Shown: piece by piece, positions 1 to 52,219 of the stretch
Position numbering within the stretch: the first letter of the stretch is position 1
Layout: each line of letters opens with the position of its first letter
Origin: Hoeflea sp. YIM 152468
GTDB lineage: Bacteria > Pseudomonadota > Alphaproteobacteria > Rhizobiales > Rhizobiaceae
Assembly: GCF_029210485.1 (NCBI RefSeq)
Contig: NZ_JARGET010000027.1
Coordinates: 1-52,219, forward strand
DNA length: 52,219 nt
Direction of reading: 5' to 3'
Notes under the pieces: generated by a model
What the model was told of the DNA's origin: nothing
The model's input: the letters and a program-made list of their open reading frames with translations, nothing else
Database searches by the model: none
Made by a program: the position numbers and the translations under genes

Positions 1-111
1 CCCGGATGGCGGCAGGGGTGCCCGGCAGCGCCTGCGATCAGCAGGCGCGGGAGAGTCTGGCGGATGTGGGCGGCATAACGTCTTTCCGCTCGCGGACGCT
101 CGCCCGGCTTT

Positions 112-132
112 ATGCCGGATCAAGTCCGGCAT
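112..132. repeat. short palindromic intergenic repeat
   Basis: Perfect 8-bp inverted repeat ATGCCGGA / TCCGGCAT around the 5-nt loop TCAAG. This phrase is familiar from intergenic DNA of many alphaproteobacteria, so it is probably one copy of a dispersed palindrome. It could also act as a terminator for whatever lies left of the window. No T-run follows it. Confidence 0.5.
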
Positions 133-173
133 GACGGAATTTGGGGAAATCAGCATCCCGTCCTTTGGGTCGC

Positions 174-320
174 CTAATGGCAGTGCACCTGGCCGGTTCT
201 ATTGTCCATGTGGCAGCATTGGCCCGGTGGCGAGCTCTTGCGGCAGCCGCCGCCATGGGCATGGGCAAGATTGATGGAAAGCAGCGATATCATCGCCAGC
301 AGCGCCAGGCATCGTTTCAT
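174..320 (-). CDS. small secreted Cys/His-rich protein (48 aa)
   Basis: Residues 1-20 form a signal peptide (MKR start, hydrophobic core, AHA cleavage site). The mature part is only about 28 residues and is rich in Gly, Cys and His. It has a CCHM motif and ends in TGQVHCH, resembling the small secreted family with a GCHxxRKTGxYHCH signature. The ATG at 320 was chosen because a GGGAG Shine-Dalgarno lies about 10 nt upstream and the signal peptide begins there; a longer frame to 374 has no such support. The Cys/His pattern suggests metal binding, but the function is unknown. Confidence 0.55.
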   Translation of the reverse strand: MKRCLALLAMISLLSINLAHAHGGGCRKSSPPGQCCHMDNRTGQVHCH

Positions 321-587
321 GGTCACATCTCCCGCTCGGGATGAGCTGACCGAACCCTCGGCCGTCTCACTCAAAATAGCAACGCCAAGTTGATGCTGTG
401 CACAATTCCCGCGTGCAAGGTCTCGCCGTTACGGCAAATCGCTATGTGGTGCGACCAGCCCCTGGGCGCCGCGTTAACCCGGCATTGACCATGCGGCGCA
501 TTTTCAGCCATCGCCTAACCCATTTTTCAGGGCAAGGCGGTGACACTGGCCCAAGCCGCAACACTGCTGAGCCACGGGAGGCGGATC

Positions 588-1676
588 ATGTCACCGGTTT
601 TTCGATTTGCGCCACACCGGGTCGGCTGGGTCGACATCGCCAAGGGCATCTGCATCCTGTTCGTGGTGATGATGCATTCCACCCTCGGCGTCGAGGCGGC
701 GATGGGCGCCACAGGCTTCCTGCACGGGCTGACCGCCTTCGCCAAACCGTTCCGGATGCCGGATTTCTTCCTGCTGTCGGGGCTGTTTCTGGGGCTGACC
801 ATCGAGCGGCCATGGCGGCTGTATTTCGACCGCAAGGTGGTGCATTTTGTCTATTTCTACGTGCTGTGGCTGACCATCCAGTTCGGGTTCAAGGCGCCGT
901 TTACCGCGATGGAACAGGGCGGTGCTGTGGCGCTGCAGGGCTATCTGATGGCCTTTGTCGAACCGTTCGGAACGCTGTGGTTCATCTATATCCTGCCGCT
1001 GTTCTTCCTGCTGACGCGGGCGCTGCGCACCCTGCCCAAGGCCTGGGTGTTTGCCTGGGCGGCCTGGCTCAGCGTCTTGCCGGTGGCCACCGGATGGCTG
1101 CTGATTGACGAGTTCGCCGCGCGGTACGTCTATTTCTTCGCCGGCTATGCCTGCGCTCCGCTGATCTTCCAGGCCGCCGCCTGGGTCGACCGCAACCGCA
1201 GGGCGGGGCTGGTTTTTCTGGCCCTCTGGGCCGTGGTCAACGCGGCGCTGGTGTTCCTGCCGCTGACCCCAGGGTTGCAAGCATTTGCCGAACGGCCGTC
1301 CGAACTGCCGTTTGTCGGGCTGGGGCTCGGCTTTGCCGGGGCGCTGGCGATCGTCTCCGCCGCGGCGCTGCTGAATGGCCGAACGGGTCTGGTGGCCCGG
1401 TTCTTCCGCCATGCCGGCGAGCATTCCATCGTCGTCTATCTGGCGTTCTTCCTGCCGATGGCGCTCACCCGGACGCTGCTGGTCAGTCTGGCGCCGGGGC
1501 TCGGCGCCGGCCTGATCTCGCTTCTGGTGACGCTTGCCGCGGTGGCCGGGCCGCTGATCCTCTACCGGCTGATCGGCGCGACCGGGTACGGCCGGTTCCT
1601 GTTTGCCCGTCCGGCCTGGGCCATCACCGCCAGCCGCGATGCCGCAGCGAAGACGGCTCCGGCCCCCGTCGCCTGA
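588..1676 (+). CDS. acyltransferase 3 family membrane protein
   Basis: This is an integral membrane protein of about 362 aa with roughly ten hydrophobic segments. Near the N-terminus, VDIAKGICILFVVMMH carries the histidine typical of acyltransferase-3 (OafA/ExoH/fucose 4-O-acetylase type) enzymes, followed by an FFLLSGLFLG motif. Family members move acetyl or succinyl groups onto sugars of exopolysaccharide, LPS or periplasmic glucans. The start at 588 has GGGAGG 6 nt upstream; the frame extends to 540 without a ribosome site. No polysaccharide genes are adjacent, so the acceptor cannot be inferred. Confidence 0.8.
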   Translation: MSPVFRFAPHRVGWVDIAKGICILFVVMMHSTLGVEAAMGATGFLHGLTAFAKPFRMPDFFLLSGLFLGLTIERPWRLYFDRKVVHFVYFYVLWLTIQFGFKAPFTAMEQGGAVALQGYLMAFVEPFGTLWFIYILPLFFLLTRALRTLPKAWVFAWAAWLSVLPVATGWLLIDEFAARYVYFFAGYACAPLIFQAAAWVDRNRRAGLVFLALWAVVNAALVFLPLTPGLQAFAERPSELPFVGLGLGFAGALAIVSAAALLNGRTGLVARFFRHAGEHSIVVYLAFFLPMALTRTLLVSLAPGLGAGLISLLVTLAAVAGPLILYRLIGATGYGRFLFARPAWAITASRDAAAKTAPAPVA

Positions 1677-1756
1677 GCGGAAGATCCGGCACAGGGCGTT
1701 GAAAGACGCGGGCGGGACCTCTAGATGTTGAGACAAATCCTGCCCGGAGATCCCGC

Positions 1757-2374
1757 ATGTCGCTGTTGTTTCGTTGTCTGCCCGCCGGAGCGGTGGTGTC
1801 CGCTGCCGCCGCCCTGTTGATGACCGTGCAACAGGCACTGGCCTGGACGGCTGCCGAACAGGTCAGGACCTATCCGGTATCGGGCCGGTCCGGGGCTGAA
1901 CTCTACCAGTCGATCGGCACCACCGGGCCGGTGATCTCGGGCGGCCGCCGCACCATTGCCCACACCACGTTCGAGCTGACCTGGGGGCGTGATTACCGGG
2001 AGCGTGCCGACGGCAGTTGCGTCATCGCGCGGAACGTGCCGAAGCTGATCATCACCTATACCCTGCCCAAACCGCGCGATGGCCTGCCGCAGGGCGTGGC
2101 CTCGCGCTGGAAGCGGTTTTACGACGGGCTGGCGGCGCATGAGCGGGTGCACGGGCAGCACATCATCGAGATGGTGCAAGCGATCGAGGATGTCAGCGTC
2201 GGTCTGAGCGCCCCGAACGATCCCGGCTGCCACAAGGTCCGGGCCGAGCTGCAGACCCATCTCAAGCGGCTGTCGGACGAGCAGCGGGCCCGCGGCCGCG
2301 AATTCGACCGGATCGAGATGGGCGATGGCGGTGCGGTGCAGACTCTGGTGCTGGGGCTCGTCAACGGAGGCTGA
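1757..2374 (+). CDS. DUF922 family putative secreted zinc protease
   Basis: The protein has 205 residues with an N-terminal signal peptide (about 1-29, ending QALA). It has the DUF922 layout, including FELTWGRDY and, at about residue 131, AAHERVHGQH, which contains an HExxH zinc motif. Family members are predicted periplasmic or exported zinc-dependent peptidases with unknown substrates. GGAGA lies 6 nt before the ATG. It stands alone, with about 100 bp to the next gene on each side. Activity is inferred from the motif only. Confidence 0.75.
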   Translation: MSLLFRCLPAGAVVSAAAALLMTVQQALAWTAAEQVRTYPVSGRSGAELYQSIGTTGPVISGGRRTIAHTTFELTWGRDYRERADGSCVIARNVPKLIITYTLPKPRDGLPQGVASRWKRFYDGLAAHERVHGQHIIEMVQAIEDVSVGLSAPNDPGCHKVRAELQTHLKRLSDEQRARGREFDRIEMGDGGAVQTLVLGLVNGG

Positions 2375-2473
2375 GGCGGGCACTGCCGGTTTGGCCTTGC
2401 CGCAGCTCGCGCGGCTGACTAGGCTCGGGGCCCGGCGGCAGAAACCGTTTGCACCGCAGAACCAGGACCCCGC

Positions 2474-3580
2474 ATGAGCGTTCGCATTGCCACTTTCAAC
2501 GCCGAGAACCTGATGAGCCGGTTCGATTTCTCTGGGTTTCGCAACGAGTTGCGGCAGGACCGGGTGTCGCAGCTGTATGAATTCACCTCCGAAGCGCAGT
2601 ACCGCCAGGCCGAGATCGCCCGCGCCGTATCGCTGACCGACGACACCCGGCAATTGACCGCGCTGGCGATCGCCGAGGCCGATGCCGATATCCTGTGCCT
2701 GCAGGAGGTGGAGAATCTCGATACGCTGCACCGCTTCGAATATGGCTATCTGTTCAAGATGATCGGCGATGGCTACCGCCACAAGGTGTTGATCGAAGGC
2801 AATGACAGCCGCGGCATCAACCTGGCGCTGATGACCCGGGACAAGACGCTCGACGGGGCGCCGATTGACGTGCTTGACGTCACCAGCCACGCGCATCTGA
2901 GCTACGAGGCGATGGGGCTCTACACGCCGGACCTTGAGGGCCATGCCCATCCCAATGACAAGGTGTTCAAGCGCGATTGCCTCGAGGTCGATGTCAGGAT
3001 CGGCACCAAGCGGCTGACGATCTATGTGGTGCATTTCAAATCGATGGGCAGTTCGCGCAACGGCATCGATGGCCGTACCGGAACCTCCCCGGTGCGGATG
3101 GCCGAAGCGCGCGGCGTGCGCAAGATCATCACCGACCGGTTCGGAGCCAATGGCGGCGGCAAGCGCTACGTCATTGCCGGCGATTTCAATGATTATTCCG
3201 AGAAGCTGGTGATCACCGGCGACCGGCGCAATGGCTATCAGTTCGTGCCCGAACAGGCCGAAGGCGGCGCAGTGCGGCTTCTGACGGCGGGCGGTTTTGC
3301 CGAAAACGTGGTGGCGCGGCGACCGGAGCTGGACCGCTGGACGCTGTATCACACCCGCGGGCCGCAGGAGCGGCATCTGTGCCAGCTCGACTATCTGCTG
3401 GCCTCACCGGCGCTCACACGCAGCAACCGCGACCGCTTGCCCGATATTGTTCGCGCCGGCCAGCCCTGGCGGACCCTGTTTCCCGAGGGCCAGCAGGTCG
3501 ACCGCTACCCGCGTACCGGCTGGGACCGGCCCAAGGCGTCGGATCATTGCCCGGTGGCAATGAGCTTCGATATGGTCTGA
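2474..3580 (+). CDS. endonuclease/exonuclease/phosphatase family protein
   Basis: A 368-aa protein of the EEP fold (DNase I, exonuclease III, inositol phosphatase superfamily). The recognisable motifs run in order: IATFNAENL at the N-terminus, LCLQEVEN with the metal-binding Glu, VVHFKS, IAGDFND with the catalytic Asp/Asn, and SDHCPV with the terminal His. No signal peptide is seen, so it is probably cytoplasmic. Its substrate may be a nucleic acid, phospholipid or nucleotide. The stop directly abuts the following NUDIX gene, so the two are probably co-transcribed. Confidence 0.82.
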   Translation: MSVRIATFNAENLMSRFDFSGFRNELRQDRVSQLYEFTSEAQYRQAEIARAVSLTDDTRQLTALAIAEADADILCLQEVENLDTLHRFEYGYLFKMIGDGYRHKVLIEGNDSRGINLALMTRDKTLDGAPIDVLDVTSHAHLSYEAMGLYTPDLEGHAHPNDKVFKRDCLEVDVRIGTKRLTIYVVHFKSMGSSRNGIDGRTGTSPVRMAEARGVRKIITDRFGANGGGKRYVIAGDFNDYSEKLVITGDRRNGYQFVPEQAEGGAVRLLTAGGFAENVVARRPELDRWTLYHTRGPQERHLCQLDYLLASPALTRSNRDRLPDIVRAGQPWRTLFPEGQQVDRYPRTGWDRPKASDHCPVAMSFDMV

Positions 3581-4336
3581 GTGATGACGGTCTCCCGCAT
3601 TCCCCTGAACCGGGTGTTCAGCCTCGAGGCGGTCCGGCTGCGCGTCGATGAGGGCGAGCACCCCTGGCAAACCGCCGAACGGGAGGCGATCGCGGCGCAC
3701 TGGGCGCGCGAACAGATCGAGCGGCCATGGCTGTTCAACGGCACGGTGATGATGCACCGGGATTTGCGGCTGGTGGATGGAACCATTGCCGGGACCAGTC
3801 ACCGGGCGCCCTATGCGGCGCTGCTGCACTGGGTGAAAACCCAGCCCGAGGCCGATGTCTGGCACCTGTTCGGCTCGGCGGTGATGCTGTCGTCGGACAA
3901 CGCCATGCTGCTGATCCGCATGGCGGCGAAGACCGCCAATGCCGGCAGGGTCTATGCGCCGGCCGGCTCCCTTGACGAGAGCGACATTCGCGATGGCCAG
4001 GTCAATGTCGAAGGCAGCATCCTGCGCGAGGCGATGGAGGAGACCGGGTGCGACCTGACCCTTGCTGCGGCGGAGAAGCGCCTGTGGTGCTGGCGGCGGG
4101 GCCGCCGGGTGGCGATTTTCCGCCGGTTCCGGCTTGGTCAGCCCGCGGCGCTGCTGGTCGAACGGATCCGCGAGCACATCCGCACCGATGCGGAACAGGA
4201 GATCGAGGACGTGGTGGTGGTGCGCGCGCCCGGTGACGCCGGACCGACCGTCACCCCCTATATGCAGGCGATGATCGATTTTCATTTTGCCGCACCGGGG
4301 TCTCAGAGCAGTTGGCAGGCGGATGAAAACGGATAG
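3581..4336 (+). CDS. NUDIX hydrolase domain protein
   Basis: A 251-aa protein with a long N-terminal extension and a central NUDIX box (REAMEETGCDL at about residues 148-158), preceded by APAGSLDE. NUDIX enzymes hydrolyse nucleoside diphosphates linked to another group, such as ADP-ribose or dinucleotides; the substrate here is unknown. The first codon is GTG at 3581, with an ATG at 3584; either could start. It directly follows the EEP stop (TGAGTGATG). The spacing before the box Glu is looser than in the classical motif, so the subfamily is not assigned. Confidence 0.72.
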   Translation: MMTVSRIPLNRVFSLEAVRLRVDEGEHPWQTAEREAIAAHWAREQIERPWLFNGTVMMHRDLRLVDGTIAGTSHRAPYAALLHWVKTQPEADVWHLFGSAVMLSSDNAMLLIRMAAKTANAGRVYAPAGSLDESDIRDGQVNVEGSILREAMEETGCDLTLAAAEKRLWCWRRGRRVAIFRRFRLGQPAALLVERIREHIRTDAEQEIEDVVVVRAPGDAGPTVTPYMQAMIDFHFAAPGSQSSWQADENG

Positions 4337-4399
4337 GATATGGCCAAAGGCAGGCGGCGCAACCGCGTCCGCCGCATTGGCGAGGGGCCGGGGCAACGC

Positions 4400-5320
4400 A
4401 TGACGGATTACGCAATTTATGACGTCTTCACCGGAACGGCGCTTGCCGGCAACCCTTTGGCAGTGGTGTTTGACGCCGATGAGCTTCGCGATGCCCGGAT
4501 GCAGATGATCGCGCGCGAATTCAACCTGTCGGAAACCGTGTTTGTGCTCAAGCCCGAACACCCGGCGCACACGGCGCGGCTCAGGATCTTCACGCCCGAA
4601 CGCGAACTGCCCTTTGCCGGCCATCCCACCGTCGGCGCTGCCATCGCCCTTGCGGATCGCCGTCTTGGCGGCGCGGCGCCGGCCAATGGCATGGACATGG
4701 TCAAGATGCTGGAGGAGGTGATCGGGGCGGTGCGCTGTGCCGTTCGCATCCGGCCCGGCGAGGCGGGGTTTGCCGAGTTCGATCTGCCGCGGCTGTCGCG
4801 CCGTCTTGATATCGACATCGAACCGGCCGACATCGGCGCCGCCCTCGGTCTCGACCCGCACGAGATCGGTTTTGAAAACCATCGGGTGTCGTTGTGGAGT
4901 GCTGGCGTTGCCTTCGTGCTGGTGCCGGTTCACGATCAGGCGGCGGCTGCCAAGGCCGAATGCAACGCGGCGGAATGGGACCGGGTGGCGCCCATGGGGG
5001 ACGGGAAACTGGCTTATCCCTATGTGTATTGCCGTGGCGGGATGCATCACAAAGCGTGCTTTCATGCCCGGATGTTTGCGCCCGGCGACGGTATCCCGGA
5101 AGATCCGGCGACCGGCTCGGCGGCGGCTGCGCTGTCGGGCGCCATTCACCAGTTCGACGGTCTGCTGGAGGGCAACCATGCGCTGGTGATCGAACAGGGC
5201 GTTGAAATGGGCCGGCCGTCGCTGATCCATCTGCACATCAGCTGCACCGGCCCGGATGTGTCCCATGTCCGGATCGGCGGAGAGGCGGTGCGGATCGCCG
5301 AGGGGCGGCTGTTGATCTGA
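4400..5320 (+). CDS. PhzF family isomerase-like protein
   Basis: A 306-aa protein of the phenazine-biosynthesis PhzF / diaminopimelate epimerase-like fold. The N-terminal NLSETVFV carries the conserved Glu, [10 protein letters not shown] is the family signature, and the C-terminal half has [12 protein letters not shown]. Family members catalyse isomerisation or epimerisation without cofactor. No phz genes are nearby, so the substrate is unknown. The ATG at 4400 fits the canonical N-terminus ([12 protein letters not shown]) and has GAGG upstream; the frame can be read back to 4340 but that part looks non-coding. Confidence 0.85.
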
Positions 5321-5616
5321 GCCCGGCAGGGGATCCCGGCTGGATCCGTTGTCGAGGCCGCATGATCCTGAGAGCCCGATGTCTCCGGCGCGGTTGCCAC
5401 TTCGTCTTTGAGCCGTTTCGGGCCCGAAGGCCTCGCGCGCACGCCGGTGGCAAGGTATAAAGGCCGCTCGATCTGTGTGACTGAATGCATTAGCGGTATG
5501 GTCAAGGTAAATGCCTTTGGCCGCGACATGCCTTGGTCACCGGGCCGGGCAAACCGGCGCTGTTGTGCTTGACACTGTATTTGTTGCAACGTGTCGGGAT
5601 CATGTGAAAAACAGTG

Positions 5617-5645
5617 TGGACACGGGCTGTCATCCGGTCTATACG
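5617..5645 (+). promoter_or_regulatory. candidate sigma70 promoter of tRNA-Lys
   Basis: TGGACA (5617-5622), a 17-nt spacer and TATACG (5640-5645) match the -35/-10 consensus at 5/6 and 4/6. The predicted start is about 20 nt before the mature tRNA. A second TTGACA at 5569 has no good -10. The preceding 5321-5616 shows no gene. Confidence 0.45.
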
Positions 5646-5673
5646 CCGTTTCGTCCCGGTAGCGGGGCAGGTG

Positions 5674-5749
<76 letters not shown>

Positions 5750-5862
5750 TTAATTCAAAGGCTTGACGGGTCTCGTGCGCCGGGCTTTTTACAGGGTCTG
5801 GCATTTTTTACACCTGGCAGCGTCTAATGTTCACGTTTTGAATTGATCCTATGCGCGCGCGA

Positions 5863-6588
5863 CTATGGCGTTTGGTCGGATGTGGGTCTCTTGCCCGGTT
5901 GATTAGCTACAAATACCGGGAAATTTCTGTCTCCATAATGCTTTTGTATGGCAGGGCCTATTCCGAAGGTGACTTTCTCAGCAAGCTCTTGGACGGGGTG
6001 CAAACGAGAACGGATTTCCTTTATCAAACTTTCAAGCTCAATCTCGTAGGGTGCCATCTCGGCAACTTCACTTTCGGTGAGTTCAGAAGTAATTACACCG
6101 TCCGCGGTTGCCGTATGGCGTTTCAATATTTTTTTCAGCTCTCCCCGCTTCTCGGAATAGCTCTCAAGAGCAGCAATTAGAGTACTGTGCTGCATAAGCA
6201 TGTCAGTTGCGGCGTAGACAATCTCATTCGCCCTAGCCTCCATCAATGGCGCCAATTCAGCGGCCTCTATCTGGTAAATTTGGTTGCTAGATACTATTGG
6301 CAGCACGCGACGCCAGACCGGATAGTGGGACAAGCCTCTTTCGTTGGCCTCGGAGAGAGATTGGTCAATTGAGCTTTTGATGGCGACCACGTCGGACAGC
6401 ACTAAGGACGCTTTCACCATCAGTCTAAGTGCCTGTCCTTTCTGATCTTGGTCTCTAGCTTCTCTGTCCCGATTGGTTGTGTTCGCAGCTGACTGTCTTG
6501 CCAGTACCCAAGAGATTACACCTCCAACCACCGCACCAAGTAGTGCGCCGCCGAACCCGCTGATTAACGTTGCATATTCTGCGTCCAT
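5863..6588 (-). CDS. hypothetical membrane-anchored coiled-coil protein
   Basis: A 241-aa protein I do not recognise. Residues about 7-29 form one transmembrane helix rich in Gly and Ala (GGALLGAVVGGVISWVL). A charged, mostly helical region with coiled-coil character follows, with many Glu, Lys and Leu residues around 130-190. The base composition looks clearly lower in GC than the neighbours. It lies 3' of a tRNA gene, which suggests horizontal acquisition. No Shine-Dalgarno is obvious before the ATG at 6588. The predicted topology is a short N-terminus, one membrane anchor and a large soluble domain. The gap 6589-6811 shows nothing. Confidence 0.6.
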   Translation of the reverse strand: MDAEYATLISGFGGALLGAVVGGVISWVLARQSAANTTNRDREARDQDQKGQALRLMVKASLVLSDVVAIKSSIDQSLSEANERGLSHYPVWRRVLPIVSSNQIYQIEAAELAPLMEARANEIVYAATDMLMQHSTLIAALESYSEKRGELKKILKRHTATADGVITSELTESEVAEMAPYEIELESLIKEIRSRLHPVQELAEKVTFGIGPAIQKHYGDRNFPVFVANQPGKRPTSDQTP

Positions 6589-6811
6589 GTCGGCAAGATA
6601 TCACAGACGGTTTTCTCCTGCTCGCTAGATCAGTCAAGGGTCGAAAATTCTTGTTGATCTCTCGCACCAAGGCTATTTCGTTTTCCCGGGTTTTCAATGT
6701 GACTCTGGTCCTCGAAAGAGGGGCGCATCAGGGTCACAACGCAGCAAAGGTGGTGTGGCTGATTCAGCCCGCATGCCGCTTTCAAGACCGCTCGCGACGA
6801 CCATCCGCTTG

Positions 6812-7354
6812 TCAACCGCTGCCAGTTTTCCAGGGTTCGTCGTCGTCCTCTCCAAGGTCGCGGGCGAGCAATTGCCGGGCCCGGTAGAGACGGCTCTTGA
6901 CCGTGCCGACAGCGCAGTCGCACATTTCAGCGGTGGCGATGTAGCTTTCGCCCATGGCGACATGAACAACGACGTCCCGGTAGTGCATAGGCAACCGATC
7001 GATGGCGGTAAGCAGTTCCCGGCCTCGAAAACACCACTCCTGAGTGGGATCACATTGAACGTCGGCTGACACACAATCCTTGAAGCCCGGAGGCTCGCGG
7101 GTTTCGATCTTGTAGCGTGTGTTGAAGGTGTTGCGCATGATCGTGAACAGCCAAGACTTCAACCGCGTGCCGCGTCGAAATCTTTCCACATTGGCCAAAG
7201 CCTTTGTCAGAGTTTCCTGAACGAGATCGTCTGCGTCGGACCCATTTCTGCAAAAAGTTCGGGCAAAGGCCCGCAGTGCCGGAATCAGATCAACGACCTC
7301 CTCCTGAACAGAATCCCGCTCTTTGGGCGGGAGGTCATTCGATCGCGTACTCAT
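6812..7354 (-). CDS. ecfG: ECF RNA polymerase sigma factor, EcfG (ECF15)-like
   Basis: A 180-aa group-IV sigma factor with region 2 (ADDLVQETLTKALANVERF, then WLFTIMRNTF) and region 4 (LPMHYRDVVVHVAM to GTVKSRLYRARQLLARDL). This organisation and wording match EcfG/RpoE2, the alphaproteobacterial general-stress sigma factor, which is normally held by NepR and released by phosphorylated PhyR. The ATG at 7354 was chosen because GGAGGG precedes it; upstream codons to 7543 look non-coding. A GGAAC-N17-GTT site at 7392-7416 suggests autoregulation. The assignment to the EcfG subgroup rather than another ECF group rests on motif resemblance plus the surrounding promoters. Confidence 0.85.
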   Translation of the reverse strand: MSTRSNDLPPKERDSVQEEVVDLIPALRAFARTFCRNGSDADDLVQETLTKALANVERFRRGTRLKSWLFTIMRNTFNTRYKIETREPPGFKDCVSADVQCDPTQEWCFRGRELLTAIDRLPMHYRDVVVHVAMGESYIATAEMCDCAVGTVKSRLYRARQLLARDLGEDDDEPWKTGSG

Positions 7355-7391
7355 GGCACCCTCCCTCTTCAAACATACGAATGCAACGGTC

Positions 7392-7416
7392 AACGCCCGG
7401 TTGTTATGTTGGTTCC
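7392..7416 (-). promoter_or_regulatory. EcfG-type promoter of the sigma factor gene
   Basis: On the minus strand this reads GGAAC (7416-7412), 17 nt ending in C, then GTT (7394-7392), an exact match to GGAAC-N16-CGTT. It lies about 38 nt upstream of the sigma ATG, implying positive autoregulation. Confidence 0.8.
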
Positions 7417-7523
7417 ACCCGTTTTGAAGCAAATGCGGTACGGTTTGGAGGGAAGCGCTGAAGAGCGCTCCAGTTCTTGATGCAGCGCTGGCGGGGTGCG
7501 GCACAGGCGGGAACGCGCTGGCC

Positions 7524-7679
7524 TCAAGGCACAAAAATGGCAAGTGCGGCCGCTAGCAGAACAAGGCCCACCAGTCCCAGACCAAACACAAGGCGCCGGG
7601 CCGGCGTGCGCAAGATGATGTCACCCTGCCGGGCCTTTCTCGCCGGGTAGGACCGTTGCTGTTGCGTTTTCTTCACCAC
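7524..7679 (-). CDS. small single-pass membrane protein (51 aa)
   Basis: A basic N-terminal half (KKTQQQRSYPARKARQG) is followed by one transmembrane helix near the C-terminus (residues about 30-50, LVFGLGLVGLVLLAAALAIF). Small proteins of this ARQG-plus-helix design are common in rhizobial stress loci; the function is unknown. The start is a GTG at 7679 (or 7676) with CAGGAG 5-8 nt upstream. An in-frame ATG at 7700 cannot be the start because it abuts the -10 element of the EcfG-type promoter and would precede the transcript. Confidence 0.65.
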   Translation of the reverse strand: MVKKTQQQRSYPARKARQGDIILRTPARRLVFGLGLVGLVLLAAALAIFVP

Positions 7680-7700
7680 AGAATCTCCTGTTGCGGTCAT

Positions 7701-7725
7701 AACGTCGGTGCGGTGGAAATGTTCC
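7701..7725 (-). promoter_or_regulatory. EcfG-type promoter of the 51-aa membrane protein
   Basis: GGAAC (7725-7721), 17 nt ending in C, GTT (7703-7701) on the minus strand. The expected transcript begins only a few nucleotides before the ribosome site at 7685-7689, giving a very short leader. Confidence 0.75.
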
Positions 7726-7871
7726 AGGCCAACGCGTCGGCGACGTCCTGCAGGGAACCATTGTGCCGCTGTGGTCTTTGACATGTGCAGGCGCGAAGCT
7801 TTCGCGGATCGGGGCCTTCTCTTCCTTGCCCGGTCTGACCGGCTCAACAACCAGATGGAGGACGTATCGCC

Positions 7872-8186
7872 ATGGACGAGAGATTTGACATGCCCGAGAT
7901 GTCAGCGGTCGAAATCGAGGGCCGCTTGATTGCGCAGCGCCATGTCCTGCAATGGCTGTTGCTGCATGTGGTCAAGCATGATGTCGACGTCGGCGCATTG
8001 CTTACCGAGCTGGACGAACGGTGGTCGCTTGCTGATGCACAGGAGGACCCCGGAGCCGTGCCCACAAGCGGCTTCGCTGTCTTCTCCGCGACCATGGCGG
8101 AAATGCGGCTGCTGCTCGAACCGCTGAAACAGAGCCGTACGTCCATGGCAAGCCAACCGGCGACTGGCCAATCGGCGAGAGGTTAG
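7872..8186 (+). CDS. hypothetical small acidic protein (104 aa)
   Basis: Not recognised as a named family. It is a 104-residue soluble, mostly helical protein with an amphipathic N-terminal half (EIEGRLIAQRHVLQWLLLHVVK). GGAGG lies 11 nt before the ATG at 7872; a second in-frame ATG is at 7890. A weak EcfG-like element (GGAAC at 7753-7757, then TT after 18 nt but no GTT) is upstream. Its place beside the sigma gene suggests a stress role, but this is inference. The 8187-8303 gap is empty. Confidence 0.6.
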   Translation: MDERFDMPEMSAVEIEGRLIAQRHVLQWLLLHVVKHDVDVGALLTELDERWSLADAQEDPGAVPTSGFAVFSATMAEMRLLLEPLKQSRTSMASQPATGQSARG

Positions 8187-8303
8187 GGGTGGAGCTTGAG
8201 CCTGTTGTCCTGGACCAGACGCGACAAATGGCTCGGATGGCGTTTGCCGCCGTCAGCGCAATCCGGGTGGCGTCAGTCAGGATCCGTGCCTCGGCAAGCG
8301 ATG

Positions 8304-9020
8304 TCAGTGCATCGGACCGAGCAGGCGATGATACTCCTCTTCCGGTCGTCCGTAGGTATCGGCGGCGAAGGATTCCATCGCGGCGCGGTTCCGGATGGTG
8401 ATGAAGCCGCGCTCGGCGCGTATGAAACGATTGCCTTCGAGCACATGCAGGGAGGTGGTGACGCTCGGCCGCCGCACGGCCAGCATCAGCGACAGGAACT
8501 CATGGGTGAGCGGGATTTCATCGCCGTCGACGCGGTCGTGACACATCAGCAGCCAACGGGCCAGCCGCTCGTCGATCTGGTGAACCGCGTTCGACAAAGC
8601 GGTGTAGGCAGTTTGGGTTGAAAGCGTGTGCAGATAGGTCATCAGCACACGGCGCAGGTCAGAACTCGCCGCCATTGCCGCGAGGAAGGGGCCGCGCTCG
8701 ATACGGTGGCCGGCGCCCGGCAGTTGCATGAAAATGTCGTGTGGGTGGCTGTCGGCTTCGATCAGAAGGGACACCGGTCCCCATCCGTCACGCCCGAACA
8801 GACCAGCTTCGGCGCGCTGCCCTTCCGGCGATTCCGCCACGATCGATGCAATGCCGGAGTCAACGAAATAGGCGTGATGCGAGAATTCGCCTGCCTCGGC
8901 AATGGCAAACCTGTTGGGCAGTTCCACAGGTTCGAGATATTGCGCCAAGCGGTGGAAGTCATCCTGCGACATGAGCTGAAGGAGCCGATTGCGCACAGCC
9001 GACTGCACTAATCCAGACAT
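8304..9020 (-). CDS. Crp/Fnr family transcriptional regulator
   Basis: A 238-aa regulator. Residues about 15-130 fit a cyclic-nucleotide-binding-like beta-barrel, and about 150-225 form the Crp-type winged helix (LTHEFLSLMLAVRRPSVTTSL as recognition helices). No cysteine cluster of the Fnr type is seen, so an oxygen-sensing iron-sulfur role is unlikely. The ATG at 9020 has GGAGAG upstream. It is divergent from the receiver-domain gene at 9212, so 9021-9211 probably holds both promoters, though no EcfG site is visible there. Similar regulators are common in rhizobial stress loci. Confidence 0.85.
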   Translation of the reverse strand: MSGLVQSAVRNRLLQLMSQDDFHRLAQYLEPVELPNRFAIAEAGEFSHHAYFVDSGIASIVAESPEGQRAEAGLFGRDGWGPVSLLIEADSHPHDIFMQLPGAGHRIERGPFLAAMAASSDLRRVLMTYLHTLSTQTAYTALSNAVHQIDERLARWLLMCHDRVDGDEIPLTHEFLSLMLAVRRPSVTTSLHVLEGNRFIRAERGFITIRNRAAMESFAADTYGRPEEEYHRLLGPMH

Positions 9021-9211
9021 TGCTCTCTCCCATTGGGGCAAGAGCAAACGCTATCTCTCAGTCGGTCACGCCCTAAAAAATCTGAGACCGATACCAACTC
9101 CTAGCATGTTGTCTGGTGCCATTCCTACTTCGTCTTTTAACGTACCGATGCGGACAGCAAGACAAAGCAAATCTATACTTCGAACTCATTCAATCCACGA
9201 GGAGATTGACG

Positions 9212-9667
9212 ATGCGCGAGCGCATGCCTTTGGTGTTGGTGTTGGAAGATGAACCGCTCATCGGATTCGAGGTCGAGCAACGGTTGAATTACTTTGGATT
9301 CCGGGTCGGCGGCCCTTTCCGCTCCGGCCTGGAGGCCATGGGCTGGATCAGGCACAACGATCCTGACAGTGTTGTGTTCGGGGTGAGCCTTGCGGATGCT
9401 GTGTGGTCCGGGCTTGCCGGTATGCTTTTGGCCAGAAACATTCCGTTCGTGGTCCACACGACTACCACGCGGCAGCAAGGCGACCATGATCCCGTATTCG
9501 ACAAATGCCGGTGGGTAAGCAAGCTCAGTCAGCCGCTGGATCTGATTGATGCCGTCACTGCGTCGCTGCCGCTCCCGCTATCGGGAAGTCGGAGTGAGCG
9601 GGGGAGCAAACGATCGGCGGTCTCGTCGGATTACCCCCAGCCTCGCACTGGTATCGATCCGCTGTAG
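9212..9667 (+). CDS. stand-alone receiver domain, degenerate at the phosphorylation site
   Basis: A 151-aa CheY-like protein with no output domain. The acidic pocket near residues 12-14 (LEDEPL) is present. At the beta-3 end, where the acceptor Asp is expected, the sequence reads VVFGVSL, with Gly at about position 57. The later Thr (HTTTT) and Lys (WVSKL) positions remain recognisable. The protein probably cannot be phosphorylated normally and may act as a binding decoy or partner protein. The ATG at 9212 has GAGGAG upstream. The C-terminal 30 residues are hydrophilic and probably disordered. Confidence 0.75.
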   Translation: MRERMPLVLVLEDEPLIGFEVEQRLNYFGFRVGGPFRSGLEAMGWIRHNDPDSVVFGVSLADAVWSGLAGMLLARNIPFVVHTTTTRQQGDHDPVFDKCRWVSKLSQPLDLIDAVTASLPLPLSGSRSERGSKRSAVSSDYPQPRTGIDPL

Positions 9668-9724
9668 GTGTTGTTTGCCGCCGTTTGCTTGCGGCTGTCG
9701 CCGGGGCGGCAATGGTGCGGCAAG

Positions 9725-9752
9725 GCCGGCCCGGCAACCGATGCGGGCCGGC
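9725..9752. terminator. hairpin between convergent genes
   Basis: Perfect 9-bp inverted repeat GCCGGCCCG / CGGGCCGGC with a 10-nt loop, in the 107-bp gap between the receiver gene and the convergent lipoprotein gene. No T-run follows on either strand, so efficient intrinsic termination is uncertain. Confidence 0.45.
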
Positions 9753-9774
9753 AGGGCGTTTGCGGTTCTGGAAT

Positions 9775-10023
9775 TTACGGGCAGTCGGCGGTGTAGCGAC
9801 GTCCGCGGCTATCCCGGTAATAGCACTTGCCCGGTTCCTGCGCGTTTCCGATCAGCGCGCCGGCCACGGTGCCGACGGCGCCACCGACAATGGCGCCTTC
9901 AACATCACCGCTGACAGCGCCACCGATCGCGGCGCCGGATACGCCGCCCACCGCCGCTCCCCTTTCGGTGGCGCTGCAGGCGCCGAGCGCAAGCAAAGCT
10001 GTGGCGAATACAAGATGTTTCAT
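9775..10023 (-). CDS. glycine-zipper outer-membrane lipoprotein (82 aa)
   Basis: Signal peptide with lipobox LGAC (Cys about residue 16), then a Gly/Ala-rich zipper segment (GGVSGAAIGGAVSGDVEGAI and on to residue 60). A short tail, YYRDSRGRRYTADC, is typical of the Rickettsia 17-kDa-antigen-like / YMGG family. Such proteins sit in the outer membrane or periplasm and are often stress-induced. The ATG at 10023 follows a good Shine-Dalgarno (AGAGGAGAG) and an EcfG-type promoter 30 nt upstream. The function of the zipper is unknown. Confidence 0.8.
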   Translation of the reverse strand: MKHLVFATALLALGACSATERGAAVGGVSGAAIGGAVSGDVEGAIVGGAVGTVAGALIGNAQEPGKCYYRDSRGRRYTADCP

Positions 10024-10052
10024 GGGTCTCTCCTCTTTGCGTTCAGGCGGGT

Positions 10053-10077
10053 AACCATGAAGCGGCGCCGAAGTTCC
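10053..10077 (-). promoter_or_regulatory. EcfG-type promoter of the glycine-zipper lipoprotein
   Basis: Minus strand: GGAAC (10077-10073), 17 nt, GTT (10055-10053). It is about 30 nt upstream of the ATG at 10023 and back-to-back with the plus-strand site at 10115. Confidence 0.78.
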
Positions 10078-10114
10078 AAAAAAGTTTCGGCCCGCGCTCA
10101 ATCGCGGTCGGGCA

Positions 10115-10139
10115 GGAACAAATTGTCTCCGCCGATGTT
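10115..10139 (+). promoter_or_regulatory. EcfG-type promoter of the flavodoxin-like gene
   Basis: GGAAC (10115-10119), 17 nt, GTT (10137-10139). It is about 128 nt before the ATG at 10267, giving a leader of roughly 120 nt in which no gene is seen. Confidence 0.72.
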
Positions 10140-10266
10140 CGGCAAAGGCAGCGGCCTGGTTGCTGATCGGCCGCGGCACGACAAAATCACATGATCCAGG
10201 AAACGAGGTCCGGCACCACAGCCGGCGAACGGTATGGGAGCAGGATGCAGGTCCTGATGGAATGAC

Positions 10267-10875
10267 ATGAAAGCCATTGCACTGAACGCAACCCTCAAGT
10301 CCGGGGCTGACCGGAGCACATCTTCCACCGGGCATATGCTTGGGCTGATCGCGTCCGAACTGCAACGCCACAAGGTCGAGTGCGAGGTCGTTGCCTTGGC
10401 CGACCATGCCATCCAGCCGGGCGTCACCTCCGACGAGGGAGAGGGCGACGAATGGCCGATGATCCGTGACAAGATCCTCGCCGCGGATATTCTGATCCTG
10501 GGAACGCCGATCTGGCTGGGACAGCCGTCGAGTGTGTGCAAGCGTGCGCTGGAGCGGATGGATGCATTCCTGGCCGAAACCGACGATCAGGGCAGGATGG
10601 TGTCATACGGTCGGATCGCCGCTGTTGCCGTCGTCGGCAACGAGGATGGGGCGCACCATGTTTCAGCCGAGCTGTATCAGGCGCTCAACGATGTCGGGTT
10701 CACATTGGCTCCGAACGCGGTGGCCTATTGGGTCGGAGAAGCGATGAGTGCTACCAATTTCATCGATCTGCCCGAACCGCCGCAGAAGGTTCAATCCGCC
10801 ATCGACGTGATGGTGCGCAACACATTGCATCTGGCCAGGCTGATCGCGACCGATCCCTATCCAGGGCGCAAGTAG
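10267..10875 (+). CDS. flavodoxin family NAD(P)H-dependent reductase
   Basis: A 202-aa protein of the NADPH-dependent FMN reductase/flavodoxin fold. The N-terminal NATLKSGADRSTSSTGH fits the FMN phosphate loop, and ILGTPIWLGQPSSVCKRALER is the flavin-ring segment. It is presumed cytosolic and to transfer electrons to quinones, flavins or azo compounds, which could protect against redox stress. It carries its own EcfG-type promoter. Its TAG stop directly touches the stop of the convergent BON-domain gene (TAGCTA at 10873-10878), so the two 3' ends have no spacer. Confidence 0.82.
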   Translation: MKAIALNATLKSGADRSTSSTGHMLGLIASELQRHKVECEVVALADHAIQPGVTSDEGEGDEWPMIRDKILAADILILGTPIWLGQPSSVCKRALERMDAFLAETDDQGRMVSYGRIAAVAVVGNEDGAHHVSAELYQALNDVGFTLAPNAVAYWVGEAMSATNFIDLPEPPQKVQSAIDVMVRNTLHLARLIATDPYPGRK

Positions 10876-11169
10876 CTACACTTCGCTGCCAAGGGGAGGC
10901 GGGCTGCTTCGTACGGTGATGGCGCTTTCCACATGCCGGACTCCCGCAACGGCCGCGGCGGTTTCCATGCATCTGCGCAGTTCAGCTTCATCGGTGACCC
11001 AACCGCTCAGGATGATGCTTGATCCCGACACCACCGTGACCTCGACATCCGCCGCGTCGTACTTTCCGCTGGCCGCCAAGGCCGCGGCGACGTCCGCCTC
11101 GAGCTGCGCCGCTTTCGCGCGTTCGGGATCTGCCGGCTCACCGAAATATTCCCGTTTCTTGTAGACCAT
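10876..11169 (-). CDS. BON domain protein (97 aa)
   Basis: One BON domain fills residues about 22-88 (EVTVVSGSSIILSGWVTDEAE and AGVRHVESAITV). BON domains bind membranes or periplasmic partners in osmotic-stress proteins such as OsmY. No signal peptide is visible, so this copy looks cytoplasmic. The ATG at 11169 has GGAAGG upstream; upstream in-frame codons to 11352 are ignored. It is the last gene of an apparent operon with the hydrolase and DUF3182 genes (88-bp gap). Confidence 0.8.
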   Translation of the reverse strand: MVYKKREYFGEPADPERAKAAQLEADVAAALAASGKYDAADVEVTVVSGSSIILSGWVTDEAELRRCMETAAAVAGVRHVESAITVRSSPPPLGSEV

Positions 11170-11257
11170 GTCATCACCTTCCTCTGTTGTCCTTGCGTCT
11201 GTTGTTGCGGCGGGTGTGTGCGCCCCGGCACCAACCCGATGCGTGGCGCCAGACGCA

Positions 11258-11986
11258 TCAGCGGGCGTTGAGCACCATTTCCCGTATCCAGCCCAGAAGC
11301 AGATCGTCATAGGCATGCCGGCTGGCCGGAGTGGACAGCGCATGGTCGGCATCCTCGATCAGCCTGTGGGTGATCGAGCGCGCTTTCACGAATGAAGCGA
11401 TGTAACTGGCGATGGTCGCATGCGGGATCAGGTGATCGTTTTCCGATTCCACGATCAGCACATCACCCTGGAAATCCGTGCAACTGCGCAAGGCACGGTT
11501 TGAGCGAACCGGCACCTGCGCACTCCTGAAATCCTGCAGCTCCTTGCGGTCCAGCGAGTATTTGGCAACCTCCCAGGCCTCGTCCTCGTAGAGGGCGGGC
11601 ACGCGCATCCCCAGCCATCTCACCGACCGGCAGGATGTCAGAAGTGTGGCCAGGTAGGCTCCGTAACTACTGGCCACCACGGCGATCGAACCGGAATCCA
11701 CGCCGGGGTGGCGGGCAAGGGCATCATAGGCGGAACAGACGTCGGCCAGATTCTCCGCAGGCGTGACAGTCTTGAGATGCTCGTGCATGTCGCCATGGCC
11801 GCGCATGTCGAAGGTCAGGCATATGCATCCCAATTGCGCGATTGCTCTGGAACGGCGTTCGTCACGTTTCTGACTCCCGGCCCATCCGTGCACAAAGAGC
11901 ACACCCGGAAAGCCGGTTGCCGGTTCAAAGAAATGGCCGGCCATCTCGACACCATCGACCTTGATCTGTGCATCCTTCTTTTTCAC
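11258..11986 (-). CDS. alpha/beta hydrolase
   Basis: A 242-aa protein with the alpha/beta-hydrolase order: VLFVHGWAGS (oxyanion loop), FDMRGHG, the nucleophile elbow VVASSYGAY (Ser about residue 110), the acid in ESENDHLI, and the His in DADHAL. Relatives are esterases or dienelactone-hydrolase-like enzymes; the substrate is unknown. Its ATG overlaps the stop of the upstream DUF3182 gene (ATGA, 11983-11986), a sign of translational coupling. Confidence 0.85.
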   Translation of the reverse strand: MKKKDAQIKVDGVEMAGHFFEPATGFPGVLFVHGWAGSQKRDERRSRAIAQLGCICLTFDMRGHGDMHEHLKTVTPAENLADVCSAYDALARHPGVDSGSIAVVASSYGAYLATLLTSCRSVRWLGMRVPALYEDEAWEVAKYSLDRKELQDFRSAQVPVRSNRALRSCTDFQGDVLIVESENDHLIPHATIASYIASFVKARSITHRLIEDADHALSTPASRHAYDDLLLGWIREMVLNAR

Positions 11987-13095
11987 CTTGCATCCTGCAC
12001 GTGACTGTATTTCAGCAGCGGCCCCAGCTCCGGGTCCACACCGTGGAAATAGACATCCGCATCCCTCGGAGGAACGATGTCGTCGCCATATTGTTCCACA
12101 GTTGAAGCCTGAACCTTGTGCAGGTCGGGGTCATGGGCAAAGGCCTTCAGTGCGGCGATTTCCGCACCGCTGGCGCCACCCACCCGCCAGGATTGTTCAA
12201 GCACCGCGTGCTTGATCCTGCCGCGGCTGTCGCGGCCGGAAATGAGGTCATAGTTGCGCCGCGAGGCCACCAGACCAAGATGTCTGGTGGCCAGGTGATC
12301 AAACCGCATGCCGAGTTCGCACAGGTTCCTTTCCTCACCGGATAACGCCTCGACAAGATCTGATAGCCGTCCGCGTGACACCTGCAGGCAGGACCCGCCA
12401 TAGACCTCCTGCCGCTGGTTGTTGAGCGTGAGTTGCTGCTCGCCCATATAGGCTGCCGACACGCCGCCGAGCATGATCTGACCGACGCTGAAGGTTCTCA
12501 CATCCGTGAGGTTCTCCTCCAGCACAAGGCAGTCGAAAAGGCCATCGTCACCGGTCAGAGTGTCGATGACGTAAAACAATTCATCCAGTGAGGTTGCAAC
12601 CTGTTGCTGCGTCCCGCCGCTTGCGCTGACCAGCTTGATGCGGATGTCTCCAGCCTGCAGCAGTTTTCGTCCTGCGGCAATCGCGCCGCGGCTGGTGGTG
12701 GCTGTAAAGCCGGGGAGGGTGAGATCCGCTGCGACACGGGCAAAGGAGCCGGGCCAGGTCGGATCCAGCGCCTCGTCCGGTGCGAGCGGATGCACGATGG
12801 CTTTTGTGGCCGCCATCGGATGGCTCACCTGACCGCCCAGAAAATCGCCCTCGCCGGGGTAGGGGAGATGGGGGCTGCACTCGGCGCCGCACAGCGTGGC
12901 GCGAGGAACACAATAGGGGCGACGCGAACAGCGGTAATCCTCCAGGCGCCCGTGGTATTCCTTGCCCAGGAAATCCGCCACACGCCGGGTCAGGGCGATG
13001 TGTGACAGCTCGTCATGGCTGTCTAGGCCGAGGCATCCCCAGGTGAGGACCGGTCCGTCATCGCGGTGACGCGCAAGGGGTGACGCTTGTTCCAT
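11983..13095 (-). CDS. DUF3182 family protein
   Basis: A 370-aa protein matching my recollection of DUF3182. The conserved blocks are TKAIVHPLAPDEA, a glycine-containing strand (IKLVSASGGTQQQV), LVLEENLTDVRTFSVGQI, VYGGSCLQV, LVASRRNYDLISGRD and VLEQSWRVGGASGAEIAAL. The layout of Lys/Glu-rich strands suggests an ATP-grasp-like fold, but no reaction is established. It heads a three-gene operon (DUF3182, hydrolase, BON) behind an exact EcfG-type promoter, so it is probably made during stationary phase or stress. Confidence 0.75.
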   Translation of the reverse strand: MEQASPLARHRDDGPVLTWGCLGLDSHDELSHIALTRRVADFLGKEYHGRLEDYRCSRRPYCVPRATLCGAECSPHLPYPGEGDFLGGQVSHPMAATKAIVHPLAPDEALDPTWPGSFARVAADLTLPGFTATTSRGAIAAGRKLLQAGDIRIKLVSASGGTQQQVATSLDELFYVIDTLTGDDGLFDCLVLEENLTDVRTFSVGQIMLGGVSAAYMGEQQLTLNNQRQEVYGGSCLQVSRGRLSDLVEALSGEERNLCELGMRFDHLATRHLGLVASRRNYDLISGRDSRGRIKHAVLEQSWRVGGASGAEIAALKAFAHDPDLHKVQASTVEQYGDDIVPPRDADVYFHGVDPELGPLLKYSHVQDAR

Positions 13096-13126
13096 GAAAG
13101 AGCTTCCTTTGTCTCAAGCGTGGGTA

Positions 13127-13151
13127 AACCCGGCATGGAGGCGAATGTTCC
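13127..13151 (-). promoter_or_regulatory. EcfG-type promoter of the DUF3182-hydrolase-BON operon
   Basis: Minus strand: GGAAC (13151-13147), 17 nt, GTT (13129-13127). It lies 32 nt upstream of the DUF3182 ATG; AAGGAAG before that ATG can serve as ribosome site. Confidence 0.8.
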
Positions 13152-13473
13152 GCACCGCAGAGAATTTTCGATGCGGCAAGGGGACGCCGGACGCAATGTC
13201 TTCGTCCCGCCGCGCCGGTAGTGCGTGGTTGGCATGGAGACCACCGGAGGATCCGGCCTGCAAGGTGATCGAAACCGATCCGAGGCCGTCCCATGCGATT
13301 GCGCGTTCGGTGCAGCAACCGGTGCAGCGATGTGACCGGAGATCCGGGTTGGCGGCGGCACTGAAGCAGCAGCGGAAGCCACCGCCAGGCGACATTGGAG
13401 TGGCGGATCATGATTGTTGACGGCTGCAACAGGGTTGAACGAAGCGGCTTGAAAAATAAAAATGCAGCGAGGC

Positions 13474-13498
13474 GGAACATTCACGTCAGTTTCCGGTT
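13474..13498 (+). promoter_or_regulatory. orphan EcfG-type promoter
   Basis: GGAAC (13474-13478), 17 nt, GTT (13496-13498) on the plus strand. No convincing coding gene follows; the transcript would run about 240 nt to the hairpin at 13714-13745. A 44-codon frame (ATG about 13560 to TGA 13694) lacks a ribosome site. The rest of 13152-13789 shows no gene. Confidence 0.6.
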
Positions 13499-13504
13499 GG
13501 GCAA

Positions 13505-13750
13505 GTCCGCGTTGGCATACTCCAGCCCCAACCGTGCCGCGCGGGCAAAACCATGGATCATGGTCCGGCCGATGGTCTTCCCCCAAGACCGTCGGCCATT
13601 TTTCCTCCAGATTTCATCAGGCAGGTCGACCCGAGCCGCCATTGTTGATCCGGAGCCGGAAATTCTGACAGGGATGGATTTGCGCGCGGCCTGAAAATTC
13701 GCAAAACCCCGGAAAAGGCAGGAAGCCTTCTTGCCTCCTGCCTTTCGCCT
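13505..13750 (+). ncRNA. candidate stress-controlled small RNA (or short mRNA)
   Basis: The interval is defined only by the EcfG-type promoter at 13474-13498 and the 10-bp hairpin at 13714-13745. Its start is estimated from the -10 position. No strong ribosome site or recognisable peptide is present. It could also be an untranslated leader or a non-functional promoter remnant. Confidence 0.3.
13714..13745. terminator. bidirectional hairpin terminator
   Basis: Perfect 10-bp stem AAAGGCAGGA / TCCTGCCTTT with a 12-nt loop. On the plus strand CGCCTTTTTC follows; on the minus strand the stem runs into TTTTCC. It lies 45 nt past the stop of the CBS gene (minus) and about 240 nt past the orphan promoter (plus). 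Confidence 0.65.
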
Positions 13751-13789
13751 TTTTCAAGGGAGGGCGTTGCACCTCTTGTGGGCCTGGGA

Positions 13790-14230
13790 TCAGACGGTGT
13801 GTGATTGTGAATGCTGACCGCCGGGCTGCGATATGTCGCTCAGTGCCGGTCCGGCTGCGCCATCCATGGCTTGGGTGGCAAGATCGCCAAGCGACAGGAT
13901 GCCGGCAAGCCGCTTGTCGCGATCGAGAACCGGGAGCCGCCGCAGCTGCTGGTTGCCGAGATTTTCGAGAACCTGGGCAACATCCTCGTCTTCGAAACAG
14001 TACTTCACTTCCTTTGACATCACGTCTTCGATGGGCGTTTCCGGACCGTGGCCCCCTGCAATGGCGCGGACCGCAATATCGCGATCCGTCAGCATTCCGA
14101 CGAGGCGATCATTTTCCCCGACCGGTACCACACCAGCATCTATTTCCGCCATGGTCACAGCGGCTTGCCGGATAGTATCTCTGGGGTGGGCGACAACAAC
14201 ATCACGGGTCATGACTTCGCTAACACGCAT
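13790..14230 (-). CDS. tandem CBS domain protein (146 aa)
   Basis: Two CBS motifs form one Bateman module. The first (residues about 1-58) begins MRVSEVMTRDVVVAHP and has GMLTDRDIAVRAI; the second (about 70-130) has EDVAQVLENLGNQQ and AGILSLGDLA. Such stand-alone modules bind adenine nucleotides and sense energy state. The ATG at 14230 was chosen because AGGAG precedes it and it matches the usual family start; the frame extends to 14281 across the promoter. It has an exact EcfG-type promoter and a hairpin terminator, so it is a single-gene unit. Confidence 0.85.
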   Translation of the reverse strand: MRVSEVMTRDVVVAHPRDTIRQAAVTMAEIDAGVVPVGENDRLVGMLTDRDIAVRAIAGGHGPETPIEDVMSKEVKYCFEDEDVAQVLENLGNQQLRRLPVLDRDKRLAGILSLGDLATQAMDGAAGPALSDISQPGGQHSQSHTV

Positions 14231-14265
14231 TCTGGCTCTCCTTTCGATAGGGGGTGAGCTGTCCG

Positions 14266-14290
14266 AACCAGAGCGGGTCACAAAAGTTCC
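14266..14290 (-). promoter_or_regulatory. EcfG-type promoter of the CBS-domain gene
   Basis: Minus strand: GGAAC (14290-14286), 17 nt, GTT (14268-14266), 36 nt before the ATG at 14230. Confidence 0.8.
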
Positions 14291-14400
14291 CGGAATTTTT
14301 CAGTGTTGGCCCGGCGTTGCCTTCAAACCCCGAAGTCAGTTCTATCGGGCATTGCCTGCAACGGCGTGCGGCAGGATGGGATCTGCTGCCGGGCTTGCGG

Positions 14401-14565
14401 CTAGGTGCCGCCGCCTTCTTCGGTGAAGAGCTCGGCGGTCTTTTTGTCCCGCCTGATCTTTTCCTCGCGGCTCAGACGCCGTTTGCGCAACAGCGCATAG
14501 ACCATCGCTGCGGCGAGCAGGAGTGGGCCGACAGCAACGACGAGAAACCAGAGCAGATTTTCCAT
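14401..14565 (-). CDS. small membrane protein (54 aa)
   Basis: A 55-codon frame. The protein starts MENLLWFLVVAVGPLLLAAA, one N-terminal transmembrane helix (residues about 3-25). A strongly basic then acidic tail follows (LLRKRRLSREEKIRRDKKT and AELFTEEGGGT). AAAGGG lies 8 nt upstream of the ATG, and an exact EcfG-type promoter (14608-14632) lies 43 nt upstream. Size, helix and charged tail resemble small membrane proteins of stress or respiratory loci; I cannot name a family. Confidence 0.7.
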   Translation of the reverse strand: MENLLWFLVVAVGPLLLAAAMVYALLRKRRLSREEKIRRDKKTAELFTEEGGGT

Positions 14566-14607
14566 GTCATCCCTTTCTGGAGTTGGACTGGCGTTCCATT
14601 GCCTGCC

Positions 14608-14632
14608 AACCGGCGGACGGGTGATTTGTTCC
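14608..14632 (-). promoter_or_regulatory. EcfG-type promoter of the 54-aa membrane protein
   Basis: Minus strand: GGAAC (14632-14628), 17 nt, GTT (14610-14608). Confidence 0.75.
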
Positions 14633-14675
14633 GAACATTCTTTCGGCCCCCGAATGGCCAGCTCGCAGGAGTGTT

Positions 14676-14760
14676 TCAGCCGTAGAGCACAACCGCCTTG
14701 AGATATCCGTCCTGACGATCATATGCCGCGTCGGGCGCCTCGCCGACCCGGTCGACCGAC
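14676..14760 (-). pseudogene. relic of a zinc alcohol dehydrogenase 3' end
   Basis: Between an in-frame TAG and a TGA, the minus strand encodes about 27 residues including EAPDAAYDRQDGYLKAVVLY. This resembles the C-terminus of zinc-dependent alcohol/formaldehyde dehydrogenases (which end in a YD..KQDGCxKVVL pattern). There is no start codon and no room for the rest of the enzyme. The remainder of 14633-14867 shows nothing. The match is short, so it may be chance. Confidence 0.3.
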
Positions 14761-14867
14761 TAAGAGGGGAGAAAAAGCGGAAAAGGGGCGATCAGTCCCG
14801 CCGCAACAGCAGCGAGCGCGTCCCTGGTGCGCCGGACTTGACCTGTTCGATGCTCTCCGGAGCTGCG

Positions 14868-14892
14868 GGAACTTATCGTCATCCCGGATGTT
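14868..14892 (+). promoter_or_regulatory. EcfG-type promoter of the phospholipase D gene
   Basis: GGAAC (14868-14872), 17 nt, GTT (14890-14892), 37 nt before the GTG start at 14929. Confidence 0.8.
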
Positions 14893-14928
14893 GGATAGGG
14901 AGCAGGTGAATCGGCCGTGGAGGTGTGA

Positions 14929-16449
14929 GTGAACGACCAAAATCCCGGGAAGGCCATCCTACAGCCCGGCCTGAATGTCTGGAAAAAGGTCGCTGCCGAA
15001 AATGTGCTGTTCCTGATCGACATGGAGTCCTATCTCGAGCAGCTCAAGCCGGTTCTGCAGGCGGCGAAGCGGTCGATCTGGATCATAGGGTGGGACTTCA
15101 ACCCCGACTTTGATCTTGATCAGGGTGACGCCGGTGGCAGTTGCGCGCTTGGCCCCTTTCTCAGAGACCTTGCCGACGATAATCCGGAGCTTGAAATCCG
15201 GATTCTGATATGGGGGGAAGGTCCGGTGTTTTCCGGTCGCACCTTGCGGTTCTTTCTGAAAATGGGCTGGGAAGACCACCCGCGCATTCATCTGCACTAC
15301 GATCTCGCACATCCGATTCGCGCCTCTCATCACCAGAAAATCGTTGCTGTCGACGAGTGCTTCGCCTTTGTCGGCGGAATGGACCTGACCGCGAAGCGGT
15401 GGGACGACCGGCTGCACCGGGCCGACCATCCGCTGCGGCTGACTCCGGACGGCAAGGCCTATCCGCCGGTTCATGATGTGCAAGTGCTTGTGTCAGGCGA
15501 GGCGGCATCGGCACTGGCCGAGGTGGCACGCCGGCGCTGGGCTGAAGACAGCGGCGAGCAGGTCCCAGCCCATGGCAGCCTGGAGCATGCCTGGCCCAGC
15601 GACAGCCAACCGCACATTCGCAATTGTGAGGCCGGCATCGCCCTGACACAGCCTGGCACGGCGAACTCCAGGCGACGGACCGAGGCGATCCGGCTGACCT
15701 GCGACGCGATCGCCGCTGCGAGACACTGCATCTATATCGAGGCTCAGTATCTCGCCTCCTTGCGCGTCACCCGCAGGCTTGCCGCCAGGCTGAAGCAGCC
15801 TGCAGGGCCGGAAGTCATCATTGTGGCGCCGCAAACCACGCGGGGCGCCATGGAGCAGCTCACAATGGGCGAAGGTATGGCGCGCTGCCTGCGCATGCTC
15901 CGCCGCGCAGACCGGCATGACCGCCTGCGCGCCACCTATGCAGTGGTGCCGGCAGCGGATGGGGGTGAGCAGGAAATACTGGTCCACGCCAAGGTTGTGA
16001 TCATCGACGACCGGCTGGCGCGGGTCGGCTCATCCAATCTCAACAACCGTTCCGAAGGCTTCGACACCGAATGTGACCTGGCCATAGAAGGCGATAGCAA
16101 CGCCTGCCGTGCGGCAATAGTGGACCTGCGCAATGATCTTCTTGCCGAGCATCTCGATGCGGACAAGGCCGAACTTGCCCGCCTGATTGAGGAGCGCGGT
16201 TCGGTCATTGCCGCGCTGGATGCGCTCAATGTCCGCGCCAGAGGGCTGCGTTCCCTGGATATAGAGCCGGCCATGCACCATCGCATCGCCTCCATGGGCA
16301 AGGTGCTGTTTGATCCGAAACGTCCGTACTGGCCGTTTCACCGGATCGTCAATTGGCCGCGTTCTCTGTTTCAGCGGCTGAAGGCGAAGATGCATTTTGG
16401 CAAGACTGGTGACGCGGCGACTTGCGGCGAAGATGAGCCGCTTCGGTAA
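14929..16449 (+). CDS. phospholipase D / cardiolipin synthase-like protein (YbhO-like)
   Basis: A 506-aa protein with two HKD motifs: SHHQKIVAVD at about residues 134-142 and VHAKVVIIDD at about 352-360, the latter followed by GSSNLNNRS. This duplicated layout is that of cardiolipin synthases and related phosphatidyltransferases. No N-terminal membrane helix is present, as in ClsB/YbhO. The start is GTG with GGAGG upstream. The neighbouring YbhN-like and YbhP-like genes recreate the enterobacterial ybhP-ybhO-ybhN set, so a role in membrane phospholipid remodelling is likely. The 3' end overlaps the convergent ybhN-like gene by 101 bp. Confidence 0.85.
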   Translation: MNDQNPGKAILQPGLNVWKKVAAENVLFLIDMESYLEQLKPVLQAAKRSIWIIGWDFNPDFDLDQGDAGGSCALGPFLRDLADDNPELEIRILIWGEGPVFSGRTLRFFLKMGWEDHPRIHLHYDLAHPIRASHHQKIVAVDECFAFVGGMDLTAKRWDDRLHRADHPLRLTPDGKAYPPVHDVQVLVSGEAASALAEVARRRWAEDSGEQVPAHGSLEHAWPSDSQPHIRNCEAGIALTQPGTANSRRRTEAIRLTCDAIAAARHCIYIEAQYLASLRVTRRLAARLKQPAGPEVIIVAPQTTRGAMEQLTMGEGMARCLRMLRRADRHDRLRATYAVVPAADGGEQEILVHAKVVIIDDRLARVGSSNLNNRSEGFDTECDLAIEGDSNACRAAIVDLRNDLLAEHLDADKAELARLIEERGSVIAALDALNVRARGLRSLDIEPAMHHRIASMGKVLFDPKRPYWPFHRIVNWPRSLFQRLKAKMHFGKTGDAATCGEDEPLR

Positions 16450-17332
16450 GCAACAACAGCGGCAGGCCGAAAGAGAGGGGAATCAGGAAATAGACGATCC
16501 TGAAGGCGATCAGCACGCCGAAGGGAACCTCGCCCGGAAGGGCATAGACAAGGCCGGCTTCCAGCACGCCCAGTCCGCCCGGAACATGGCTGATGATGGC
16601 CAGCACGTTGGCGACCGCGTAGCCACGGGCGACTTCGAGAAAATGTACATCGGCACTGCCCTTGAGCAGAAAATAGAGGCTGGCAGCGACAAGGTTGAAA
16701 TTTATCGTGCCGACAATCACCTGCATCAGGGCCAGACGCCAGCCCGGCACCCTGACATGCCATCGCCAGACATGAATTCGGCGCGGCAGGAACCGCGCGG
16801 CGAGCACATAGGAGAGCGGGAACACCAGGATGAGCGCCCCCATCAGCCGGAGTGCCTGCGGGTCAAGAAAACCCAGATTGCGGGGGGTGCCGAGCGGGAT
16901 GAGCATGGTAATGCCCGCAAGCGAGGCAATGCCGAGCGCCACCGTGACGCCGCAAAACACGATCAGTTGTCCGACTTCGACCGCATTCAGGCCCCAGCGC
17001 GAATAGAAGCGGTACCTGACGGCGCCGCTGCTCAGCAGCGAGACGCCGACATTGTGGCCGATCGACAGTGCGGTGAAAGAGGTCAGCAGCACTCTCGGTC
17101 CGGCAACCCGCTTGCCGACATAGGCCAGAGCGGTGGCGTCGAAACCGGCAAGGGTCAGATAGGACAGCATGACAAAGCCGAAGGCCGTCAGCCCGTCTGA
17201 TAACGGGATCGCGTAGATGGACTGCAAAAGGTCGAACACGCTGTAGCGGCCGAGGTTGCGGAAAAGCAGGTAGCTGCCACCGACAACGGCTATCACCGTC
17301 ACCGCTCTTGCCACGAGAACGCCGCGCGTCAC
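16349..17332 (-). CDS. YbhN-like integral membrane protein (UPF0104 / LPG synthase TM-like)
   Basis: About 327 aa with eight or so transmembrane helices and the family signatures SIGHNVGVSLLSSGAVRYRFYSRWG and ISHVPGGLGVLEAGL. Relatives form the flippase-like membrane half of lysyl-phosphatidylglycerol synthases; YbhN itself has been linked to phospholipid handling. The start is uncertain: the frame opens with TTG at 17362, but GTG at 17332 has GAGG upstream and begins just before the first helix. The C-terminal 30 codons overlap the phospholipase D gene on the other strand. Confidence 0.8.
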   Translation of the reverse strand: MTRGVLVARAVTVIAVVGGSYLLFRNLGRYSVFDLLQSIYAIPLSDGLTAFGFVMLSYLTLAGFDATALAYVGKRVAGPRVLLTSFTALSIGHNVGVSLLSSGAVRYRFYSRWGLNAVEVGQLIVFCGVTVALGIASLAGITMLIPLGTPRNLGFLDPQALRLMGALILVFPLSYVLAARFLPRRIHVWRWHVRVPGWRLALMQVIVGTINFNLVAASLYFLLKGSADVHFLEVARGYAVANVLAIISHVPGGLGVLEAGLVYALPGEVPFGVLIAFRIVYFLIPLSFGLPLLLLTEAAHLRRKSPRHQSCQNASSPSAAETENAAN

Positions 17333-17363
17333 GGACTCAGCCTCGGGCCAGGACCACTGCAAC

Positions 17364-17389
17364 GGAACGAAAGCCCGCTACGATGAGTT
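17364..17389 (+). promoter_or_regulatory. EcfG-type promoter (N18 spacing) of the YbhP-like gene
   Basis: GGAAC (17364-17368), 18 nt, GTT (17387-17389). The spacing is equivalent to GGAAC-N19-TT, accepted for RpoE2-type promoters. It is 36 nt before the ATG at 17425. Confidence 0.6.
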
Positions 17390-17424
17390 CGTCCTCTGAC
17401 ACGCTCACCGCAGGAAGGACCGAC

Positions 17425-18159
17425 ATGCAGCGCAACCGTTTCCGAGTGCTCACCTACAATGTTCACAGCTGTGTGGGCACCGACCGGAAACTCGATCCGG
17501 CGCGCATCGCCGAGGTGATTGCCAGTTGCCAACCGGATATCGTCGGATTGCAGGAGCTCGATGTCGGGCGGCAACGCACCGGTGCGGTTGATCAGGCCGA
17601 CACCATCGCCTCCATCCTCAAGATGAAGGCGCTGTTTCATCCCGCGGTTCACAAGGCCGAGGAAAAGTACGGTGATGCAATCCTCACGTCCCTGCCGATG
17701 CGCACACGCAAAACCGAGGCGCTGCCATCCATCGGCGAGCCGCGCGGAGCTATATGGGCGGAGATCCTCGTCGGGGACACAACGATCCACGTGTTCAACA
17801 CGCATCTGGGATTGCGGCGACGCGAACGCCTGAGGCAAGTCGGCGCGTTGCTTGGCAGCGGCTGGTTGGGCCACCCCGAATGCCGGAACGGCAACCGCAT
17901 CCTGATGGGCGATTTCAACGCTGTTCCTGCCTCGCGCGGATACCAGCAACTGGCGCGTGCGATGTCCGATGTCTGGAAGCAGGCCGGAAAGAGGCCGCAG
18001 GCAACGTTTCCCTCGCGCTATCCGATGCTGCGGCTTGATCATGTGTTTCTCGCCGGAGACGTGATCGCAACAAATGCGCATGTGGGTTCAACTCCGCTGT
18101 CTCGCATTGCTTCCGACCATCTTCCCCTTTTCAGCGATCTCGACCTGACAGCAGGCTGA
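17425..18159 (+). CDS. endonuclease/exonuclease/phosphatase family protein (YbhP-like)
   Basis: A 244-aa EEP-fold protein: RVLTYNVHSC at the N-terminus, IVGLQELDV with the metal-binding Glu, VFNTHLGLRRRER, LMGDFNAVPASRGY and SDHLPLFSDL. The length and the THLGLRRRER element match YbhP and other phospholipid-associated EEP proteins rather than exonuclease III. The ATG at 17425 has GGAAGG 7 nt upstream; an earlier ATG at 17383 falls inside the promoter. It is divergent from the ybhN-like gene and would act with the phospholipase D gene in lipid metabolism. Confidence 0.83.
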   Translation: MQRNRFRVLTYNVHSCVGTDRKLDPARIAEVIASCQPDIVGLQELDVGRQRTGAVDQADTIASILKMKALFHPAVHKAEEKYGDAILTSLPMRTRKTEALPSIGEPRGAIWAEILVGDTTIHVFNTHLGLRRRERLRQVGALLGSGWLGHPECRNGNRILMGDFNAVPASRGYQQLARAMSDVWKQAGKRPQATFPSRYPMLRLDHVFLAGDVIATNAHVGSTPLSRIASDHLPLFSDLDLTAG

Positions 18160-18286
18160 TGCGCAGGGGCTCACTATCTGACCAGCCAGAAGCCGTCGCG
18201 GCCCCGACAAACGAATTGCTGCTTTGTCAACCTTTCTGTCGCGGCTTTGTTCCTGGCGGCGGCCGCAATTGTGAGAGCCAAACCGG

Positions 18287-18312
18287 GGAACTTTTTGCCC
18301 GGGCTGTCGGTT
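18287..18312 (+). promoter_or_regulatory. EcfG-type promoter (N18 spacing) of the 205-aa protein
   Basis: GGAAC (18287-18291), 18 nt, GTT (18310-18312), 34 nt before the ATG at 18346. Confidence 0.6.
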
Positions 18313-18345
18313 GGATGTCTTTGTATGCCGCTTAAGGAGACCCCA

Positions 18346-18963
18346 ATGACATCCATCAAGCATCGGATCGGCGGTTATCTGAAGCAGATCGTTGGCGAAG
18401 TCGTGGGCAGCCAGCCCCTGCATGACTCGGGCAAACGCGAGGTTCTGGGTCTCCCCGAACACACGCCTGCGGACGAGACCACCACATCTGCCGCCCATCC
18501 CGCTGCGCAGGCGGGCGAGCCGCTCAACCCCGATCCGGTGGCGCCGAAACCAGCTGCAGGCGCCGGACCCTCGCGGGCATTGCCAGAGCACGGGCATCAG
18601 CAGAAGCAAAGAAAAGTGAGTGTCTTTACGCAAATGCTCCCCAAGATCGAACAGGGAGATGGCGCCTTGGTGAAGGTGGCGTCGGAGGATGAGGTTGTGT
18701 ACGTGGCTATTCGCCCCGGCGGAACAATCCAGGATGCACGGGATATCGTCGTGAGAATGGCAGACCGTCTGACCGCCGAACCGGAAAAGGCACCGGTCCC
18801 GGACGATGCCGAAACCGCTGACGGTGGGCGCAGCACTGCTCCTGCGGACGAGCATGATGATCTCGCCGATCAACTCGAAATCGGGTTGCTCGACAGTTTC
18901 CCGGCCAGCGATCCGCCTGCCGCCGCCACCAGCACCGTGCTTCCAAAGACGTACAATCCGTAG
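18346..18963 (+). CDS. hypothetical stress-associated protein with SFPASDPPA tail motif
   Basis: A 205-aa protein, not a named family. The N-terminus (MTSIKHRIGGYLKQIVGEVVG) is a short amphipathic helix. A Pro/Ala/Glu-rich linker (about 35-90) follows, then a compact domain (about 95-150, VFTQMLPKIEQGDGALVKVA). The tail carries LLDSFPASDPPA, a motif seen at the end of many small rhizobial stress proteins. The ATG at 18346 has AAGGAG 6 nt upstream. The layout looks like a soluble, partly disordered protein. Confidence 0.65.
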   Translation: MTSIKHRIGGYLKQIVGEVVGSQPLHDSGKREVLGLPEHTPADETTTSAAHPAAQAGEPLNPDPVAPKPAAGAGPSRALPEHGHQQKQRKVSVFTQMLPKIEQGDGALVKVASEDEVVYVAIRPGGTIQDARDIVVRMADRLTAEPEKAPVPDDAETADGGRSTAPADEHDDLADQLEIGLLDSFPASDPPAAATSTVLPKTYNP

Positions 18964-19019
18964 GCAAGTGCGGGATTTGGCACCGTGCAAGTCGTTTTGT
19001 CCGGCTCGGAGCGGGTTTC

Positions 19020-20075
19020 CTAGCCGTCCAGATTCCGTCTCTTTACGGACCTCAGATAGGTCAGCAGGCGTTGCTCCATGATTGTGATATTGGCTTTGGG
19101 TTTTACCTTGCGCTGCAATTGCCGCTGCAGAATTGTGCGCAACCGTTCATCCGTCGCCAGGGCGAGCACCTGCGGGTGGACATAGCTTTTGCGGCAGACC
19201 GCCACGGTGTTGGCGAGATCGCCGGCGGCCTTTTCGCACAGCGCCTTGATCGTCGGCGTATCCTCTCGGCGCAAGCTGGCCGCTGCCTCGTCAAAGGCTG
19301 CAAGCGTGCCGCCCCATGTCCGGAAAACCTTGGCGGAAACGCCCGGCCCGCCGATGTCGGCGAGATACCGGTTCAGCAGACCGGAATCGACCGCGTGCCA
19401 CTGGCCGTTCTCGTCCTCCCAGCCGAAGAGTTGCTTGCCGGGCAGGTCGGCGATGCGCTCGAGAATTTTCTGCAGTCGAGGTGCGTTGAGGCTGCGCTGC
19501 ATCCGCCGGCCACCCTTGCCGCGAAAGCGGAGCTCGATCCGATGGCCAAGGGAGACATGTCGCTTGAGCAAGGTCGTTGCACCGTAGGTCCCGTTGGATT
19601 CCAGATACTCGCGATTTCCAACCCTGAGATGGGCCGCATCGAGAAGCAGTATCAAGGCGCCGAGGATGGCGCCCTGGCGGTCGGAAAGCCGTTCAGCATC
19701 CGCACGGGCAACGCGCCGGATCTGCGGCAGCCTCTCGCCGAAGCGGATAAGTTCGGTGAACTTTGCCTCGGTTCTGAGCGCCTGCCAGTCGTCGTGATAG
19801 CGGTACTGCTTGCGTCCGCGCGCGTCACGCCCTGTCGCCTGGATATGCCCGCGGTCGTCGGGGCTGATCCAGACATCGGTGTAAGCCGGAGGAATGCCCA
19901 GCCGCTGAATCCGGTCGCGGATCCTGCCGCCGGCGACGGGGGTGCCGTCGGGATGGAGATAGCGGTAACCGCGTCCCCAGCGTTGGCGGGTTATGCCAGG
20001 CTCGCTGTCATGGACATACACCAGATCCGCCTGATCGATTTTCTGTTGATCGACGGAAGTTTTAATGTCGCGCAA
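19020..20075 (-). CDS. DNA topoisomerase IB (poxvirus/eukaryote type)
   Basis: A 351-aa type IB topoisomerase. The N-terminal domain has GRGYRYLHPDG and PPAYTDVWI. The catalytic domain has LRVGNREYLESNGTYG, KVFRTWGGT (conserved Arg and Trp) and CRKSYVHP, where Tyr is the nucleophile that forms the 3'-phosphotyrosyl link. These enzymes relax supercoils without ATP. The start reads as TTG at 20075 with only a weak ribosome site; a true start a little either side is possible. It is 16 bp behind the DUF982 gene and shares its EcfG-type promoter. Confidence 0.85.
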   Translation of the reverse strand: MRDIKTSVDQQKIDQADLVYVHDSEPGITRQRWGRGYRYLHPDGTPVAGGRIRDRIQRLGIPPAYTDVWISPDDRGHIQATGRDARGRKQYRYHDDWQALRTEAKFTELIRFGERLPQIRRVARADAERLSDRQGAILGALILLLDAAHLRVGNREYLESNGTYGATTLLKRHVSLGHRIELRFRGKGGRRMQRSLNAPRLQKILERIADLPGKQLFGWEDENGQWHAVDSGLLNRYLADIGGPGVSAKVFRTWGGTLAAFDEAAASLRREDTPTIKALCEKAAGDLANTVAVCRKSYVHPQVLALATDERLRTILQRQLQRKVKPKANITIMEQRLLTYLRSVKRRNLDG

Positions 20076-20091
20076 AGCCGTGTCGAAGCCT

Positions 20092-20487
20092 TCAAAGGGA
20101 ACAGGAGTTGTTGAGCAGAGCGGCTTTGGTCTGTGGACCGTCAGACGTGTCGGCTTGTGCCGGAACCGCGTGACCGGCGTCCGGCAGGAAAGGCGCAGAA
20201 GAGCCTGCCAGTCTTACCTCCTCGACGGCGCCGGGGATCGGCAGGGGCTCGAGCACATGCGCGGCGAGAGCGGCGGCGACGAAACGCTCCCGGGAGGACC
20301 CGAGTCCACCTCGCAGTCGGCAGGCGAGTTCGCACTCCCGCAAGGCCGTCAGATAATGCCTGCCCGATTTGTCGGGCCAGTCGCCCTCCAGCAGTTCAAT
20401 TGCCTGGAGCGGCCCGTCGACGAAGATGAGCTCGCCTTCAAGTTTGATAGCTACCGAAGCCGTCCAGTAAATGACGTATGTTTTCAT
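20092..20487 (-). CDS. DUF982 domain protein
   Basis: A 131-aa protein whose first 75 residues fit DUF982, a small rhizobial family: IDGPLQAIELL-like strand and helix, DWPDKSGRHYLTALRECELA and ERFVAAALAAHV. The C-terminal 45 residues look unstructured. The ATG at 20487 was chosen over 20508 because GGAGGTGA lies 5 nt upstream. It is the first gene of a pair with topoisomerase IB. Function unknown. Confidence 0.7.
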   Translation of the reverse strand: MKTYVIYWTASVAIKLEGELIFVDGPLQAIELLEGDWPDKSGRHYLTALRECELACRLRGGLGSSRERFVAAALAAHVLEPLPIPGAVEEVRLAGSSAPFLPDAGHAVPAQADTSDGPQTKAALLNNSCSL

Positions 20488-20508
20488 CGCAGTCACCTCC
20501 GCCGCCAT

Positions 20509-20534
20509 AACCCGCTAATGGGGGGAAATGTTCC
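20509..20534 (-). promoter_or_regulatory. EcfG-type promoter (N18 spacing) of DUF982-topoisomerase IB
   Basis: Minus strand: GGAAC (20534-20530), 18 nt, GTT (20511-20509), 22 nt before the ATG at 20487. The plus side (20535-20837) holds no gene I can support. Confidence 0.6.
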
Positions 20535-20837
20535 CGATGCAGCCTTGCCTCAATCGAGCATCATCCGCGGAATTTTGCTGCTGTGCTGGCCAAGTGTTGC
20601 GTCGACGGAGTTCCTCGTTGCCGGGATCTCTTGCACCGCGCAGGTGGCTGTCGTGGAGGCGATGGGTGGTGTCCCACCCGGACGACCGGTTTCGGCGCAA
20701 GTTGCGCCCCATACGAGTTTCCTTTAGGCAGCGGTTCAGTATAGATTCATCTTGCTTGAGTTTCCCTGGAAACCAGCACCGGCGTGATCCGGTTGCCTTT
20801 GTGACGCGTATCACGTCCGGCAAGCAGGAGTTCATAA

Positions 20838-21005
20838 ATGGCATCGTCGAAACCATCAGCAGCATTGTCGTCGCAACGGGACGAACGGCTTCGTCTTCTG
20901 ATGAAGGAAATTCACGCAGAAGAGGTGCCGGAGCGGATGCTGGAACTGGCGCGCAAACTGCAAATCGCGCTTGATGAGCGCGATAGCGACAAGCCCAAGC
21001 ACTAA
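20838..21005 (+). CDS. NepR-like small anti-sigma factor candidate (55 aa)
   Basis: A 56-codon frame with AGGAG 7 nt before its ATG. The protein has a hydrophilic N-terminus (residues 1-15) and then one amphipathic core, RLRLLMKEIHAEEVPERML, continuing as a second helix. The VPER-x-LEL-x-KL stretch matches the conserved (E)PVPDRFLDLL-x-KL core of NepR, the anti-sigma factor that binds EcfG in the general stress response. Size (about 60 aa) fits. Function is inferred from this motif and from the surrounding EcfG-type regulon. A weak promoter (GAAAC-N18-GTT, about 20770) is upstream. The TAA stop lies inside the RIME-like repeat. Confidence 0.5.
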   Translation: MASSKPSAALSSQRDERLRLLMKEIHAEEVPERMLELARKLQIALDERDSDKPKH

Positions 21006-21106
21006 TGCCTGTCGCGCAAAAATGTGCAGCGGTTTTGCGACAACGACATGCATAAACAAAGAGCTTGAAGCGCGTCACCCGGAACCGGTTTGATGCGACG
21101 CGCGTT
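21002..21106 (+). repeat. RIME-like palindromic repeat, copy 1
   Basis: About 105 bp, starting CTAATGCCTGTCGCGC and ending at the gcgacgcgcgtt. It is nearly identical (about 90% by eye) to the reverse complement of 24425-24530. It contains two imperfect palindromes, one around TTTTGCG / CGCAAAA and one around GCGTC / GACGC, like the rhizobial RIME1 elements. Confidence 0.75.
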
Positions 21107-21109
21107 AGT

Positions 21110-21141
21110 CTGATTGCCAACGCCGGCTCGCTGGCAATCAG
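21110..21141 (+). terminator. hairpin after the NepR-like gene and repeat
   Basis: Perfect 10-bp inverted repeat CTGATTGCCA / TGGCAATCAG with a 12-nt loop. No T-run follows. It may terminate the NepR-like transcript or be part of the mosaic repeat. The gap 21142-21242 shows nothing else. Confidence 0.4.
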
Positions 21142-21242
21142 GGGCTTGCTTTGCTGTGCCGCCTGGGGCGGCCTTTTGCGGGGACCGGTGTCGGGATGGA
21201 GATCACCGCAAGCGGCCTCGGCACACCAGCAGGCCGTCGAAG

Positions 21243-21536
21243 TCAATTGCCGGAGGCCGGTTTTCCTGTCTGGCGGGAGACGATGTCGGCCTGCGTCTCT
21301 TCCGAATAGGGCGAGGGCGTTGCGCCACCCATGTCACCAGCATCGGCAACACGACTGCCGCCGGAGGTTCTGCGCGGTCGGCCCGTCGGCGTGGTCTCGC
21401 CATCCTTCCAGATTTCGGCGGGGTCAGCGAGGTCGGCGCATTCAGGTGCCGCCTTGTTTCGTTCATGTGCGGTGTCGGGTTCGGGAAGCGGCCGTTCGCC
21501 GCTCTCGTCCACGTTTTTCTTGTCCAAACGTTGCAT
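21243..21536 (-). CDS. hypothetical hydrophilic protein (97 aa)
   Basis: A small, strongly hydrophilic protein with no membrane segment and probably no stable fold: rich in Glu, Asp, Pro, Thr and Gly. Notable short blocks are RNKAAPECADLADPAEIW and GGATPSPYSEE. The ATG at 21536 has AGGAGA upstream; the frame continues to 21575 across the sodC stop. It is 35 bp behind sodC and probably co-transcribed. I do not recognise a family. Confidence 0.55.
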   Translation of the reverse strand: MQRLDKKNVDESGERPLPEPDTAHERNKAAPECADLADPAEIWKDGETTPTGRPRRTSGGSRVADAGDMGGATPSPYSEETQADIVSRQTGKPASGN

Positions 21537-21571
21537 CGAGATCTCCTTTTCTGATCGTGTGCGACAGCCGG

Positions 21572-22093
21572 TCATTCGGCTGCCTTCAGCACGGCACAGG
21601 CGATCCGGCTGCCGGAATCGCCAGAGGGTTGGCTAGTGTAGTCGTCCGGACCCGCGTGCAGGATCACCGATGACCCGTCCTGATCCAGAATGCGCGGATC
21701 GCCCTCGGTTCCGAGCGAAAAGCCGCGGACGAAAAATTCGGCATTGACCATGCCCTGTGCACCAGCATGAACGTTGGGCAGGTCTCCCGGATGCGGCCCG
21801 TCATCGCTCTGGATGCCGTGATCGAGCCCGGCAGCCAAATGGCCGCCGGCAGATTTGAAACCGTCCGCGGCCTCGCATTTTCCGACTTCATGAACGTGGA
21901 TGCCGTGGGCCCCTTCCGGGACGCCTTGCGCGGAGACCTTGATATGCACCGTGCCCGAGGCTGTCTCGAGCATGGAGATTTCCCCCGTGATGCCGTCTCC
22001 CTCCAGCGTGCCGTTGACGCTGTCACCTTCGGCAGCGAGGGCGCTGCCGGAACTCAGCAATCCGACAAGTAGCATGGCGTAAACTGACTTCAT
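21572..22093 (-). CDS. sodC: periplasmic Cu,Zn superoxide dismutase
   Basis: A 173-aa protein with a signal peptide (residues 1-20, SGSALAA). The copper ligands are in HGIHVHEVGKCE, the zinc loop has GGHLAAGLDHG and GPHPGDLPNVHA, and the last His is in VILHAGPDDYTSQPSGDSGSR, which ends with the active-site Arg region and the disulfide Cys (IACAVL). It converts superoxide to peroxide and oxygen in the periplasm. The candidate promoter (22141-22165) reads CGAAC instead of GGAAC. Confidence 0.93.
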   Translation of the reverse strand: MKSVYAMLLVGLLSSGSALAAEGDSVNGTLEGDGITGEISMLETASGTVHIKVSAQGVPEGAHGIHVHEVGKCEAADGFKSAGGHLAAGLDHGIQSDDGPHPGDLPNVHAGAQGMVNAEFFVRGFSLGTEGDPRILDQDGSSVILHAGPDDYTSQPSGDSGSRIACAVLKAAE

Positions 22094-22140
22094 CTCATCG
22101 TCCTTTCATCGTTGGCGGAAACCCCGCGTGATGAAGTCCC

Positions 22141-22165
22141 AACTCGGCAGGCACAAAATTGTTCG
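22141..22165 (-). promoter_or_regulatory. near-consensus EcfG-type promoter of sodC
   Basis: Minus strand: CGAAC (22165-22161), 17 nt, GTT (22143-22141). One mismatch in the -35 element. It is 47 nt before the sodC ATG. Confidence 0.35.
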
Positions 22166-22282
22166 GCAAAGCCGGAGAAAATTCCTGCCTTGAGCGTGCA
22201 CTGCCGGCCTGTCCCCTTAACCGGCTGCAGTTGAACCGTGCGCCAAACTTAGCGGCAGTGCCGTTGATTCACTGGCTGTGCT

Positions 22283-22307
22283 GGAACAATTCAGCGCCCG
22301 GCCTGTT
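22283..22307 (+). promoter_or_regulatory. EcfG-type promoter of the 82-aa protein
   Basis: GGAAC (22283-22287), 17 nt, GTT (22305-22307), 27 nt before the ATG at 22334. Confidence 0.78.
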
Positions 22308-22333
22308 GGATTGACAGGACAAAGGAGAGTGAA

Positions 22334-22582
22334 ATGACAAATTCCCGAACCGGACCCGGCAAGGCGAAATCCGAGCGTGAAGAGACAGATCATATCCCGT
22401 CGCAAGCATCGCTGAATTCGTCGGTTTCGCACGCGCAGACAGGCCCCGAAGACGCGGCGCCGCAAGACGTGCGGAAGGAAGCACTGCGCAACACCAGGCA
22501 GGGCGACCCGTTCATTGTCGCATCCGATCTCGAGGACAGCGAACAAAAAGAAGCGGCTCCGGGCACACGCGAGCAGGACTAG
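22334..22582 (+). CDS. hypothetical hydrophilic stress protein (82 aa)
   Basis: A very hydrophilic protein without cysteine or membrane segments, resembling small hydrophilin-like proteins: high Glu, Gln, Ser, Asp content, with PQDVRKEALRNTRQGDPF near the middle. Good ribosome site AAGGAGAG 5 nt before the ATG. It is 27 nt behind an exact EcfG-type promoter and probably co-transcribed with the small membrane protein at 22660. Function unknown. Confidence 0.6.
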   Translation: MTNSRTGPGKAKSEREETDHIPSQASLNSSVSHAQTGPEDAAPQDVRKEALRNTRQGDPFIVASDLEDSEQKEAAPGTREQD

Positions 22583-22659
22583 ATCACGGCGTCTGGCGCT
22601 TTGGCCGGCGTTGCCGCCAGGGTCGGGAGCCGCATTCCATCCCAGCAAGGAGAACCGAA

Positions 22660-22863
22660 ATGGACCGAAAAAGAGAAGTCTGGGCAATGGCCCTCGCAGC
22701 GGTTGTCATTGCCTTGAGCATCGGGTTTCTCTGGGTGAGCAGAAGCCAGCCCACGGCGCCTACAATCGTCGAAGAGACAAATGTCGATGTGGATGCGCCC
22801 GAACACGTCACCGAAACGCCACCCAGTGCAACAGGGGATCTCTCTACAAGCAGCAGTGATTAA
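22660..22863 (+). CDS. small single-pass membrane protein (67 aa)
   Basis: An N-terminal positively charged start (MDRKREVW) and one hydrophobic helix (residues about 8-25, AMALAAVVIALSIGFLW). A short acidic, Thr/Ser-rich periplasmic tail follows. AAGGAG lies 7 nt before the ATG. It is 77 bp downstream of the 82-aa gene with no own EcfG site visible, so it is likely read from the same promoter. Function unknown. Confidence 0.6.
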   Translation: MDRKREVWAMALAAVVIALSIGFLWVSRSQPTAPTIVEETNVDVDAPEHVTETPPSATGDLSTSSSD

Positions 22864-23096
22864 GCCATCGCGTTCAATCCGCAGTGCAGGTTTTCCCGAA
22901 CCGTCCGGCAGGCGTCTGTTCGCCCGCATCACGGATCTCGGTACGAGGTCACTGAAATTGCGGGATCGGGCGGTGCGCCGGTGGCGACCGCACACGGGTT
23001 GCCGGAACAGTCGATCGATCAGCCTCGCGGTTTGAGCGGCTAACTCCGGGCAGATCGGAAAGTTCCTCTTGCGGCGCAAGTATCGTCGACCCGGCC

Positions 23097-23121
23097 GGAA
23101 CCTTGGCGGCCATTCTTAGTT
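23097..23121 (+). promoter_or_regulatory. EcfG-type promoter of the 97-aa protein and SDR gene
   Basis: GGAAC (23097-23101), 17 nt, GTT (23119-23121), 44 nt before the ATG at 23165. The region 22864-23096 holds no gene I can support. Confidence 0.78.
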
Positions 23122-23164
23122 AGGGCGTCGAAAGATCTGAGTATCACGCCAAGGAGAACCGCCT

Positions 23165-23458
23165 ATGTCAGCAGAGCAGCACCGCACCCCGCACGCGCCC
23201 GAACAAAGGCTGCGTGAGGATATCGACAGTGGCAACACAGGGGACAAAGTCGACGCTTCCGATCCCGCGGTCGTGCCGTTGGGCACGGATGCGGAAGCAG
23301 GTGGTGTGTCCACCGATGCTGGCGCTGCATCACGGGCCCGGCAAGACGAACTGGACGGGGTTAAAACCCCGCGTCGCCGCGATCGGCAGTACGCATTGAT
23401 CTTGCCTGGCTTCGTGCTGCTGGTCGCAGCGCTGCTGGCATTTGTGCTGCTGCGCTGA
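23165..23458 (+). CDS. small C-terminally anchored membrane protein (97 aa)
   Basis: The first 70 residues are hydrophilic (many Asp, Glu, Arg). The last 20 residues (LILPGFVLLVAALLAFVLLR) form a single membrane anchor, so this is a tail-anchored-like protein. AAGGAG lies 8 nt upstream of the ATG. The SDR gene begins 45 bp further on and probably shares its transcript. It resembles the 51-aa protein at 7.5 kb in design, not in sequence. No family assigned. Confidence 0.6.
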   Translation: MSAEQHRTPHAPEQRLREDIDSGNTGDKVDASDPAVVPLGTDAEAGGVSTDAGAASRARQDELDGVKTPRRRDRQYALILPGFVLLVAALLAFVLLR

Positions 23459-23503
23459 CCAGCCGGAGACGTCGCAACAGGAATGTTTGAGAAGGAGTGA
23501 CCG

Positions 23504-24376
23504 ATGCTGAAAGATCCCCGGACGTGTTATCCGCAGCCGCCTCAACCCACCCAGAAGCAACCGATGCCCGGCGATACCGACGAAATGCAGCCATACCCGG
23601 ATCACGGCGAGCACAGCTACAGCGGCAGCGGCAAGCTGGAGGGGTGCGCAGCCATCATCACCGGTGCCGATTCAGGTATAGGGCGCGCGGTCGCCATAGC
23701 CTTCGCCCGGGAAGGCGCCGATGTGCTGATTGCCTATTACAGCGAAGATGACGATGCCGAGGAAACCCGCAAATGGGTCGAGAAGGCAGGCCGCCGCGCG
23801 GTGCTGATGCGCGGTGACATCAAGGAAGAGGCCCATTGCCAATCCCTCGTTGAGACGGCGATCGACGAGTTCGGGCACCTCGACATTCTTGTCAACAATG
23901 CCGCTCATCAGGCGGTATTCGAGAACCTCGAAGACATTTCCGCAGAGGAATGGAACACCACCCTTGCCACCAATCTCTCGGCGATGTTCTTCCTGTGCAA
24001 GGCAGCGGTTTCGCACATGAAACCGGGCAGTTCGATCATCAACACCTCCTCGATCAATGCCACCGACCCCAGTCCCGGCCTGCTTGCCTACGCGATGACC
24101 AAGGGGGCTATTGCCAATTTCTCCGGTGGCCTTTCCGGTCTGCTTGCGGACAGGGGCATCAGGGTCAATGCGGTCGCCCCGGGGCCGATATGGACCCCGC
24201 TTATTCCGTCAACGATGCCGAAGGAGAAAGTTGAAAATTTTGGCAAATCGACGCCATTGGGCCGGGCCGGCCAGCCAGCAGAGCTCGCACCGGCCTATGT
24301 TTATCTGGCATCCGATGACGCCAGCTATGTCACGGGAGCTGTGATTCCTGTTACTGGTGGACGGCTGATGCTCTGA
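23504..24376 (+). CDS. SDR family oxidoreductase (YghA-like)
   Basis: A 290-aa classical-type short-chain dehydrogenase with a 45-residue N-terminal extension (Pro-rich, ending GSGKLEG), as in YghA/GsiB-like stress reductases. The cofactor loop is TGADSGIGRA, the structural motif is NNAA, and the catalytic set is Ser in INTSSIN with YAMTK. The C-terminal GAVIPVTGG is typical. Substrate unknown; relatives reduce aldehydes. The ATG at 23504 has AAGGAGTG upstream. Confidence 0.88.
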   Translation: MLKDPRTCYPQPPQPTQKQPMPGDTDEMQPYPDHGEHSYSGSGKLEGCAAIITGADSGIGRAVAIAFAREGADVLIAYYSEDDDAEETRKWVEKAGRRAVLMRGDIKEEAHCQSLVETAIDEFGHLDILVNNAAHQAVFENLEDISAEEWNTTLATNLSAMFFLCKAAVSHMKPGSSIINTSSINATDPSPGLLAYAMTKGAIANFSGGLSGLLADRGIRVNAVAPGPIWTPLIPSTMPKEKVENFGKSTPLGRAGQPAELAPAYVYLASDDASYVTGAVIPVTGGRLML

Positions 24377-24424
24377 CCCGCGGCGTCGCATCCCTGACGA
24401 AACCGGCGGTTTCCAGGGCTCACC

Positions 24425-24530
24425 TAAAGCGCGTCGCATCAAACCGGTTCCGGGTGACGCACTTTAGGCTCTTCGTTTATGCATGTCGTTGGCGCAAAAC
24501 CGCTGCACACTTTTGCGCGACATGTATTAG
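24425..24530 (-). repeat. RIME-like palindromic repeat, copy 2
   Basis: Inverted copy of the element at 21002-21106. It has two internal palindromes: TAAAGCGCGTC with GACGCACTTTA, and CATGTCGTTGGCGCAAAA with TTTTGCGCGACATG. The otsA stop codon (24527-24529) lies in its terminal sequence. Confidence 0.75.
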
Positions 24531-25906
24531 ATGGCGCGATGATACGGCAAGACAGAAACAGGCGAAGGCGACAGCCGTTTCAGAAAAGAGGATGTCCAGT
24601 AGGTGACGTCGTGTTTTTTCAGCTTGCGATAGAGCGCGTCATGGCGCTCAATCCGCTCGCTCAGAGGCATGTCCAGCGCCGTCTTGATCGTCTCCGCAAT
24701 ATCGGAAGCATCATGCGGATTGACGATCAGCGCTTCTGACATTTCCTCCGCAGCACCGGCAAATTGCGACAGGATCAACACGCCAGGATCGTCCTCGTCC
24801 TGGGCTGCGACATATTCCTTGGCGACCAGGTTCATGCCGTCAAACAGCGGTGTGACCAGCCCGACACGCGAATAGCGGAAAAGCACGGCCAGTTCCTCGC
24901 GCGTCAGGGCGCGATGCAGATACTGCACCGGCGTCCACTCGACAGTGCCGAAGCGGCCGTTGATGCGCCCGGCCAGGTGTTCGAGTTCAGCGCGAATAGC
25001 CTTGTAGGCGTTCACGCTGTTTCGGGTCGGCGGGGCGATCTGCAACAAGGATACATTCGAGCGGTAGCCGGGATATTTTTCGAGAAACTCTCCGTAGCCC
25101 GCCAGCCGCTGCGGCAAGCCTTTTGAGTAATCGAGCCGGTCGACGCCAATCAAACGCGGCAAGGGTGCGGGTGCTGTCCCCGCAGCGCCCTTGACTGCGA
25201 ACTCCCTGAAACCTTCCACGTCGATCGAGATCGGGAAGGCTCCCAGCGCCACCTCCCGGCCGTCGATGCCGATGTTGCCGTTGGCCCTCAGCTCGCCGCG
25301 CAAGCCGTGCTGGAAAATGTTGATCATGTGGCGCAGATCGCGACTGGTCTGGAAGCCCACCAGATCATAGGCGGAAAACCAGCGCGCCACGTTTTGCCAG
25401 TCAGGAATGGCCATAAAGGTGTGCAGGTCGGGCAGCGGTACATGCAGGAAGAAGCCGATGCGGTTGCGCACGCGGAGCGCCTTGAGTTCCTGGGCCAGCG
25501 GTATCAGCTGGTAATCATGAACCCAAATCTGATCGTCCTCGCGCAGGTTTTGGGCAATCATTCTGGCGAGCCGCTTGTTGACCGTCGCATAGGCCTCTGC
25601 ATATCGGCCCTGCACATCGATCAGGTCGACGCGCCCATGGAAGGCTGGCCACAGCACCGAATTGCAATAGCCCAGATAGAAGTCCCGATAGAGCTCCGGT
25701 TCCCATTCAACCAGACCGACGCTGAAGTCCCGCCGATCATGCCATACGATCGAATCAGACGGGGCTTCCTGCTGTTCGGGTGCGCCACCAATCCACAATC
25801 CACCGCCTTTGCCCAGCGCATCCTTCAGCGCCACCACGAGGCCGCCGGAATCGGTTGAACCGTCAATGGAGGGCGCCCGGTTTGAGACAATCACCAGTCG
25901 ACCCAT
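24527..25906 (-). CDS. otsA: alpha,alpha-trehalose-phosphate synthase (UDP-forming)
   Basis: A 459-aa GT20 glycosyltransferase. It starts MGRLVIVSNRAPSIDG, includes WVHDYQLIPLA, and has the donor-site block VDRLDYSKGLPQRL; a FDGMNLVAKEYVAAQ block closes the C-terminal half. It joins UDP-glucose to glucose-6-phosphate, giving trehalose-6-phosphate. The ATG overlaps the otsB stop (TAATG at 25904-25908), so translation is coupled. It is therefore driven by the EcfG-type promoter ahead of otsB. Confidence 0.94.
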   Translation of the reverse strand: MGRLVIVSNRAPSIDGSTDSGGLVVALKDALGKGGGLWIGGAPEQQEAPSDSIVWHDRRDFSVGLVEWEPELYRDFYLGYCNSVLWPAFHGRVDLIDVQGRYAEAYATVNKRLARMIAQNLREDDQIWVHDYQLIPLAQELKALRVRNRIGFFLHVPLPDLHTFMAIPDWQNVARWFSAYDLVGFQTSRDLRHMINIFQHGLRGELRANGNIGIDGREVALGAFPISIDVEGFREFAVKGAAGTAPAPLPRLIGVDRLDYSKGLPQRLAGYGEFLEKYPGYRSNVSLLQIAPPTRNSVNAYKAIRAELEHLAGRINGRFGTVEWTPVQYLHRALTREELAVLFRYSRVGLVTPLFDGMNLVAKEYVAAQDEDDPGVLILSQFAGAAEEMSEALIVNPHDASDIAETIKTALDMPLSERIERHDALYRKLKKHDVTYWTSSFLKRLSPSPVSVLPYHRAI

Positions 25907-26718
25907 TACGAACTCCCTTGATCGGCAAAGCTGAGCTGAGCACGCAGCCAGTTCTTGAAGGCAGCGGGACTGTCGACGCGATATTTCGCCAAAGTCAGTC
26001 CTTCGCCGATCTTGATGGTGATTCCACCGTGATCATTGACCCAGGAAAAGGCGCCTTCGTCTGTCTCGTCATCGCCGGCAAAAAGCGCGGTGCGGCCTCT
26101 GAATTCGTCGAAATTCATGATCCGCTCGATCGCCTTCGCTTTGGAAACATCTTTCGACTTGATCTCGATGGCCATCTTGGCCGACAGCGTTTCAAAGCGG
26201 CAATCATCGCTGAGAAGACTGGTGGCGAAATCGCGTATCTTTGTTTCGAGCTCAGGAAACTGGCGGTAATGCATCACGATGCCAAACTTCTTTTCCTCGA
26301 CCACAATTCGCGGGTCGATCGCTGAAAACTCCCTTACGGCATTCCTGATATGGTCCAGTTGTTCGGTATCGCATGTGATCATCGGCGACCGCTTGCCGCC
26401 ACGCCGCAGCTCTGCGCCGTGCCCGCCCGATGCGGTTCCGGAAAAGCCGCCGAGATGATGATCGATGTCTGCAAGATTGCGCCCCGAAACTATCGATATA
26501 GCTCCGCTGTGCCGCTCGCCGAGCAGTTCGAGCAGTTCGACGTCCTGTTGACTGACCGTGATTGCGTCTGGAGTGGGTGCGATATCCACAAAAGTGCCAT
26601 CAAAATCGATGAACAACGCAATTTCCTTGGCTGAGATCGACAATCGTTCAAGATTGTCTGGTGACTGCGTATCCGAACTGAAACCGACCAGACTGTAATA
26701 ATCCAAACGCTGTTCCAT
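25906..26718 (-). CDS. otsB: trehalose-6-phosphate phosphatase
   Basis: A 270-aa HAD-superfamily phosphatase. The nucleophile motif is LFIDFDGTFVDI (DxD), followed by IVSGRNL, ASGGHGAELR and the C-terminal AGDDETDEGAF. It removes phosphate from trehalose-6-phosphate to give trehalose, a compatible solute. The ATG at 26718 was chosen because the frame upstream crosses the promoter; AAGGGAAAGGAG precedes it. Operon order is otsB-otsA. Confidence 0.92.
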   Translation of the reverse strand: MEQRLDYYSLVGFSSDTQSPDNLERLSISAKEIALFIDFDGTFVDIAPTPDAITVSQQDVELLELLGERHSGAISIVSGRNLADIDHHLGGFSGTASGGHGAELRRGGKRSPMITCDTEQLDHIRNAVREFSAIDPRIVVEEKKFGIVMHYRQFPELETKIRDFATSLLSDDCRFETLSAKMAIEIKSKDVSKAKAIERIMNFDEFRGRTALFAGDDETDEGAFSWVNDHGGITIKIGEGLTLAKYRVDSPAAFKNWLRAQLSFADQGSS

Positions 26719-26745
26719 GGCCGAATGGTCTCCTTTCCCTTCTCT

Positions 26746-26770
26746 AACACCCGTTTGACCTGATGGTTCC
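26746..26770 (-). promoter_or_regulatory. EcfG-type promoter of otsB-otsA
   Basis: Minus strand: GGAAC (26770-26766), 17 nt, GTT (26748-26746), 28 nt before the otsB ATG. Trehalose genes are classical members of the general stress regulon. The stretch 26771-27011 holds no gene. Confidence 0.8.
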
Positions 26771-27011
26771 CAAAAACATTTGCCGCGGAAGGTGGCCGAT
26801 GTTTTGTAAGCGCGTTTGACAAAACCAGTGTCATCTCGAAGACAGGCTATGGCATTGGGGACGCTCTTCCATCTGGTTTCATCTGAGCTCTTCACGCTGT
26901 TTGACTGGGTCGGCGAGGGGAGCGGTGACCGGACTTGAGGCCGCGATGATCTCGCGCGCGGCAAGCCCGAAGACGGTGGCAGCGAGTGCGCCGCATCACA
27001 ACGATATCTCG

Positions 27012-27039
27012 GCGAGCGGAGCCGCAAGACTCCGCTCGC
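27012..27039 (-). terminator. hairpin after the 155-aa secreted protein
   Basis: 10-bp stem GCGAGCGGAG / CTCCGCTCGC with an 8-nt loop, about 20 nt past the stop at 27058. No T-run follows. Confidence 0.45.
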
Positions 27040-27057
27040 ACGCGCAGCAGCATCAGA

Positions 27058-27525
27058 TCAGTAGGTTTTGATCTGATCGCAAAGCTGCCTCATGCTGGCC
27101 ATGTCCGGCATCATGTCAGTCGTGCTCGCGTCTGCGCCGGCAGTGGTGTCGGTTCCTGCCGTGGCAGTGGTCGAACTGTCTGAGGAGCTGCTTCCGTCGG
27201 TGGCGGTAGAGGTGTCTGCCGCCGTGTCAGCGCCCGCCGACCCCTGTGTCGTGGCGGCTGCGCTGCCGTCACCTTGCAGGGTTTCACAGTCGGCGCGAAC
27301 CCTGGCCTGCTGGGCACTGTCCAGCGAATCCCAACCAGACCGCACTTCGGCATCGGAACGCAAGGTCGTGTCGTCGCTGAAAAAGCTATCACGCGTGGTC
27401 TGGTCCCAACCGGCGACGCCGGAGGCCGACAATGTTGCGGTTGTATCGGTCGTCGATTGCGCGATGGCCGATACGCCTGAAAACAGCACAATGGTCGCTG
27501 CAGATGCAAGATTTTTCATCATCAT
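27058..27525 (-). CDS. secreted Ser/Thr/Ala-rich protein (155 aa)
   Basis: Signal peptide of about 22 residues (ends VSAIAQ). A small conserved-looking domain (about 30-85: GWDQTTRDSFFSDDTTLRS, then WDSLDSAQQARVRADCETL) follows, then a low-complexity Ser/Thr/Ala/Asp-rich stretch, and a C-terminal SMRQLCDQIKTY with a second Cys. It is presumed periplasmic, possibly with one disulfide. Three consecutive ATG codons at 27525-27517 make the exact start uncertain. Exact EcfG-type promoter upstream. No family recognised with confidence. Confidence 0.65.
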   Translation of the reverse strand: MMMKNLASAATIVLFSGVSAIAQSTTDTTATLSASGVAGWDQTTRDSFFSDDTTLRSDAEVRSGWDSLDSAQQARVRADCETLQGDGSAAATTQGSAGADTAADTSTATDGSSSSDSSTTATAGTDTTAGADASTTDMMPDMASMRQLCDQIKTY

Positions 27526-27574
27526 TGAAGTCTTCCTCTTGATTTGAACCGGCGGTACAGGCCGCCGGCCTCCA

Positions 27575-27599
27575 AACTTCCAGAACTCTGTTGTGTTCC
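27575..27599 (-). promoter_or_regulatory. EcfG-type promoter of the 155-aa secreted protein
   Basis: Minus strand: GGAAC (27599-27595), 17 nt, GTT (27577-27575), 50 nt before the start. Confidence 0.75.
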
Positions 27600-27799
27600 C
27601 GGGATATCTGCAGGCTGGCGAAATTTTCGCTTCACATCATGTGTCTGGAGAGCCGGGTCAGGGATGGCCGGATCCCGGAGGCATGGACCCTGATGCGCGG
27701 GCGTTGGGCTGCGAGAGCGTGTGTGCAAAATGATTGACCGTTGACCGGCATCGACGGGGCGCCGCTGCGGCAGGTGTGCCACCGCTGCAGACTGCCTGT

Positions 27800-27824
27800 G
27801 GAACAAACGCGCGGTTTGTTGGTT
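27800..27824 (+). promoter_or_regulatory. EcfG-type promoter of the CopD-like gene / oxidase cluster
   Basis: GGAAC (27800-27804), 17 nt, GTT (27822-27824), 74 nt before the GTG at 27898. A 14-codon frame (27857-27901) with stop TGA overlaps that GTG and could be a coupling leader peptide. Confidence 0.75.
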
Positions 27825-27897
27825 TATCTCAGGACGCTGTGTTCCGGGGACCCAAGATGAAGCCGCCAGACCAGGATAAGCCAGGGATCATGCTGCA

Positions 27898-28410
27898 GTG
27901 ACGGAGTGGCTGGTTTCCACTGTGCCGCTGCTGAAGGCGCTGCACCTGTGCGCACTCGGCATCTGGTGTGGAGGCCTGATTGCGTTGCCGCTGATGCTTG
28001 CGCGCCACGATACCATTGTGTCTCGCGACGAATACCGGATCATCCGTCACCGCACACATCTGACCTATACGACGATCGTCACGCCAGCGGCGGTCATCGC
28101 AGTGATTGCCGGAACCTGGCTCATCTTCCTGCGCCAGGTCTTTGTGCCCTGGCTGTTCGCCAAGCTGGTCTTCGTCGCGTTGCTTCTCGCGCTCCATGTG
28201 TGGATAGGCCACAATATCGTGCGGATTGCCGAGGAGCCGGGGGATCACCAGCCGCCGAATCCTTACCTGCCGCTGACCGGTGTGCTGGCCTGCACGACCG
28301 CGATTCTGTTCATGGTGTTGGGCAAGCCTGATCTGGACTGGGTTCTGATGCCTGAATGGTTGCGCATACCGCAGGGCGGTCAGCTGCCCTTCGAAGTTCC
28401 AAGCCGGTAA
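27898..28410 (+). CDS. CopD-like four-helix membrane protein
   Basis: A 170-aa integral membrane protein with about four helices. His residues lie near helix 1 (LKALHLCALGIWCGGLI) and elsewhere (LHVWIGHNIV), as in CopD-type and related heme or copper membrane proteins of terminal-oxidase loci. The start is GTG at 27898, overlapping the short upstream frame. The last 31 bp overlap the convergent DUF2231 gene. It opens the oxidase cluster behind an EcfG-type promoter; a role in copper or heme delivery is only inferred. Confidence 0.7.
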   Translation: MTEWLVSTVPLLKALHLCALGIWCGGLIALPLMLARHDTIVSRDEYRIIRHRTHLTYTTIVTPAAVIAVIAGTWLIFLRQVFVPWLFAKLVFVALLLALHVWIGHNIVRIAEEPGDHQPPNPYLPLTGVLACTTAILFMVLGKPDLDWVLMPEWLRIPQGGQLPFEVPSR

Positions 28411-28895
28411 TCGAAGACGAGTTTGCCCCCATGCCACCCAGTGAAGCCAACCACCAGAACACTGAGCATCGAGAGCAGGATGCCGTAGGGAAGCACGGCG
28501 CTTTCATAGCCGGACAGCCTGTAGCCCCAATTGGCGCCGAGAAGCGACAGCAGCGTGACCGCGATGACGAAATGCGTCCAGGCCGCGGCCCGCACACGGA
28601 TGCCGGAGACCAGCAGCAGTTCCGCAGTTCCCGACAGACCCGCGACCATCCCGAGCAGGAATGCGGCGCCAACGGCCCACAGCGCGCCGCGGGCCCAGAA
28701 CGGATCGCCGGTCCACCAGTAGAGACTGTCGGCGAAAAGCGTACAGAAGGTCAGGGCAATGGGAAACGACACGCTCATGGCGTGGATCGGGTGACCAAGT
28801 ATGGCAATCCGCGACTGGGTATTGTCAAAGCCGGGCGTTTCGGCCACGGGATCTGCGAAATGCTCATCTGTGCCCTCGATCTTTTGCGTCGGCAT
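28380..28895 (-). CDS. DUF2231 membrane protein
   Basis: A 171-aa membrane protein with four helices and the DUF2231 signatures GHPIHAMSVSFPIALTFC near the N-terminus and FTGWHGGKLVFDYRLG at the C-terminus. Family members often sit beside oxidase genes; the His residues suggest heme or metal binding. It is oriented against the cluster: its 3' end overlaps the CopD-like gene by 31 bp and its 5' end overlaps the oxidase subunit II gene by 36 bp. No own EcfG site is seen. Confidence 0.8.
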   Translation of the reverse strand: MPTQKIEGTDEHFADPVAETPGFDNTQSRIAILGHPIHAMSVSFPIALTFCTLFADSLYWWTGDPFWARGALWAVGAAFLLGMVAGLSGTAELLLVSGIRVRAAAWTHFVIAVTLLSLLGANWGYRLSGYESAVLPYGILLSMLSVLVVGFTGWHGGKLVFDYRLGTSKGS

Positions 28896-29579
28896 GGCGC
28901 CCGTCTCCTGAAGCTGTTTGTCTTGAGCATAACGCTCGAAACCCTTTCGGGTTGCACCGGCGACCTGTCGACGCTTGACCCTGCGGGTCCGGCAGCGCGA
29001 TCGATCGCCACGCTTTGGTGGGGCATGCTGATCGCGTTTGGCGCGATCTTCGCCTTGGTGATGATGCTGTTGGCGCTTGCCTTCCGGCCCGCCGGAACCG
29101 GCCCGACCTGGGCTGCGGGAGAAAAGCTATGGATCATCGGCCTGGGCCTGGTTTTCCCGGCGCTCATCCTGCTCTGCCTGCTCGCCTACGGCTTGTGGAT
29201 CGGGGAGCGGCTTGTGCCCCGCAGCGGTGCTGAGGTGATGAGAATAGAGGCGGAAGCACGAAAATGGTCGTGGCGCTTTTCCTACGATCACGATGCCCGG
29301 CGCAGCACCGAGAATGTGCTGCATATTCCCGCCGGGCGCCCGGTCGACATCGCCATCACCACGGCCGATGTGATCCACAGTTTCTGGGTGCCGCGGCTGG
29401 CCGGCAAGCTCGACGCGATCCCCGGCCACGTCAATGTGCTCAGGATCGAAGCCGACGCGCCGGGCACCTATGCCGGAGTGAGCGCGGAATTCAGTGGCCG
29501 CGGCTATGACAATCACCGGTTCTCCGTCATCGCGCATGAAGCCGAAGACTGGCAGAGATTTCTGGAGGGGGAGCAATGA
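28860..29579 (+). CDS. heme-copper oxidase subunit II without CuA site (quinol oxidase type)
   Basis: A 239-aa lipoprotein: a signal peptide with lipobox LSGC, two transmembrane helices (about 45-75 and 90-115), then a cupredoxin domain. ADVIHSFWVP is conserved. At the CuA position the sequence reads YAGVSAEFSGRGYDNHRF, so both copper Cys and the His/Met ligands are absent. This resembles CyoA (GISASYSGPGF) rather than cytochrome c oxidase. The ATG at 28860 lies inside the DUF2231 5' end; a TTG at 28884 is an alternative. ATGA overlap with subunit I follows. Confidence 0.82.
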   Translation: MLICALDLLRRHGARLLKLFVLSITLETLSGCTGDLSTLDPAGPAARSIATLWWGMLIAFGAIFALVMMLLALAFRPAGTGPTWAAGEKLWIIGLGLVFPALILLCLLAYGLWIGERLVPRSGAEVMRIEAEARKWSWRFSYDHDARRSTENVLHIPAGRPVDIAITTADVIHSFWVPRLAGKLDAIPGHVNVLRIEADAPGTYAGVSAEFSGRGYDNHRFSVIAHEAEDWQRFLEGEQ

Positions 29580-32059
29580 ACGCACTGGCGCGCCATCGCA
29601 GGCTCACGGCGATCTGGTCCTCCGAGCCGGGCTGGAAGGGCTGGTTGTCGACTGTCAATCACAGTGATGTGGGACGCATGTTCATCGTCACCGCAGCCTT
29701 CTATTTTCTGGTTGGCGGCCTTCTCGCCATGCTGATCCGGGCCCAACTGGCCACTCCCCATTCGGCCTTTGCCGGCCCGGAGATCTACAGCCAGATCTTC
29801 ACCATGCACGGAACCATCATGATGTTCCTGTTCGCCATCCCGATGATCGAGGGCCTGGCGATCTACCTGCTGCCCAAGATGCTGGGTGCGCGTGACCTGG
29901 CCTATCCCCGGCTCACCGCCTACGGCTACTGGTGCTATTTTTTCGGCGGCGCAATGCTGTTGATCTCGCTTGTTTTCGGGATCGCGCCGGACGGCGGCTG
30001 GTTCATGTATCCGCCGCTGACCGGCCGGATCCATTCGCCCGGCATCAATACGGATTTCTGGCTGATCGGCATCACCTTCGTGGAAATATCGGCAATCTGC
30101 GCGGCGGTGGAATTCACCGTTTCGATCCTGAAATATCGCGCCCCCGGCATGACGCTCGGCAAGATGCCTGTGTTCGCCTGGTACATGCTGGTGGTCTCGC
30201 TGATGATCCTGACCGGGTTTCCGCCGTTGATCCTGGGCTCGATCCTGCTGGAGCTGGAGCGGGCCTTTGGGATGCCGTTCTTTCAGGTGGAACTCGGCGG
30301 CGACAGCCTGTTGTGGCAGCACCTTTTCTGGCTGTTCGGCCATCCCGAGGTCTACATCATCTTTCTGCCCGCCGCAGGGATGGTCTCCACCATCCTGCCG
30401 GTGATGGCGTCCACCACGCTGCTCGGATACCGCTGGGTGGTGGCCGCCGCGGTGGCGCTGGCGATCCTGAGTTTCGGGTTGTGGGTGCACCACATGTTCA
30501 CGACCGGCATCCCCCATATGGGGCTTGCCTTCTTTTCCGCTGCCTCGACGCTGGTCGCGGTGCCGACGGCGATCCAGGTCTTCGCCTGGATCGGCACGAT
30601 GTGGAAAGGCACACCGCGGCTTCGGCTGCCGATGCTGCACATTCTCGGCTTCTTCGTCACCTTCGTCATCGGCGGGCTGACCGGTGTGATGGTGGCGGTG
30701 GTGCCTTTCGACTGGCAGGTGCACGACACCGCCTTTGCCACCGCGCATCTGCACTATGTGCTGTTCGGCGGCTTCGTGTTTCCGGTGCTGGCCGGAATCT
30801 ACTACTGGTTGCCGCTGGTCACAGGCAACAGGCGCTTTTTCCGGCTCGGCGAAGTGGCGTTCGCGCTGATCTTTACCGGCTTTCATGTCACCTTCCTCGC
30901 CATGCACTGGGTCGGCCTGATGGGGCAGCGGCGGCGAATTTCGACCTATGCGCCGGAAGACGGCTGGACCGTCATCAACCTGATCTCCTCGATCGGCGGC
31001 TTCGTGCTGGCGTTCGGGCTGGCCGTCGTGCTGATCGAGGTGGTGCTCAACCTGGTCGTGCGCCATCCCGCCCCCCGCAATCCCTGGAACTCGGGCACGC
31101 TGGAATGGGCGATTCCGCGGCCGTCGGCGGCCTACAATTTCGCAAGCCTGCCGCGGGTGAGCTCGCGCGAACCGTTGTGGGACGAGCCCGGTCTGCCGGC
31201 GCGGCTCGCTCGCGGGGAAGGCTATCTGGGTGAGGCGGCAAGCGGGCGTCGCGAGACGCTGATGGTCGACAGTGCAACAGGCGAACCCGAACAGTTGGTG
31301 ATCTATCCCGCCAACACCCGCCTGCCGATCGCCCTGGCGGCAGTCACGGGACTCTTTTTTGTCTCGCTTCTGGTAAAAGTCTATCTGATCACGCCGATCG
31401 CCATTGCCGCTGTGGCCGCGCTGGGTTGGCGCTGGGCCTGGCAGCTCGGCTCGAAGCAGGATCTGGGGGACCGGCTCATCGGCCATGGCGTGGCCGTTCC
31501 CACCATTGCCGAGGTCAGCCGGCCGCCGGGCTGGTGGGGGTCCATGTTCCTGCTGGTGGCGAACGCTACGCTCTTCGGCTCGCTGCTTTTCGGCTACGCG
31601 TTCCTCTGGACCATCGCCCCGGGTTGGCCGCCGCCGGCCTTTATCGCGCCATCGCTGCCAACCTTGCTCGCTGCGGCGGGCGGCGCGGTGCTGGCGGTTG
31701 CGGGCCTCGCCATTGCAGGCCGCAGCAACCAAAACGGCGGCACGCCGGTCCCAGGGCTGTGGATGGCGGTTGCCGGCGCTCTGGGGCTGGTCGCCGTGTT
31801 TTCGATGATGCTGTGGGCCGCCCCGCCGGCGACCGGCCACGCCTACAACGCCACGATTCTGGTGCTGGGGGCCTACGGGTTGGTCCATGCGGCGCTGACG
31901 AGCCTGATGCTGATCTTTCTGCTGGCCAGGCACCGGGCCGGCTACATGTCGCAGCGGCGGCGGGGGGAACTGGCGATCGTGACCGTGTGGAGCGTGTATC
32001 TGTTTGGTGTGACGGGTCTTGTCGTGCCGGCCGTCTACCTGCCGGGGCTGGTGACATGA
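29576..32059 (+). CDS. fused heme-copper oxidase subunits I and III
   Basis: An 827-aa fusion. The subunit I part (about 1-560) has the low-spin heme His (FTMHGTIMM), the Cu-B site GHPEVY (about residue 255) with the cross-linked Tyr, HHMFTTG, and AHLHYVL for heme a3. The D-channel Asp (GARDLAYP) is kept. The K-channel Lys of the usual TGIK motif is Gln here (VPTAIQVF). A linker of about 80 residues follows, then a subunit III part (about 650-827) with GWWGSMFLLVANATLFG and HAYNATILVLGAYGLVH. It reduces oxygen to water and pumps protons in the inner membrane. Confidence 0.85.
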   Translation: MNALARHRRLTAIWSSEPGWKGWLSTVNHSDVGRMFIVTAAFYFLVGGLLAMLIRAQLATPHSAFAGPEIYSQIFTMHGTIMMFLFAIPMIEGLAIYLLPKMLGARDLAYPRLTAYGYWCYFFGGAMLLISLVFGIAPDGGWFMYPPLTGRIHSPGINTDFWLIGITFVEISAICAAVEFTVSILKYRAPGMTLGKMPVFAWYMLVVSLMILTGFPPLILGSILLELERAFGMPFFQVELGGDSLLWQHLFWLFGHPEVYIIFLPAAGMVSTILPVMASTTLLGYRWVVAAAVALAILSFGLWVHHMFTTGIPHMGLAFFSAASTLVAVPTAIQVFAWIGTMWKGTPRLRLPMLHILGFFVTFVIGGLTGVMVAVVPFDWQVHDTAFATAHLHYVLFGGFVFPVLAGIYYWLPLVTGNRRFFRLGEVAFALIFTGFHVTFLAMHWVGLMGQRRRISTYAPEDGWTVINLISSIGGFVLAFGLAVVLIEVVLNLVVRHPAPRNPWNSGTLEWAIPRPSAAYNFASLPRVSSREPLWDEPGLPARLARGEGYLGEAASGRRETLMVDSATGEPEQLVIYPANTRLPIALAAVTGLFFVSLLVKVYLITPIAIAAVAALGWRWAWQLGSKQDLGDRLIGHGVAVPTIAEVSRPPGWWGSMFLLVANATLFGSLLFGYAFLWTIAPGWPPPAFIAPSLPTLLAAAGGAVLAVAGLAIAGRSNQNGGTPVPGLWMAVAGALGLVAVFSMMLWAAPPATGHAYNATILVLGAYGLVHAALTSLMLIFLLARHRAGYMSQRRRGELAIVTVWSVYLFGVTGLVVPAVYLPGLVT

Positions 32060-32382
32060 AGGACCTGCTGCGGATTGTTGTCTCGCCGGTGGTCTGGCTT
32101 GCCTCGTTCAGCGCCGTCTATGCGCTGCACGGGCTTGTTTGCCAGCTTGATCCGGGCGCGCCGGGCCTCCCCGGTGTTTCTGGGAGCCGCATCACCCTGA
32201 TTGTGGCCTTCGTGCTGGCCGTGCTTGTCCAGACCGGGCTTCTGGTGCTGCTGTCTTCGTCGCGGTTTGGGGCCGACCCGGGCTTCACCCGCAGCGTCAG
32301 CCTGATGAGCGGCTGGGTCGGCCTTGTCGCCACGGTGTGGACGCTGTTTCCGACGCTGGTTACCTCGCCATGCGGATGGTGA
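32056..32382 (+). CDS. small oxidase-linked membrane protein (108 aa)
   Basis: Three hydrophobic segments (about 8-28, 48-68 and 83-102) and no recognised family. Position suggests an accessory subunit or assembly protein. Its ATG overlaps the subunit I/III stop (ATGA at 32056-32059), and its stop overlaps the start of the CtaG-like gene, so all three are translationally coupled. Confidence 0.7.
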   Translation: MKDLLRIVVSPVVWLASFSAVYALHGLVCQLDPGAPGLPGVSGSRITLIVAFVLAVLVQTGLLVLLSSSRFGADPGFTRSVSLMSGWVGLVATVWTLFPTLVTSPCGW

Positions 32383-32987
32383 GGCTCTGGCCGCTTGCGG
32401 CGGGGCTGGTGCTGCTGGCTTGTTTGTGGCTTGGGCCTTTGCCCGCGATGGCGCGCCGGGCCTTCTCGCCGCACATGATCTTGCATTTGGGCGTCATGGT
32501 GGTGGCCGCGCCGTTGATCGTCATTGGCCTCATGCGGCTGTCTCCGCCAGATCTTGCGCCGCGGTTTCAGTCTCTCGGCGCCGTCGCGGCCTCGGTTTTC
32601 GATTTTGCCGTGGTGTGGGGCTGGCATGTGCCGGCGCTGCACGAGGTGGCCGCGCGGCTCGACTCGGCCTTTGCCCTCCAGCAATTGAGTTTCCTCGCCG
32701 CCGGGCTCTGGTTGTGGTGGATCTGCCTTGCGGGGCGTGACGCGGGGTCCGGTGCCTTGGGTGGCTTTGCGATGTTGTTTGCTTCCATGCACATGGCCAT
32801 GCTCGGCGTGCTTCTCGTTCTGGCGCCGGCGCTCGTCTACGCGCCGCAATTCTGCCTCGGCGCCTTCGGCCTCGATCCGCTGCGCGATCAGCAACTGGGC
32901 GGCGGCCTCATGGCCCTGTTCGGTGCGTTGCCCTATGTGGCGGGCGGCGCCTATCTGGCCTCACGCCTTGCGGCGCAGGAAGCCTGA
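32370..32987 (+). CDS. ctaG: CtaG-like (caa3-type) oxidase assembly protein
   Basis: A 205-aa membrane protein of the caa3_CtaG family, with six or so helices: AFSPHMILHLGVMVVAAPLI, VVWGWHVPALHEVA and FASMHMAMLGVLLVLAPALVY with conserved His residues. Such proteins insert copper or aid assembly of heme-copper oxidases. The ATG at 32370 was chosen (overlapping the preceding gene by 13 nt); ATG at 32376 is an alternative. The 220 bp after it (32988-33206) show no supported gene. Confidence 0.8.
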   Translation: MRMVRLWPLAAGLVLLACLWLGPLPAMARRAFSPHMILHLGVMVVAAPLIVIGLMRLSPPDLAPRFQSLGAVAASVFDFAVVWGWHVPALHEVAARLDSAFALQQLSFLAAGLWLWWICLAGRDAGSGALGGFAMLFASMHMAMLGVLLVLAPALVYAPQFCLGAFGLDPLRDQQLGGGLMALFGALPYVAGGAYLASRLAAQEA

Positions 32988-33206
32988 GACGTGATCCGAT
33001 GCGGGAACCGGCTTGCTTTTCGTTGCCCTTGAGACCGGTGGCGTACTGGATCCGGCGCAGAACAGTCGGGACAAACACGCCCACAGCCGTCCCGATGGCG
33101 GCGATCGACCAGTAACCGAGGCCGGCACGCCCGGCGTGGCCAAAGGCGCGAGCAAGTCAAAATTCGGATCCGGGCAGTCGGCAAAACGACGGAGTTCGAG
33201 GTCTCG

Positions 33207-33584
33207 TCAGTGATCCCTCTGTGCCGAAGCAAAAAGGGCTTGTGCGATCTTTTCGAGTTCGAACGGCTTTTCGCAAAGCACGAACCCTTCGAAGCGCGAC
33301 GGAATGATCTCGGCGTCATAGGCGCTGGCGAACACAAACGGGATGCCCATGTCCTGCAATCTTTCGGCGACGGGAAACACAAATTCTCCGGTCAGATAAA
33401 TGTCCAGAATGGCGGCATCGACCTGTGTGGTGTCGAGATATTCCAGGGCCTCATCGACGTCGGGGGTGGGGCCTATGACGGTGGCGCCGAGGGCTTCCAG
33501 CTTCAGGCGCGTCTCCTCGGCGAGAAGAAATTCATCTTCCACGATCAGCACTCTGGTGCCTGAAAACCTGTCAGAATGTGTCAC
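33207..33584 (-). CDS. stand-alone receiver domain response regulator
   Basis: A 125-aa receiver domain without output domain. The acidic pocket is VEDE (about residues 15-18), the phosphate acceptor Asp is at about 61 (AAILDIYL), the Ser/Thr in FVFASAYD, and the Lys at about 106 (CEKPF). So, unlike the protein at 9.2 kb, this one looks fully functional. The start is GTG at 33584; no strong ribosome site is visible, and upstream codons read to 33746 without looking coding. Single-domain regulators of this type feed into stress signalling in alphaproteobacteria; the partner kinase is not in the window. Confidence 0.8.
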   Translation of the reverse strand: MTHSDRFSGTRVLIVEDEFLLAEETRLKLEALGATVIGPTPDVDEALEYLDTTQVDAAILDIYLTGEFVFPVAERLQDMGIPFVFASAYDAEIIPSRFEGFVLCEKPFELEKIAQALFASAQRDH

Positions 33585-33801
33585 GATGGCATTCTCACCT
33601 CGGCTCCCGGATTTCCGGTGCGCTGATTGACGGCGGACAGAGCCAACTGGGTTGGAGCCGAGCCGAAACAACCAGGCGCCGGATGCGGATTGGCGATTGC
33701 ATCCGTGTCCGCCGGCATTTCCTGCAGACAATTGGCAGCACGGCACTTGTTCCAGTCAAGTTAGCGGGCGGCAGCACGCCCATGAACTTGCCGATATCCA
33801 G

Positions 33802-33867
33802 CTAGGAAGGCCCGACCGGTCTAGCCACCGCCGCGGCGATCGCGGTGGTCGTAAACAGATGTTTCAT
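33802..33867 (-). pseudogene. 21-codon stub of a secreted protein gene
   Basis: A strong ribosome site (AAGGAGG, 33874-33880) is followed by ATG and MKHLFTTTAIAAAVA, a clear signal-peptide start, then ARPVGPS and a TAG stop. No mature domain follows in frame. An exact EcfG-type promoter lies 68 nt upstream. The likely story is a stress-induced secreted protein that lost its body by a nonsense mutation or deletion; a genuine micro-peptide is the alternative. Confidence 0.45.
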
Positions 33868-33900
33868 GTCGAACCTCCTTGTCTGCTTTTGGTGAGTTGC

Positions 33901-33928
33901 CCGGAAGCCACTTCAACGATGCTTCCGG
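33901..33928 (-). promoter_or_regulatory. leader hairpin of the 33.8-kb stub
   Basis: 8-bp perfect stem CCGGAAGC / GCTTCCGG with a 12-nt loop, extendable by TTGGTGA / TCACCAA. It lies just downstream of the EcfG-type promoter, so it would form at the 5' end of the transcript. It could be a stability or control element, or the terminator of the PQQ dehydrogenase gene (the gap to 34104 is otherwise empty). Confidence 0.35.
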
Positions 33929-33934
33929 TCACCA

Positions 33935-33959
33935 AACAGGTTGGCGACGCGTGTGTTCC
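33935..33959 (-). promoter_or_regulatory. EcfG-type promoter of the 33.8-kb stub
   Basis: Minus strand: GGAAC (33959-33955), 17 nt, GTT (33937-33935). Confidence 0.72.
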
Positions 33960-34103
33960 AGAACGAAATTGTTTTTTCGCCGGGTTTCGGAGGGGCTGGA
34001 AACCTCGATCTCTCTGCGGCGGCCATGATCCGTTTCGGCTGCGCCGGGCTCGGGGCTGGCTCATGCGTCGCCAGCCCCCTTTGCCGTTTTTCAAGCCGGA
34101 CAA

Positions 34104-36626
34104 TCATTCGGGCAAGGCCCAGGCAATGACTGCATCACCGACGGGGGTTTCCATGAAGTGGTGACCTCCCGGTGCCAGCACGATGAACTGACGCCCGTCG
34201 ACCTCGAAGGTGATGGGGGTCGTCTGACCGCCGGCAGGCAGGCTGTCGGTCCACAGAACCTCACCCGTCTCGATGTCGATGGCGCGGATCAACCCGTCTG
34301 TCGCCGCAGCTATGAAGACCAATCCGCCGGCGGTGACGATGGGGCCGCCATTGTTCGGCGTGCCGATCTTGAAAGGGAGCCTGGACGGGATCCCGAAGGG
34401 CCCGTTGTTGAGGGCCTGACCGAGCGGCTGATCCCACAATGTCTCGCCTGTCGCCAGGTCGATCGCGCGGATGCCGCCATAGGGAGGCTTTTTGCACAGC
34501 AGACCGGAGTAATCCATGCGCCATCCTGCATTGACCGCAATGCCGTAGGGCGCGCCGATCTGCGGTCCCGCCTCGCCGGATTCGCCCTCCGGCGAATTGA
34601 TTGCGGTGGCGTCGACCTCTTCGCGCGGGATCAGCCGGTTGAAGTTGGGCATGTCGTTGTAATTGGCGATCAGGATGCCGCGCTCTTCATCGACGGCCAT
34701 GGACCCCCAGTCCTGGCCGCCATTGTAACCGGGATACTGGATCCAGCGTCCTTCGGTCGTGGGCGGTGTGTACATGCCGGCATAATTGGCGCGGCGGAAC
34801 TGGATGCGGCACCACAACTGGTCGAGCGGCGACATGCCCCACATGTCCTTTTCGGTCAGCGGTTCGAAGGCGAGTGTGTGATAGGTGGAGAAGGGCTGCA
34901 CATCCGACAGGTAGTCCGGTTCCACGCCCATATTGGTGGGCACTGCGCGTACTTCGACCGGGAACAACGATTCCCCGGTCTCGCGGTTGAGCACGTAGAT
35001 GTCGCCCTGCTTGGAAGACACGATGATGGCCGGCACCGTGCCGTTCCCGCCGGGAAAATCCACCAGCGCGGGCTGGGATCCGAGATCGTAATCCCAGACA
35101 TCGCGATAGACCGTCTGAAAGTGCCACACGTCCTCGCCGGTGGTGACGTCGACGGCAACGATCGAGGTGGCGTATTCGTTCTCCAGATCCGAGCGGTTGG
35201 AGCCGTAATAGTCGACCGAGGAGTTGCCGAGCGGCAGGTAGACATAGCCCAGCTCCTCGTCGGCTGCCGGAGTGGTCCACATGTTGGGCGTGCCCCGGGT
35301 GTAGGTCTCGCCTTCGGCCGGTGCCCCGCGATTGCCGGGATTGCCCAGATCCCAGGCCCAGGCAAGCTCGCCGGTGACGGCGTCAAAGCCGCGCACTACG
35401 CCTGACGGCGCATCCTCGCCCTGGCCGTCCTTCACCTGTGCACCGACGACAGCGACGCCTCGAACAATGATGGGGGGTGAAGTGACCGAGTACCAGCCCG
35501 GAACGGTGTCGCCGATGCCTTCTTCGAGATTGATCTGGCCTGAGAGACCGAAATCGGGGCAGGACTCGCCGATTTGTGCATCGACCGCGATCAACCGCGC
35601 ATCGAGCGTGGCCCACAGGACGCGGGTGGCGCAGAGGTCGTCCGGGTCGGCATCGGGAACCTCGAAATAGGCTGCTCCCCGGCAGGTGGCGCCATAGGGG
35701 ATGGCATCATCAGGCACCTCCGGATCATGGCGCCATTCCTCCTTGCCGGTGCCGGCATCAATCGCCACCATGATGCCCATTGCCGTGCAGTGATAAAGGG
35801 TGCGGCCGATCTTGAGCGGGGTGTTTTCGGGCGAATATTTTCCCTCCGCCTCGCCGTCGGGAAGATCGCCGCTGTTGAAGGTCCAGACACGCTCAAGCTG
35901 GTCGACATTGCCGGTGTTGATCTGTGAAAGCGGAGAATTGCGGGTTGCGTGGATCGAGCCGCCATAGGAGGGCCAGTCCTCGCCCACGGCGCGAACCGGC
36001 AGAGGCGCGCGTGCCGCAGGCTGCCGGGCGCCATCCTCCGATTGCGCCGTGACGTCCGCACCGGCATCCGGTTCAAGGCCCGGCGCCGGGCTTGCTGCCG
36101 GATCGCTTTCCTGCTGGGTCTGCGCGATGCCCGGGCTTGCCGGATCGGCGGCTTCCTGTGCATGGGCTGCGAAATGGCCGCTCGTGCCGGCGAGAATGGC
36201 AAGGCTTGCGAGAACGGGAAGTGCCGTTGAGGCCGCCGTCCGGTCCCGGGCCTGCGCGCGGGTCTTGCTGCGGTGTCGCAACATTGGAATGCATATCAGC
36301 ACCAGTACCAGGATGACAGACGGCGCCACCAGTCGCGGCACCTGGGCCCACCAATCCGTTCCCACTTCCCAGAACGCCCATACGAGTGTGAAGATATAGG
36401 TGAGAAGATAGACCCAGAGCCCGGCCATCGTCTGCGCCGCCAGCAACATGCCGGACACGACAAGTCCAACGCCGGCGATCAGGTAGTACCAGGAACCACC
36501 CAGCGCAATAAGCCAGATTCCGCCTGCGCCCAGCACGATCCCGATCAGCGCCATCAGTGTTCCGATGCCGGTGCAGTACCAGTAGGCTGCGCCCTTTTGC
36601 CCCTGAGGGCTGCGCTCATTCAACAT
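34104..36626 (-). CDS. membrane-bound PQQ-dependent sugar dehydrogenase (glucose/quinate/shikimate family)
   Basis: An 840-aa protein. About five N-terminal transmembrane helices (residues 15-115) are followed by a Pro/Ala/Glu-rich linker (about 155-205) and a periplasmic eight-blade beta-propeller. Repeated tryptophan-docking motifs are visible: AIDAGTGKEEW, GFDAVTGELAWAW, AVDVTTGEDVWHF, AIDLATGETLWDQ and AIDIETGEVLWTD. It oxidises a sugar or polyol in the periplasm and passes electrons to ubiquinone. It is a little longer than E. coli Gcd because of the linker. Substrate not decidable from sequence. An exact EcfG-type promoter lies 67 nt upstream. Confidence 0.88.
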   Translation of the reverse strand: MLNERSPQGQKGAAYWYCTGIGTLMALIGIVLGAGGIWLIALGGSWYYLIAGVGLVVSGMLLAAQTMAGLWVYLLTYIFTLVWAFWEVGTDWWAQVPRLVAPSVILVLVLICIPMLRHRSKTRAQARDRTAASTALPVLASLAILAGTSGHFAAHAQEAADPASPGIAQTQQESDPAASPAPGLEPDAGADVTAQSEDGARQPAARAPLPVRAVGEDWPSYGGSIHATRNSPLSQINTGNVDQLERVWTFNSGDLPDGEAEGKYSPENTPLKIGRTLYHCTAMGIMVAIDAGTGKEEWRHDPEVPDDAIPYGATCRGAAYFEVPDADPDDLCATRVLWATLDARLIAVDAQIGESCPDFGLSGQINLEEGIGDTVPGWYSVTSPPIIVRGVAVVGAQVKDGQGEDAPSGVVRGFDAVTGELAWAWDLGNPGNRGAPAEGETYTRGTPNMWTTPAADEELGYVYLPLGNSSVDYYGSNRSDLENEYATSIVAVDVTTGEDVWHFQTVYRDVWDYDLGSQPALVDFPGGNGTVPAIIVSSKQGDIYVLNRETGESLFPVEVRAVPTNMGVEPDYLSDVQPFSTYHTLAFEPLTEKDMWGMSPLDQLWCRIQFRRANYAGMYTPPTTEGRWIQYPGYNGGQDWGSMAVDEERGILIANYNDMPNFNRLIPREEVDATAINSPEGESGEAGPQIGAPYGIAVNAGWRMDYSGLLCKKPPYGGIRAIDLATGETLWDQPLGQALNNGPFGIPSRLPFKIGTPNNGGPIVTAGGLVFIAAATDGLIRAIDIETGEVLWTDSLPAGGQTTPITFEVDGRQFIVLAPGGHHFMETPVGDAVIAWALPE

Positions 36627-36692
36627 ATCTCAAACCTCCCGTTTTCGATTGCAGTGTCTGCTGCTGGCAAGAAGGACCAGCACTGAACCCGA

Positions 36693-36717
36693 AACCGGCA
36701 ACTTCGGCGAATGTTCC
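36693..36717 (-). promoter_or_regulatory. EcfG-type promoter of the PQQ dehydrogenase
   Basis: Minus strand: GGAAC (36717-36713), 17 nt, GTT (36695-36693). It is back-to-back with the plus-strand site at 36794. Confidence 0.75.
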
Positions 36718-36793
36718 ACACGCCAGCAATTCCTGTTGCCACAGAAGCAGCACCGGTCGCGGCCTGCAGGCAACGGACGTGCGAAATTTTCTC

Positions 36794-36818
36794 GGAACAA
36801 ACAGCACACGAAGCGGTT
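36794..36818 (+). promoter_or_regulatory. EcfG-type promoter of the 86-aa lipoprotein
   Basis: GGAAC (36794-36798), 17 nt, GTT (36816-36818). The leader is about 180 nt. In it, a frame ending at TGA 36998-37000 (from ATG 36919, 26 codons, PYAELLRRCG) overlaps the next start region and could be a small upstream gene, but its ribosome site is too close. Confidence 0.72.
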
Positions 36819-37002
36819 CGCTGGTGGCGCGGACCGGGACAAGTGAGAGTGCCCCTTGCCTCATTCCTCCTCCCGATGAGGCGGTCCGCGCGCTGTGTCT
36901 GCGCGGCCGGGAGGGAATGCCATACGCAGAGCTGCTGCGGCGATGCGGCAGTCATGTTGACCTCAATCCGCAAGATGCGGATGCCGATCAGGAGCAATGA
37001 CA

Positions 37003-37263
37003 ATGAAGACTTGGCTATCCATGCGTTGGTTCGTCCCGCTGTGTGCGGCAGGCCTTCTGGCGGCATGCGGCGAGGAGCCGGAGGACGCGCCGGACACGCT
37101 TCTTCCCGACCGCCCCGAAGACAAGCTCATCGAAGACACCAGACAGCCCGAACGGGTGGATCAGGATCCGACGCCCCAGACCGGAACCAGCGGCGTCATC
37201 CCCGGCTACAATCCTGTGGAAGGGAATGACGACGGTGAGGCTGAGCCATCTGTCTCCGACTGA
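37003..37263 (+). CDS. small acidic lipoprotein (86 aa)
   Basis: Signal peptide MKTWLSMRWFVPLCAAGLL with lipobox LAAC (Cys about residue 22). The mature part is hydrophilic and acidic (many Glu, Asp, Pro) without a recognisable domain, so it is probably disordered and anchored to a membrane. ATG at 37003 was chosen because AGGAG is 8 nt upstream; the ATG at 36997 is only 2 nt from it. It is followed after 86 bp by the EF-hand/PRC gene, which has its own promoter. Confidence 0.7.
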   Translation: MKTWLSMRWFVPLCAAGLLAACGEEPEDAPDTLLPDRPEDKLIEDTRQPERVDQDPTPQTGTSGVIPGYNPVEGNDDGEAEPSVSD

Positions 37264-37286
37264 GGGTCAAAAAAATAATCTGGTCT

Positions 37287-37311
37287 GGAACAATGGCCGG
37301 AGTCTCCGGTT
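37287..37311 (+). promoter_or_regulatory. EcfG-type promoter of the EF-hand/PRC-barrel gene
   Basis: GGAAC (37287-37291), 17 nt, GTT (37309-37311), 38 nt before the ATG at 37349. Confidence 0.8.
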
Positions 37312-37348
37312 ACGCAGCCGTCATATCTGGAAACGAAAGGAGACGACG

Positions 37349-38626
37349 ATGAGCAGATTTCTTGCTTCCAGTGCGTTGGCGCTGGTGTTCGGATTGGTAT
37401 CGGGCACCGTGGCGACCGCGCAGCAAAGCTTCTCCGACCTGGATACCAACCGCGACCAGCAGGTCGACAGGACCGAGTTTCAGCAGGTCAGCAACGCCAC
37501 CTTCACGGACTGGGATTCCGATGCCAATCAGCGGATTTCCAACGATGAACTCCACGGCGGCGTGTTCGCGAACTGGGATCGGGATTCGAACGGCGCCCTG
37601 TCGCCGAATGAGTACCGCACCGGGTCGCAAGCATGGCTCGGCACCAGCGCACATCCGGGGTTCAGCGCCATCGATGCGGACGGCAACGGGTCGCTGAACC
37701 GACAGGAATTCGAGACGGCCGCCCGGGACAGCACCGCCTTTGCCGACTGGAACACCGAGGGCGAAGGGGTGGACATGGCCGGCTTTCACAACGCCCTGTT
37801 CAAGGTCTACGACAAGGACCGGAGCGATCAGGTTTCCCGAAGCGACTACGATGCTGTGGTGATCCTGTCGGCGACCGAGATCGCCCCGGTTTCGGACAGC
37901 GCCAGCACACTGCAGACCGGCGATACACAGGCTGCGGCATCGGAATCCAGCGGCGCGGCGATACCTGCGGAAAAAGTGATTGCCCTGTCGGATTGGCAGA
38001 TGGACGAGGTTTACACCGATGGTATCAGCGTCGACAGGGTTCTCGATGATGCGGAAGTCCATGGCGCCGGCGGCGACGAGATCGGCAGCATCGAGAATGT
38101 GGTCTTCTCCCGTGATGGCAAGGTCGTCTCGGTCATCGCCGAGGTCGGCGGCTTCTGGGACATGTTCGACACCCATGTGAGCGTTCCCTGGGACCAGCTG
38201 AGCTGGAACGGCATGGAGCGGATCAATATCCCGGTGACCGAAGACAATGTGGAAGACTACAGTGTTTTCAAATCGGACTACCTCACCAGCGCTGCGGCCC
38301 AGGAGGGTGTGGAAGTGGTGGATGACGACCTGCGAACCGGCCAGAACGCCTTTCGTGCGTCCGATCTGATTGGGGATTACTCCCGCGTCCGTCAGGACGG
38401 TCGCCTGGTGACCTATGGTTACGTCAACGATCTCATCATCAAGGACGGCCGACTGCAAACGGTCGTGGTGACGACCGACAGCGGTTATGGCGTTTCCGGT
38501 CCCCGCGGCTATCCCTTCTACCGCCAGGGATGGAACCCCAGGGCACCTTACTATGACATGCCGTACGATACCGCCGAGGCAATCGAGGCGGAACAGGTCG
38601 AGTATGATCGCTTCGAGACCAATTGA
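37349..38626 (+). CDS. secreted protein with five EF-hand loops and two PRC-barrel domains
   Basis: A 425-aa protein. Signal peptide 1-24 (ATAQ). Five EF-hand-like loops follow: D32-F44 (DTNRDQQVDRTEF), D56-L68, D77-Y89 (DRDSNGALSPNEY), D109-F121 (DADGNGSLNRQEF) and D155-Y167. After a linker, the first PRC-barrel (about 213-280) has GDEIGSIENVVFSRDGKVVS, and the second (about 335-425) has DLIGDYSRVRQDGRLVTYG and a Tyr/Pro-rich end. It is probably a periplasmic calcium-responsive or structural stress protein. AAGGAG precedes the ATG. Confidence 0.8.
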   Translation: MSRFLASSALALVFGLVSGTVATAQQSFSDLDTNRDQQVDRTEFQQVSNATFTDWDSDANQRISNDELHGGVFANWDRDSNGALSPNEYRTGSQAWLGTSAHPGFSAIDADGNGSLNRQEFETAARDSTAFADWNTEGEGVDMAGFHNALFKVYDKDRSDQVSRSDYDAVVILSATEIAPVSDSASTLQTGDTQAAASESSGAAIPAEKVIALSDWQMDEVYTDGISVDRVLDDAEVHGAGGDEIGSIENVVFSRDGKVVSVIAEVGGFWDMFDTHVSVPWDQLSWNGMERINIPVTEDNVEDYSVFKSDYLTSAAAQEGVEVVDDDLRTGQNAFRASDLIGDYSRVRQDGRLVTYGYVNDLIIKDGRLQTVVVTTDSGYGVSGPRGYPFYRQGWNPRAPYYDMPYDTAEAIEAEQVEYDRFETN

Positions 38627-38651
38627 TCTGACGTAAAATCCCTGGGCAATC

Positions 38652-38682
38652 GAGGCCGCGTGCTGAACAAACACGCGGCCTC
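38652..38682. terminator. strong hairpin after the EF-hand/PRC gene
   Basis: Perfect 11-bp stem GAGGCCGCGTG / CACGCGGCCTC with a 9-nt loop, 25 nt past the stop at 38626. No T-run. The remainder to 38882 holds only a weak 18-codon frame (38814-38870, ATG with AGGAG) that I do not call. Confidence 0.5.
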
Positions 38683-38882
38683 ATGTCCGAGCGGCTGGGC
38701 CAACAGGGAAGCTGCTCCATCATCCACGCCGATGGATGACCTCGGTCTTGTCGAGACAGTTGAACGTTTCGGCACCGCCGACCGAACGGCGGAAACTCCT
38801 GCAGGAGATCAATATGGAACAGGTCGAGTGGCGCGTGGGAAACGGGCTTCGTGTCCCTGACGAGTTCTGACCGGAAAGGCTG

Positions 38883-39920
38883 CTATAAAGCGTCTGCGGA
38901 GACCTTGGTTATGCTGATATCCTTGACAACGGCGAAGCAAACATCTTCGCTCGCTTCGACTGTCAGGGAAGCTCTCTCACCGCTGGATGTAAAATTGAAG
39001 GACGCCCCATCGGCACCAAGCGGCCCGCACTGATCGTGCACGCATATTCTGGCCGGCTCCTTGCATCCGCCATACTTCGAGCTCACGTCGATCCGGTACT
39101 CACCTGCTGGTTGGTCCCAGTAATAGGACACACCCGCCATGGTTTTGTCCCGCCGGTTGTCGCCGATGAAGTGGAAAAACTGCGGGCCCGGAGAGGTCGC
39201 GTTGCCTTCCGACCAATCCAGGTTGGCGATGACCTCACCGACTCTGTCCACCGTGATATCCCGATGTTCAGCGGTCATGTGGCCGAAAACATCATAGGAC
39301 GTGTCACGGCGGGAAAAGAACCAGGTCGAAAGCCCGTTTCGAACCGGGAAGACATTGGCATAGCCGATGCGGTCAATGTCACTGAGCGAAAGATATGACG
39401 ATCTGTCATTCGGGTCGGAGAAATAAACCGAGCCCCAGGTCACATCGAACAGCACCCATTTTTCGCCTATTTTGACCTCGGCCATCGCGTGTGAACTTCG
39501 CACCCCTTTTGAGATGTAGAACGCCTTTACGATCCTTACAGGGATGCCGAGCTGCTCCATGAGCGCTGCGAAAACGATGGCGTGATTGCCGCATATCCCA
39601 TAGCCCGCATCAAGGCAAAGGTCGGCTTGTGGGATGGACTTGAATTTGTCGCCCATCGTTCTCTTGAGGTAGGAGTATCGACCGCTGGTGACCGTATTCT
39701 GCACGACATTGAGCGCCTGCAGCGCGGCGTAGAACTCGACCGGCGCAACGCGCCGCACCACTGCACCCTCGGCTTCCTGCCGGATCAGGCAAGCGTATTT
39801 CTTGATGATGTCGGGGTTTTCGCAAGAGAGGCTTGGAGTGTCGCCGACCGCAGTCAGGCTGTCGGCTTGCGCCGCTCCGGACGCCAGCAGAGCGCCAATC
39901 AATACCCATTTCGCAATCAT
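38883..39920 (-). CDS. secreted transglutaminase-like cysteine protein
   Basis: A 345-aa protein with a signal peptide (residues 1-19, ending AAQA). A transglutaminase-like (papain-fold) core has Cys110 in AGYGICGNHA, His144 in SSHAMAEVKIG and Asp159 in VLFDVTWGS, the expected triad order. The C-terminal 150 residues look like a beta-rich domain with several Cys. Family members are proteases, amidases or transglutaminases; the substrate is unknown. GC looks lower than in the flanking genes. ATG at 39920 was preferred to 39935 because GGAG precedes it. No EcfG site was found. Confidence 0.75.
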   Translation of the reverse strand: MIAKWVLIGALLASGAAQADSLTAVGDTPSLSCENPDIIKKYACLIRQEAEGAVVRRVAPVEFYAALQALNVVQNTVTSGRYSYLKRTMGDKFKSIPQADLCLDAGYGICGNHAIVFAALMEQLGIPVRIVKAFYISKGVRSSHAMAEVKIGEKWVLFDVTWGSVYFSDPNDRSSYLSLSDIDRIGYANVFPVRNGLSTWFFSRRDTSYDVFGHMTAEHRDITVDRVGEVIANLDWSEGNATSPGPQFFHFIGDNRRDKTMAGVSYYWDQPAGEYRIDVSSKYGGCKEPARICVHDQCGPLGADGASFNFTSSGERASLTVEASEDVCFAVVKDISITKVSADAL

Positions 39921-40088
39921 GTCGAATCTCCGCATGGTTGTGAATCCATAGATTGAGTGCGTGCTTTATGGAGTCTTTTTAAGTTGCGTTCAAATCGATC
40001 AGAAAGCAACCCCGACGTTCTGTTTTCGAAGAAGGAAAGATGCTGGGTACAACCTTGCGTCCAGCCATCGCATGGCGGGATCAAACCC

Positions 40089-40646
40089 CTAATAGGAAGG
40101 GGGGGAAATCGCGCTGATGACCTCGGCGGTTGCCTTGCCGACATTGCGGAAGCGGTGCAGCTCGCGACTGTCGAAATAATAGCCGTCGCCCTTGTGCAGG
40201 ACGCGGGTCTGGTTCCCGACCGTAAGCTCGATCGCCCCCGAGACAACGCAGCCCGCTTCCTGGGCAACATGTGACAGAAGCTCGCCGGTATCGGCTCCCA
40301 CCGCATAGGTTTCCCTGAGAAACTGGAAGGCACGATAGGGATGGTTGAGCCCGATCAGGCGATAGGAAATCGTTTCTGGATTGCCAATTTCGGGGGTGTC
40401 ATCAGCGGGATAGAACGGGCTGCCGCTGCCTTCGGTCAAGCCGCCGAGAAATTCCGACAAGCGGCTACCAAGCGCGTCAAGGATCGCTTGCAGGGTATCA
40501 ACGGTGGGGCTGATCAGATCCCGCTCGATCAGCGAGATCGTGGTGTGCGAGATGCCGGAGCGTTGCGCGAGATCGCGCATGCTTAGATGACGTCGCAGCC
40601 GAAGGGCCTTCAAATTGCTTCCGATTTTGGCCATTATACTATCCAT
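40089..40646 (-). CDS. XRE-family regulator with C-terminal cupin domain
   Basis: A 185-aa regulator. Helix-turn-helix at about residues 11-65 (MRDLAQRSGISHTTISLIE), cupin fold at about 110-180 (VSGAIELTVGNQTRVLHKGDGYYFDS, then HRFRNVG). This PuuR/YdcN-like design senses small metabolites in the cupin pocket. It is divergent from the TRAP transporter operon (196-bp gap), so it is the likely regulator of those genes. ATG 40646 and 40634 are both possible; neither has a clear ribosome site. The gap 39936-40088 is empty. Confidence 0.83.
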   Translation of the reverse strand: MDSIMAKIGSNLKALRLRRHLSMRDLAQRSGISHTTISLIERDLISPTVDTLQAILDALGSRLSEFLGGLTEGSGSPFYPADDTPEIGNPETISYRLIGLNHPYRAFQFLRETYAVGADTGELLSHVAQEAGCVVSGAIELTVGNQTRVLHKGDGYYFDSRELHRFRNVGKATAEVISAISPPSY

Positions 40647-40842
40647 GAAGTGGGTATTATGCCGAAAAACATAGCGCAGGCAGCCATCTGCTGTAAAGTA
40701 TATGAAACGGTACGGGCCCAGACGCTTCCTTAGCCTCTTTGATCCAATTATAGAATGGACGGAAGGGAGGTAGGTGCATGGACTGCAGCCCTACCTGTTG
40801 GTTCCTTCTTGACCAGTTTCAATCACGTAATGGGAGGCGAGG

Positions 40843-41883
40843 ATGATCGTCAGACAGAAACAAACCGTACGCCGCACGCTTTTCGCAATGGGTGTCGCCG
40901 GGCTTTCGCTCGTGCCGGCAGCGGCCAGCGCCGCCGAAATCTCTCTTCAGGTCGGCACTATCGAATCGCCGACCGGTGCCAACTCTTTGGGCTGGCAGGC
41001 ATTCGAGCAGTATGTCGAGGCCGCAAGCGGTGGCGATATTGACATCGAATTGTTGCACTCCGGTCAGCTGGGCGATACCGAAAAACTGCTCGAAGGTGCG
41101 ATGATCGGCATCAACAAGATGGTGCAGGGCGACGAGACCCTGACAGGTGCCTATGCGCCGATGATGACCTGGTTCACGCCCTATTTGTTTGCCGATGAAA
41201 TGGTGATGAAGGAATTCTTCGCCAGCGATACCTTCGCCGAGATCAACGACGCCATGGCAGCCGATCTGGGGGTGCGGGCGCTGGCCGCGTCGCCTTACGG
41301 GTTTTACAATTTCATCAACAAGACCCGCCCGGTGGAAAGCCTGGAGGATCTCGCTGGTCTGAAGTTGCGCACCTTGCCCAGCAGCGAGATGACGATTCGG
41401 GCCTGGGGAGGTCTGGGCGCATCGGCAACTCCGGTGTCCTGGGGTGAGATCTACACCTCGATTCAAACCGGTGTGATCAACGGATTGGGGCATACGATCG
41501 GCATCATGGTCGACCAGAAATATTATGAGGTTGCCAAGAATGTCACGCTGGACAACAGCTTCGGCGTGGTCAATTTCTACCTGGTCAACGAGGCATTCTG
41601 GCAGGGACTGAACGACCAGCAGCGCGCGATCCTGAAGCGCGGCGCGCAGATCGGCGCGGCGACCGAGTTCGGCGTCGCAGCCTACCGCAACCGTGTCGAG
41701 GGACTGCAGACACTGGAAGAGAACGGCGTTGATATCCGTCCGATCTCCGATGTCGAGCGCCAACGGCTGCGTCAGGCAGCGCAGGAAAGTGTCCTTCCCT
41801 GGTTGCAGGAACAGGTCGATCCGGCGCTGATTGAAAAGGTCTTTGCCGAAGTTGAGGCGATCGAAGCTCGACTGAATCGCTGA
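40843..41883 (+). CDS. TRAP transporter solute-binding protein (DctP type)
   Basis: A 346-aa periplasmic protein. Signal peptide about 1-31 (VPAAASAA). DctP family features include the start of the mature part (ISLQVGTIESPTGANS), the ligand-arginine loop AGLKLRTLPSSEM, and the QTGVINGLGH segment. It captures a small acid for the DctQM membrane partners downstream. Adjacent HisD/HpsN-like enzyme suggests a sulfonated diol such as dihydroxypropanesulfonate, but this is inference. Confidence 0.88.
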   Translation: MIVRQKQTVRRTLFAMGVAGLSLVPAAASAAEISLQVGTIESPTGANSLGWQAFEQYVEAASGGDIDIELLHSGQLGDTEKLLEGAMIGINKMVQGDETLTGAYAPMMTWFTPYLFADEMVMKEFFASDTFAEINDAMAADLGVRALAASPYGFYNFINKTRPVESLEDLAGLKLRTLPSSEMTIRAWGGLGASATPVSWGEIYTSIQTGVINGLGHTIGIMVDQKYYEVAKNVTLDNSFGVVNFYLVNEAFWQGLNDQQRAILKRGAQIGAATEFGVAAYRNRVEGLQTLEENGVDIRPISDVERQRLRQAAQESVLPWLQEQVDPALIEKVFAEVEAIEARLNR

Positions 41884-42054
41884 TCCGCTGAGCCGATGCA
41901 TGGCGGGTTCAGTCGGTTTGATTGATAACGTACATGCACTCATTCAAGCTGTTGCAGCGGTCCCTGCGCATCATGCTGGATGTGTGGGCCAGTAGTGACG
42001 GAGCCGGCCCAGTGCCGGCTTCGCCATTCCCACGAGACACGACAGGAGACCTGG

Positions 42055-42528
42055 ATGCGATCCGCATTTGCCCTTTTTGATACAGTCCTGCGCTTTGCCA
42101 TAGGCCTTGCAATGGCAGGCATCATGCTGGCGATCTGCCTTCAGGTTGTTGCCCGCGGTACCACCGGCGCGCTGCCCTGGCCGGAAGAACTAAGCGTAAT
42201 TCTGATGATCTGGGGGCTGCTTCTGGCCGCTGCCTATGTCCTGAACGAACGCGGTCATGTCGGCATCACCTATTTCGTCGAGCAGTTGGGCCCGAAAACG
42301 GGTCCCTTCATGATCGCGGCGATGCATTTTCTGATCATTCTGTTTTCGGCAGCGGTCATCTATGGCTCGATTGACAAGCTTGGCTCGGTCGCGCGGTTGC
42401 GCACAGGCGCGCTTGGCATCAGCCGGGCCGTTCCCAACCTGGCGATCCCGGTCGCATGTGCACTTTATATCGTTGTCTCGGTGCGGATCATCGTTGAATC
42501 CTTTGACCAGTGGCGGAACCCGGGATGA
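42055..42528 (+). CDS. TRAP transporter small permease (DctQ type)
   Basis: A 157-aa protein with four transmembrane helices and the typical RGTTGALPWPEELSVILMIW region. The ATG at 42055 has GGAGACC upstream; the longer frame from 41980 lies in the intergenic gap. Stop and next ATG overlap (ATGA at 42525-42528), so translation is coupled to the large permease. It forms the membrane complex with DctM. Confidence 0.88.
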   Translation: MRSAFALFDTVLRFAIGLAMAGIMLAICLQVVARGTTGALPWPEELSVILMIWGLLLAAAYVLNERGHVGITYFVEQLGPKTGPFMIAAMHFLIILFSAAVIYGSIDKLGSVARLRTGALGISRAVPNLAIPVACALYIVVSVRIIVESFDQWRNPG

Positions 42529-43820
42529 CCATTCTAGCACTTGCTACAACCTTCGTTGTTCTCACCGTTCTGGGAATGCCGATTGCCTTCGTGATTGGGG
42601 CCGCGTGTCTCGTCGCGCTGCTGATCAGCGGTCAAAGCCTGACCCTGCTGTCGCATTTCATGTATATCGGAGTGGACTCCTTCGTGCTGGTCGCGGTTCC
42701 GATGTTCGTGCTGACGGGCGAGATCATGCTGAGGGGGCGGATGACCGGCGCGCTGACCGATTTCGCCGATGTCATTGTCGGCCGCATCCGCGGCGGCATG
42801 GGCCACACCAACATCGCCGCCAGCGTCTTTTTTGCCGGAATCACCGGCTCGGCCTCGGCCGATACCACTGCGCTGGGTTCGGTGCTGATTCCGACCATGG
42901 CGGAAAAGGGCTACAGCCGTGCCTATGCGACCGCGGTGACGATTGCGTCTTCGGTAATCGGGCCGATCATCCCGCCCAGCCTGACTTTCGTGATCTATGC
43001 GATGGCGGTCGGCGGCGTTTCGGTCGGCGAGCTGTTCCTTGCCGGAATCATTCCCGGCGTGCTCGTGGCCATTGCCTTGATGGTGATGAATTACCGGATT
43101 TCGCTGGCGCGGAACTATGAAAAGCGCACCGAACGCTATCCGATCGGATTTGTCCTGACCACGATGCGCCGCAGCCTCCTGGTGCTGGTGATGCCGGTCC
43201 TGATCGTGGCCGGAGTGCTCAGCGGCGATTTCACCGCAACCGAAGCCGCCGCGGTGGCCTCGATCTATGCGCTTGTGATCTGCATGGTGGTCACCCGCAC
43301 ATTGAAATTTCGCGAGCTGCCTGACGTTTTCTTCAACACCGCCAAGACCAGTTCGATCATGTTCCTGCTGCTGGCGACCAGTTCGGTGCTGAGCTACATC
43401 CTGGCGACGCAGGGCGTGCCGACGATGATCGCCAACTTTTTCCAGGCCGTTACCGACAACAAATACGTCTTCCTGTTGCTGATGAATATCTCGCTGTTGA
43501 TGATCGGTCTGGTGCTGGACCTGTTCCCGGCGATCATCATCTTTGGGCCGATTTTTGCCGGGATCGCCCAGAGCTATGGGGTGGACCCGATCCAGTTCGG
43601 CGTGGTGTTCTGCGTCAATCTTCTGATCGGGCTGAACACGCCGCCGGTGGGATCGGGTCTGTTCCTTGGCGCAGCGGTCGGCAAGGTCCGGCTGGAAGAC
43701 CTGATCCGAGAGGTGCGACCCTTCATTCTGATGGAAATCGTCGTGCTGTTGATCCTGACCTATGTACCCTTCCTGACCACAACGCTCCCGCGCACCGTAA
43801 TCGGGTTCTTCGGCGGCTGA
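42525..43820 (+). CDS. TRAP transporter large permease (DctM type)
   Basis: A 431-aa permease of about 12 helices: VFFAGITGSASADTTALGSVLIP is the family signature region, followed by PPSLTFVIYA, FTATEAAAVASIYA and LNTPPVGSGLFL. It imports the substrate with a sodium gradient. ATG at 42525 was chosen because it overlaps the DctQ stop; the frame also reads from 42510. Confidence 0.9.
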   Translation: MTILALATTFVVLTVLGMPIAFVIGAACLVALLISGQSLTLLSHFMYIGVDSFVLVAVPMFVLTGEIMLRGRMTGALTDFADVIVGRIRGGMGHTNIAASVFFAGITGSASADTTALGSVLIPTMAEKGYSRAYATAVTIASSVIGPIIPPSLTFVIYAMAVGGVSVGELFLAGIIPGVLVAIALMVMNYRISLARNYEKRTERYPIGFVLTTMRRSLLVLVMPVLIVAGVLSGDFTATEAAAVASIYALVICMVVTRTLKFRELPDVFFNTAKTSSIMFLLLATSSVLSYILATQGVPTMIANFFQAVTDNKYVFLLLMNISLLMIGLVLDLFPAIIIFGPIFAGIAQSYGVDPIQFGVVFCVNLLIGLNTPPVGSGLFLGAAVGKVRLEDLIREVRPFILMEIVVLLILTYVPFLTTTLPRTVIGFFGG

Positions 43821-43863
43821 TCGTGGCGGAAATCCCGTCTTCGCAACAACATGGACTGATATA

Positions 43864-45156
43864 ATGACAGTACAGACTGAGTTTCCGAGCGTTTCTTTCG
43901 TCAAACACCCCACGCGCAGCGCCGTGTCTGACAACGCGCCGGTCGAAACGCTGGTGGCCGAAATTCTGGCCGCCGTCCGCACCAAGGGCGATGCGGCGGT
44001 ACGGGAATATTCGCGCCAGTTCGACAAGGCTGATCTGGATGCGTTCGAGGTCACCCAGGCCGAGCGTGAGCAAGCACTTGCCGCGCTCGAGCCCCAGAGC
44101 CGAGCCGACACCGAATTTGCGATCGCCAATGTTCGTGCCTTTGCCGAGGCGCAGCTTGCGACAATGAAGCCGCTGGAGGTCGAATTGCTGCCGGGCGTGC
44201 ATATGGGCCATCGCGTGATCCCGATCGATCGGGTTGGCTGTTATGTGCCCGGCGGGCGCTATCCGCTGTTGTCGGCGCCGGTGATGACCCTCGTGCCGGC
44301 CAAGGTTGCCGGTGTGGGTGAAGTTGTGGCCTGCCTGCCGCCAAACGCGCATCCGGCAATGATTGCCGGCTGTCACCTGTCGGGCGCCGACCGGATCTTC
44401 AAGATCGGTGGTGCGCAGGCAATTGCGGCGATGGCCTACGGCACCGAAACCGTGCCCAAGGTCGACAAGATCGTCGGCCCCGGCAATGCCTTCGTCAACG
44501 AAGCCAAACGACAGGTCTTTGGCCCGATCGGCATCGACCAGCTGGCCGGTCCCTCGGAGATCTATATCCTGGCCGATGAAACCGGCGATGCCGAGATGAT
44601 TGCCACGGACCTGCTGGCGCAGGCCGAGCATGATGTTCGCACCCGGGTCGGTCTTATCACCACCCATGAGCCGTTGGCGCATGCGGTGCTTGCCGAAGTC
44701 GAACGGCAGCTGGTCGGACTGTCCACAGCAGAGACCGCGGGCACAGCATGGCGCGATTACGGCGAAATCGCCCTGTGTGCCGATGAAGCGGCGATGATTG
44801 CCTATTCCGATCACATTGCGGCGGAGCATCTGCAGGTTCATACCGCCGATGCGATGAATTTCGCGCTCAAGCTGCGAAATTATGGGTCATTGTTCATCGG
44901 TGAGTTGGCCTCGGTGGTCTATTCTGACAAATGCTCGGGCACCAACCACACGCTGCCGACCATGGCGGCTGGGCGTTATACCGGCGGGCTGTGGGTCGGC
45001 ACCTATGTCAAGATCGCCACCCATCAATGGCTGACCGCTGAAGGCGTTGCACAGGTTGCGCCTCCGGCGGTCCGTCAGAGTGCGAATGAAGGCCTCGAAG
45101 GCCACCGTCTTGCCGCGCAGCTGCGGCTCGACCGGCTGCAGGTGCAAGGACAATAG
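43864..45156 (+). CDS. HisD family dehydrogenase, HpsN-like
   Basis: A 430-aa protein of the histidinol dehydrogenase family. The zinc/catalytic region is visible ([19 protein letters not shown], and AAEHLQV with the Glu-His pair). It has [23 protein letters not shown] where true HisD has another motif, a change typical of HpsN (dihydroxypropanesulfonate dehydrogenase) relatives. It is not near histidine genes and follows a TRAP transporter by 43 bp, both of which argue for a catabolic role: NAD-dependent oxidation of a sulfonated or other diol. The exact substrate is inferred. Confidence 0.78.
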
Positions 45157-45200
45157 GTTTCGCACACGGTGTGCTGAGCGATCTGCCCTCCAGGATCAAG

Positions 45201-45230
45201 ACCCGCGTGCCACGGCGCGCGGGTTTTTTT
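45201..45230 (+). terminator. Rho-independent terminator of the TRAP/HpsN operon
   Basis: 10-bp G/C-rich stem ACCCGCGTGC / GCGCGCGGGT (one G-T pair) with loop CACG, followed by seven T. It lies 44 nt past the HpsN-like stop. The remaining 45231-45470 has no gene. Confidence 0.9.
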
Positions 45231-45470
45231 GTGCCGCCACATCGACGCGCAGACTGGACCCGTGCGGCAAGAACAACCGGGTAGCCGGGTGTGAAGCGAG
45301 GCAGACAGGAGGAGATCGAACCGGCTCATGGCCGGCCATGGATGCCGGGTGGCCCAGCCTCCATCGGGCCCAAAACCAGATGGTTGCTGACGATTGCAGG
45401 AATTCCCCCTATCCAGCTTCGGTATTTATGATGGTAAGACAGGTCGAGAACAGTGACCGGGGAGTTTCAG

Positions 45471-46508
45471 GTGACAAAAAAGCAAGGAACGAAAGCCACG
45501 CTCGCTGAGGTTGCGGCGATGGCCGAGGTCGATGTGTCGACGGTTTCACGGGTCTTGCGTGGTCAGAGCGAGCAACGCATACGCGCTGAAACCAGGGATC
45601 GCATTCTCGAGGTTGCCAAGAAGCTCAATTATCGCGCCAACTACACGGCCCGCGCCTTGCGCATGTCGCGCACGTTCACGCTCGGCATTGTCGTGCCGCA
45701 GCTTGATAACCCGGTTTTTTCCGCCGCTATCCGCGGGGCTGAAAACCATGCGGCCAAGAACGGCTATTCCTTGCTGATTTCCCACCGTGACCCAGGAGAC
45801 GCGGGAACAACGATTGCCAAGCTGTCGCAGATGAACCGGGTCGATGGTTTGCTGGTGGCCAGCCTCGACGCCGATGAAGTGTTGCGCAGCGACCTTGCCG
45901 AGGCAAATGTTCCCTACGTGCTGTTGAACCGTCTGTTGCCGGGCACTGCCCTTTCCGTGGTTCTCGATAGCCAGGAGGCGGCGCGACGGGCGACGGAGTA
46001 CCTGATTTCGCTCGGGCATCGCCGTATTGGCCATCTCGGCGGACGCCCCGGCGGCTTCAACGCCCAGGAACGTCTGGCCGGATACAAGATGGCGCTGGAC
46101 GCGGCCAACATCCCTTTTGATCCACGTCTGGTAACCATGGGCGATTACACCTTCGATGCCGGTCGGGTGTCGGTGCGGGAGTTGGCCAAGACCGACGCCA
46201 CCGCGATCATGGCGGCTACCCTGGTTTCGGCGGCAGGTGCGATGGCCGAACTGCGGCTTGCAGGCTGGCAATTGCCCCAGGAAATGTCGGTCATTGCACT
46301 CCATGATGCACTTTTTGCCGAAATGCTGTTTCCGGCCTTGAGTACCGTGATGATGCCGACGGAAGAGATGGGGCGGGTTGCCGCGGACCTGTTGATTCGC
46401 AAGCTGTCCGGGGAAGATCCCGACCCGGTTCGAGCCTTGCCGCCGGGGCGGCTGATCATCCGCGATTCGACCGTTGCTCCCCGATCCGGCGCACGAATTT
46501 CCAAATAA
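45471..46508 (+). CDS. LacI family transcriptional regulator
   Basis: A 345-aa regulator. N-terminal helix-turn-helix about residues 6-30 (LAEVAAMAEVDVSTVSRVL), then hinge and a periplasmic-binding-like effector domain starting ALRMSRTFTLGIVVPQ. GTG at 45471 was chosen because GGGAG lies 7 nt upstream; another GTG at 45453 is less likely. It is upstream of the FAD oxidase/kinase/ABC operon, whose promoter carries a typical LacI operator, so it probably represses that operon. Confidence 0.87.
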   Translation: MTKKQGTKATLAEVAAMAEVDVSTVSRVLRGQSEQRIRAETRDRILEVAKKLNYRANYTARALRMSRTFTLGIVVPQLDNPVFSAAIRGAENHAAKNGYSLLISHRDPGDAGTTIAKLSQMNRVDGLLVASLDADEVLRSDLAEANVPYVLLNRLLPGTALSVVLDSQEAARRATEYLISLGHRRIGHLGGRPGGFNAQERLAGYKMALDAANIPFDPRLVTMGDYTFDAGRVSVRELAKTDATAIMAATLVSAAGAMAELRLAGWQLPQEMSVIALHDALFAEMLFPALSTVMMPTEEMGRVAADLLIRKLSGEDPDPVRALPPGRLIIRDSTVAPRSGARISK

Positions 46509-46522
46509 TCGTTGTCCCCTGC

Positions 46523-46570
46523 TTGACAGGTCGCGGGTGCTGGCTGTAATTCTGAACAAACGATTGTTCA
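46523..46570 (+). promoter_or_regulatory. sigma70 promoter with LacI-type operator
   Basis: TTGACA (46523-46528), 16 nt, TGTAAT (46545-46550): strong -35/-10. The palindrome TGAACAAACGATTGTTCA (46553-46570; arms TGAACAA / TTGTTCA with CG near the centre) covers the predicted start point. It is 52 nt before the FAD oxidase ATG. LacI-type repressors usually bind such CG-centred palindromes. Confidence 0.75.
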
Positions 46571-46622
46571 AGGTTGTTTGAGCGGCGTAACCAGAAATTG
46601 TAGCCATCGAAAAGGAAACCTG

Positions 46623-48125
46623 ATGTCGAGTTCGCAGCCCCAATCGCCGGCGCCCGCAGCACTGAGTGTTCTTCAGGCCGAGTTCACAAACATTGTCGGT
46701 GCGGAGAATGTGCTCACTGACGAAGCCGACCGGCGCTCGTTTGCGCATGACCGGTTGCCGTTTGCGAATTTCTGCGAACGGCTCGACAAGCTGGCCGGCG
46801 TCTTGCCGCGTCTGGTGTTGCGACCCGGATCCGCCGATGAAGTTCAGGCCATCGTCACTACAGCGCGGCGGCTGGGCGTGCAGCTGATCCCGTTCGGAAA
46901 CGGCTCGGGTGTTCTTGGTGGTGCGATTCCGGTGTCAGCCGAAGTGACCGTCGATCTGCGGCGGCTTGACCGGATCGTCTCCGTCGATCCGGCCAATGCC
47001 ATGGTCACTGTTCAGGCCGGAATGAACGGCGGCGTCTTCGAGGCGGAGCTCAACGCCCAAGGCTATACGACCGGTCATCTGCCCCAGTCGATCGAGATTT
47101 CCACGGTGGGCGGCTGGGCTGCGTGCCGCGGCGGCGGCCAGGCCTCCAGCCGTTACGGCAAGATCGAGGACATGGTGGTCGGGCTCAAGGCAGTCCTGCC
47201 GGACGGCACCGCGATCAACATCCGCCCGGTGGCCCGCCGCGCGACCGGGCCGTCCATCCGCGATATCCTGGTGGGCAGCGAAGGCACGCTCGGCATCATC
47301 ACCGAAGTCACCATGCGGCTGTGGAAGCTGCCCGAGGTCGAGCGTGGCGTGGTGCTGGCATTCCCGTCCGAGGCGGCGGCGCTGGATGCGGCGCGCGACA
47401 TCATGCAGGCCGAACTGCGGCCATTGGTTGCGCGGATTTATGATGCCCAGGAAAGCAGCGAGCGCACGGAAAACATGGCCGAATTTCAGGCGCGTCCGAT
47501 CCTGGCTATCTATGTCTTTGCTGGCCGCGAGCCGATGGTGACCACCGAGCAGCAGATGGCGATGGAAATCTGCCGCCAGCATGATGCGGTGGAAGCAGGG
47601 CAGGCGCCTTATGACCACTGGCGCAAGAATCGCTACGTGGCGTTTTCCGCCCAGTGGCAGAAGGCAGGCTATTTCAACGACACGATCGAGATCACCGGCA
47701 ACTGGTCGGCCTTGCCGGAGATGTTTGAGACGATGGGCAAGGCGGTCCGGGAGATCTGCCCGGACGTTTATTTCGGCGCGCATTGGTCGCATATCTATCC
47801 CGAAGGTGCGTGCCAGTACATGACCATCAGGCTTCCACCCATGGACCATGAAAAGGCGCTGCCTCTGCATGCGCAGATGTGGCAGGCGATCGAAGAGCTG
47901 ACGCTGGAGCACGAAGGATCGATTGCCCATCACCATGGTGTGGGCGTGTTCCGCAATGGCTGGATCGAGCGCGAGCTTGGCGGCGCATTGCCAATGCTGC
48001 AGCAGATCAAGGATGCGCTTGACCCTGGCAATCTGATGAACCCGGGCAAGCTCGGCCTGCGGCTGCCGGAAGGCGCCGTGGTCGTCGGCCAGCTCAATCC
48101 TGCAACACCAGGCCAAGAGAGCTGA
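46623..48125 (+). CDS. FAD-linked oxidase (GlcD / alkyl-DHAP synthase-like)
   Basis: A 500-aa protein. FAD_binding_4 domain (about 60-240) with LIPFGNGSGVLGGA and QASSRYGKIEDMVVG, then an FAD-oxidase C-terminal domain with GAHWSHIYPEGACQYMT, the triple His in IAHHHGVGVFRN, and a DPGNLMNPGKLG ending. The HHH motif is that of alkyldihydroxyacetonephosphate synthases, but the adjacent kinase and ABC transporter suggest sugar, polyol or hydroxy-acid oxidation. ATG 46623 has AAAGGAAA upstream. Confidence 0.8.
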   Translation: MSSSQPQSPAPAALSVLQAEFTNIVGAENVLTDEADRRSFAHDRLPFANFCERLDKLAGVLPRLVLRPGSADEVQAIVTTARRLGVQLIPFGNGSGVLGGAIPVSAEVTVDLRRLDRIVSVDPANAMVTVQAGMNGGVFEAELNAQGYTTGHLPQSIEISTVGGWAACRGGGQASSRYGKIEDMVVGLKAVLPDGTAINIRPVARRATGPSIRDILVGSEGTLGIITEVTMRLWKLPEVERGVVLAFPSEAAALDAARDIMQAELRPLVARIYDAQESSERTENMAEFQARPILAIYVFAGREPMVTTEQQMAMEICRQHDAVEAGQAPYDHWRKNRYVAFSAQWQKAGYFNDTIEITGNWSALPEMFETMGKAVREICPDVYFGAHWSHIYPEGACQYMTIRLPPMDHEKALPLHAQMWQAIEELTLEHEGSIAHHHGVGVFRNGWIERELGGALPMLQQIKDALDPGNLMNPGKLGLRLPEGAVVVGQLNPATPGQES

Positions 48126-48126
48126 T

Positions 48127-49669
48127 GTGAGCAACGACCTTTTTCTAGGTATCGACCTGGGCGCCGGGTCGCTGAAGGTGACGCTGATCGACGCGACAGG
48201 CGCCGTCGTTGCCGAGGCGGCTGCGCCGGTGACAACGGCGGCGCCGGAAAGCGGCTGGAGCGAGCAGGACCCGGCGAACTGGTGGACTGCGGTTTGCTCG
48301 GCCCTGCCACGGCTCCTGGAAAAAGGCCAGGGTTGAGGCATCGCGGGTTGTGGCCCTGTCGGTTTCCGCCGGCGCGCATACCCAGGTGCTCGAAGATGAC
48401 AATGGCGCCGTCATCCGTCCGGCGATCCTGTGGAATGACCAGCGCGCGTCCGCGCAGACGCAGGCTTTGCGCGACGCCGCGGATGCCCGAATTCTCGAGC
48501 TTTCTGGCAATCGCGCCAATCCGACATGGACGCTTCCGCAGATGCTCTGGCTGAAGCAAAACGAGCCCGACAACTTCGCCCGCGTCAAACGTTTGTATCT
48601 TGCCAAGGACTGGATCCGGAGCCGGTTTACCGGCGACTGGATGACCGACCCCATCGATGCGGCCGGGACCTTGATGTCAGTGGCCGACGGATCAAGCTGG
48701 TCGCCCGAGCTTTGCGACATGATCGGCTGGAACCTGGAAACCCTGCCACCCATTTCTCCGTCGACCGCCAGGGCGGGAACCGTCAGCGCACAAGCCGCGC
48801 GCGAGACAGGATTGGCAGAAGGAACGCCAGTCATCGTCGGTGCATCGGACACGGCGGTGGAAACCTACGGTGCCGGACTGACCGAGCCGGGGCTCGGAGT
48901 GATCAAGCTTGCGACCGCAGCAACCGTCAGCGTGCTGTCGCCCGATCTGCATGCCAGCAACACGGTGATCAACTATCCGCATGTCATGCCGGACCAGTTC
49001 TATGTGATCGCGGCGACAAATTCCTGCGCTTCGGCCCACAAATGGCTTCGCGACACGTTCTTCATGAGCCCGGGCGCAGACGGCTCCGCGGCATTCGACC
49101 GGATGGAAACACTCGCATCGTCAGTGCCGGTTGGGTCGGAAGGCTTGTTCTTTCATCCCTATCTCAACGGCGAACGCAGCCCCCATTGGGATCCGCTGTT
49201 GCGGGCCGAGTTCGCCGGAATCGGTTTTCAGCACGGCCCCGGCCATTTCGTCCGTGCGCTTTATGAAGGCGTGGCCTTCTCGCTGCGCGATTGCCGCGAA
49301 GCACTGGCTGTCCAGGGATTGAAGTTTTCCACGGCCCGGCTGATTGGCGGGGGGACGCAAAGCGTGCTCTGGTGCCAGATCGTTGCCGATGTGCTTGGTG
49401 TCGATGTGGAACTGCCCGGCAATGGCGACGCCTCGTTTGGCGCTGCACTTCTTGCCGGCGTCGGCGTCGGCGCCTTTGCCGATGAAGCGGCGGCGGCCAA
49501 GGCTGCCATAAGGGTCTCCCGTCGGATTGCACCAAATCCGGAAAATGCGGCGTTCTATTCCGAGGCGCACGCAATCTACGTCGACATTCAAAAGGCATTG
49601 TCGCCTATCCATCACCGTATCGCCCGCCTGCAAAGCAGCCGCGGCGTCTCCCCGATGAAAGAGGATTGA
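48127..49669 (+). pseudogene. FGGY carbohydrate kinase (xylulokinase-like) with single-base frameshift
   Basis: The first part (48127-48336) begins with GTG and GIDLGAGSLKVTL (ATP-binding motif) and ends at a TGA after LLEKGQG. The rest (from about 48325, open to 49669) continues in another frame, VVALSVSAGAHTQVLED and on to AAL-type C-terminal motifs GGGTQSVLWCQIVADVLG. Removing one A from the A5 run at 48320-48324 restores LLEKARVEASRVVALS, which fits the family without a gap. The full protein would have about 513 aa. Either this is a real inactivating or phase-variable change, or a sequencing error. Confidence 0.8.
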
Positions 49670-49672
49670 ACC

Positions 49673-50740
49673 ATGGCGCAAGTCAAACTCTCGGCCGTGC
49701 GCAAGGCCTATGGACCGGTTGTTGCCGTCCATGGCGTCGACCTGGTCATCGAAGATGGCGAACTGGTGGTGTTTCTGGGCCCGTCGGGGTGTGGCAAATC
49801 CACGACACTGCGGATGATTGCGGGGCTGGAGACGATTACCAGCGGCACCTTGCATATCGGTGATCGCGACGTAACGGCGCTGGAACCCAAGGACCGCAAC
49901 ATCGCCATGGTGTTCCAGAATTACGCGCTGTATCCGCACAAGACCATCCGCGAAAACCTCGCCTTCGGCCTGCGCATGCACAAGATGGATCGGGCCGAGA
50001 TAGACAAGCGCGTCAGCGAGGCATCAAATGTTCTCGGCCTCGACGAGCTGCTCGACCGCAAGCCGCGCCAGCTCTCCGGTGGCCAGATGCAGCGTGTCGC
50101 CCTGGGTCGGGCGCTGGTTCGCGAACCGGAAGTCTTTCTTCTCGATGAGCCGCTCTCCAATCTGGATGCCAAACTCCGCGTCAAGATGCGTGAGGAGATC
50201 GCCAGGCTGCAAAAGCAGGTGGGCACCTCCATGGTGTATGTGACCCATGACCAGGTCGAGGCGATGACGCTGGCAGACCGGATCGTGATCATGAAGGATG
50301 GCCATGTCCAGCAGGTTGGTGCGCCGCTCGAAGTCTACGACCGGCCGGCCAATCTGTTTGTCGCCGGCTTCATCGGATCACCGGAAATGAACCTCGTCGA
50401 GGGACGCATCGTGCAGGGGCGGTTTCAGGCGGGCGAATTCTCGATCGATCTGCCGCAAGGCATGACGGTGCCGGAAAATGCAGCGGTCTCGCTCTGCATC
50501 CGGCCCGAACACATCGAGATCGACGACAACACCGCAGATCTCGCCTTCACCGCCGACATTATCGAGCAGCTTGGCGCCCAAACCCTTTGTGCCGGCACCG
50601 CAAAGGGCGTGAGGCTACGGGTCATGACGACCCGGCGGGATGATGCGCACAGGGGGTCTGTCTTTTCGCTGCGGTTCCCGGCGGACCGGCTTCATTTCTT
50701 CAACTCGGACACCGGGCAACGCATCTCTACTGAGCATTAA
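49673..50740 (+). CDS. ABC transporter ATP-binding protein (UgpC/MalK type)
   Basis: A 355-aa ATPase: Walker A GPSGCGKST (about 38-46), Q-loop VFQNYALYPH, signature LSGGQMQR, Walker B VFLLDEPLSNLDA, H-loop VYVTHD, then a C-terminal TOBE-like regulatory domain from about 240. It powers sugar, polyol or glycerol-phosphate import. It starts 3 bp after the kinase stop and is 44 bp ahead of the binding protein. Confidence 0.93.
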   Translation: MAQVKLSAVRKAYGPVVAVHGVDLVIEDGELVVFLGPSGCGKSTTLRMIAGLETITSGTLHIGDRDVTALEPKDRNIAMVFQNYALYPHKTIRENLAFGLRMHKMDRAEIDKRVSEASNVLGLDELLDRKPRQLSGGQMQRVALGRALVREPEVFLLDEPLSNLDAKLRVKMREEIARLQKQVGTSMVYVTHDQVEAMTLADRIVIMKDGHVQQVGAPLEVYDRPANLFVAGFIGSPEMNLVEGRIVQGRFQAGEFSIDLPQGMTVPENAAVSLCIRPEHIEIDDNTADLAFTADIIEQLGAQTLCAGTAKGVRLRVMTTRRDDAHRGSVFSLRFPADRLHFFNSDTGQRISTEH

Positions 50741-50784
50741 CCGCATCCTCTATCACATGATAGAAAACCTGGGAGGAGACTACG

Positions 50785-52110
50785 ATGAACAATCCGAAAA
50801 ACCATGGCGGCGTCAGCCGCAGGACGATCCTGAAAACCGCCGGGGCAGCCGGAGCGGCACTCGCAGCGACGGGCCTTTCAACGCCTGCCGTGTTCGGCCA
50901 AAGTCGCAAGCAGATCCGCTTTCTCAATGCCGAAACCTCGATCGACAGCATTCGCGCACTGAAGGTTGCGGCTGCTGAATATGAGCGCCAGACCGGCGTT
51001 GAGGTGGTGATCGATTCAGTTCCCCTGGGGGATGTGTTCACCAAGGTCACCACATCGCTTCGGAGCGGCAAGCCTTATGACATTGCAACGGTTGCCTTTG
51101 TCGGCCATGTGTTGCTGCTCGCCAATGAAGGCCACCTGGTCGACATGACGCCACTGACCAGCAAGCATGAGTGGGGCAAGAACATCCTCTTTCCGATGGG
51201 TGGCAAGACCTATTGGTACCCCTATGACTACAACCTCGCCTGGATCTATTACCGCAAGGATCTTTACGAGGAAAACGGGCTTGAGGTGCCGAAGGACCAG
51301 GCAACGTTCCTTGCCAACGCCCAGGCCTTGACCAAGGACAACATGTCGGGGTCGATCTTCCCGATTGCCTCCAATGGCGCCACCAACTGGCTGTCGCCGG
51401 GCTTCCTCTGGGCCGACGGCGTCGAGGTCTTCGACGACCAGTGGAACATCATCATCGACAGCGAGGAGAATGCGCCGAAGACCAAGGCCTATCTGGATTT
51501 CTTCGGCGACCTCTACAAGACCATGCCCAGCGGCACCAGCCAGGCCTCGTACAGCGAGATGCTGACCAGCTTCACCTCCGGTTCGGTGGCGCATTCCGCC
51601 TATGCCGGACGGTTGGTCGAAACCATCGAACGCAACTCGCCGGATCTCGCCGACAAGTTCGGTATCTTCCCCTATATGGACTCGAGTGGCACCGGAAAGG
51701 CCGTCAATCACGGCTATGACGGCTGGGTGGTCCTCAACACCGACGCAGCCGAGGAATCCATGAAGTTCATGGAATGGTTCACCGAAAACCAGCTCATCAA
51801 CTTCCTGCATACCGCACCGTTGCATTTCCAGCCGGCACGTCTGGATATCTATGACGACAAGCGCTGGAAGGCCCACCCGCTGATCGAAAAACATGCCGGC
51901 CTGGTGGAGTCGATGAAGGGCTTCCTGACCGATCCCGACATGACGATCACCTCGATCGACACACAAGGCCCGGAGCCCGATCTGCGTCCAGGCAAGGTGT
52001 TTGAATCCTTCGCACTGTCGGAGATGCTGCAGCAGAAATGTCTGCTCGACACCTCTTCGGATGCCGCTCTGGAAATGGGCGCCCAGAAAATGCGTGACGC
52101 GATCGCCTGA
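50785..52110 (+). CDS. ABC sugar-type solute-binding protein, Tat-exported
   Basis: A 441-aa protein. The N-terminus has a twin-arginine motif (SRRTILK) and a hydrophobic stretch ending in AVFGQ, so Tat export before folding is likely. The mature part is a cluster-1 (UgpB/MalE-like) binding protein: RFLNAETSIDSIRALKVAA, KPYDIATVAFVGH, and LYEENGLEVPKDQATFLANA. GGAGGAG lies 9 nt before the ATG. Permease genes do not follow in the window. Confidence 0.88.
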   Translation: MNNPKNHGGVSRRTILKTAGAAGAALAATGLSTPAVFGQSRKQIRFLNAETSIDSIRALKVAAAEYERQTGVEVVIDSVPLGDVFTKVTTSLRSGKPYDIATVAFVGHVLLLANEGHLVDMTPLTSKHEWGKNILFPMGGKTYWYPYDYNLAWIYYRKDLYEENGLEVPKDQATFLANAQALTKDNMSGSIFPIASNGATNWLSPGFLWADGVEVFDDQWNIIIDSEENAPKTKAYLDFFGDLYKTMPSGTSQASYSEMLTSFTSGSVAHSAYAGRLVETIERNSPDLADKFGIFPYMDSSGTGKAVNHGYDGWVVLNTDAAEESMKFMEWFTENQLINFLHTAPLHFQPARLDIYDDKRWKAHPLIEKHAGLVESMKGFLTDPDMTITSIDTQGPEPDLRPGKVFESFALSEMLQQKCLLDTSSDAALEMGAQKMRDAIA

Positions 52111-52127
52111 TCGGCACCTACCTCAAT

Positions 52128-52154
52128 GCACTGGAGCGAAACCCGCTCCAGTGC
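52128..52154. terminator. hairpin after the solute-binding protein gene
   Basis: Perfect 11-bp inverted repeat GCACTGGAGCG / CGCTCCAGTGC with a 5-nt loop, 17 nt past the stop. No T-run on the plus strand. Confidence 0.5.
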
Positions 52155-52169
52155 CCCTAGGCTCAGGAC

Positions 52170-52219
52170 TCATTGATTGATCCAGAAGATGACGGTTGCC
52201 GCGATTGCGATGGCTGACA
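52170..52219 (-). CDS. 3' end of a possible membrane protein gene (partial)
   Basis: The minus strand ends in TGA at 52170-52172; the last 15 codons read SAIAIAATVIFWINQ, a hydrophobic stretch like the C-terminus of a membrane protein. It runs off the window edge. It is convergent with the solute-binding gene, and the hairpin at 52128 separates them. Only 50 bases are seen, so the call is tentative. Confidence 0.35.
   Translation of the reverse strand, partial: SAIAIAATVIFWINQ

Follow-up and report, generated by a model that had tools for sequence, protein, structure and literature searches.

The stretch of DNA analysed here (the window; 52,219 nt) carries a dense cluster of GGAAC-N17-GTT sites, together with a gene for a non-canonical EcfG-type sigma factor. 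The reading we favour, with a probability of about two in three, is that the block between 5.75 and ~40 kb represents an accessory stress island, which would carry this sigma factor along with many of its targets and would be switched on by the canonical EcfG of the host.

Twenty-two exact GGAAC-N17-GTT matches are present in the window, every one of them within positions 7392-37311, and four further matches have an N18 spacer. An earlier note had listed 18 of the former and three of the latter, all of which were found at the positions and on the strands given. Its listing was incomplete, omitting 12071 (+)/12073 (-), 18229 (-), 23042 (-) and an additional N18 site at 21081 (+) retrieved by the exact-pattern count. 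The pair at 12071/12073 is a single palindromic overlap within a gene and counts as two of the 22. Dinucleotide shuffles (100 in number) gave a mean of 1.09 N17 matches per 52 kb (sd 1.09, maximum 5), and GGAAC and GTT at the remaining spacers from N12 to N23 yield 0-2 matches each in the window. The whole genome (4.27 Mb) contains 163 GGAAC-N17-GTT sites versus 222 for the reversed pattern; the 141 sites outside the window (4.22 Mb) correspond to 1.74 expected per 52 kb (P(>=22) = 3e-17). The genome-wide comparison thus bears out the dense island that the note had described: because sites outside the window occur at or below chance, the density is not the same everywhere. According to our own gene calls, 24 of the 26 N17/N18 sites fall outside the called genes, as against 4 of 14 with other spacers, and 16 of the 26 are situated 21-73 nt upstream of a correctly oriented start codon. 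An exact site is present for ~19 of 27 transcription units, which were grouped by eye from the same calls; promoters in front of "almost every" unit, as claimed previously, is therefore right for many units and overstated as a rule.

The island sites differ from those elsewhere in the genome on both sides of the spacer. Among AT-rich N17 sites, a filter chosen after the sites had been seen, CGTT is found in 26 of 31 outside the island, these CGTT sites being spread across 12 contigs, versus 3 of 19 inside (Fisher P 3e-6). With the palindrome left out, 11 of 17 island sites have A directly after GGAAC, compared with 3 of 31 outside (P 1e-4). With 16 of the 19 AT-rich island sites lacking the C, the block mostly lacks the GGAAC-N16/17-CGTT promoters of a canonical EcfG regulon, and the scan with that pattern suggested in the earlier note finds only 4 sites in the window. 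The term "EcfG-type promoters" is apt for the shared GGAAC and GTT elements; the sites are not simply EcfG promoters, being mostly GGAACA...GTT with the base before GTT little constrained. We use "class-2" for the clustered island sites, mostly without C before GTT, for which the candidate pattern is GGAACAWW-N14-GTT with a free base before GTT. From the sequence we infer that these sites constitute the regulon of the island sigma.

The sigma gene (6812..7354, -) encodes a protein of 180 aa with Pfam matches to Sigma70_r2 (8e-17), PhyR_sigma2 (6e-13) and Sigma70_r4_2 (2e-10); it thus possesses ECF regions 2 and 4, with EcfG and the PhyR sigma-like domain as closest kin, the features of ECF15/EcfG. 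The nearest solved chain is 5uxx. Its best other match in the genome is the canonical EcfG (39% identity), whose gene is located on contig C26 in a phyR-nepR-ecfG locus (phyR and nepR recognised by eye from translations). The island sigma gene does not adjoin nepR and phyR, whose ORFs lie together on C26 instead, and no NepR-like Pfam match was obtained among 10 ORFs tried around the gene; a private anti-sigma factor adjoining it was rejected on this result. In the tree, a branch (96/95) splits 103 rows, including the island sigma and R. etli EcfG2, from 16 canonical plus 2 rows. The island sigma is thereby grouped with the R. etli EcfG2 subgroup, the placement of R. etli EcfG2 itself and of the S. 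meliloti sigma being unsure on account of their long branches. The alignment reveals that the region 4.2 helix is almost the same in island-type and canonical sigmas, and that residues around the melting Asn differ from the canonical ones (E82T, S85T, Q86R and others), the canonical proteins in this comparison being 16 rows from one genus. A canonical-type putative promoter, GGAACC..CGTT (7392..7416, -), is situated 37 nt before the sigma gene. The island resembles the canonical alphaproteobacterial PhyR-NepR-EcfG response in the GGAAC -35 element, the GTT core and the spacing. This is in contrast to the CGTT promoters, the adjoining nepR and ecfG genes and the dispersed sites of the canonical system.

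These features suggest a cascade. Stress would act through the host PhyR-NepR-EcfG switch to free canonical EcfG, which would transcribe the island sigma gene from the promoter at 7392. The island sigma appears to retain the -35 reader for GGAAC and most of the residues that melt and read GTT, while the altered surface beside the -10 element may render the C before GTT unneeded and favour A after GGAAC. Some 16-19 units would then be transcribed from the clustered class-2 promoters. The predicted targets include trehalose synthesis, topoisomerase IB, membrane-lipid genes, a terminal oxidase set, a PQQ dehydrogenase, PRC, BON and glycine-zipper proteins, and probably one small RNA.

Stress-type genes and the sigma gene are both present within the block, as the earlier note had stated. 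A putative GGAACA..CGTT promoter (7701..7725, -) precedes a 51-aa ORF (7524-7679); G209, another genome of the genus, also has CGTT at the equivalent position. A CRP-family regulator gene (8304..8996, -; Pfam HTH_Crp_2 1e-12) is preceded by one-mismatch sites only, and the product of 9212..9667 (+) is receiver-domain-like (Pfam Response_reg 5e-4, under the curated cut-off) and weakly PhyR-receiver-like (NCBIfam PhyR family 2e-5, far under cut-off). Putative class-2 promoters with GGTT are located on the minus strand at 10053..10077, 29 nt before a glycine-zipper gene (9775-10023); at 13127..13151, 31 nt before DUF3182, alpha/beta hydrolase and BON genes (13095-10876); at 14266..14290, 35 nt before a CBS-domain gene (13790-14230); and at 14608..14632, 42 nt before an ORF (14401-14565), the last with a counterpart in G209. 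On the plus strand, putative promoters of this class with TGTT lie 196 nt before an FMN reductase gene (10115..10139; gene 10336-10875) and 36 nt before a PLD/cardiolipin-synthase-like gene (14868..14892; gene 14929-16449). Another with GGTT (13474..13498, +) has no convincing ORF downstream. The terminator scan provided a candidate small RNA with an intrinsic terminator at 13505..13605 (+; stem 13567-13597), against a mean of 0.8 such sites in shuffled versions of this region; the fold of 13505-13607 has a z of -6.0, and the candidate matched no Rfam family.

Three putative class-2 promoters have the N18 spacer: 17364..17389 (+, AGTT), 35 nt before an EEP-family gene (17425-18159); 18287..18312 (+, GGTT), 33 nt before an ORF (18346-18963); and 20509..20534 (-, GGTT), which adjoins the called start of the DUF982 and topoisomerase IB genes (20508-19020) and has N17 in its G209 counterpart. 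The class-2 sites 18229..18253 (-, GGTT) and 23042..23066 (-, AGTT, as in its G209 counterpart) have no called gene shortly downstream. The Cu/Zn superoxide dismutase gene sodC (21572..22093, -; Pfam Sod_Cu 1e-33) has a one-mismatch site 47 nt upstream. Putative class-2 promoters with G209 counterparts lie at 22283..22307 (+, TGTT), 26 nt before an ORF (22334-22582), and at 23097..23121 (+, AGTT), 43 nt before an ORF (23165-23458) that is followed by an SDR gene (23564-24376). Further such promoters are found at 26746..26770 (-, TGTT), 27 nt before otsB and otsA (26718-24527), and at 27575..27599 (-, AGTT), 49 nt before an ORF (27058-27525). That at 27800..27824 (+, GGTT) is placed 73 nt before a membrane gene (27898-28410), downstream of which cox2, cox1 and ctaG genes extend up to 32987; its counterparts have CGTT in G209 and TGTT in G215 and G202. 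A class-2 site (33935..33959, -, TGTT) lies 383 nt before a receiver-domain gene (33207-33551). The remaining putative class-2 promoters, all with GGTT, are situated 66 nt before a membrane PQQ dehydrogenase gene (36693..36717, -; gene 34104-36626, TIGR03074 over cut-off), 184 nt before an ORF (36794..36818, +; ORF 37003-37263) and 37 nt before an EF-hand/PRC-barrel gene (37287..37311, +; gene 37349-38626).

The left edge of the island is marked by a tRNA-Lys(CTT) gene (5674..5749, +; ARAGORN, Rfam RF00005), and the contiguous match to other genomes of the genus ends at ~5750. Of 18 genomes from the genus, one has the island-type sigma and the 17 others have at best canonical-type matches; completeness is only 75-77% for two of them, and the G209 contig ends at the island edge. 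A tRNA edge combined with patchy presence is characteristic of a genomic island. No integrase was seen among the portion of the ORFs scanned by Pfam, and the 3'-terminal 13-40 nt of the tRNA gene have no exact copy elsewhere in the window. A simple single-site insertion was rejected; the history of the island is more complex, because in G201 the two flanks are separated by 2.5 Mb. The description of the island as chromosomal is likely to hold for the left flank, which is common to the single-contig genome G205; the island itself is accessory, and the named relatives opened as annotated records are plasmid-borne, the collection consisting of plasmids only.

The arrangement recurs beyond the genus. 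Upstream of the sigma gene, 78 of 80 relatives' loci contain a sequence with at most one mismatch to GGAAC-N16/17-CGTT (an exact site is present in 36), compared with 5-20 of 80 for six off-spacer controls. The 78 sites comprise 34 CGTT, 41 CATT, 1 CTTT and 2 AGTT, and the C is kept in 76 of the 80 loci. The remaining AT-rich N17 sites of the relatives' loci have C in 62 of 262, close to the background given by off-spacer sites, 136 of 482 (related loci pooled). The base before GTT being near background, the -10 element appears relaxed rather than switched, and a complete switch to GGTT was discarded as too strong. The spacer optimum in these loci is N17 (455 sites), followed by N18 (192), with 26-54 at the others from N10 to N25 (related loci pooled). 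In 10 carriers from six families, 31 of 137 non-C sites are found no more than 30 kb from the sigma gene, versus 1.65 expected; the clustering is observed in 9 of the 10 carrier genomes checked, G086 having 0 of 9. Carriers contain 339 non-C sites against 160 control sites, and non-carriers 1755 against 2612 (P 4e-6); the excess is also found within families (P 0.006), with family f46 in the opposite direction. Clusters of non-C sites also surround the sigma gene of R. etli p42f and that of a Rhodobacterales plasmid. On p42f, 15 N17 sites occur in 50 kb around ecfG2, whereas two further stretches of 49 kb contain 0 and 1, and 14 of 16 N17/N18 sites are no further than 150 nt from an annotated start, as opposed to 2 of 14 with other spacers. 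R. etli katG, sought as an experimental check, was not found in three p42f stretches examined.

An origin of the sites in base composition, repeats or chance is extremely improbable. Short patterns do recur in GC-rich DNA, and the palindromic overlap accounts for two of the 22; nevertheless, only ~0-2 sites per 52 kb are seen in shuffled sequence, with other spacers or outside the window, and this origin was rejected on these three comparisons. Moreover, seven island sites have G209 counterparts in which the ends are kept though the spacers have changed to varying degree. Another explanation, which we regard as unlikely, is that the canonical EcfG of the genome reads the island promoters as weaker variants with a tolerated -10 element, gathered by gene transfer, and that the island sigma adds little. 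Canonical-type EcfGs of S. granuli use TGTT/GGTT promoters, the M. extorquens EcfG consensus -10 is C/GGTT, and over-expression of S. meliloti RpoE5 affected one putative target, 1.7-fold, its authors considering RpoE5 possibly inactive. G215 (2 contigs) and G202 have no island-type sigma match, yet retain the oxidase-operon promoter with TGTT, so another sigma must read it there. However, CGTT performs best with both S. granuli paralogues, and the island sites are poor in C while the same genome retains C elsewhere. Reading by canonical EcfG also leaves unexplained the clustering around the sigma gene in six families, the non-C excess in carriers and the preference for A after GGAAC.

More doubtful still is the proposal that each class is read by either sigma; the main contribution of the island sigma would then be extra dosage, and the divergent -10 would represent drift in transferred DNA. 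R. etli EcfG1 and EcfG2 do share targets and can each drive the phyR promoter in E. coli, and the near-background base before GTT in the relatives' islands agrees with drift. Each R. etli sigma nevertheless preferred its own promoter, and drift alone is insufficient, because the C is kept at pre-sigma sites but not at the other sites of these loci.

Returning to an island sigma with its own clustered targets, S. meliloti RpoE5 (SMb21484, pSymB) is similarly a second ECF15 sigma, and it is switched on directly by the canonical one, as proposed for the island sigma, rpoE5 being a direct target of RpoE2; unlike the island here, its region has only 7 N17 sites in 40 kb. From its gene neighbourhood, we take RpoE5 to be the sigma of locus L123. 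Caulobacter SigU, Sphingopyxis EcfG1/EcfG2 and Methylobacterium EcfG1-6 are likewise layered EcfG paralogues, some of them hierarchical; the parts of the sources at hand describe them as sharing targets or one motif and mention no cis-clustered private regulon. The promoter pattern of non-canonical EcfGs such as R. etli EcfG2 is "yet to be determined" (2021 review). Chances are even, in our estimate, that the non-canonical EcfG sigmas from Hyphomicrobiales and a part of the Rhodobacterales form a portable sub-regulon, having target promoters in the same block, a -10 code poorly read by canonical EcfG and one canonical promoter as the link to the host. If so, the missing pattern of the R. etli EcfG2 group would be supplied; the clustered sites yield a candidate pattern along with a list of candidate targets and a simple wiring scheme. 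The general stress response could then be extended by a single transfer event, since regulator and targets would move together and need one host-read promoter.

R. etli EcfG2 (PF00052, p42f) lies on the same side of the tree as the island sigma, away from canonical EcfG, and its gene is likewise surrounded by stress-type genes and class-2-like sites. It differs from the island here in being plasmid-borne and in the parallel, not serial, action of EcfG1 and EcfG2 that its authors proposed. They found no response regulator or anti-sigma gene nearby and no motif for its targets, and the canonical motif occurs in 1 of 19 units down-regulated in the ecfG2 mutant (PMC3892343). The katG gene is down without ecfG2, and a role in oxidative stress was reported. 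Expression of ecfG2 is halved without ecfG1. In the E. coli test the ecfG2 promoter was activated by EcfG2 and not by EcfG1; C-type pre-sigma sites could therefore also serve autoregulation. We also note that the pre-sigma site is AGTT or TGTT in Roseinatronobacter and at two Stappia loci, L025 and L052.

The island of putative stress genes (about 5.75 to 40 kb) is real and unusual. All 21 sites of the forms GGAAC-N17-GTT and GGAAC-N18-GTT that the earlier note had named are present, and the exact patterns total 22 N17 and four N18 sites in the window, with all 22 of the former lying in 7392-37311. Dinucleotide shuffles of the window give 1.09 N17 sites on average versus the 22 observed, and every other spacer in the range N12-N23 gives 0-2 matches. 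The assembly (4,274,706 bases, 40 contigs) holds 163 N17 sites versus 222 for the reversed pattern; thus the 141 sites beyond the window are not above chance. The possibility raised in that note, that the same density prevails everywhere, does not hold, since the rest of the genome is at chance level, and P for the window's 22 sites at the outside rate is 3e-17.

With gene positions called by us and corrected by hand, 24 of the 26 N17/N18 sites fall outside called genes and 16 of the 26 lie 21-73 nt before a start, while 10 of 14 off-spacer matches (same ends, other spacer length) lie inside genes. By our own grouping, about 19 of 27 units carry an exact site. Five further units, those of ORF 7872, CRP, flippase, sodC, and DUF2231, have a candidate one-mismatch site at 33-99 nt.

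The base preceding GTT separates two promoter classes. An AT-rich filter (GGAACnWW with N17), which excludes three island sites, all non-C (10053, 27575, and 33935), retains 50 sites in the genome versus 14 for the reversed control. CGTT is present in 26/31 of these outside the island versus 3/19 inside (Fisher 3e-6; 1e-6 without the palindrome); the three comprise two sites beside the sigma gene and one in-gene palindrome. The base following GGAAC is C in 18/31 outside and A in 11/17 inside (P 1e-4). At the canonical ecfG locus of the Hoeflea genome and 15 relatives, every AT-rich N17 site is CGTT; the non-C matches at these loci are AT-poor N17 sites, most of them at a single place that recurs, and, at another place, five AT-rich N18 sites with T. 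The best 80 of 439 sigma loci from relatives contain 455 N17 and 192 N18 sites versus 26-54 for other spacers. Among their AT-rich N17 sites not situated before the sigma gene, C occurs in 62/262, which is near the off-spacer background of 136/482; the honest description of the -10 at these class-2 (island-type) sites is therefore relaxed rather than switched. In a profile of 260 class-2 sites of relatives, the second and third bases after GTT are G in 58% and 43%, possibly an extended -10 feature.

Before the sigma gene, which in the window lies at 6812-7354 (minus strand), the same best 80 of 439 loci contain 28 exact AT-rich sites, 26 of them with C, and a site within one mismatch of GGAAC-N16/17-CGTT is found at 78 of the 80, versus 5-20 for six off-spacer control pairs. 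The -10 forms are 34 CGTT, 41 CATT, one CTTT, and two AGTT. Flexibility of the EcfG -10 element has been reported (De Dios 2020, PMC7083833; Francez-Charlot 2016, PMC4814048), CATT being a known form (PMC7083833), and the -10 of the mapped rpoE5 promoter of S. meliloti (PMC6180224) is readable, in our reading, as CATT. CATT before the sigma gene may indicate a canonical promoter of lower strength or different tuning.

Comparison of 106 island-type with 16 canonical sigma proteins reveals hardly any change in the -35 helix of region 4.2; the altered canonical (near-)invariant positions are located in the loop that precedes the melting Asn and in the helix around it: the KQES loop 61-64, R72K, A73S, L79M, E82T, S85T, and Q86R in canonical numbering. 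The GTT-reading residues of M. tuberculosis sigma-H with DNA include F72, T76, N77, W81, I85, N88, I91, and N92 (PMC6411747), of which five of eight (F, T, W, I, and N88) are kept in the island sigma by alignment and N77, I91, and N92 are not. These changes may free the base before GTT. In the tree, a branch with 96/95 support separates the canonical from the island-type rows.

Of 199 genomes sampled evenly across the order, 20 are carriers of an island-type sigma (match at E <= 1e-38). Non-C AT-rich sites number 339 versus 160 for the control in 19 carriers, the Hoeflea genome being excluded, and 1755 versus 2612 in 179 non-carriers (Mann-Whitney 4e-6, inflated by the relatedness of the genomes); a permutation test within eight families gives P 0.006, one family (f46) going in the opposite direction. 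In ten of the 19 carriers, picked for spread and listing size (the site places of G015 had been seen beforehand), 31 of 137 such sites lie no more than 30 kb from the sigma gene versus 1.65 expected; the carrier G086 has none of its nine there. The 50-kb stretch of R. etli p42f that carries ecfG2 has 15 N17 sites, with C in 2/15, and two other stretches have 0 and 1. Martelella pMM593 has 13 N17 (C in none) and seven N18 sites, Roseinatronobacter (Rhodobacterales) 19 and five (C in 1/24), a Mesorhizobium plasmid 12 N17 sites, and S. meliloti seven. Pooling R. etli p42f, Martelella, and Roseinatronobacter, 45/60 N17/N18 sites are at most 150 nt from an annotated start versus 9/43 off-spacer matches.

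The window is an entire contig, end to end. The left flank of the island (1834-5320) has a complete or fragmented counterpart in 16 of the 17 further genomes of the genus, including the single-contig G205, and the segment at about 5.6-5.75 kb, where the tRNA-Lys gene lies, has one in 17/17 among the matches listed. The contiguous match ends at tRNA-Lys(CTT) (5674-5749), the border between genus-wide contiguous DNA and the island, pieces of which recur elsewhere in several of these genomes. From about 40.09 kb on, the right flank matches G201 at 89%, 2.5 Mb away from the left-flank counterpart; a single clean insertion was thus rejected. The island-type sigma was found in one of 18 genomes of the genus; the best matches in the other 17 reach only 1e-28 and are canonical EcfG or weaker, two having no match at 1e-20. 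These 17 genomes contain 289 non-C AT-rich sites versus 209 for the control; those listed are scattered. Contig 21 of the sister species G209 (1-16600) carries a relative of the island that is shorter but colinear, with blocks 71-88% identical, and starts about 150 bases short of the expected place of the sigma gene. Seven promoter sites match by position between the two, the base before GTT being the same in four and different in three. The terminal-oxidase block is also observed in the sister species G215 (contig 2; 836-6025 of the extracted locus) and G202 (contig 5). The oxidase-block promoter reads TGTT in both, and no island-type sigma was found in either genome.

Taken at a probability of about two in three, the best reading is a cascade in which canonical EcfG would turn on the island sigma gene, and the island sigma would read a private regulon clustered in the island. 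The strongest evidence against this reading comes from the TGTT promoters that persist in genomes in which no island-type sigma was matched, and from two reports on related sigmas. In S. meliloti, RpoE5 is near-silent, with one putative target of its own; rpoE5 is itself a direct RpoE2 target (Lang 2018, PMC6180224). In R. etli, EcfG1 failed to activate ecfG2 in E. coli, although ecfG2 expression was halved in an ecfG1 mutant, and the authors' model places EcfG1 and EcfG2 in parallel (Jans 2013, PMC3892343). The same paper gives the EcfG1 motif as GGAAC-N16-CGTT, reports no motif shared by the EcfG2 targets, with the canonical one in 1/19 units, and describes the EcfG2 group as plasmid-borne. 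Further sources are a study of (p)ppGpp in R. etli (PMC3188799) and a start map of S. meliloti (PMC3616915). A 2021 review states that the promoter pattern of the non-canonical EcfG group is "yet to be determined" (PMC8103513), and no paper on the clustered sites was among the matches listed from an open-access library.

Pfam (50 window proteins) and NCBIfam (ten) scans identify as island regulators the ECF sigma gene, a CRP-type regulator, and two receiver-domain proteins, one under the Pfam cut-off. The other families are glycine-zipper, FMN reductase, DUF3182/hydrolase/BON, CBS, PLD-type, MprF-like flippase domain, EEP-family, topoisomerase IB, DUF982, SodC, SDR, OtsB/OtsA, a terminal-oxidase set with CtaG, a membrane PQQ dehydrogenase, and an EF-hand/PRC protein; by family name, these are putative stress-protection genes. 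The PLD-type gene, the MprF-like flippase domain, which lacks the synthetase part, and the EEP-family gene adjoin at 14929-18159 and look like a membrane-lipid module. The two receiver-like proteins (9212-9667 and 33207-33551) stand alone, one being weakly PhyR-receiver-like, and are possible inputs to the stress switch. A candidate stress-induced small RNA at 13505-13605 (plus strand), without a convincing ORF, follows a class-2 promoter at 13474 and ends in a terminator hairpin and ATTTTT (fold z -6.0); an Rfam search matched no family. The class-2 site at 23042-23066 (minus strand), for which a search found no terminator behind it, is divergent from 23097 and faces no called gene; it has a counterpart in G209 and possibly serves a leader, a small RNA, or a missed gene.
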